Source of the DNA: a virus
Virus record (IMG/VR): IMGVR_UViG_3300028548_000096
Coordinates: 1-27,084 of that record
Length of the DNA: 27,084 nucleotides
Direction: 5' to 3' (one strand)
A program made the translations under genes and the position numbers. Of the stretch, positions 1 to 27,084 are shown piece by piece. Every line of letters begins with the position of its first letter. Position 1 is the stretch's first letter. The notes under the pieces are model-generated. The model was given only the letters and a program-made list of their open reading frames with translations. It was not told the origin of the DNA and did no database searches.

Positions 1-3000
1 ACCAGTCTCCGCGTCTAGCTTGATTGTATTTGTTTTTGGGTCGAACAAGCCGTTAGCTTTTTCCCCATTAGAATTTTTAAGGTCGCCTACTACCTCAATC
101 TTGGTGGTACCTACGTTGTCTAGGAACGCAGTAGTGAGGTCACGTACGTGTACGCTGTTTGTAGTATTACGTAGTAACTCTAATGCACCTTTTAGATCCC
201 CTCTGGCGAGTAGTCCCTTAGCAACGGGGTGCAGTGGTACGTCTAGGTTTACCGCAGAGTCCGCAGGTAGGCTGAAGTCCAGCGTAGACAGATCATCATA
301 CATATCTACATCTACGTATTCTTCAGCAGCAACGTTCACTGCCTCGTCCTCTTCTCGCTTGGCCTGTGAACGCTGTGCGTCTATCTTCTCTTCGATACGT
401 CTAACAGCAGGTGCATCACCCTCAGCTTTAGCCTTAGCTAAGTCAGCTTCCGCTTTCTGTAGTTCTTTATTCCTAGCTCCAACTAACGCTTTACCTGCTT
501 TGTTAGCGGCTTTGACTTCTTTGGCGCGTTTCTTAGCAGCGGCAGTTTCGGCAGCTAACTTCGCCACTTCTGGATCGGTGGTAGCTCTATTAAACTCGTT
601 CTTGTCGTTGAGCGCGTCCCGCATACCGGTTGTCGCGTCGAGGTTAACTCCTCTAGTGGCGGTGGTCTGCGCTAACGTGACGTTTACAGGGAGCGCTTCC
701 ATCGGTAGTGCGTTAGCCATGGCCTTATCTATATAGGTCTTAACCTTTTGACTTATATTAGGGTCGGCACGTAAGGAGTCTAGGTAGGCTTTAGCAGTCC
801 CGCTACCCATTCCCTCAAAGACCTTGGGCATTGCGGCATTTTTTGCTGCGTAGTTTTGGTAGTTGACGTTATTCACTACATCGTACGCAGCTAGGTCGAT
901 AGAGTCTGTGATCCGCTCTCCCGCTTTAGAGTATATAGCTCTACCCCTAACCTGCTTAGCCCTCTTGCTGGTACGGGTCTCTTTAGCTTCGGGAACAGTC
1001 ATTGCCTGCATACCCTTATGGGCAGTGGCATCGCTGTCTTCTTCTATTCTAGTAGTAGCAGGGTTCTTATGTTTAAACTCTGGGTCTTTGACATCTCTAA
1101 ATGTAGACCCATCTTCTTCTCGGCTAACCTGCGCCGGAGAGGGAGTCGCTTCTGCTTCCCTAGGCTTACCTACAGTACGCGTACGTATGGGAGTAGCTTT
1201 GGCTTTAGCTTTAGCTTCGGGTGCAGGTTGTACCTCAGCTTCTACTACAGTCTCTTCTACTACAGTCTCTTCTACTACGGGCGCAGGTTGTACCTCAGGT
1301 ACAGGGCCAAGTGCGTATTCAGTTACCGCAGTTACCAACTCAGGCTTACCCTGAATAGTTTTGTTTGTAGAGTATTTAATTAGTTGGTCTATCGTGCCTT
1401 GGTCTTCTCTAGCCTTACCTATGATACGCTTACGTATGGGGGCAGCTTTTGGTATACCCACTGCATCTAGGTCTTCGGCAGTTACAAGTGTAGGCTCAGC
1501 TTCTACTACGGGCGCAGGTTGTACTACAGGCTCAGCTTCTACTACAGGCTCAGCTTCTACAGCTTTTACCCGCTGTCGTACTTCAGCAATACTTTTGTCA
1601 ATACCAGCTCTAGCATTCCCATCGTTTTCTACTGGATTAAAGTCCCTATTAATAAAGTTATCAAAGTGAGACCCAGTCCTGCCAACTTTAGGGATAGTGT
1701 CGTCAGACCTTATATCACCAATAGTATTATCAAGCCCTTGAGCTATTTGACGTAACTCCGGCATACTATAGTAGTCGTTAATCTCCGCTTCTGTTGTTTT
1801 GTTTATCCAGCCGTCAGCCCCTACTCCAAAGAAAGGGTACCACTTACCGGCAGGTACACCCTTTTTACCACCACTACCAGTACTCAAGTAGAAAGGTATA
1901 AACATACCGTTAATTTCACGTATAATAATCTTACGTCCGCCCATATCAACTATAGAAGATGTACCCGAAGACTTATCTACAGACTGCGTATCATCGTTCC
2001 ACGAAATAGTATCGTAATCTATGTCAATGTCTGCGTCCGTAGCAGCTTCTGCTTCTACAACAGTCTCTTCTACAACAGGCTCAGCTTCTACAACAGTCTC
2101 TTCTACAGTAGGTTCAGCTTCTACAACAGTCTCTTCTACTACAGTCTCTTCTGTGAACCCTGCCTTGGCAGCGGCCTCTTCAAACTTAGCGGCTTCCGCC
2201 TCTGCTTTTCTTTGTTCTTTGACAATACGTGCAGCTTGTGCTTTGGTAGCGGCACCTGTGGCAACGATCTCTCCCACTCGTGCCTTGTCTATATCTTGTT
2301 GAAATGTCTCTTCGGCAGTTCTCTCCGCCATCTCTATAGGTACACCCGCATCGGTCAACGTCTTTACCTGTGCCTGACGTTTCACTTCTGGGTCTACAGG
2401 GACTTCTTCTACCGGGGTAGCTCTTTCGGTTGTAGTCTCAACGCGTTGTCCGTCCTCATCGAATACAGGAGCTTCTTCTACAGGGGCTTCTTCAGTGCCA
2501 ACTACCTCATCAATGTCTGCTTCGGACACTGTCGCAGCGTCTTCGGTAGTAGTCTCTTCTACTGTTACAGTTTCGGGTTCGGGAGTTGTCTGAGCATCTA
2601 GCTCCGCTTCGGCAGCTTTACCTTCTTTAATGTCGGCTTCGACTTGGGCACGGTCACCTTCTAGTACTCCAGTAAATAGTGCGGCACCGGTTTCGGCATC
2701 GAAGTAGGAAAACGTACCGTCATCTGCGTTTGTATACGCTACCCACTTACCTTCGGGGTCTACGCCAGCTTCTTCTTGGGGGGCTTGGTATCGTCCACCG
2801 GCACCTGCGGCAGTACCACCAATAGAGCCACCAATCATACCTGCGGCAACGGCTGCATCTATGTACTCAGTAATTGCTTCGTCGCTATCTAGGTCAAGTC
2901 CGGCTTGCGCACGCTCGATCATCTGCTGACCGACTTCGGTGGGTATCTCTACTGTGGCACCTGCGCCAGCGCCTTTGACTACCCTAGAGAACACTCCACC

Positions 3001-3747
3001 TTCGCGGATAACTCTGGGGGTAAAGAACTTACCGACTAGCATCCTATCGACGATACCTTCCATAGCCGCTTGAGGTATGGCGGAGAGGAAGGCTGTACCT
3101 TCGTCTAACTCTGCAACGCCGTCTCCACGCTCTATAGCTTCTTTCTGTCGCTCGCGGTTCATACCGTAAAAGAATGGGATTTGAGATAGACCTGCACCGA
3201 CAGCGCCAACGATCATAGCGCCAGCACCAACAGTAAGTGCGGCAGGGGCGGCGGCAACAGCTAATGCACCGGCACCGATAGCGGTAGCCATCTGAGGGAG
3301 AGTCTCGCCTAGGGTACCAAAGAAGTATTCAGCACCTGTGCCTATACCTTCCACGTCCTGACGCCTTGTGGCGTAATTTTCCGCATCTTCTAGCTGGGCT
3401 TGGTTATCTTCCACCATCTCAGAGCCAAACTCTTCGACACCTTCTAGTCCGGTTACTTTACCGAAACCTTCAATGGCAGAGCCTACGCCCTCGCCCATAA
3501 TGTCAATACCACGACTCAAGCCTCCCGTCAGGGCATTCATTGGCTCTTCGTCATAGTCTAGTGCGCTGTAGGCCATATCTCTATCGAGACCCGTATCTAA
3601 CTCGGGCTTTCGACTCTGACGTGCCTGCGCGGCTTGTTCATTGTTTATTGCTCTCTTTAGGAAAAAAGAAATCTCATATACGGCTGCTTCATCTCCCGCC
3701 TCTTTTGCACGTTCGAGTCCAAGCTCTAGCTCTTGTATAGTGGGCAT
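1..3747 (-). CDS. Giant internal virion (polyvalent-type) protein, 3' end outside window
   Basis: The reading frame is open from an ATG at 3747 (AAGGT eight bases upstream) to the window edge, giving 1249 codons with no stop. It is not a small-ORF artefact: it reads cleanly through 3.7 kb. Residues 1-150 are polar and helical. Residues about 150-200 are Ala/Gly-rich and hydrophobic, ending in a IPFFYGMNRERQ motif that I associate with very large phage virion proteins. Residues about 475-850 carry acidic, Pro/Val/Glu-rich repeats (VEETVVEAEP) around a small folded part near 590-720. The last 80 residues end in NGLFDPKTNTIKLDAETG, which in giant phage proteins commonly introduces a zincin-like metallopeptidase domain; its HExxH would fall beyond the edge, so this is inference. 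The likely role is ejection with the DNA, because it ends the internal-protein block. The exact function is unknown. Confidence 0.8.
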   Translation of the reverse strand, partial: MPTIQELELGLERAKEAGDEAAVYEISFFLKRAINNEQAAQARQSRKPELDTGLDRDMAYSALDYDEEPMNALTGGLSRGIDIMGEGVGSAIEGFGKVTGLEGVEEFGSEMVEDNQAQLEDAENYATRRQDVEGIGTGAEYFFGTLGETLPQMATAIGAGALAVAAAPAALTVGAGAMIVGAVGAGLSQIPFFYGMNRERQKEAIERGDGVAELDEGTAFLSAIPQAAMEGIVDRMLVGKFFTPRVIREGGVFSRVVKGAGAGATVEIPTEVGQQMIERAQAGLDLDSDEAITEYIDAAVAAGMIGGSIGGTAAGAGGRYQAPQEEAGVDPEGKWVAYTNADDGTFSYFDAETGAALFTGVLEGDRAQVEADIKEGKAAEAELDAQTTPEPETVTVEETTTEDAATVSEADIDEVVGTEEAPVEEAPVFDEDGQRVETTTERATPVEEVPVDPEVKRQAQVKTLTDAGVPIEMAERTAEETFQQDIDKARVGEIVATGAATKAQAARIVKEQRKAEAEAAKFEEAAAKAGFTEETVVEETVVEAEPTVEETVVEAEPVVEETVVEAEAATDADIDIDYDTISWNDDTQSVDKSSGTSSIVDMGGRKIIIREINGMFIPFYLSTGSGGKKGVPAGKWYPFFGVGADGWINKTTEAEINDYYSMPELRQIAQGLDNTIGDIRSDDTIPKVGRTGSHFDNFINRDFNPVENDGNARAGIDKSIAEVRQRVKAVEAEPVVEAEPVVQPAPVVEAEPTLVTAEDLDAVGIPKAAPIRKRIIGKAREDQGTIDQLIKYSTNKTIQGKPELVTAVTEYALGPVPEVQPAPVVEETVVEETVVEAEVQPAPEAKAKAKATPIRTRTVGKPREAEATPSPAQVSREEDGSTFRDVKDPEFKHKNPATTRIEEDSDATAHKGMQAMTVPEAKETRTSKRAKQVRGRAIYSKAGERITDSIDLAAYDVVNNVNYQNYAAKNAAMPKVFEGMGSGTAKAYLDSLRADPNISQKVKTYIDKAMANALPMEALPVNVTLAQTTATRGVNLDATTGMRDALNDKNEFNRATTDPEVAKLAAETAAAKKRAKEVKAANKAGKALVGARNKELQKAEADLAKAKAEGDAPAVRRIEEKIDAQRSQAKREEDEAVNVAAEEYVDVDMYDDLSTLDFSLPADSAVNLDVPLHPVAKGLLARGDLKGALELLRNTTNSVHVRDLTTAFLDNVGTTKIEVVGDLKNSNGEKANGLFDPKTNTIKLDAETG
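1215..1295 (-). repeat. Coding repeat, Val/Glu/Pro-rich (third VEET block)
   Basis: Near-identical 12-15 bp units (plus-strand TCTTCTACTACAG) encode VVEETVVEETVVEAEVQPAP around residues 818-844 of the giant protein, followed by an alternating Ala-Lys stretch (AKAKAKA). It is one of three such blocks in this ORF and probably forms an extended spacer between folded domains. Confidence 0.7.
1495..1565 (-). repeat. Coding repeat, VEAEPVV (second block)
   Basis: Four close copies of a unit encoding VEAEPVV with an inserted QPAP, around residues 728-751 of the giant protein. The plus-strand word CTCAGCTTCTACTACAGG recurs almost unchanged, so both the DNA and the peptide are repetitive. Confidence 0.7.
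2047..2151 (-). repeat. Coding repeat, VEETVVEAEP (first block)
   Basis: About 100 bp of imperfect direct repeats (plus-strand unit TTCTACAACAGTCTC alternating with GGCTCAGC) encode repeated VEETVVEAEP, around residues 533-567. The acidic, proline-spaced composition suggests an unstructured linker. Copy number is likely to differ between related phages. Confidence 0.75.
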
Positions 3748-3768
3748 TTACATTACCTTGTCGGGTTA

Positions 3769-5490
3769 TTACAAATCAAAGAATTTCATGGAGTCATCAG
3801 ACATTGTATCATCACCACCACCCGCAGAGCTATCTATAGATAGTCGATCAATCGCGGCTTCCGCATCCCTCAGATACGCAGCGGTCATGTTTTTCACCGC
3901 TTGCTGTCTTTCCGCGATCTGGGCTCTTAGCGCCACTGCTTTTTTCCCGTCTGGCTTTTTTTGCTTAGCTAGTGAGGCTTTGAGCATTGCCAACTGAGTA
4001 TCCTCGTTTTCTATCTCCATAGCGGAGGTATAAAGTTCCTTTTGGATTTCAAGTTTACCCGAGAGAGTCAGTAGTTTGTACTTTGCGTCAGTGCTTACTG
4101 CTAACATTAGCCTGTCGTGTACGCGAGCCAGTCGGGATTCTTCCTGAGTTAGTAGTCGGTCTTTATCTTTCTCCGCGATCTCTCGCTCGTCACTAGTCAG
4201 ATTCTGATAGGCGTTCGCGGATGTTATTTTGAGAGTATCAATATTGTTCTGCACAAGTGCGGCCTTTTCGGCGGCTTTTTCGTCCAACCCTAATTTTTTC
4301 GTCAGGAACTCTTTGTCCAGCGCAAGGCTTTTATCTAACATAGTCTGAGTACGTGCTTGCTGCTTCTGTACTAGCTCCTGATCTGCTAGTGCTGCCTTGC
4401 TTAGCCCTGCTACCCCACTCTGCATCGAGCCGGCATTAGCAAAGAACGCGAAGACTCTGTCTCTTGCTTCTTGTTTAGGGGATCTGGCGTAGCGTTCATT
4501 TACTACGTCCTGTTCTGACCGCATACGGTCGTACTCTGTTTTAATCCCTGATGCACCGGAGCGCTTGAGGAACTTATCGTAGGCATCATCCCCAGCTTTT
4601 GCGGAATCTCTACCCATGGCGTTGGAAAGGTTATCCATGGCCATTTTGTCCATCGCAGAGGTTCCACCTAAGGCCCGAGGCGCTTCTTGTTTAGGCGCAA
4701 CAGGTGCAACTTTAGGCGCAACAGGCGCAACTTTAGGCGCAACAGGCGCTTCTTGTCTTAGTACGGTACCTGTACCTACAGGAACGCTGGCTATACCGCT
4801 CTTAGTGGGGGGCGCAACTTTAGGAGCCTCTTCTTCAGGCGCAACTCCCAAATCTGCTAGTAGCTTCCTTTTGTTGTCCGCCGCTGTTTCTCGGCGTGCA
4901 GTGGCAGCACCAGCCCCTTGTTCGGTAATAGCAGTGTTAAGTTTTTGCAGTTGAGCATCTATATCGGCTGCGCTTTGTCTAGCTCTTGTAGCACTTATAG
5001 TCCCCTTCTGAACACCTTCGATCAGTGCAGCTTTCTTAGCCTCTAACTTAGCTCGTGTACTGTCTTGGTTTCTAACCTGCGTTTGCTTATCAGCTTTGTC
5101 AGCATAAGCAGCCAACCCACCAAACTGGAACTTCTGCACTTTGCCCCCACTAGCCATTTTCGGCATATTCTGGTTGCTCTGTGGCATAGCGGAAGCGATA
5201 CCTTTAGCCTGTGCAGCACCGCCTACGTCAGCCACGGATTGATCCTGCCCTCCGCCAACCATGCTTTGCATTTCTGCACTCTGCTGCTCCATAATAGTAT
5301 TAGGGGGAGTCTGCATCTGCGCGTCGATAGTGTTCTTCTCAGCCTTTAGTAGCTCCAAAACACGTTCCAACGCTATAGCTTGTTCCATAGAGGGGTCGAG
5401 ACGTTGCCTCTGCTCTAGCCCCTGTGGGTTCTTCATATACGTGTCTGCAAGCATGTTTACTTCTTTGTCTATCGAAGGCTGTAAGGCCAT
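3769..5490 (-). CDS. Internal virion protein, 573 aa, coiled-coil with GG motif
   Basis: Start ATG at 5490 with GGAGA eight bases upstream; the ORF stops 22 bases before the giant-protein ATG. Residues 1-75 are helical (NPQGLEQRQRLD, then a Gln/Met-rich stretch), a pattern I recognise from internal virion proteins of marine podoviruses. At about 109-130 comes MPKMASGGKVQKFQFGGLA, the recurrent GG motif of this window. Residues 140-215 are Lys/Ala/Gln-rich helix, then a Pro/Ala linker with three copies of VAPVAPK, then a long charged coiled coil (about 310-545). There is no signal peptide or clear membrane segment. Its position between two much larger proteins suggests it is packaged in the head or core and ejected with the DNA; this is contextual inference. 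The family call is moderate, the structural call good. Confidence 0.75.
   Translation of the reverse strand: MALQPSIDKEVNMLADTYMKNPQGLEQRQRLDPSMEQAIALERVLELLKAEKNTIDAQMQTPPNTIMEQQSAEMQSMVGGGQDQSVADVGGAAQAKGIASAMPQSNQNMPKMASGGKVQKFQFGGLAAYADKADKQTQVRNQDSTRAKLEAKKAALIEGVQKGTISATRARQSAADIDAQLQKLNTAITEQGAGAATARRETAADNKRKLLADLGVAPEEEAPKVAPPTKSGIASVPVGTGTVLRQEAPVAPKVAPVAPKVAPVAPKQEAPRALGGTSAMDKMAMDNLSNAMGRDSAKAGDDAYDKFLKRSGASGIKTEYDRMRSEQDVVNERYARSPKQEARDRVFAFFANAGSMQSGVAGLSKAALADQELVQKQQARTQTMLDKSLALDKEFLTKKLGLDEKAAEKAALVQNNIDTLKITSANAYQNLTSDEREIAEKDKDRLLTQEESRLARVHDRLMLAVSTDAKYKLLTLSGKLEIQKELYTSAMEIENEDTQLAMLKASLAKQKKPDGKKAVALRAQIAERQQAVKNMTAAYLRDAEAAIDRLSIDSSAGGGDDTMSDDSMKFFDL
4689..4750 (-). 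repeat. 21-bp coding tandem repeat (VAPVAPK)
   Basis: Three near-identical 21-bp units (plus-strand TTTAGGCGCAACAGGCGCAAC) encode VAPVAPK copies in a Pro/Ala linker of the 573-aa internal virion protein. It is likely a flexible hinge before the coiled coil. Confidence 0.8.
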
Positions 5491-5515
5491 TACTTATTCT
5501 CCAAATTGTTAGTAC

Positions 5516-8137
5516 TTATATTCCCATCGGGTCGCGGTATATCTCAGAGTTACCGCCGCCTTCATCTTCTACGTAATCGCTGCCTTGGTCTGTATCAAAG
5601 CCATCGTCGTAATCTTCGTACTCGAAGTTGTCAGAACCGCCATCGTCATCGTCACCGCCGGGTTTGTACGTATTGTACAGATCCGATAGACCTTCGCCGA
5701 GTTGGCCAGTCGCACCTAGTATGGCCATTATCGTAGATAGGTCACTTGCGCCACTCATCTGGTTGGAGGTCGCGTCAATAGGTAGCCCTTCGAGTAAAGA
5801 CTTCTGGAACTGGATCTGCTTCTGAGCGTAATCTCGCTCTTCGTCAAACTGCGCTTTATCCGCAGTGATACCTTCAGCTTCAATAGCTCTCTGCGTGTCA
5901 CCTGCATTGCGCTGTGCGGTTAGTACATCGAATCCGAACTTGTTAGTCTTGTCTTGGGCAGTCATTCCACGATCTTGCTCGGTATTAAACTGCTTCTGCG
6001 CCTGCTGGAATGCTGTATCGTAGCCTCTAGCGGTAATGTCTGATTGGCTTTGTAATAGGTTACGTGCGCCTTCAGCTTCCATAATAGCTTGACGTGAACC
6101 ACCAAAAGCACCGGCCTTAGTCAAACGCCCTGCGTCTTGTATACGCTGTATCTCCGCCTCACGACGATTCTCTCTTAGCTGAGGGTTCAACGAGCCTTGT
6201 AGATATGGGTTCATGTACTGCTGTTGGGCAGCGGAGTCGAATGTACCTGCCTGATAACCCTGCCCGCCCATAGCACCGGGAGTCTGTAAACTTCCAACAC
6301 CACTAAACGACTGTTGCTGCAAGTCACTAGCCCCCGCAGTAAGTGGGCCTGTGTAGGCTTGGTATGGCATTTCTGCTGCCGCTGCACCTTTGCCCAACAT
6401 ATCAACAACATAGTCGCCAGCATAAGGGGATAAAGAGCTTTCCTGCCCGGTAACTTGCCCCCCAGCGTCGAACTGTGCGATACCGCCAGCCATCTTGTTA
6501 ATTACTTTATCCGCGTCGATCTTCTTGCCCTGCTTCTTATTGCCGGTACGTTCTTTACGGACGTTATCCATCATCTTGCCTAGCTTATCAGCGCCAGCAG
6601 CGGAGTTACCGTTACCGAGATGACTTACTACATCAGCAGGGATAACGTACTCACCGTCACTCAGACGTGCTTCTACTTCACCGTCAATGGTAGATACTAT
6701 TTCATCCGCCATGCCATCAGTAGGGCCACCTAGGTAGTACCCTTGGCCCGGAGATGTCTGTGCAATACCACCTTCAGCGAAACCTCGGAAGCCCTGCATT
6801 CGCTGCTCAAACTGCATAGGTACACCACTCATTCTAGGTGGAGTGTTGCTTTGTCTTTGTGGAGAACGGCTACCATCTCGAAATTGCTTGAGTGCGTCAG
6901 CAATGCCTCCAAAGTTTCGGGCGCTACCTACTCGTTCAGTGCCGTCACTCATTCTTCTACGGCCTTTGTTTTGCATCGGGCCAGAGGGGCGCTGACGGTT
7001 CATAGGAGTATTACCCCCACGACCACTCAGTAAATCTCCTAAACGCTTATTGTTCTCTGGGGTGTTCCTCTCCCCCATTCCTCGTTCCATCTTCTCCATT
7101 TGTTTGCGTCTTCGCATCATCTCACCGAAGTTATCCGCAACGATACCTCGACCGCCACTACCACCACCAGCGATCATATTGCCGTTTGGCCCTGTACGTA
7201 TACCATCAGCGATACCTCGACCGCCACTACCACCAGCGAGCATATTGCCGTTTGGCCCCGTACGCATACCGAACATGCCTTCTTGTCCAGTGCGTCCGGG
7301 TATACCACGATAGCCACTACCTGCACCGTAAGAGGGTTTAGCGGACACTACTTCTTGTCCAGCGCCTTTGGGTATACCACGATAGCCACTACCTGCACCG
7401 TAAGAGGGTTTAGCGGACACTACTTCTTGTCCAGCGCCTTTGGGTATACCACGATAGCCGCTACCTGCGCCAAACTGCGCGAGGCCGCCTTGGGCGTACC
7501 TAGGAGTCTCTGGGAGGTCGTTATCTACAAAGCGATCTTCGGTCAAATCTACCCTAGCGAGGGCGTCTTCAGTTATATCGGCATCATCGAATCTACCACC
7601 ACGATAGCCACTACCTGCACCGTAAGAAGGTTCGCCACGATAGCCACTACCTGCACCATAAGAAGGTGTGGTATCTCCAGCTTCACGATAGCCACTACCT
7701 GCACCCGTATTGGAGCCAGACGTACTATTGTTCTTATTGGGAGCACCGTAAGAAGGTTCGCCACGATAGCCACTACCTGCACCATAAGAAGGTTCGCCAC
7801 GATAGCCACTACCTGCACCATAAGAAGGTGTAGTAGTAGAAGGTGTAGCACTCTCCGCAAAACGTGCATTTTGTATGTCCGCGAGTCCAGCGGCTTGACG
7901 TTCCGCCTGCGCTATTGCAGAGGCAGTAGTCCCTCTTGGGATCATAGTAGACATTTGGTTGCCCTGATCTACACCGTCCATATTAGAGTATACTACGTCA
8001 CTGAAGTATCGGCGTCCGCCTTGGCCCGGCCTACGGGCTTCTTGGGCACTATTATCTACCGCCCTACGAGTGGCAGTGTACTTAGGTACGCTACCTTTAT
8101 ATCCAGTATCAGGAATTTCCGGGTCTAATATGCCCAT
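5516..8137 (-). CDS. Large virion protein with GAGSGYRG repeats, 873 aa
   Basis: Start ATG at 8137 preceded by GGAGAG at six bases. Residues 1-100 are polar; residues about 100-285 carry eight copies of GAGSGYR(G/E), spaced by EPSY or IPKGAGQEVVSAK, and then two copies of RTGPNGNM. Around 445-535 lies a conserved phage segment, EGGIAQ followed by GGPTDGMADEI and LSDGEYVIPADVVSHLGNG, which recurs in tail and internal virion proteins of many phages. A second GG motif (MAGGIAQFDAGGQV) follows near 550. Residues about 580-770 form a Gln/Ala-rich helical region with QQYMNPYLQGSLNPQLREN and AGAFGGSRQAIMEAEGARNL, typical of internal virion proteins in marine podophages. The C-terminal 60 residues are strongly acidic (Asp/Gly). 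It is probably a packaged ejection protein. The molecular role of the Gly-Tyr-Arg repeat is unknown. Confidence 0.75.
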   Translation of the reverse strand: MGILDPEIPDTGYKGSVPKYTATRRAVDNSAQEARRPGQGGRRYFSDVVYSNMDGVDQGNQMSTMIPRGTTASAIAQAERQAAGLADIQNARFAESATPSTTTPSYGAGSGYRGEPSYGAGSGYRGEPSYGAPNKNNSTSGSNTGAGSGYREAGDTTPSYGAGSGYRGEPSYGAGSGYRGGRFDDADITEDALARVDLTEDRFVDNDLPETPRYAQGGLAQFGAGSGYRGIPKGAGQEVVSAKPSYGAGSGYRGIPKGAGQEVVSAKPSYGAGSGYRGIPGRTGQEGMFGMRTGPNGNMLAGGSGGRGIADGIRTGPNGNMIAGGGSGGRGIVADNFGEMMRRRKQMEKMERGMGERNTPENNKRLGDLLSGRGGNTPMNRQRPSGPMQNKGRRRMSDGTERVGSARNFGGIADALKQFRDGSRSPQRQSNTPPRMSGVPMQFEQRMQGFRGFAEGGIAQTSPGQGYYLGGPTDGMADEIVSTIDGEVEARLSDGEYVIPADVVSHLGNGNSAAGADKLGKMMDNVRKERTGNKKQGKKIDADKVINKMAGGIAQFDAGGQVTGQESSLSPYAGDYVVDMLGKGAAAAEMPYQAYTGPLTAGASDLQQQSFSGVGSLQTPGAMGGQGYQAGTFDSAAQQQYMNPYLQGSLNPQLRENRREAEIQRIQDAGRLTKAGAFGGSRQAIMEAEGARNLLQSQSDITARGYDTAFQQAQKQFNTEQDRGMTAQDKTNKFGFDVLTAQRNAGDTQRAIEAEGITADKAQFDEERDYAQKQIQFQKSLLEGLPIDATSNQMSGASDLSTIMAILGATGQLGEGLSDLYNTYKPGGDDDDGGSDNFEYEDYDDGFDTDQGSDYVEDEGGGNSEIYRDPMGI
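7301..7470 (-). repeat. 72-bp tandem direct repeat
   Basis: Two essentially identical 72-bp units (7301-7372 and 7373-7444) plus a partial, diverged third copy. Each encodes 24 residues, GAGSGYRGIPKGAGQEVVSAKPSY read circularly in two parts. The identity at DNA level implies recent duplication or gene conversion. It lies inside the 873-aa virion protein. Confidence 0.9.
7600..7828 (-). repeat. 36-bp degenerate direct repeats (GAGSGYRGEPSY)
   Basis: Five further copies of a roughly 36-bp unit (plus-strand CCACGATAGCCACTACCTGC is the invariant core) encode GAGSGYRGEPSY. The copies are interrupted once by an Asn/Ser-rich linker and once by an acidic segment. The same core word occurs in the 72-bp repeat at 7301-7470, so the two arrays have a common origin. 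Confidence 0.85.
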
Positions 8138-8149
8138 TCTTCTCTCCGC

Positions 8150-11100
8150 TTAGCCTAAATCAAGGTCTTTTAAATTAGTGTTTACAGATAAATTACTATC
8201 AATATCTCTTAGTGTATCATTATCTCTGGTAATACCAAACCGTTTTTCTTGCGCTACATCTCTAAATATGCTATCCCCAGAAAAATCGTAAGGGTCTAAA
8301 AACTCCATTAACTCATCATCATCTTCTTCTGGAGCGCGGTTTCCACCAATAGAGCCACTTAGACCACTTAGAGAACCTAAAGCACCTAGGAATTTACTGA
8401 AGTCTGGAATATCAGGGAAGTCAGGTAAGTCAGGTAAGTCAGGTAAGTCAGGCCCGTCTGGGAAGTCAGGTAACGCGTCACCAACAGTATCAACAACATC
8501 GTCTACCACATCACCAACACTATCAATAGCATCGTCTATAGGGTCAATAACATTATCTTCCACGAAGTCCCGCGTGGGCTGTATGATATTATCGTCTATA
8601 TCAGAACCTAGGTCGCCTATAGGCTTAGTGAACTTCTGCACCACGTCATCATCAAAGTCGCTAAGGAATGCCCTAGCTGAATCGCCGTCTACAGGAATTT
8701 GGTCTTTTAATGGCTGTAGGACGGCGTCATCAAAGTCTCGACCCATTTGTTTTAGTTTGTCTTCGTACTGGCCCCAATCATGTTTTTTAGCCCAGTCACG
8801 TATTATCTCTTCTCCCTCCTCTTCAGCTTGGTCTCTGAGGGATTCTTCTAGGCTCTTACCATTTGCTACTTCAACTAGGGTTCTATGCGTAGCCTCTCTA
8901 ACTTTAGGAGACATGTTTTTTATTAGGTCAGTATCCCCTAAAGCGTCCATACCTTTCTCGAAAGCGACGCTAACTACTCGCTGCTGGGCAAACTCTTTTA
9001 GGTCGCCATTTATCGTAGCGGTTATAGCAGCCCGACTCTCGTTATACCCCATGGTGTATAAGTCACCAAAGACAAACCCTTTACCCATGCGCGCTGCTTT
9101 ATACGCGTCCGACCCCGCCTGTACCGCATCCGCTGTTGCTGCCCCCGCCTTTAGGGCATCAGATTTTGCAATGTCGCCTAATTTCTGTGCCTCCTCCTTA
9201 TTTACTCCGGGAGTAATAACTTCTGCCATTTCAAAGACGAAAGGTACGACTCGCAGGTAATCCCCGGAGGTGGCCTCCCCTTTTACTACGTTCTCGACGG
9301 CAGGGCCAAGCTCTTTAAGACCTCCAAAGGCCACAGACTCCCCCACGTTTTTAATTGTCTCCCACGGGTCGTCGTACCACTTCTTCTTTTTGGGTTTTTT
9401 CATCCCCGGCTGCACGTCAGAGAAAGACACATTACCTGCGTCTAACATAGCAACCGTGGCGCGGCGCTCGTTCTGCTCATCAGTGAACCCTTCGATGCTA
9501 CTAGGGCTATCGTACTCTGTATCTAACTCATCAAACTGTACGACGCGGTAAGTCTCATATGGGCTACCGGACGCGTTTGTGGCAATACTTCCATCTGGTA
9601 GGTAGAAGAATTTTTCGTCATCTGTCGCTAGGTTCTGAGCTACCATCTCTCTATAAACGGATTCTTCTAATCGCCCTTCATCTTTTAGGTAATCAAGGTA
9701 GGCGTTTCTCTTTACTGCATCCATGGTGGCGAACGTTTCACTGAAGCTATCAGAGCCTGCCACGGCATCTAGGTAGTCAAACGCATTTGCGTAATCTTCG
9801 GCGCGTCTAGTGTCGTACATATCGTACGCTTCGACTTCGAGTTCTGGGTCTTCAAATTCTAGCTGGGTAACCACCGACGTAAAGTAATCAAAGTATTCTT
9901 CGTCTGATCGGTAGTCCCCTGTGTTAGGGTCAATCGTAGTATAGTCTACCGAGAACTCTTGTAGCTCCCTATCTGTAAACCCTGCGCTCTCTAGCATTTC
10001 TAGAGACTCCCCCAACGGCACGTTGAAAGTATCGCCGGTACTACGTTCTACATCGTCTAGATAACGATTAAGCTGAGTCTCGCTAATCTCTCCATTTAGG
10101 AACTTAGTTTCAACATCGGCTAAACGCTCTGGACTACCATAATCATCATCAAAGGGAGAAAGACTATCTAAGTTGTACCCAGCAATAGACCCCTCTGCAT
10201 ATTGGGGGTCGTCCTTATAGCTTTCTGGGTTATACGCTCGCATGTAGCTTTGAAGGATATTTAAGTCTTCTCCATGCAACTCTCGAAACGCTTGTCGATC
10301 TTCAAGGTTGGCTTGGCGTTCAGAGGCAGAAGCGTTCTCCCACTCCTCGTCCGACATGTTAATGTCTTCGCCCATTCCCTTGAGTTGATTAAAGCGCCTA
10401 AACTGATCCGTCTGGCTCATGTTACGGGGGTCGCCGTAGTCTACATACCCTTTATCACCGGGCTTTAGAGACTTACGTGTTACATTAACAGTGCCGCCAC
10501 TAGGAGTTGATACACCCGTTACCCGCCCACTCGCGTCAAAATTAGGGTTGCGTAGTGTGCCCCCCTTACCTGAACCATCACCCATCCCAGCAGGTTTATA
10601 ACTACTACCTCCGCTATATGTGCCCGATTGGATAGCGTCTATATCTCGTAGTAAGCTATCCCCATCCGGCATCTGAGATGCAAACGCTTCGAGAGCGCTG
10701 CGCTGGTCAGCCATACTCATCCCGTTACCGATGTTACTCAGGTTAGCAGGGTTCATTAGGTTTTCAGAACTACCCCACCACTCTACTAGCCGTTGGGGCT
10801 GGGCGGCTAACCTATCAAATTGACCAGCGGCATCGTTAAACAGCGTGCCCCCAAGAACACTCATGGCTACTTCCGCTGCGGGTACACCTGTAACGTAGTC
10901 GTAAGTGTTCTCTAGCGCTGTCCCTATTACGCCGGGCGCACTACCTAGATAGTCTCTAACGGAATTATCCCTGACCGTATCTCTAAGCCAATTACCCGAA
11001 CTGCCGGGCTTCATAGTAGGATTTTCTGTGTAGAAAACGTCTAGTTCTTTTTGTGTTATCGGGACGTAAGTGGAGGGTAATTTACCGTCCATCCGAGCAG

Positions 11101-11332
11101 AGCCCGCGCCAAGAGGATTCCAGTTGGGGTTTTGTCCCGCCATCTGTGAGCCGGGCTGACCATAACCCTGCGAAGCCTTCGTTCGGTCTGAGTGCGTCGA
11201 GCGGTTGGCTTGATACCCGCTACCGTAATAGACAGCTCTATTATGGCCAGCATAAGATGATTTAGAAGTACCTCTACCTCCATTACTCCCACTAGCGTAG
11301 GTCATCTGGTTTGCGCCCATGCCTCTACCCAT
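8150..11332 (-). CDS. Large virion protein, 1060 aa, Asp-rich with PDLPDL segment
   Basis: Start ATG at 11332 with GGGGA eight bases upstream; the stop is 12 bases before the next start. Residues 1-100 are Gly/Ser/Tyr-rich with no hydrophobic segment (YASGSNGGRGTSKSSYAGHN, YYGSGY), echoing the Gly-Tyr-Arg repeats of the downstream gene. Residues 300-620 are strongly acidic and largely helical. Residues 660-800 include a Lys-rich patch (KKPKKKKWYDDPWETIKNVG) and an Ala-rich helical segment. Residues about 880-1000 contain amphipathic helices (VVDDVVDTVGDALPDF) that run into a Pro-Asp tandem (PDLPDLPDLPDF), a layout I have seen in internal or tail proteins of marine phages. There is no enzyme motif. 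Position and size suggest a fourth ejection/internal virion protein. I do not recognise a named family. Confidence 0.7.
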   Translation of the reverse strand: MGRGMGANQMTYASGSNGGRGTSKSSYAGHNRAVYYGSGYQANRSTHSDRTKASQGYGQPGSQMAGQNPNWNPLGAGSARMDGKLPSTYVPITQKELDVFYTENPTMKPGSSGNWLRDTVRDNSVRDYLGSAPGVIGTALENTYDYVTGVPAAEVAMSVLGGTLFNDAAGQFDRLAAQPQRLVEWWGSSENLMNPANLSNIGNGMSMADQRSALEAFASQMPDGDSLLRDIDAIQSGTYSGGSSYKPAGMGDGSGKGGTLRNPNFDASGRVTGVSTPSGGTVNVTRKSLKPGDKGYVDYGDPRNMSQTDQFRRFNQLKGMGEDINMSDEEWENASASERQANLEDRQAFRELHGEDLNILQSYMRAYNPESYKDDPQYAEGSIAGYNLDSLSPFDDDYGSPERLADVETKFLNGEISETQLNRYLDDVERSTGDTFNVPLGESLEMLESAGFTDRELQEFSVDYTTIDPNTGDYRSDEEYFDYFTSVVTQLEFEDPELEVEAYDMYDTRRAEDYANAFDYLDAVAGSDSFSETFATMDAVKRNAYLDYLKDEGRLEESVYREMVAQNLATDDEKFFYLPDGSIATNASGSPYETYRVVQFDELDTEYDSPSSIEGFTDEQNERRATVAMLDAGNVSFSDVQPGMKKPKKKKWYDDPWETIKNVGESVAFGGLKELGPAVENVVKGEATSGDYLRVVPFVFEMAEVITPGVNKEEAQKLGDIAKSDALKAGAATADAVQAGSDAYKAARMGKGFVFGDLYTMGYNESRAAITATINGDLKEFAQQRVVSVAFEKGMDALGDTDLIKNMSPKVREATHRTLVEVANGKSLEESLRDQAEEEGEEIIRDWAKKHDWGQYEDKLKQMGRDFDDAVLQPLKDQIPVDGDSARAFLSDFDDDVVQKFTKPIGDLGSDIDDNIIQPTRDFVEDNVIDPIDDAIDSVGDVVDDVVDTVGDALPDFPDGPDLPDLPDLPDFPDIPDFSKFLGALGSLSGLSGSIGGNRAPEEDDDELMEFLDPYDFSGDSIFRDVAQEKRFGITRDNDTLRDIDSNLSVNTNLKDLDLG
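8404..8470 (-). repeat. 9-bp coding tandem repeat (Pro-Asp-Leu)
   Basis: Seven near-perfect 9-bp units (plus-strand AAGTCAGGT) encode PDFPDGPDLPDLPDLPDFPD near residues 955-975 of the 1060-aa virion protein. It is likely an extended, negatively charged spacer between helical and Gly/Ser-rich regions. Confidence 0.8.
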
Positions 11333-11362
11333 TACAGCGTCCCCAAGTAATATTCATTAGCA

Positions 11363-11689
11363 TTATTTTGCTGTCCATGTCGTATCCCCATCCCCAGTTT
11401 TTACGTATAGCGTAGTACTAGTGCTACCATCAGTACGTAGGAATATAGAGCCTCGTAAGGCAGCAGTACCAGAACCTGCACCGGGGTCGCCCGTGCCAGA
11501 TAGTATTCCGACCGTACCCACGGTTATCTCAGGGAAAGTAACACTCCGTAGCTCCTTGTCTATCTGGTTAAAATATATACGTAAGGTACGGTTAGTTTCA
11601 TTAGCCGCAGTCTGGCTGTATTCGGGTGTGGCATTCGGCAGTGCCGGAGCTACAAAGGGTACGTTATATCTAGTAGTATCTCCGGGCAT
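11363..11689 (-). CDS. Small fibre-like structural protein, 108 aa
   Basis: The ATG at 11689 overlaps the upstream stop as TAATG, so translation is probably coupled to the stabilisation-protein gene. Residues 30-50 are helical (NETNRTLRIYFNQIDKELR), and the C-terminal 35 residues are beta-rich, reading LRGSIFLRTDG then TTLYVKTGDGDTTWTAK. The same closing module ends the 341-aa fibre at 16586 (VGSIYSRTD, LYSKTGGSGNTGW), and I recognise it from the ends of many phage fibre and spike proteins. There is no signal peptide. It may be a small tail accessory or a free-standing fibre tip. The structural assignment is fair and the specific role unknown. Confidence 0.65.
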   Translation of the reverse strand: MPGDTTRYNVPFVAPALPNATPEYSQTAANETNRTLRIYFNQIDKELRSVTFPEITVGTVGILSGTGDPGAGSGTAALRGSIFLRTDGSTSTTLYVKTGDGDTTWTAK

Positions 11690-13773
11690 TATCTTCTCCC
11701 GTCAGGACGTATCTCTATACGAGGCTTACCTAACTGCCACTTGACTCCCGCGCCTGTAGACTCTACTTTTAACGTGAGCTGTCTACCTCTAACGCGTACG
11801 TCTACCTCCCCAGTAAATTCTTCGATGGGGGTAGTAATCCCACGCACTACACCTTGTCCTGAATCCCCGCCCACGGATAGGGGGTTGTTGTATCCCGAAC
11901 CAGAGTTTTTACTAGGGAACAGCGACATGGTTACGGTAGCGTTACCCGCTTCAGAGCCGGCAAAGGATATGTCTGGGTATATTTTATTTACAAAAGAGAA
12001 CCTATCACCATCTCCTATGTCAAACTGTGCAGAGGTTATGGATGCAGGTATAGGGCTAGTTGTGGCTAGTTCGTTGTCGTCCGTACCCAGCTCATGTTCT
12101 ACTACAACCCCATTGTATGTGGCCCCGAACGGGTGGTTCTGTATTCCAGAGTCCAGCCATGCAGTGCGCGCAATATCACCGTAGTACCATATATTTTCTA
12201 GGTAGTTGTAGATAACGTACTTGTCGTTAGTGAGAGAGTTCTTAGAGGGGTAGTGCCACCATATCTCGTGGTAGGACTCGTTTGTACCCGCCGCAACTTG
12301 CTCGGTCTGTTCACTGTTAAAGTCGTCGAATATATACTTACGCAGGTCACATGGTAGGGATTGGGCTCGTCCATCGTAGGCGTAGAACTTATCTCTACCC
12401 ATCCAGAAGGCCATACCATTAGCATAAGCTACAGAGTTAGTCCCTGCGATAGAAGTATTCTCACCTACAAGCTGGGCAGACCACACTGCGGGCGCACCCA
12501 CGTACTGCATCGCGTAAACTGCCGCATCTGTGAACACTAGTATTTCTTGTCTGGACTGGATAGCGGTAACAATCTTACTACCTTTAGATAGTGTTATCCC
12601 GCCCGACTGGTTAGTAGCTGCCGGTGTCCAGTTAGTAGCGTCTTCTTGGTCTGACCAACGTACTAACATACGGTTAGCTACACTACTGCCCAAAGGGTTA
12701 CACCCGAAACAAAATACAAACCTACTTACATCAGACACTAGTAGCCCGTGCTGCGTCGTCGGCACGTTAGAAGCTCCGCCTTCAGCAGATAGTAGGGTAC
12801 CGCGTGTTGTTAGTGAGTCACTACGGTCAGATATGTATATAGGGCCAGCGATAGGGGCAAAGAGTAAGTCTTCACCAAAGTTAGCTTGGCTCCACAGTCG
12901 GATGTCCAAACTAACCCCGCTACCATCTCCCCAAGTGCTTTGTCCCCAGTAGCCTGCGCCCCACCCTGTGCCGGGAGGTGCTTGTGTTTCAGCCCCAGTG
13001 TTAATCTGGTACACCGCATCTGCCCCGGAACCGCCGTTACCCGTATCACTAGCATTAGCTGTAGCGGTAGCAACGAAAGTAAAAGTATCTGCGCTAGGTA
13101 CAGAAGTTATCTGGTACTCTCTGTTTAACACCGCGAAAGTTATGTTACCGCCAAGGGTGGCGGCCTGAGAAAAGGTAACAAAATCCCCTACAAAAGCCCC
13201 ATGTGCATTATCAGTTGCGGTTATGATGTTACCGTTCTGGAATGTCAGCGTGCCATTGGTTACTGCGCCACCTGTAGTAGATACTGGGGCACCAGCCGCA
13301 TTTGCTAGTTCAAAGTGCGTAGTATCCGTTATAGAACCAACAAACGAGCCAGAAGGAATGCCAGTACCAGAAACACTTAGGCCCACTACAATCTTTGCGT
13401 TTGCATCGTGAGTAATAGTCGGGTCGTTGTTATAGTCGCAAGTTGCGTCAGTAAACGTAGCACTAAAAGTAATGCCGTTAGTTGTTGTTGCTCTTACGGG
13501 GGTAATGTCGTTGTACGTACCACCTGTATACAGGTAAAACTTTAGGTTAGTACCCACACCAAGTAGATCCGTGCCCCCGAGATCATTCCAATTGAACAGA
13601 GAACGGCATACACCTAGAAACGTATCCGCAGTGAGGCGCTGCCACCCACCAATCTTCTCAGGGTTGCCTTGACGGAAACGTACTTTGTCGCTCTCCCACC
13701 AGCCGCCCTCGTTAGTATAGCGAGTGTTCTCGCGGTTTACTCCGGGGCGTAGGTCTATTTTTTGTATTGCCAT
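11689..13773 (-). CDS. Probable head-closure / packaged-DNA stabilisation protein, 694 aa
   Basis: The N-terminus (QKIDLRPGVNRENTRY, EGGWWESDKVRFR, PEKIGGWQRL) is a strongly conserved opening that I associate with gp10-like stabilisation / tail-hub beta-propeller proteins of podoviruses. Residues about 100-170 look like a Ig-like or beta insert (VVGLSVSGTGIPSGSFVG). Residues about 180-265 carry a second module (NAHGAFVGDFVTFSQAATLG, LNREYQITSVPSADTFTF). Residues 330-560 have the repeated beta-blade pattern (GMAFWMGRDKFYAYDGRAQS, YHEIWWHYPSK). The 694-aa length exceeds a P22 gp10-type protein, which the inserts explain. It is preceded by a weak GAGA site and translationally coupled to the next gene. 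An alternative is another tail-hub or tubular component. The structural role is fairly secure, the exact equivalence less so. Confidence 0.65.
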   Translation of the reverse strand: MAIQKIDLRPGVNRENTRYTNEGGWWESDKVRFRQGNPEKIGGWQRLTADTFLGVCRSLFNWNDLGGTDLLGVGTNLKFYLYTGGTYNDITPVRATTTNGITFSATFTDATCDYNNDPTITHDANAKIVVGLSVSGTGIPSGSFVGSITDTTHFELANAAGAPVSTTGGAVTNGTLTFQNGNIITATDNAHGAFVGDFVTFSQAATLGGNITFAVLNREYQITSVPSADTFTFVATATANASDTGNGGSGADAVYQINTGAETQAPPGTGWGAGYWGQSTWGDGSGVSLDIRLWSQANFGEDLLFAPIAGPIYISDRSDSLTTRGTLLSAEGGASNVPTTQHGLLVSDVSRFVFCFGCNPLGSSVANRMLVRWSDQEDATNWTPAATNQSGGITLSKGSKIVTAIQSRQEILVFTDAAVYAMQYVGAPAVWSAQLVGENTSIAGTNSVAYANGMAFWMGRDKFYAYDGRAQSLPCDLRKYIFDDFNSEQTEQVAAGTNESYHEIWWHYPSKNSLTNDKYVIYNYLENIWYYGDIARTAWLDSGIQNHPFGATYNGVVVEHELGTDDNELATTSPIPASITSAQFDIGDGDRFSFVNKIYPDISFAGSEAGNATVTMSLFPSKNSGSGYNNPLSVGGDSGQGVVRGITTPIEEFTGEVDVRVRGRQLTLKVESTGAGVKWQLGKPRIEIRPDGRR

Positions 13774-13782
13774 GTTTAATCT

Positions 13783-14259
13783 CTATTTAAGGGGGTTGGA
13801 TAAGTAGTCTAGTCCTTCCCACAAATCGTCTATTTCTTTAGCTATAACCTTAACACGAGCCTTAATATCTTTCACGCCTTCGGCAAGTATTTTAGACTCC
13901 GCAACGGTGGCTTTTATACCCTCAACTCCTTTATCTAGCTCATTTACTTGGTTTTTAATTTCAAGTAAATCCTTCTGTTGCTCCATAATAGTCTTGAGGT
14001 TTACGCCTAACTCAGCAAGTTTACTCTTTAGCTGGCTAACATCATTGTCAGTTAGCTGTTGCTGCATAAGCCCGATAGATTTTTCTAGCGGTTTAATATC
14101 TGGGATGTGTTGGGACTCTACGTCCTGTAAGCGGCTGTAAAGTGAACTAGCAGTCCAAACACCGCCACCTAGAGTAGTCGCTAAACTTAACAAAATCGCA
14201 ATATATACCCCTTTAAATGACGCATCTCCGATTTTTAGTTCTGTATCTTCTAGGCTCAT
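13783..14259 (-). CDS. One-TM coiled-coil protein, candidate i-spanin
   Basis: I place the start at the ATG at 14259, whose ATGA overlaps the TGA of the upstream gene; an in-frame start at 14283 would add eight residues inside that gene. The 158-aa protein has a short polar N-terminus, one hydrophobic segment (residues about 20-37, YIAILLSLATTLGGGVWT), and then about 115 residues of heptad-like coiled coil (LQDVESQH, LMQQQLTDNDVSQLKSKL, LLEIKNQVNELDKGVEGI). That N-in, single-TM, periplasmic coiled-coil topology and its place at the end of the lysis block fit an inner-membrane spanin subunit. No lipobox-bearing o-spanin is visible next to it, and many phages have unrelated membrane-anchored coiled-coil proteins, so the functional call is tentative. 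Confidence 0.6.
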   Translation of the reverse strand: MSLEDTELKIGDASFKGVYIAILLSLATTLGGGVWTASSLYSRLQDVESQHIPDIKPLEKSIGLMQQQLTDNDVSQLKSKLAELGVNLKTIMEQQKDLLEIKNQVNELDKGVEGIKATVAESKILAEGVKDIKARVKVIAKEIDDLWEGLDYLSNPLK

Positions 14260-15089
14260 TCGCAAGACCCTGCGGTAAAGCAACTGTACCTATCCGCGTT
14301 TGGGCCGTTTAGGTAGTAAGCTGACTGCGCTCCATACGCTAGTACATCTGCTTCTGATACGTATAAGTCTATGCCAAAGGCGTCTGTACCGTTTACAAAC
14401 ACAGCGTTAGCGCTACCTGTGGCATAAGTCATAGCTACCCACTGTTGGTTCGCATCGTACGCTAAGTTAGCGCCGTCTACCGTAGTGTTGCTGTCGGCTG
14501 CGCCCTGTTCTAAGAATGCTACCGCCTCTTTGTTTTGCGCAACGCCTAGGTACGCACCTGCGTTGTTCGCGTGAGTCTCGATGTCATCAATAGACTGGTT
14601 GTATGTGTCTACTGTAGTCTGGTCTACCTTCAAGGCTTCGGCATTTGTCTGTACGTAATCCTGTACAGCCGCCTGCTCGTTAGGGGTCTCTGCATTAACC
14701 GCCATATCCGCTATTTCAGTTACTGTGACCAACTCTACAACAGCACCACTAAACACCTCTACAGCCTCGTGCATGAGGTCTAGCTCAGTGTTAGCTGCGT
14801 TCTCCAACGCCGTCTGTGCATCGCCGTAAGGACTAAACCCAGACACGTTCTCTAACGCGTAGTTGTACGCCTCAACGTCTTGTGCGGTGATATGGGCGGT
14901 GGCGGATAGAGTGCCATCTGAAATTGAGCCATCATACGCTTGGTGCATCACCGAGCCTACTAGTTTACTACCACGGTCTACCTGTCCCGCTATTTTAGAG
15001 GATGTAGCGATTAGGGCGTCTAACTCATTTGCCTGAGCTGCGGAACCTATCACTAACAGAGAGATCACTGTCGCTAGTTTGTTCTTCAT
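14256..15089 (-). CDS. Exported helical protein of unknown function, 277 aa
   Basis: Two adjacent ATGs (15092, 15089) are the best starts, since they give a compact Sec signal peptide, MKNKLATVISLLVIGSAAQA, with an Ala-x-Ala cleavage site before NELDAL. An upstream ATG at 15122 would put eleven or twelve charged residues ahead of it. The mature part is acidic, Ala-rich and mostly helical, with no Cys except a pair at the very end (SCFTAGSCE), which could form a short disulphide loop. The first 65 bases overlap the 3' end of the preceding gene in another frame. Its stop overlaps the next start as ATGA. It sits within the lysis cassette and is predicted to be periplasmic. I recognise no family. 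It could be a lysis accessory, a periplasmic superinfection factor, or something else. Confidence 0.65.
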   Translation of the reverse strand: MKNKLATVISLLVIGSAAQANELDALIATSSKIAGQVDRGSKLVGSVMHQAYDGSISDGTLSATAHITAQDVEAYNYALENVSGFSPYGDAQTALENAANTELDLMHEAVEVFSGAVVELVTVTEIADMAVNAETPNEQAAVQDYVQTNAEALKVDQTTVDTYNQSIDDIETHANNAGAYLGVAQNKEAVAFLEQGAADSNTTVDGANLAYDANQQWVAMTYATGSANAVFVNGTDAFGIDLYVSEADVLAYGAQSAYYLNGPNADRYSCFTAGSCE

Positions 15090-15669
15090 CATCTTCTTTA
15101 CCAATTCCGAGTATTGTGTCATACCACTCTTTGTTCTTCTTAGAGTAGTTCGGTATATATAGTTCTGGTAGGGTCTTCATAATTAAGTAACTACGCTTAC
15201 CTGCTACTAGCTTACCGTTACTGAGCAGGGGGCACGGGGTACCAGATATGAACATAGCCCTCCATACTTTCTTGTCTTCGCACATACGAGCAATAGCAGC
15301 TACTTTCATGCCTTGCTCATGTAGCATTTTGGCGTCTCTACGCCTATTGCAGTGGGGGTCTTCTTTATACCGCCCTGCGGTTATGCCAAATACCCCAGTT
15401 TGAAGTCCTGCGCCGCCGCCTCTAAGGCACGACTCTAGTCCGTTTGTTATGTAGCTTGGGGCTATTGCGCTAGTTACGGGTATGTCACCACCTGCTCCCG
15501 CACCGTTATACGTATTGCTCGTGGAGTTGTCCGCCGAGCTGTTGTTACTGTCTACAGTAGAGTCCACGGTGTTCGTGTTCAGACTACCGTCTTGATTATT
15601 ATCGCTGTCCGCCGTAACCCCTAAGGTTACAATCACTAGTGCTAGTGCAGCGCCTCTTAGTAACACCAC
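15025..15669 (-). CDS. Exported conserved phage protein with GMKVAAIARMC motif, 214 aa
   Basis: The start is a GTG at 15669 inside the last codons of the endolysin gene, after AAGAAG. Residues 1-20 form a signal peptide (VVLLRGAALALVIVTLGVTA). Residues 22-60 are Asn/Ser/Asp-rich. The core (about 65-150) contains APSY, CLRGGGAGLQTGVFGITAG, DPHCNRRRDAKML, GMKVAAIARMCEDKKVWRAM and SGTPCP, a Cys-containing pattern I remember as conserved in hypothetical proteins beside the lysis genes of marine podoviruses and pelagiphages. The four core cysteines could pair in the periplasm. The C-terminal 65 residues are extra, charged, and overlap the next gene's signal-peptide region. The function is not known. 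It lacks a lipobox, so it is not an obvious o-spanin. Confidence 0.7.
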   Translation of the reverse strand: MVLLRGAALALVIVTLGVTADSDNNQDGSLNTNTVDSTVDSNNSSADNSTSNTYNGAGAGGDIPVTSAIAPSYITNGLESCLRGGGAGLQTGVFGITAGRYKEDPHCNRRRDAKMLHEQGMKVAAIARMCEDKKVWRAMFISGTPCPLLSNGKLVAGKRSYLIMKTLPELYIPNYSKKNKEWYDTILGIGKEDDEEQTSDSDLSVSDRFRSSGK

Positions 15670-16007
15670 ATCACTTCTTTACTGCATCGGATGTCAACAT
15701 GTACAAACCCTTTAGCGATGCCTACACCACCGAAGCCCAGTTCTAGGGCTTTCTTTACTATAAGGCGGCGCTGTTGGCCTCCAGATACTTTTATGTCTGC
15801 GGCGATACCTTGGGCGTGTGTGCCCGGAGTCGCTTTGCGTTTCTCAATACTATGGAGAGGGCTTCTGTACCCAGATGTAACTATAAAAGGAAACCCGCAG
15901 GCTTCTCGTAGATCATCTAGTTGGTCGATGAAGTCAGGCTCCATCTCGTTCTCGCCCGTCTCTTGGCAGTCGAAATCTTCTATCTTAAAGTACTTATACC
16001 GGTTCAC
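15657..16007 (-). CDS. Peptidoglycan endopeptidase, peptidase M15 family (endolysin)
   Basis: This is a compact zinc DD- or L-Ala-D-Glu-type peptidase of the M15 (Peptidase_M15_3-like) group, which cleaves peptide cross-links of peptidoglycan. Zinc ligands are visible as H64-x6-D71 in GTHAQGIAADI and H103 in FVHVDIR, together with the S-G-Y-R motif at 45-48. The 116-aa length matches single-domain phage M15 enzymes. I choose the GTG at 16007, which overlaps the upstream stop (GTGA) and has GGGA about nine bases ahead; the frame also contains an ATG at 16088, but that would insert 27 unrelated residues over the holin gene. The protein begins at the usual family start (KYFKIEDFDC). There is no signal peptide, so export would depend on the holin. 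Confidence 0.9.
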   Translation of the reverse strand: MNRYKYFKIEDFDCQETGENEMEPDFIDQLDDLREACGFPFIVTSGYRSPLHSIEKRKATPGTHAQGIAADIKVSGGQQRRLIVKKALELGFGGVGIAKGFVHVDIRCSKEVMWCY

Positions 16008-16384
16008 TTGCGCATTCCCATGATCTTGCTTGCCCCTCTTATACCAAAGGAACTTGAGATAGCGATAAACAGTAGATATTGGTACCATTCTGGTAACTCT
16101 GATAGGGCGTTAAACCCTAAGTGTACGCGTTCAATAATAGTGACATCATTAGCAATAATAGCATACCCCACCATGAACACGGGGATAGACAACACTACCG
16201 TCCAGAACTCGTCTTTCCAGCTCGACGCCGAAGCGTCAGCCATCTTAGATTCCCAGTCTGCATCGTTTTTGATGACTTCCATCTTGGCTTGATGCTTGGC
16301 CTGCTTCTCTTCGGCTTTATTTTTAAAGTACCCCCCAACAAGGTTCGACACAGGGCCGACCATCATCTTAGCTAGATTTAACAC
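16004..16384 (-). CDS. Holin, 3TM-type
   Basis: Residues 20-50 form a charged helix (KNKAEEKQAKHQAKMEVIKN), followed by WKDEFWTVVLSIPVFMVGYA and PEWYQYLLFIAISSSFGIRG, a pattern typical of the phage holin family with a charged N-terminal helix and two or three membrane segments (Holin_3TM type). Such proteins form the inner-membrane lesion that releases endolysin. The start is a GTG at 16384 with GAGGGAG about ten bases upstream; an ATG at 16366, one base after the preceding stop (TAAG ATG), is an alternative that removes six residues. The gene overlaps the M15 peptidase start, giving a canonical holin-endolysin order. Confidence 0.85.
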   Translation of the reverse strand: MLNLAKMMVGPVSNLVGGYFKNKAEEKQAKHQAKMEVIKNDADWESKMADASASSWKDEFWTVVLSIPVFMVGYAIIANDVTIIERVHLGFNALSELPEWYQYLLFIAISSSFGIRGASKIMGMRK

Positions 16385-16541
16385 GGTTAGTAAGCTCCCT
16401 CACGGTGTCTGATTCCCATATTCTTAATCCGAACCATATGATACTGAATATACCGGCAACGGGCGGAACCCATGCGGCTACGGTTAATAGTGCTGTTGAA
16501 CCTGCTACCACGTCTAGTGCATCCTTCGTTTCGTCAATCAT
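16368..16541 (-). CDS. Small membrane protein, possible second holin/antiholin
   Basis: I choose the ATG at 16541 because AAGGAAA lies eight bases upstream; the in-frame ATG at 16562 has no comparable site. The 57-aa product has an acidic start (MIDETKDALDVV), a hydrophobic stretch of about 33 residues with a central Pro-Pro (WVPPVAGIFSIIWFGLRIW) that could form one long or two short membrane helices, and a charged C-terminus ending in KSS. Similar small proteins precede holin genes in marine podoviruses, as I recall. Its 3' end overlaps the 5' end of the 3TM holin frame if that gene starts at the GTG. It may be a class II-like holin, an antiholin, or an unrelated small membrane protein. Confidence 0.65.
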   Translation of the reverse strand: MIDETKDALDVVAGSTALLTVAAWVPPVAGIFSIIWFGLRIWESDTVRELTNRVKSS

Positions 16542-16585
16542 TGTGTGTTTCCTTCCCGACATGGTAATGTCCGTCAGTTAGTTAG

Positions 16586-17611
16586 TTATGTGGCTACAAT
16601 CACGGCTTTCCAGCCAGTGTTACCACTGCCACCAGTTTTTGAGTATAGGGTTGGTGTGCCTTGGCTTGGGGCGTCCGTTCTAGAGTAAATACTACCCACC
16701 CTAGCTGTCACAGCCCCTTCTGGACTGCCTGAGCCTGATCTCCATATGACCTTAGTAGAGCCTGTACCTAGAGATAAAGTAGGTTGATCCGAACCCAAAA
16801 CCTGCACATTAGCCTCGCCGAAGGTAGTGGTGCCAGTGGTCTCAGTGCGTAGTTTTGTCGAGTTGTTATGTAGCAGGGCCAACCTTCCAGAGTTAGAGCC
16901 GTTGGTAGTGGCTACGAGGAAGTCTTTAGAGCCATCAGCGTTCTGTATACGTACGTTATCCGCGCCTAGGAGTCTTAGGTCGCCACTTCCAGTGTCTTTT
17001 ATGTAGCTGTGGTTGCCATCGTGGAATATCTCTAGGTCGTTACCAGTACCAAACTTAGCCTTAACATCGTCAGCTAGGGAAAGAGTTGAGGTGCCCGCCA
17101 GAGACACTGCTCTGTTTGTAGCAATCGCGGTGTCTACACCACCAACAGCAACAAGGCCATAAGAAAGAATTTGGTCAAGGGTAAGCCTAGTAAGGGGGTC
17201 TAGGACAGTGGTGCCATTGCAGACAACAATCATGTTTTGTCCGATAGGTATAACAACCCCGAGTTCGCCGGACACCTTAACTTGCACCTCGTGCCCCGTA
17301 CCATTAATAACGAGGAAAACCTTGCTCTTGGCGGGGACAAGAACCCTACCTTGCGCCCCAGTGGGGATTAAGCTGCCTGTGTCAGTTAGGTTCAGTATTG
17401 CAGCGTTAGACTGAGTAACTGAGCCTTGGCCTGTTGTCAGGGTAGCAATAGCGGGGTTTGCTTGTGTCCACGTGTTTATGGTCACTAGGCCAGCGATGGC
17501 ATTCTCTACAATATCAGTAATACTGTTGTTTATAGTGTTGCCCCACACGCCACTCTTCTCGCCTTGCGTCGGCTTCTCTAGCTTTAATGTGCTTGTATAC
17601 GTTGATGCCAT
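16586..17611 (-). CDS. Tail fibre protein, 341 aa
   Basis: ATG at 17611 with AGGA eight bases upstream. Residues 1-140 form an N-terminal virion-attachment domain (STLKLEKPTQGEKSGVWGNT, NNSITDIVENAIAGLVTINT) that is paralogous to the start of the tailspike encoded just upstream. Residues 165-265 contain short beta repeats common in marine phage fibres (FGTGNDLEIFHDGNHSYIKD, TGSGDLRLLGADNVRIQNAD). The C-terminus closes with ARVGSIYSRTDAPSQGTP and LYSKTGGSGNTGW, the module shared with the 108-aa protein at 11363. There is no chaperone domain. This short fibre probably binds the same baseplate or tail site as the spike, through the shared domain, and could compete or alternate with it. Confidence 0.85.
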   Translation of the reverse strand: MASTYTSTLKLEKPTQGEKSGVWGNTINNSITDIVENAIAGLVTINTWTQANPAIATLTTGQGSVTQSNAAILNLTDTGSLIPTGAQGRVLVPAKSKVFLVINGTGHEVQVKVSGELGVVIPIGQNMIVVCNGTTVLDPLTRLTLDQILSYGLVAVGGVDTAIATNRAVSLAGTSTLSLADDVKAKFGTGNDLEIFHDGNHSYIKDTGSGDLRLLGADNVRIQNADGSKDFLVATTNGSNSGRLALLHNNSTKLRTETTGTTTFGEANVQVLGSDQPTLSLGTGSTKVIWRSGSGSPEGAVTARVGSIYSRTDAPSQGTPTLYSKTGGSGNTGWKAVIVAT

Positions 17612-17665
17612 CGTTTAAATCCTATAGTTCTCTCAAGTGTATCACTATTGTTTCTAGTCTACTAG
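17612..17665 (-). promoter_or_regulatory. Leader between tailspike and fibre genes, uncertain regulatory motif
   Basis: A 54-base spacer, long for this compact region. In the transcribed direction it contains GAGAGAACTATAGGATTTAA before the fibre ATG, which provides the AGGA ribosome site. The nine bases GAGAACTAT (17632-17624) also occur in the leader of the gene at 26400. The ACTATAGG end resembles the core of T7-class promoters, but the rest does not match. I see no good -35/-10 pair and no terminator hairpin. Confidence 0.25.
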
Positions 17666-20600
17666 TTAAATTGTTGCGTCAGTGCTAGACACATACTCAG
17701 TTTGGTAAGTCCAGTTAATAGTGCCAGACTCGGCTTGTACGTCTAAAAATATATCGTTGGAGTTGGTGTCAAATGTAATGCCTGTCCAACCTGTGTCGCT
17801 CTCAATAGCGTACCTACTTACTGTTTGGCCCACCTGAGATAACGTGCCACCAACTACTTTAAACAAACCTATAATCTGGTATGATGCAAACTCACCATCA
17901 TCTGTTCTTCGCCCTGTTGCTTCCGCAGTTACTCTAACTACTTGGTCTACTAAACTTGTATTCCATGTTTGAATCGCTGTTGAACTAGCAGTGTTTAGAG
18001 TTTTAGTTCGACTATCAACTATTCTTACATTCTGGTTAGGATTTACTGCTCTAATGTAATTGTTTTCAACCGCACCATCGTATGTATTATCTTTAACAAG
18101 AATAGTGTTGCAGGCGGCAAACTCAATACCGTTATCATCAACATCGTTAAAGATGTTATTAACAATCTGAACATTGTTTATCTGATTACCTGTTGCGCTT
18201 TGGTCTAGCTTGATGCCCTTCTTGCAAGTGCTAATAACATTGTTTGCAATAGAGTAGTTGCTAGTATCGTTAAAGGCTCGAACCTTGATGCCAATCAGAG
18301 GCTCGTAAACAGAACTCACAACTTGTCCTTGGATATTGTTGCCCTGAATAACGTAGTTCAAACCACTCTGGATAACGTGAATGCCATACTGCTGACAGTG
18401 GAATATGTTATTACCAGTAATGTTGCTATTGTTATGCCCTGCTGTGTTACCGTTAACACCAAAGCGGAACCTTTCAATGTTGTTGCCAGTTACATTAACA
18501 AAGTCATTCTGTATGCGGATACCAGAACCTACCCCATTCACACCCACCAAGGTGTTGCCTGTAACTGTTACGTTAAATCCCTGTGGTGCAGATGTATCTC
18601 CACGCCCTTTGCCCTTTACGTTAATACCGTAGACCTGATTTACGTTACCCGAAGTAATTCCAGAAATAGTATTGCCAGTGATTGTTGCAAATCTGGCCTT
18701 AGTGTAGATACCGGCAGACTCTCCAAAGTAAACAATCTTTACGTTATTAGTTCCAGAAGCGGGAGCAGTAGTGAATGTAAGGGTATTGCCTGATATAGAC
18801 CACAACACAGTTTCATCAGTATTAACTTGTTCAACGCCACCAACGAGAACAGTGGTCTGACCAGTGTTTAATCCTGACTCAGTTAAAGTAAACGCTGTCT
18901 TAGAGCCAGTGCCGTTAAACAACTCATTAGAGCCTACTGCTGTAACACCCTCAATTACATTGCTAGTTATAGTCGCTTGCTTTCCGTACACTAACATGAC
19001 ATTACAGTCAGTTGCGCCTGTGGTTGAAATGTTTCTGAACGTGTTCCCTGTTATCGTAATGTTCTTCCAAGTATCCTGCGCTGAGTAAGTGTTGCGCCCT
19101 ACACGTATAGGCTTATCTGCTGTCAAGGTATCAAACAAACAATTAGTAACTTTAAAAGAATTAACCGGCCTTTCTAAAGTAATGCCACCACCACAGTTTT
19201 TTACTGTAATGTTATCTAGGTGAAACTTATCTAAGGAAGCACTGCTACCGAAAGCGTTTTCAAACACAAACTTAAACCCTTCAAACTGCACATCCTTAAT
19301 GTCAGCATCATTCCTTATAACGACAAAAACCTTTGAATTGCCTACTGCTTTAATTGTACCTGTGCCTCGCATTTTTAAAGTACTATCAGTCAGTACACCA
19401 CCTGAAGGCCAAGAAGCCACCAAGAACACACCGTCAGATACATAAATGGATTGATCGGAATCAATAGCAGCTTTTACAGCCACTGTGTCATCCGTAACAC
19501 CATCACCTACCGCACCGAAGGCTTTTAAATTAACGCCATAGTTGTTTACGTAGTCTTTAATTAAGTCGTCAATAACGCTTGTTGAAGAAGCATCAGACAC
19601 CCCTAGTTTAAAGTACCCTTTTGCACTTGCATATTCAGCATCGGCAGCAATAGAAAGTTTACCTTCATTACAATAAGCTCCCTCAATATAAGAATTAATA
19701 CCGTGAAGAGTACAAGCAATGTTTGTAGAATAAGGGGCGCTTGCTACAACTTTTAACTCCTTAAATCCACAGTTGTGCATATACCTTACGGTAGGATTAG
19801 CAGGGTCACGTACTAAATCACCGAAGAAAGCAGCTCTAACAGCGTTAGCACCTAGAGTTGCGTTGACAGATAACCAACAGTTTTCTAAACTTTTTTGATA
19901 ATCAGTAGCTAATCCAATCTTTATTTTATCGCCTAACGAAGCAGCCGTACCTAAAGTGATTGTATTGTCATCGCTGGCGATAGCGTACTTACCCGCGCCT
20001 GCCCCCGCAATAAGAAGTATATTATTAACGTAAACCTTTAGGGCAGCAGTCCTATCCGCACCTTGTTCGTTAAACTTAGTACTGTAGTCAAACACAGTCT
20101 GTCCTGCGGTAGCAGTGTGTATTGCTCTAGCTGAAGACACAGCTTGTTGTAACCTAAAAGGTGCGCCTGTTCCTGTCTCTTGTCCGTGGTCAGGAGCATT
20201 TAAACTATAAATCTGTTGACCTACGTTTTTACAACCCCCATCTACCATAACAAGAGGGTCAGGGTCAATGTAACCACCACAGTTAGCATTGAAAATCTCA
20301 ATCAGGCCGTTACGTCCACCCTCACCAACTCGACTAAAAGCGGGAAGGTTTGACTCAGCGGCACTTCCATCATAAATAAGAGAATCAATACCTATATAAA
20401 AACTATTAGAAAAACCTGCAATGTCACATGCTTTTCTAGTTGCAGTTACTGTCTGCGCTCTAACGGATGTGTTGACAAAAGCGTTAGCAAAGATGCAGTT
20501 CTTACCTGTAATGTTCTTAAAGTTAAAGTCACACTTATACATACCACCGCGAGTAAGCGCGTTACCAAAAGGAGCGCTTAAAGATATACCGTCAATAACA

Positions 20601-21643
20601 GCCTGCTCACAGAACTCTAATTGATTGCCCAGTTTGTCTAATACTCCGGTTTCTTGCGCATTACAAACACGTAAGTCTCCATACTCAGCAGCCATACGCT
20701 CTGAAATAGGAGTTTCTAACGTTATAACGCCAGTACTCCCGTTTAAAGTAAGAACTTTAGAAAGATGAGCGGTTACAGGATAGTTGCCTGCGCTTCCTAC
20801 CCAAGTCTTAGTTGTACTGACCCAGACTAAATCACCTACAGCAAAATTGCTCGCATCAGAGCCTGTAGTAGTTGTAATTGTACGTCCACTGTTTACAGCG
20901 TTAATAGGATAGTGAGTGTAATCTACAATGTCGGACTTAAAAGCATCGAAGTATACAGGGTTAAAACCACCCCCTAAAAGCACAGAAGATTGAATATCGG
21001 CGGCCGTATTAGTGTTCTTTATTTCAGCATCACCAAACCAATGAGAATGTGACCTAATGTATATTGGAGTAGTAGTTCTAATAAAAGAAGAACCACGTTC
21101 AAAGGTTAATGTTCTTCTGTTAGTAGCTGCAAAATCAGCAGCTGCCTGCAAAGCAACGCTGTCGTCTGTGACTCCGTCTGATTTAACACCAAACTCTTCA
21201 ACGCTTACTCCAATGGTGTTTCCTTCGAAGGGGGTTGTAGCGTATACCACTTTACTTCCATCACAACGTAGTATGGCTGACTGCCCGCTGGGGATAGTTT
21301 CCCCCGTACCGCCGTCGGGTTTCACTAGTATGGACTTAGATGTAGCGTTCTCTACGCAGTATACTTTACTTAAACTAGGGCATTTAACCGTCGCAATGGC
21401 AGCCCCTATTTGGCTGTTAGTGTCGGTGAACTTTAGTATCATGTTCCGCGCTTCAGATGCTGCGCCGCTCGCGGTAGTTAGGATGTGTACGTTGTTAGAC
21501 CACGTGTTGATTGTAACCTGTCCAGCAATGGCATCCTCCACCATAGAGGTTATGCCGTTGTTTACCTCGTTGCCCCACGTGCCGGAAAGCTCTCCTTGGG
21601 TAGGGAGAGATAGTTTTAGGTTGGGAGTATATTGAGTAGCCAT
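17666..21643 (-). CDS. Tailspike with two right-handed beta-helix regions, 1325 aa
   Basis: ATG at 21643 with AAGGAA six bases upstream. Residues 1-140 are the attachment domain shared with the 341-aa fibre (PNLKLSLPTQGELSGTWGNE). Residues 150-170 show the pectate-lyase-3/tailspike entry motif FGVKSDGVTDDSVALQAAAD; a second copy (FGAVGDGVTDDTVAVKAA) begins near 707. Residues about 850-1230 are a ladder of parallel beta-helix rungs (ITGNTF, VTGNTLVG, ITGNNIFHC, IQGNNIQ, IANNVIS, IVNNIF). Two compact domains with the pattern VFDY...LKVYVNN...TITLG (about 510-575) and KTAFTL...TVLVGGVEQ (about 915-975) interrupt the helices. Such proteins bind and usually depolymerise host surface polysaccharide. 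Catalytic residues cannot be assigned from sequence alone. The base composition looks more A/T-rich than the flanking genes from about 17900 to 21100, consistent with exchange of the receptor-binding part. Confidence 0.9.
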   Translation of the reverse strand: MATQYTPNLKLSLPTQGELSGTWGNEVNNGITSMVEDAIAGQVTINTWSNNVHILTTASGAASEARNMILKFTDTNSQIGAAIATVKCPSLSKVYCVENATSKSILVKPDGGTGETIPSGQSAILRCDGSKVVYATTPFEGNTIGVSVEEFGVKSDGVTDDSVALQAAADFAATNRRTLTFERGSSFIRTTTPIYIRSHSHWFGDAEIKNTNTAADIQSSVLLGGGFNPVYFDAFKSDIVDYTHYPINAVNSGRTITTTTGSDASNFAVGDLVWVSTTKTWVGSAGNYPVTAHLSKVLTLNGSTGVITLETPISERMAAEYGDLRVCNAQETGVLDKLGNQLEFCEQAVIDGISLSAPFGNALTRGGMYKCDFNFKNITGKNCIFANAFVNTSVRAQTVTATRKACDIAGFSNSFYIGIDSLIYDGSAAESNLPAFSRVGEGGRNGLIEIFNANCGGYIDPDPLVMVDGGCKNVGQQIYSLNAPDHGQETGTGAPFRLQQAVSSARAIHTATAGQTVFDYSTKFNEQGADRTAALKVYVNNILLIAGAGAGKYAIASDDNTITLGTAASLGDKIKIGLATDYQKSLENCWLSVNATLGANAVRAAFFGDLVRDPANPTVRYMHNCGFKELKVVASAPYSTNIACTLHGINSYIEGAYCNEGKLSIAADAEYASAKGYFKLGVSDASSTSVIDDLIKDYVNNYGVNLKAFGAVGDGVTDDTVAVKAAIDSDQSIYVSDGVFLVASWPSGGVLTDSTLKMRGTGTIKAVGNSKVFVVIRNDADIKDVQFEGFKFVFENAFGSSASLDKFHLDNITVKNCGGGITLERPVNSFKVTNCLFDTLTADKPIRVGRNTYSAQDTWKNITITGNTFRNISTTGATDCNVMLVYGKQATITSNVIEGVTAVGSNELFNGTGSKTAFTLTESGLNTGQTTVLVGGVEQVNTDETVLWSISGNTLTFTTAPASGTNNVKIVYFGESAGIYTKARFATITGNTISGITSGNVNQVYGINVKGKGRGDTSAPQGFNVTVTGNTLVGVNGVGSGIRIQNDFVNVTGNNIERFRFGVNGNTAGHNNSNITGNNIFHCQQYGIHVIQSGLNYVIQGNNIQGQVVSSVYEPLIGIKVRAFNDTSNYSIANNVISTCKKGIKLDQSATGNQINNVQIVNNIFNDVDDNGIEFAACNTILVKDNTYDGAVENNYIRAVNPNQNVRIVDSRTKTLNTASSTAIQTWNTSLVDQVVRVTAEATGRRTDDGEFASYQIIGLFKVVGGTLSQVGQTVSRYAIESDTGWTGITFDTNSNDIFLDVQAESGTINWTYQTEYVSSTDATI

Positions 21644-21652
21644 GGGGGTTCC

Positions 21653-22087
21653 TTAGGCTATACGTATAATAGCACTGGTTGCGTTGTTAGCAGGGAAAGT
21701 TACATTGAAGGTACTGCTAGTTGCTGTCTTGCGTCCCCCAAAGTCTAGTACTGCTATAGCTTGATTACCGCCCCCAGACTTATATACTAAAGCCCCACTC
21801 GCAGATAAAGTTGCGGAAGCCCAAGACACAGTATTAAAGCTAATAGTAGCAGTCGTACCGTCAGAGGTGACTGGTATCAAAGTGGCTGCGTTGCCTCCAG
21901 CAGTGTAGTTCGTGCCTGTGATCTCTCCAGTGGTAGTATAAGCAGTAGTACTAGCGTCTAGGTTCATGGCGTCGCCATCGTATAGAGCTACCTTAAACGC
22001 CTGTGAAGTGTCAGAACTGAAATCAAAGACTCCGCTGAGCACGTCTACTTTAAAAGATGTTGTCTGTGTCTGAATTAGTGTGCTCAT
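21653..22087 (-). CDS. Beta-rich tail structural protein, 144 aa
   Basis: ATG at 22087 with AGGG nine bases upstream, two bases after the adaptor stop. The product is rich in Ser, Thr, Ala and short beta strands: SFKVDVLSGVFDFSSDTSQA, FKVALYDGDAMNLD, TTTGEITGTNYTAGGNAATL, then WASATLSASGALVYKSGGG and AIAVLDFGGRK. I recognise this layout from small proteins located between connector and fibre genes in marine phages. It lacks a signal peptide and helices. It may be a tail appendage or an adhesin-like cap. The structural call rests on composition and position, so the specific role is unknown. Confidence 0.7.
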   Translation of the reverse strand: MSTLIQTQTTSFKVDVLSGVFDFSSDTSQAFKVALYDGDAMNLDASTTAYTTTGEITGTNYTAGGNAATLIPVTSDGTTATISFNTVSWASATLSASGALVYKSGGGNQAIAVLDFGGRKTATSSTFNVTFPANNATSAIIRIA

Positions 22088-22089
22088 TC

Positions 22090-22692
22090 TTATGCCCTGT
22101 AAGAGTCGTTAGCTAGTTTATCCGAACCCGACATTAACGCTTGCAGTGCAAGCATGTAGTACTTCTCGTATAGGGCCACCATATCTTGTTCACCCTTAGT
22201 AAACCGTATAGCTTCCATAAGCGAGCGGTTCAACAATGCAGCGTCGAAGTGATCGCCTAGCCAAGTAGTGCCCGTAGCTACTATAGACTCTGGAGCATAC
22301 CCGTACTGTAGGTTGTAGGCGTAGTTCTGGTCAGGCGTAGGCCCAAGTATCGCCTGTGTCTTGTTATACAGCCCATAGTGCTTAGGAAAGCCGGTAGAGC
22401 TGGGTTTTGGGTACGCCTCGCTGATAAAATCAACATTCTTGTTTAGTAGCAATTTAGAATCCCCTGCCGCGTCTACCAAGGTAAAACTATGTATATACAG
22501 GTAATCAGTGGGCAACGTAACAAATTGACTAGGCTGCTCTAGGTTACCTGTGGCGGCTTTACGTAAAACCGGTAACCGTATAGTGTTATATATCTCTTGC
22601 TCGGCCTGCTTTATAAACATATCGAGCTGGGCAGTTGTGAATGTCTGTTCAACTACGTCTTGTATGTTTGTCTTTAATTCTGTGTAGTTCAT
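22090..22692 (-). CDS. Head-tail adaptor, phage SU10-type, 200 aa
   Basis: ATG at 22692 overlaps the upstream TGA (ATGA), indicating coupled translation. The N-terminal helices (DVVEQTFTTAQLDMFIKQAE, QEIYNTIRLPVLRK) and the short beta section (FVTLPTDYLYIHSFTLVD, LGPTPDQNYAYNLQYGYAPE) match the adaptor family found under the portal ring in podoviruses such as SU10. The C-terminal helical part (FDAALLNRSLMEAIRFTKGE, YEKYYMLALQAL) supports it. Adaptors of this family form a dodecameric ring that links portal to tail and recruits fibres. Its neighbours (zinc-ribbon connector protein, second adaptor-like protein) support a connector role. Confidence 0.85.
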   Translation of the reverse strand: MNYTELKTNIQDVVEQTFTTAQLDMFIKQAEQEIYNTIRLPVLRKAATGNLEQPSQFVTLPTDYLYIHSFTLVDAAGDSKLLLNKNVDFISEAYPKPSSTGFPKHYGLYNKTQAILGPTPDQNYAYNLQYGYAPESIVATGTTWLGDHFDAALLNRSLMEAIRFTKGEQDMVALYEKYYMLALQALMSGSDKLANDSYRA

Positions 22693-23048
22693 GTAATAGT
22701 TACCGTAACTTGTCCAACCTCACCCGTAGCTACTAGGGCGTTGGATGCTAATGAATCTGAAGGGCCGCCTACTGGGTTGTATCCCCACTGAAGGCCACGT
22801 GCGCTAACCTTAGTCCCTGTCCCCAGACTTCTATCGGGACGTACATCTCGCAATGCTTGTGGGTCATATACAGGAAACTCGCCCAATTTGTTTTGTGGGT
22901 GATCTCCATTCCAACATGAAGGGCACGCCTTTATATTCGTGTCTACCCCTTTCCTAAATAAGCTCTTTAGCTGCTTTAGTCTATACCTAAAGCCACATAA
23001 GTCACAGAACCCGAATGCCTTTTTGCCGGCAGCGAACTTAGTCCCCAT
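22689..23048 (-). CDS. Zinc-ribbon connector-region protein, 119 aa
   Basis: ATG at 23048 overlaps the preceding stop (TAATG). Cys15-x2-Cys18 (GFCDLCGFRYRLKQL) and Cys42-x2-Cys45 (ACPSCWNGDHPQ) form a clear zinc ribbon. The rest (FPVYDPQALRDVRPDRS, LQWGYNPVGG) is polar with a short beta C-terminus (GEVGQVTVTIT). Small zinc-ribbon proteins at this position beside adaptor genes recur in podoviruses and are usually regarded as virion structural, perhaps stabilising the head-tail junction. I have no direct evidence that it is in the particle. A DNA-binding or assembly function is possible. Confidence 0.8.
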   Translation of the reverse strand: MGTKFAAGKKAFGFCDLCGFRYRLKQLKSLFRKGVDTNIKACPSCWNGDHPQNKLGEFPVYDPQALRDVRPDRSLGTGTKVSARGLQWGYNPVGGPSDSLASNALVATGEVGQVTVTIT

Positions 23049-23734
23049 TACGGGTGTCCCATGCGAGGTACGAACCTAACTGAAGCCTTCTCTCTATCTT
23101 CTTGTGAAGCCAAGTCAAACTGCTCTTCGTATACAGACTTTAACATACTTAGGCGCTCAGAGAGTTCAGGTACCTTCATAGCGATGTGGTACGCTAGTCC
23201 TGCTACTAGACAGGGGAGAAAACGGAAGTTCATGTCCGCAGTTTCTATACCTGCACCCGCGTCTTGTACTCTGCGTAGGCGGTAGTAGTTTATCTTGTAT
23301 CCTGCCTTATCTGGTACAGGCCACACACTGATCTTAGGAGCGTCTCTCAGACGTTCGATGAATATCTGTATGGGTCTACCTTGTGTCAACTTGTTTGGGA
23401 TTGTGGCGTAAGTGCTCACACTGATACGTGATAGGTTAAGGTCAGACTGAGTAGATACACTACCTGCATCAGTCCGTAGTTGGTGTTCTAGTAGGTCAAT
23501 GGTATCGGCGGGGAGTGTGTACTGCGTCTGCCCCTTCAATAGATCAATGTTACCTTCCTCGATAGTCCACATGTTGATGCCACGGTTTTGCCACTCTATA
23601 GTCATCAAGTTCATGGATCGACGGGCAGTACGCAGGTCATAGCCAGAACGCATCTCACGTCCAGCTCTCTCCCACGCCTCTTCAGCAATCTCGGTGAAAT
23701 CCATGTCGAACGCTGTGCTATTTGATGTAGCCAT
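23048..23734 (-). CDS. Head-tail adaptor, gp4/gp11-like, 228 aa
   Basis: I place the start at the ATG at 23734, where TAATG overlaps the upstream stop and GGGGA lies six bases ahead; an ATG at 23746 has only AGG touching it. The N-terminus (DFTEIAEEAWERAGREMRSG, YDLRTARRSMNLMTIEWQNR) is the helical opening I associate with tail adaptor proteins next to the portal in podoviruses, followed by beta segments (QTQYTLPADTIDLLEHQLRT, RPIQIFIERLRDAPKISVWP, INYYRLRR) and a C-terminal helical hairpin (FRFLPCLVAGLAYHIAMKVP). Together with the SU10-type adaptor this makes a two-ring connector likely. It could instead be the tail tubular A-like protein of this phage. Confidence 0.8.
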   Translation of the reverse strand: MATSNSTAFDMDFTEIAEEAWERAGREMRSGYDLRTARRSMNLMTIEWQNRGINMWTIEEGNIDLLKGQTQYTLPADTIDLLEHQLRTDAGSVSTQSDLNLSRISVSTYATIPNKLTQGRPIQIFIERLRDAPKISVWPVPDKAGYKINYYRLRRVQDAGAGIETADMNFRFLPCLVAGLAYHIAMKVPELSERLSMLKSVYEEQFDLASQEDREKASVRFVPRMGHP

Positions 23735-23916
23735 TATTTTCCCCATCCTGATTTAGCTGTAACTTTAGCTTTCTTAGCTAGATCGCCGTAATGGAACAAT
23801 CTTACACTGCTTTTACTATGAGTTTTACCTGTGTGAAGAGAGCCGTCAGCCATTTTATGTAGGCCGCCCTTATGCTCTTTACCGTCTTTTTTATAATGCT
23901 TAACGCCCATACCCAT
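23734..23916 (-). CDS. Small basic conserved phage protein, 60 aa
   Basis: ATG at 23916 with an excellent GGAGG site nine bases upstream, two bases after the stop of the preceding gene. The protein is Lys/His/Gly-rich (VKHYKKDGKEHKGGLHKMAD, GSLHTGKTHSKSSVRLFHYG), contains no Cys, and has seven His. I recall close relatives directly upstream of adaptor genes in HMO-2011-like phages, all uncharacterised. The high His and Lys content could mean metal or nucleic acid binding, but that is only a composition argument. Confidence 0.75.
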   Translation of the reverse strand: MGMGVKHYKKDGKEHKGGLHKMADGSLHTGKTHSKSSVRLFHYGDLAKKAKVTAKSGWGK

Positions 23917-23918
23917 GG

Positions 23919-24218
23919 CTACTTCCTCCGCTTAGCAGGAGACACTCTACGTGGCTTACCCGCTGGTTGTCCTAGTCGATTCTTCTCGGCTATCTTACTC
24001 TTCTTCTCCGCACTAGACATCTCACCTGAGGTCTTTGGAGTCTTAGATGTAACACGCTTAGAAGGACGGCAGTAAGGAGTACCCCTACCCTCGCCTTTCT
24101 TTCTACCACAAGCCTTACCGGTCTTAACGTCTTTCCAATCTTCCTTGAACCAACGCTTTAGAGACGCACCCTTCTCGGTTTTACGTACTCCACCGCCAGA
24201 CTTATAATACCTACGCAT
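23919..24218 (-). CDS. Small basic protein, DUF5872-like, 99 aa
   Basis: ATG at 24218 overlaps the preceding TAA (TAATG). The N-terminus MRRYYKSGGGVRKT is shared with two neighbouring genes. The central part (WFKEDWKDVKTGKACGRKKG, TPYCRPSKRVTSKTPKTSGE) is the signature I associate with DUF5872, found in phages and, from memory, large algal viruses. Two Cys (CGRKK, YCRP) could bind metal or form a disulphide. The tail is highly Lys/Arg-rich (EKKSKIAEKNRLGQPAGKPR). The function is unknown; a DNA-binding or DNA-condensing virion protein is a reasonable guess from charge only. Confidence 0.75.
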   Translation of the reverse strand: MRRYYKSGGGVRKTEKGASLKRWFKEDWKDVKTGKACGRKKGEGRGTPYCRPSKRVTSKTPKTSGEMSSAEKKSKIAEKNRLGQPAGKPRRVSPAKRRK

Positions 24219-24394
24219 TACTTACCAGCCTTCTTCTTTCGACATTTAGCAATAGCCCCAGACGCGTACGCAGAAGGGAAGACCTTGTAGCTGGCCTTCA
24301 CCTTCTTATAGCACGAATCCTTTACGGTGCCGCCTTTAGCAAACTTCTTGTCCTTAGGGCAGCCGCAAGAGCTTGTTTTATAGTAGCTACGCAT
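24218..24394 (-). CDS. Very small Cys/Lys-rich protein, 58 aa
   Basis: The gene is shorter than usual cutoffs but fills the only gap in this gene chain. Its ATG (24394) overlaps the upstream stop as TAATG, and its own stop overlaps the next ATG the same way. The product starts MRSYYKTSSCGCPKDKKFAK, continues GGTVKDSCYKKVKASYKVFP and ends SAYASGAIAKCRKKKAGK; four Cys (10, 12, 28, 51) and 17 of 58 residues are Lys or Arg. The FPSAYASGAIAKCRKK pattern is one I recall from hypothetical proteins of phages and giant viruses. It may bind zinc. The function is unknown. Confidence 0.85.
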   Translation of the reverse strand: MRSYYKTSSCGCPKDKKFAKGGTVKDSCYKKVKASYKVFPSAYASGAIAKCRKKKAGK

Positions 24395-24687
24395 TAGCGC
24401 ATCTTACATACTTTGCCACCACGTGCCATACCGTAGCCTCGAACTTTACCGCCAGCCATCTTGTTCGTAGCTGCACGTTGCCCTCGCTTAGGCTTATCAA
24501 CCTTACCACCATCCATCATCTTCTTAGGTGGACTAGGGAGGTTACCCATCATGGCTTTCTTCGCCTTGGCGTCGTACGCTTTCTTTTGCGCGGGGGTTAA
24601 CTTCTCATAGTCCGCGTCTTTCATTGGTTTAAACTTATCCACATTATTCTCCATCTGCTTGGTCATTTGCGACCGTGATATAGTCAT
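24394..24687 (-). CDS. Small basic protein with three GGKV motifs, 97 aa
   Basis: I take the ATG at 24687, where TAATG overlaps the previous stop; the in-frame ATG at 24702 would add five residues inside that gene. The N-terminal half is a Lys-rich helix (QMENNVDKFKPMKDADYEKL, TPAQKKAYDAKAKKAMMG). The C-terminal half carries three spaced copies of a Gly-Gly-Lys-Val motif (MMDGGKVDKP, KMAGGKVRGYG, MARGGKVCKMR). The terminal CKMR is identical to the last residues of the upstream gene. No Pfam family comes to mind. Its position in the small-basic-protein chain suggests a virion or assembly role. Confidence 0.75.
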   Translation of the reverse strand: MTISRSQMTKQMENNVDKFKPMKDADYEKLTPAQKKAYDAKAKKAMMGNLPSPPKKMMDGGKVDKPKRGQRAATNKMAGGKVRGYGMARGGKVCKMR

Positions 24688-25502
24688 TAGCGCATCTTGC
24701 AAGTTTTGCTGCGTGCAGCGATGCCATTGCCTCGTACAGTCTTACCACTCATAAAGCCTTTAGGCTTCTTAATTTTGGCCTTAGACTGTTTAAGTTTAGG
24801 TAACTTATTCTTATTGTTCATGTAGTCGGATAGGCTCTGGCCCGGCTTTAGATCTTCTTTATACACTGCCGCCATCTTCTTACCGTTCTTACTGTAAAAC
24901 TTAGACCCAGCTTTCTTAGCCTGTGCGATAGTCTTATATTGATTCCACGAAGGTGTGGAAGTACTTTGGTCAGATTTAGCCTTAGGTGGAGCCTTAGACA
25001 CTGGAGCATCTACAGTAGCACGCTTTACCGCAGCAGTTTTCTGCTTATTGGCAGAGGTGGTTACTTTCTGGTTAGCGTCCATCTTAGCGTTGTCACGCTG
25101 CATCTTACCTAAGTTAGTGCCTTTACCTTCAACCGCTTTAGGCTGGGCTTTAAAGTTGCCAGTCGATTTCTTAGCAGTTGGCTCCTTGGCAGGTGGCTTC
25201 TTGTAGTCAGACGCTATTGAATCACTAAGTGCGCCCCCTACTTTAGGTATACCAACTGCGGCAGCCGTAGTGGCGGCACCTGTACCAATTCGTCTACGTC
25301 CGCTACGAACTGCACTAAGAGTAGGTTTATTACCCCTTGGGTCATTTTTTGCTCGGTTTTTCGCGCCCTTCGGTGTTTTGCCAACTGTGCCTGATACTTT
25401 TTTCTCAACAGCTTGCGCTTTCTTTACCGCACCCTTGCCGAACTTTTTAATTGCCTGCGTAATACCCATCCGGGCTATCGCAGCTATGATTGGTAGTGCC
25501 AT
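24687..25502 (-). CDS. Basic Ala/Lys-rich protein, probable internal virion or DNA-binding, 271 aa
   Basis: ATG at 25502 with GGAG ten bases upstream, one base after the preceding stop. The N-terminus is amphipathic and hydrophobic (MALPIIAAIARMGITQAIKK), followed by Lys-rich runs and an Ala-rich segment (TGAATTAAAVGIPKVGGALS). The centre is low complexity (Lys, Ala, Thr, Pro). Around 185-225 lies a small folded module, YKTIAQAKKAGSKFYSKNGK then KMAAVYKEDLKPGQSLSDYM, which I remember from the ends of several phage virion proteins. It ends SGKTVRGNGIAARSKTCKMR, a variant of the neighbour's GGKV...CKMR tail. The N-terminal part resembles the membrane-active start of viral core proteins, but that is a loose analogy. 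Confidence 0.7.
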   Translation of the reverse strand: MALPIIAAIARMGITQAIKKFGKGAVKKAQAVEKKVSGTVGKTPKGAKNRAKNDPRGNKPTLSAVRSGRRRIGTGAATTAAAVGIPKVGGALSDSIASDYKKPPAKEPTAKKSTGNFKAQPKAVEGKGTNLGKMQRDNAKMDANQKVTTSANKQKTAAVKRATVDAPVSKAPPKAKSDQSTSTPSWNQYKTIAQAKKAGSKFYSKNGKKMAAVYKEDLKPGQSLSDYMNNKNKLPKLKQSKAKIKKPKGFMSGKTVRGNGIAARSKTCKMR

Positions 25503-25503
25503 T

Positions 25504-25812
25504 TTAACATCTCCAGCGCTTACGCGCCTGTCTTAGTCGTGAATTAGGGTCTTTCGCTGCTTTAGGGAACTTCTTCATCTGCCCTGCGGAACGTGCGCAA
25601 TAAGACTTACGTCTAGATGCGCGTTTTCCTTTAGGCTTATCTTCCGTCACAGCCGTTTTTAATTTACTGCCGGGGTTATTCTTTCGGTACTTCGCTACAC
25701 CTTTAGCGGTCATGCCCGCACCGGATTTGGTAGAACGTTTGTCGCCGCTCTTCTGGCTCATCCCCTTCATACCGGTGCCGACTTCCCCACCTGTTTTGTA
25801 GTACCTACGCAT
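25504..25812 (-). CDS. Small basic protein, DUF6321-like, 102 aa
   Basis: ATG at 25812 preceded by GGAG nine bases upstream. It starts MRRYYKTGGEVGTGMKGMSQ, the same opening as the gene at 23919. The body (GMTAKGVAKYRKNNPGSKLK, TAVTEDKPKGKRASRRKSYC, ARSAGQMKKFPKAAKDPNSR) is the pattern I associate with DUF6321, a small domain in phage virion regions. It ends in RQARKRWRC with a terminal Cys. It is very basic, with no membrane segment. The function is unknown, although linkage to capsid genes suggests a packaged protein. Confidence 0.78.
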   Translation of the reverse strand: MRRYYKTGGEVGTGMKGMSQKSGDKRSTKSGAGMTAKGVAKYRKNNPGSKLKTAVTEDKPKGKRASRRKSYCARSAGQMKKFPKAAKDPNSRLRQARKRWRC

Positions 25813-25816
25813 TACT

Positions 25817-26098
25817 CTAGCTCCAGAAGAACGTCATAGCAGTTATGTTAGTTTTATTTTGCAGCCATATCTCGTTTTCAAAACGAACACCGTTACCCGG
25901 AATGTTTATCGAGTGAGTGTCCCCTACAGCGAAAGTAATATCCAAAAGATTGGCACCTCCATCGCCATCCTTCAGGATAATTCTAGGGGAGCCAGAGGCC
26001 GCAGCTTTTATCATCAACTGACGTAACCGCGCAGGGCCACCGCTAACTGAGCCGGTGGATTGGGTTCTCTTACTTATAACATCTACTTTTTGAGACAT
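25817..26098 (-). CDS. 93-aa beta-rich virion protein, paralogue B
   Basis: ATG at 26098 with a perfect AGGAGG seven bases upstream. The product is a small beta protein (SGGPARLRQLMIKAAASGSP, RIILKDGDGGANLLDITFAV, GDTHSINIPGNGVRFENEIW). It aligns end to end without gaps with the adjacent 93-aa protein at 26108 (shared GPARLRQ, DG.GG..LLD, DTHS.NIP..G.RF). The strong ribosome site and location beside the capsid gene suggest high expression, as for a decoration, capsid-stabilising or minor head protein. There is no further family recognition. Confidence 0.8.
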   Translation of the reverse strand: MSQKVDVISKRTQSTGSVSGGPARLRQLMIKAAASGSPRIILKDGDGGANLLDITFAVGDTHSINIPGNGVRFENEIWLQNKTNITAMTFFWS

Positions 26099-26107
26099 AT
26101 CACCCTC

Positions 26108-26389
26108 CTAGGATAAAAACACAGTAACGGCTACTACGTCTGTCATCGCAGATATACGTATGTTGTCCTTAAACCGTATGCCGTCCGCAGGTATGTTTAC
26201 GGAGTGAGTGTCACTCGTGGTGAGATCCAGATCCAGTAGAGTAGGGCCGCCGTTACCGTCAGTAAAAGTCAGTCTGGGAGTACCACTAGTACCAGTCTGA
26301 ACTTCCACCTGACGTAGTCGGGCCGGCCCCTGAAAGGATATCGCCCCAGTAGCATTTTTACGTACTGCAAATACATCTGAGCTAGACAT
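26108..26389 (-). CDS. 93-aa beta-rich virion protein, paralogue A
   Basis: ATG at 26389 with AAGGAG seven bases upstream, eleven bases after the preceding stop. The sequence (FQGPARLRQVEVQTGTSGTP, RLTFTDGNGGPTLLDLDLTT, SDTHSVNIPADGIRFKDNIR) is the same length as its tandem paralogue at 25817 and conserves the GPARLRQ and DTHSVNIP blocks, while the first 15 residues and the last strand have diverged. It is probably a capsid-surface or connector accessory that arose by duplication. No enzymatic motif is visible. Confidence 0.8.
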   Translation of the reverse strand: MSSSDVFAVRKNATGAISFQGPARLRQVEVQTGTSGTPRLTFTDGNGGPTLLDLDLTTSDTHSVNIPADGIRFKDNIRISAMTDVVAVTVFLS

Positions 26390-26399
26390 ACGCTACTCC

Positions 26400-26864
26400 T
26401 TATGTGTTAGAGTTATCTGCGCCTTCATTCTGCAAGTACTCAACAACTAACGTACCAATACCTGTACCAGTGTTAGTGTTAGTAACAACAAGACGTATAT
26501 CAGAAGTACCTACGTTGAGCCAAGACTTGTTCCGAGGAACAGAAGTGCCGGGCGCGATTTCCAGTAGGCCAACAGTACCGCCAGCTTGGTTAATAGGAGA
26601 GAAAGTATCACCTGCATTCTGGTCGCCAATACCAAAGGTAGCAGCAGCGCCGTTCCAAATTGTAGTGCGGAACACATACATTCTGGTGATTAAAGAGTTA
26701 GCAGGAATAACGATGTCAGAGGTAAAAGTAGTAGCAGTCTGCTTAACGATCCCAGTCTGCATTACATTAACTGAACCTACGTTACGCAGTTCACCGACAG
26801 TAGTGCCAGTAGTGTTTTGAATTGTTCCGGCCTTGATTGGGCCTGAAAATGTAGTTTGTCCCAT
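26400..26864 (-). CDS. Capsid-proximal virion structural (decoration-type) protein, 154 aa
   Basis: I choose the ATG at 26864, which has GAGAA about six bases upstream and yields the family-like opening MGQTTFSGPIKAGTIQNTTG; an ATG at 26876 would add four residues without a ribosome site. The rest is beta-rich (TSDIVIPANSLITRMYVFRT, IWNGAAATFGIGDQNAGDTF, LVVTNTNTGTGIGTLVVEYL). Proteins with this opening lie immediately after the major capsid gene in marine podoviruses and, as I recall, are detected in virions. It is the first gene after the promoter at 26984, so abundant expression is expected. It could be a head decoration protein or a head fibre. Confidence 0.75.
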   Translation of the reverse strand: MGQTTFSGPIKAGTIQNTTGTTVGELRNVGSVNVMQTGIVKQTATTFTSDIVIPANSLITRMYVFRTTIWNGAAATFGIGDQNAGDTFSPINQAGGTVGLLEIAPGTSVPRNKSWLNVGTSDIRLVVTNTNTGTGIGTLVVEYLQNEGADNSNT

Positions 26865-26871
26865 AATAGTT

Positions 26872-26883
26872 CTCACATGTGAG
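26872..26883. repeat. 12-bp perfect palindrome upstream of the structural gene start
   Basis: CTCACATGTGAG is a perfect inverted repeat lying 8-19 bases upstream of the ATG at 26864, within the promoter leader. It could be an operator, an mRNA feature overlapping the ribosome site, or chance. It is too short and loop-less to fold as a stable RNA hairpin. Confidence 0.4.
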
Positions 26884-26954
26884 TTATGGCATATCTGTCT
26901 ACATGTCGTCAGTCGGGTCTGTCAGATACGCCGAAAATTTTTTCCCGAAATACA

Positions 26955-26984
26955 AACATATCACAGTGTGTGGCTTTATGTCAA
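26955..26984 (-). promoter_or_regulatory. Sigma70-type promoter for the structural and lysis operon
   Basis: Minus strand: a perfect -35 TTGACA (26984-26979), an 18-bp spacer, and an extended -10, TGaTATGTT (-10 hexamer 26960-26955). Transcription should start near 26948, leaving a leader of about 85 bases before the ATG at 26864. It sits immediately after the terminator of the upstream gene, where a new transcript would be needed, and no other convincing promoter or terminator was seen downstream. Confidence 0.75.
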
Positions 26985-26988
26985 CCAT

Positions 26989-27012
26989 AAAAAAGGGGGC
27001 CGAAGCCCCCTT
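26989..27012 (-). terminator. Rho-independent terminator after the capsid-like gene
   Basis: Minus strand: AAGGGGGC, a TTCG tetraloop, GCCCCCTT, then a run of six T's beginning within the stem's foot. The eight-base-pair GC-rich stem and stable loop make this a textbook intrinsic terminator. It lies 22 bases after the TAA of the partial gene at the right edge and directly upstream of the promoter at 26984. Confidence 0.95.
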
Positions 27013-27034
27013 AGTACAACTTGTTACTACGCGA

Positions 27035-27084
27035 TTAAGCGCCCGGAGATCCGAAGACACCCAGTGGGTCAGAAACGCCGAATG
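27035..27084 (-). CDS. C-terminal end of probable major capsid protein (5' part outside window)
   Basis: The frame entering from the right edge ends at a TAA (27037-27035) after FGVSDPLGVFGSPGA. Only 15 residues are visible, so identification rests on context: it is followed by a strong terminator and by capsid-accessory genes, and the xxDPxGVFG ending resembles coat protein C-termini I recall from marine podoviruses. The two other frames either hit a stop or lack the terminator-proximal stop. Confidence 0.55.
   Translation of the reverse strand, partial: FGVSDPLGVFGSPGA

Follow-up and report, generated by a model that had tools for sequence, protein, structure and literature searches.

The window, by which we mean the entire 27,084-nucleotide stretch that was analysed (positions 1 to 27,084 of IMG/VR virus record IMGVR_UViG_3300028548_000096), encodes a short Gly-Gly motif in small basic proteins and in the large products of genes 5516 and 3769. 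The Gly-Gly peptides listed in a preliminary description were all found in the sequence, each inside its named gene. The relevant features were as follows.

25780-25812, minus strand: N-terminal tag MRRYYKTGGEV of a 102-aa DUF6321 protein (gene 25504-25812)
24690-24737, minus strand: C-terminal tail VRGNGIAARSKTCKMR of the 24687 gene, resembling in sequence the tail of the 24394 gene
24499-24519, minus strand: MMDGGKV, copy 1 in a 102-aa basic protein (gene 24394-24702)
24442-24462, minus strand: KMAGGKV, copy 2 in the 24394 gene
24409-24429, minus strand: MARGGKV, copy 3 in the 24394 gene, inside the C-terminal tail
24397-24444, minus strand: C-terminal tail VRGYGMARGGKVCKMR of the 24394 gene
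24323-24343, minus strand: FAKGGTV, immediately before the KDSCYKKVK...PSAYAS domain (gene 24218-24394, start MRSYYKT)
24186-24218, minus strand: N-terminal tag MRRYYKSGGGV of a DUF5872 protein (gene 23919-24218)
5516-8137, minus strand: 873-aa DNA-ejection-type protein, gene after the needle
7478-7498, minus strand: YAQGGLA in the 5516 protein
6761-6781, minus strand: FAEGGIA in the 5516 protein, upstream of an ARLSDGEYVIP element placed from the near-identical L114 copy
6476-6496, minus strand: KMAGGIA in the 5516 protein, right ahead of the ejection-protein-like part
3769-5490, minus strand: 573-aa protein, downstream of 5516
5137-5157, minus strand: MASGGKV in the 3769 protein, in a low-confidence linker between predicted helical parts
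5110-5124, minus strand: FGGLA in the 3769 protein, including G124, an invariant column of alignment A1

Pfam profiles assigned the product of gene 25504 to DUF6321 (E 6.6e-12; 46.3 bits against a curated cut-off of 28.5) and that of gene 23919 to DUF5872 (E 1.4e-14; 55.1 bits against 27.5). These two proteins and the KDACY protein of gene 24218 have unrelated domains, and all three start with MR[RS]YYK, with GG after. Relatives with MAxGGKVKxM repeats were found, and no hydrolase domain was found in the small basic carriers with Pfam or PHROG profiles. Tandem repeats were present in several of the motif-bearing late genes.

As judged by homology, with which its position after the needle agrees, the 5516 protein is related to a DNA ejection protein family. 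Its residues 565-721 were 45% identical (79/177 aligned) to L144, of which residues 27-331 match PHROG 4287 (DNA ejection protein, E 1.5e-16); the 5516 protein itself had no PHROG match. The 3769 protein is probably an internal-virion or ejection protein. Two of the 24 aligned members of its family matched phrog_342, an internal virion protein with an endolysin domain, and 3769 itself did not. The family alignment, A1, comprised the window protein and 23 of 28 matches, four short fragments having been dropped and the window copy standing in for L005, with which it is identical over the first 80 residues. Conservation in A1 continued beyond GG to F121 and G124, with 22 of the 24 rows having been fetched by a pattern that partly covers this region.

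AlphaFold returned pLDDT values below 50 for residues 113-127 of 3769 and for residues 1-9 and 11-31 of the 25504 protein, in which helices begin at residue 36. This low confidence for the tag is as for disordered linkers, and disorder is accordingly a prediction for these two proteins. Comparison with solved structures produced no match for 25504, one for 5516 (E 0.56), and for 3769 a terminase small subunit (E 0.015) and another (E 0.3), none of which were used.

The pattern of the preliminary description, x-[MAFKT]-x-G-G-[KLIEGT]-[VA], fitted ten of the 11 copies it listed, the misfit being FGGLA of the 3769 gene, with Q two residues before GG. It also matched the unlisted TTLGGGV of window gene 13783, which we read as an unrelated hydrophobic stretch. 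The 27 window proteins had 11 matches against 1.79 expected by per-protein shuffling, and none of 2000 shuffles attained 11. In 852 dereplicated proteins from the window and its relatives, this loose pattern had 102 matches, where block shuffling gave 59 and the reversed sequences 75, and the form [FYM]AxGG[KLIEQTVM][VA] had 35, compared with 1.93 expected and 2 in reversed sequences. As written, the pattern is too loose, is diluted among relatives and serves as a starting point only. The Gly-Gly motif is nonetheless real, as a chance origin was ruled out by the shuffles, the reversed sequences, swapped-residue controls and codon variation. The codons for GG differed from copy to copy, which points to selection on the peptide and not on the DNA. 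GGNGG as a translation or other DNA-level signal was also ruled out, since the copies lie mid-gene and their codons differ; genes 24394 and 5516 do have 19 identical bases at their KMAGG copies (24447-24465 = 6481-6499).

A sharper form, [FYM][AMK]xGG[KLIEQTVMR][VAI], was used across 18 phage records. It was observed 53 times near structural anchors against 2.5 expected and was absent near replication anchors against 0.42 expected, in a count for which the window was assigned as structural by hand and in which some copies were counted twice as record G014 overlaps the window (46 of the 53 being distinct). The preliminary description had set equal frequency in non-structural proteins or in shuffled sequences against its own proposal, and this was not what the counts showed. 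Fourteen of the 18 records contained the motif, among the isolates with it being DSL-LC04 and Synechococcus phage MinM2. No strict copy was found in G010, HTVC010P, or the first 50,000 bases of CRP-902 and HTVC023P, which in HTVC023P end short of the post-needle genes.

The motif was concentrated in two gene groups, the small basic proteins encoded between the capsid protein and the adaptor, and the large ejection proteins encoded after the needle. Counted per GG in 16 of the 18 records (MinM2 and HTVC010P are without an anchor, and G014 repeats part of the window), it made up 24/236 in the interval from the capsid protein to the adaptor and 25/634 in that of the ejection proteins. The values were 3/264 from terminase to portal and 2/271 in the remaining genes, with none among the 944 GG that separate adaptor from needle or the 134 of the needle itself. 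The two favoured groups, whose intervals were picked post hoc, had 49 of 870 GG compared with 5 of 1623 elsewhere (p = 6.9e-18). Several phages had forms of the motif in both groups. The GGIV copies lie in long proteins, and carriers of the basic form (GGKVKKM) are mostly short and positively charged. DSL-LC04 had the motif also in a PcfJ-like protein, a small portal-adjacent protein and the annotated tape measure protein.

In loci selected by the needle, irrespective of the motif, the genes lying downstream of the ejection gene numbered 29, of which 17 carried the motif and 12 had no strict copy. These 29 include L005, which is nearly identical to the window, and some other close relatives. 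The motif lay ~80-160 residues into these downstream-gene proteins. Their 27-row alignment had adjacent columns that were Gly in 27 and 24 rows, and these GG columns were among the most conserved, with the qualification that the aligner may favour aligned GG. Two motif scans reached at least 120 loci each, and their controls had 71 and 10 stretches in full. Among 120 loci listed, 119 had the motif in frame, compared with 49 of 71 for the control, several of which were motif variants themselves; in the basic-form scan, a simple gene caller recovered an in-frame protein in 77 of the 120 loci listed.

The occurrence of the motif on predicted interior proteins, and its near absence from outer and replication proteins, indicate that it is probably an address label into the particle. 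It is best read as a docking tag that targets proteins to the capsid interior, corresponding to the capsid targeting sequence (CTS) of T4, and we give an even chance to its forming the core of a short linear tag for the sorting of proteins into the phage head during assembly. The preliminary description had suggested a common tag, and its docking option is favoured both by this sorting and by T4-CTS-like peptides on a few of the same domains. Under the docking reading, proteins that must be inside, both small basic and large ejection proteins, would carry at least one copy in predicted disordered stretches. The placements are N-terminal (MRxYYKxGGxV), within a linker ~80-160 residues from the start (MAxGGIVxF), and repeated close to a conserved C-terminal tail (MAYGGKVKKM). 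Binding of the core of Phe/Tyr/Met, GG and a hydrophobic residue by some component of head assembly, with the scaffold as the likeliest candidate, would draw the tagged proteins into the procapsid, comparable to the CTS in T4 and the scaffold for P22 ejection proteins, and the tag would stay uncleaved. In DSL-LC04, the candidate scaffold would be encoded among uncharacterized genes at 4560-6583. In passages of PMC8402733, the P22 scaffold draws the ejection proteins gp7, gp16 and gp20 into procapsids, by way of the N-terminal part for gp7 and gp20; unlike the phages studied here, no common short tag for the ejection proteins is named in those passages. More tentatively, and with the balance against it, we propose that a protease-independent address code with a Phe/Tyr/Met-x-x-Gly-Gly core loads changeable basic and ejection proteins into the heads of many environmental tailed phages with no known prohead protease, as an equivalent of the T4 CTS of separate origin.

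The window tags are like the T4 CTS in being a short N-terminal peptide common to otherwise unlike proteins (internal proteins in T4; the DUF6321, DUF5872 and KDACY proteins in the window) and in having an aromatic residue 4, a position that matters for T4 targeting according to portions of PMC9026906 and PMC3012670. In addition, T4-CTS-like N-termini occupy the place of the tag in a few T4-like relatives, namely L194 and Syn1_112 for DUF6321 and AG-345-E15 for DUF5872, and S-B68 has an internal FSDFIEE directly before KDACY, where podovirus-type proteins have GG. The parallel comprises these four sequences. A gp21-type protease was identified in the records of L194, Syn1 and S-B68, and no gp21 match was found within the 66-kb record of AG-345-E15. 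Of nine annotated T4-like cyanophages, the remaining seven had the domains in long fused proteins with no T4-CTS-like start at the domain. Unlike the T4 CTS, which has a Glu cleavage site at residues 8-10, the window tag has a GG core (at residues 8-9 in the two full tags), and [IL]xE was absent from the N-terminal tags of the window; moreover, the GG motif is also internal and C-terminal, with many copies not N-terminal. The CTS directs proteins into the head, and by analogy the GG tag may do the same.

Many homologs of the tagged window proteins were without the tag. MRxYYK was present in only nine of the 36 DUF6321 proteins in alignment A2 (36 of 38 sequences, L069 and L072 having been left out), and 34 of 89 KDACY sequences lacked a GG four or fewer residues from the domain. 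The GG share of the KDACY set is inflated by its selection, as the query contained GG and the best 80 of 511 were kept. A frame-blind DNA pattern for the M form had 21 matches in 13 window-type records and none in nine T4-like genomes, all nine of which have a gp21-type protease. In these nine, the F/Y form, also searched frame-blind, had three matches. G+C content is not likely to be the cause of this absence, as G002, G003 and G008 have matches at 40% G+C, and sampled stretches (~5 kb each) of the nine T4-like genomes were 37 to 51% G+C. The backward control of the M-form pattern had no match anywhere and has little power.

An alternative that we regard as unlikely is that the motif is a maturation cleavage site, with a protease cutting after GG in the procapsid to remove N-terminal propeptides or split basic proteins, comparable to gp21 at Glu sites in T4. 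The FSDFIEE of S-B68 in the place of GG is consistent with this, serial copies would suit the removal of small pieces, and the DSL-LC04 capsid protein matches two PHROG families named for capsid and protease, in each case over the later part of the family only. In the giant phages SPN3US and phiKZ, N-terminal propeptides likewise serve to sort or process head and ejection proteins, and the sections of PMC5694885 on SPN3US give three propeptides of 124-127 residues, near the position of the motif in 3769-type proteins. However, the cut in giant phages is made by a gp21-like protease and falls after Glu (in portions of PMC9026906), and the gp21-type family PF03420, identified in 9/9 T4-like cyanophages, was found in 0/13 window-type records, of which the DSL-LC04 genome is complete and the other 12 may be fragments. 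Profile searches of the same 13 records found no S77, S78 or ClpP family protease, three uncharacterized genes before the DSL-LC04 capsid gene had no protease family match, and the conservation past GG in A1, subject to its pattern-fetched rows, also argues against cleavage. A C48 protease search gave no match anywhere, controls included, and was hence uninformative. Since the families searched yielded no protease of clear role, the tag probably remains intact, and the processing site that the preliminary description had offered as another option is disfavoured. The maturation proteases of adenoviruses and asfarviruses have GG-X sites in small basic core proteins, with a spacing of hydrophobic residues that differs from that of the phage motif.

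Equally doubtful, in our judgement, is a role at the ejection stage, in which the motif would be a flexible Gly hinge or a membrane- or peptidoglycan-contact element in proteins that pass through the tail and cell wall, tape measure proteins included. Such a role is consistent with the SLT transglycosylase domain of the carrier L227, the endolysin or transglycosylase matches of 3769 family members, and the motif in the annotated DSL-LC04 tape measure protein. A looser motif was also found at most 110 residues upstream of a GEFV element in 33/85 cases compared with 2/56 control windows, and in 8/21 cases in loci not chosen by the motif. However, the motif is also on the small basic proteins, for which the profiles showed no hydrolase domain, and there it is at the N terminus or near the C terminus. 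The same MAxGGIV core is present in tape-measure-type proteins of other phages, in another context (L139, tape measure by our reading).

It is improbable that the basic copies (GGKVKKM) serve to condense the genome as a repeat that binds DNA or RNA, with a convergent likeness to the GGIV copies. The short, positively charged carriers would suit this, as would the basic internal proteins with CTS-like sequences of T4-related phages (portions of PMC9026906), but GGIV copies are in long proteins, and in several phages both gene groups contain forms of the motif. We consider it just as improbable that short repeats spread by recombination among late genes with no common function, for although two window copies have 19 identical bases and several such genes have tandem repeats, the codons vary between copies, few columns in the downstream-gene alignment are as well conserved as those of GG, and the 944 GG dipeptides between adaptor and needle include no copy.

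If the docking reading is correct, a tag of this kind would allow candidate interior proteins of many uncultured phages to be recognised by sequence, offer a cargo-loading peptide, and give a first lead on the function of DUF6321, DUF5872 and related families of small basic proteins. We found no title or abstract on the motif in a literature search with most subscription journals outside its coverage, and no virion proteomics of a GG-tagged phage. A tblastn search of the 24394, L135 and L308 basic proteins against a phage collection identified no relative, hence no isolate with virion proteomics can be named for these proteins. DUF6321 is found in T4-like and T7-like phages; its homologs are annotated as virion or structural protein in S-SCSM1 and S-E7, and two T7-like phages encode them beside capsid genes. 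For DUF5872 there is, in addition, an annotated case from an algal giant virus (in a portion of PMC12085832).

All the Gly-Gly peptides listed in the preliminary description were present in the window, and ten of the eleven matched the pattern it had stated; FGGLA did not, and TTLGGGV in gene 13783 (genes are named by their lower coordinate) fitted the pattern and was absent from the list. The pattern occurred in 11 copies in the window versus 1.79 expected, a number reached in 0 of 2000 shuffles. A dereplicated set of 852 proteins was drawn from the window, 66 related loci and four annotated phages; among the residues enriched in it upstream of GG were Met and Tyr (position -3) and Gly and Ala (position -2). 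In the same set, [FYM]AxGG[KLIEQTVM][VA] was observed 35 times versus 1.93 after block shuffling and 2 when the sequences were reversed, and a control in which two small residues replaced GG was observed 2 times versus 5.6. DNA pattern scans of a viral collection agreed with this protein-level enrichment: MAxGGIVx[FL] and MAxGGKVKxM were each found in at least 120 stretches, versus 71 and 10, respectively, in the complete collection for controls in which the two residues following GG were interchanged. Among the matches listed, 119 of 120 loci had MAxGGIVx[FL] in frame, for the most part within long proteins, and GI..LPAPNM..MAxGGIVAFxxGG was a recurrent context; the resolved carriers of MAxGGKVKxM (77 of the 120 listed) were mostly short and basic, many with several copies.

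The 27,084-base virus record holds the late region of a tailed phage, and the genes discussed are all on the minus strand, in this order of transcription:

26400, minus strand: cement-like protein, first in order, then two small proteins
25504, minus strand: DUF6321 protein, after the two small proteins
24687 and 24394, minus strand: basic proteins, after 25504
24218, minus strand: protein with the KDACY domain, between 24394 and 23919
23919, minus strand: DUF5872 protein, before 23048
23048, minus strand: adaptor-like protein, after 23919
17666, minus strand: long protein that we take for a tail fibre, after 23048
15657, minus strand: endolysin-type protein, after 17666
11689, minus strand: needle/stabilization protein, after 15657, with annotated relatives that include DSL-LC04, CRP-902, MinM2 and HTVC023P
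8150, 5516, 3769, then a 1249-residue open frame, minus strand: last in order, after 11689

A sharper form of the motif, [FYM][AMK]xGG[KLIEQTVMR][VAI], was counted in 18 phage records, with HTVC023P and CRP-902 covered for their first 50,000 bases. Near structural anchors there were 53 copies versus 2.5 expected, near replication anchors there were 0 versus 0.42 expected, and three more copies were unassigned; 14 of the 18 records had the motif. When the GG dipeptides of 16 records were split by intervals whose bounds were picked after the data were seen, the motif was at 24 of 236 between the capsid protein and the adaptor and at 25 of 634 in the ejection stretch. Between terminase and portal it was at 3 of 264, and in the rest at 2 of 271, these two being, by position and copy number, in a gene of record G009 homologous to 5516. 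The motif was at none of the 944 GG dipeptides between adaptor and needle, the 134 of the needle or the 10 of the adaptor. Judged from these counts per interval, the tag is the mark of two protein groups expected inside the head, and not of virion proteins generally.

The 5516 protein of the ejection group had 45% identity over 177 aligned positions to a related protein (L144), residues 27–331 of which match PHROG 4287, a DNA ejection protein (1.5e-16). The 3769 family was recovered by iterative profile search, and two of its 24 aligned members matched phrog_342, an internal virion protein with an endolysin domain. An SLT transglycosylase domain immediately follows the motif in L227, a motif protein from a different locus that gave no significant match to 3769 (best E 0.15, located on the motif). 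The invariant columns of the 3769 family alignment were G97, A113, G115, G116, F121 and G124, of which only G97 and G124 are unbiased by the motif pattern because 22 of the 24 rows were retrieved with it. In needle-selected loci, which were chosen without the motif, 29 genes lay downstream of the ejection gene; 17 of them had the motif (20 of 29 with the ejection gene counted), Ser also being permitted before x. Two neighbouring columns in a 27-row alignment of the downstream genes were Gly in 27 and 24 rows, and each of the nine rows lacking the strict form had a GG close by (e.g., MMAEGGIM). Residues 113–127 of 3769 had pLDDT below 50 (AlphaFold) and lay between predicted helices.

Tandem repeats of approximately 36, 66 and 72 bases were observed inside gene 5516 (window 7141–7829). 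In addition, a GE[FY]V element (ARLSDGEYVIP, in the region of approximately residues 466–552 of gene 5516, downstream of the FAEGGIA copy at window 6761–6781) was seen repeatedly in ejection and tape-measure-type proteins. A looser GG motif preceded it by at most 110 residues in 33 of the 85 distinct cases, versus 2 of 56 control windows. A motif protein of 1029 residues (L118, 10359–13445) had DUF4214 and weak HINT/intein-like matches, the latter below their cut-offs.

In the basic group, the window DUF6321 and DUF5872 proteins start MRRYYKTGGEV and MRRYYKSGGGV, and the KDACY protein starts MRSYYKT, with FAKGGTV preceding its domain. Many homologs in other phages start at the domain or with a different start. 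The tag was on 9 of 36 aligned DUF6321 proteins, and GG lay within four residues of the KDACY domain in 55 of 89 distinct sequences, a set biased toward GG. There were 15 N-terminal tag matches, one of which (L072) appears spurious; records G001 and G009 and contig L426 each had two different tagged proteins. The tag of 25504 had pLDDT below 50 and its domain was predicted to be helical.

The small-protein domains also occur in T4-like cyanophages, with homologs labeled virion protein in S-SCSM1 and structural protein in S-E7 and S-B68. The S-SCSM1 paper gives a count of 45 virion proteins from mass spectrometry, and its available part does not name the domain protein; T4-GC119 is called hypothetical in the available part of PMC3037559. 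Among nine annotated T4-like cyanophages, Syn1 had a free-standing DUF6321 protein with the start MKSFKQLRIDINE and S-B68 had FSDFIEE ahead of KDACY; in the other seven the proteins were long and had no such start at the domain. In locus L194, whose record has a gp21-type protease, MKSFKQFINEEVINE precedes DUF6321, and MKTFEQFTE precedes DUF5872 in AG-345-E15, a 66-kb record with no gp21 match. Domains encoded by separate small genes in the window can be joined into a single long protein in T4-like cyanophages (L437–L442, L523, L524), several of these fusions lying near terminase genes.

The capsid targeting sequence (CTS) of T4 internal proteins uses residues 4 and 7 for targeting and 8 and 10 for processing, as described in the part of PMC9026906 concerned. 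The window tags have an aromatic at residue 4, and two of the three have GG at 8–9, a likeness that is suggestive only. A DNA pattern for the Met form matched 21 times in the 690,805 bases of 13 window-type records and 0 times in the 1,682,597 bases of nine T4-like genomes; the F/Y form had 10 versus 3 in the same sets. A gp21-type protease was found in 9 of 9 T4-like genomes and in 0 of the 13 window-type records. The tag would act like a CTS, a known kind, but we do not class it as one because neither a Glu cleavage site in the tags nor a gp21-type protease in the 13 window-type records was found.

These patterns are most simply read as a docking tag directed to the interior of the procapsid, by which GG-tagged proteins would be encapsidated. 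An uncut tag would be held by the scaffold, and this would suit phages with no known prohead protease. In P22 the scaffold is required for ejection-protein incorporation, and the authors' model attributes this to the N-terminal part in gp7 and gp20 (PMC8402733, in the part available). Instead of docking uncut, the tag may be cleaved, or it may act in ejection. A full-text search for motif strings identified no paper, and the records listed by further searches included none on the motif.

Several other features were observed. Adjacent genes 24394 and 24687 have near-identical tails, VRGxG[MI]A...CKMR (window 24397–24444 and 24690–24737), and among 48 distinct basic proteins (at most 350 residues, motif-selected loci) 24 had an RGxGxA-type and 12 a DGxAxRGxT-type tail. 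Genes 24394 and 5516 are identical over 19 bases around KMAGG (24447–24465 and 6481–6499), possibly a trace of recombination. Small basic GLYANI[HN]-type proteins adjoin DUF6321 in two T7-like phages (L525, 3201–3377; L527, 2345–2482), and a related stretch, GLWANIHAKR, lies between a GG motif and a GEFV element in L138 (8625–9056). Besides that of window 23919–24218, the algal giant virus CpV-BQ1 has an annotated DUF5872 protein, according to the available part of PMC12085832.
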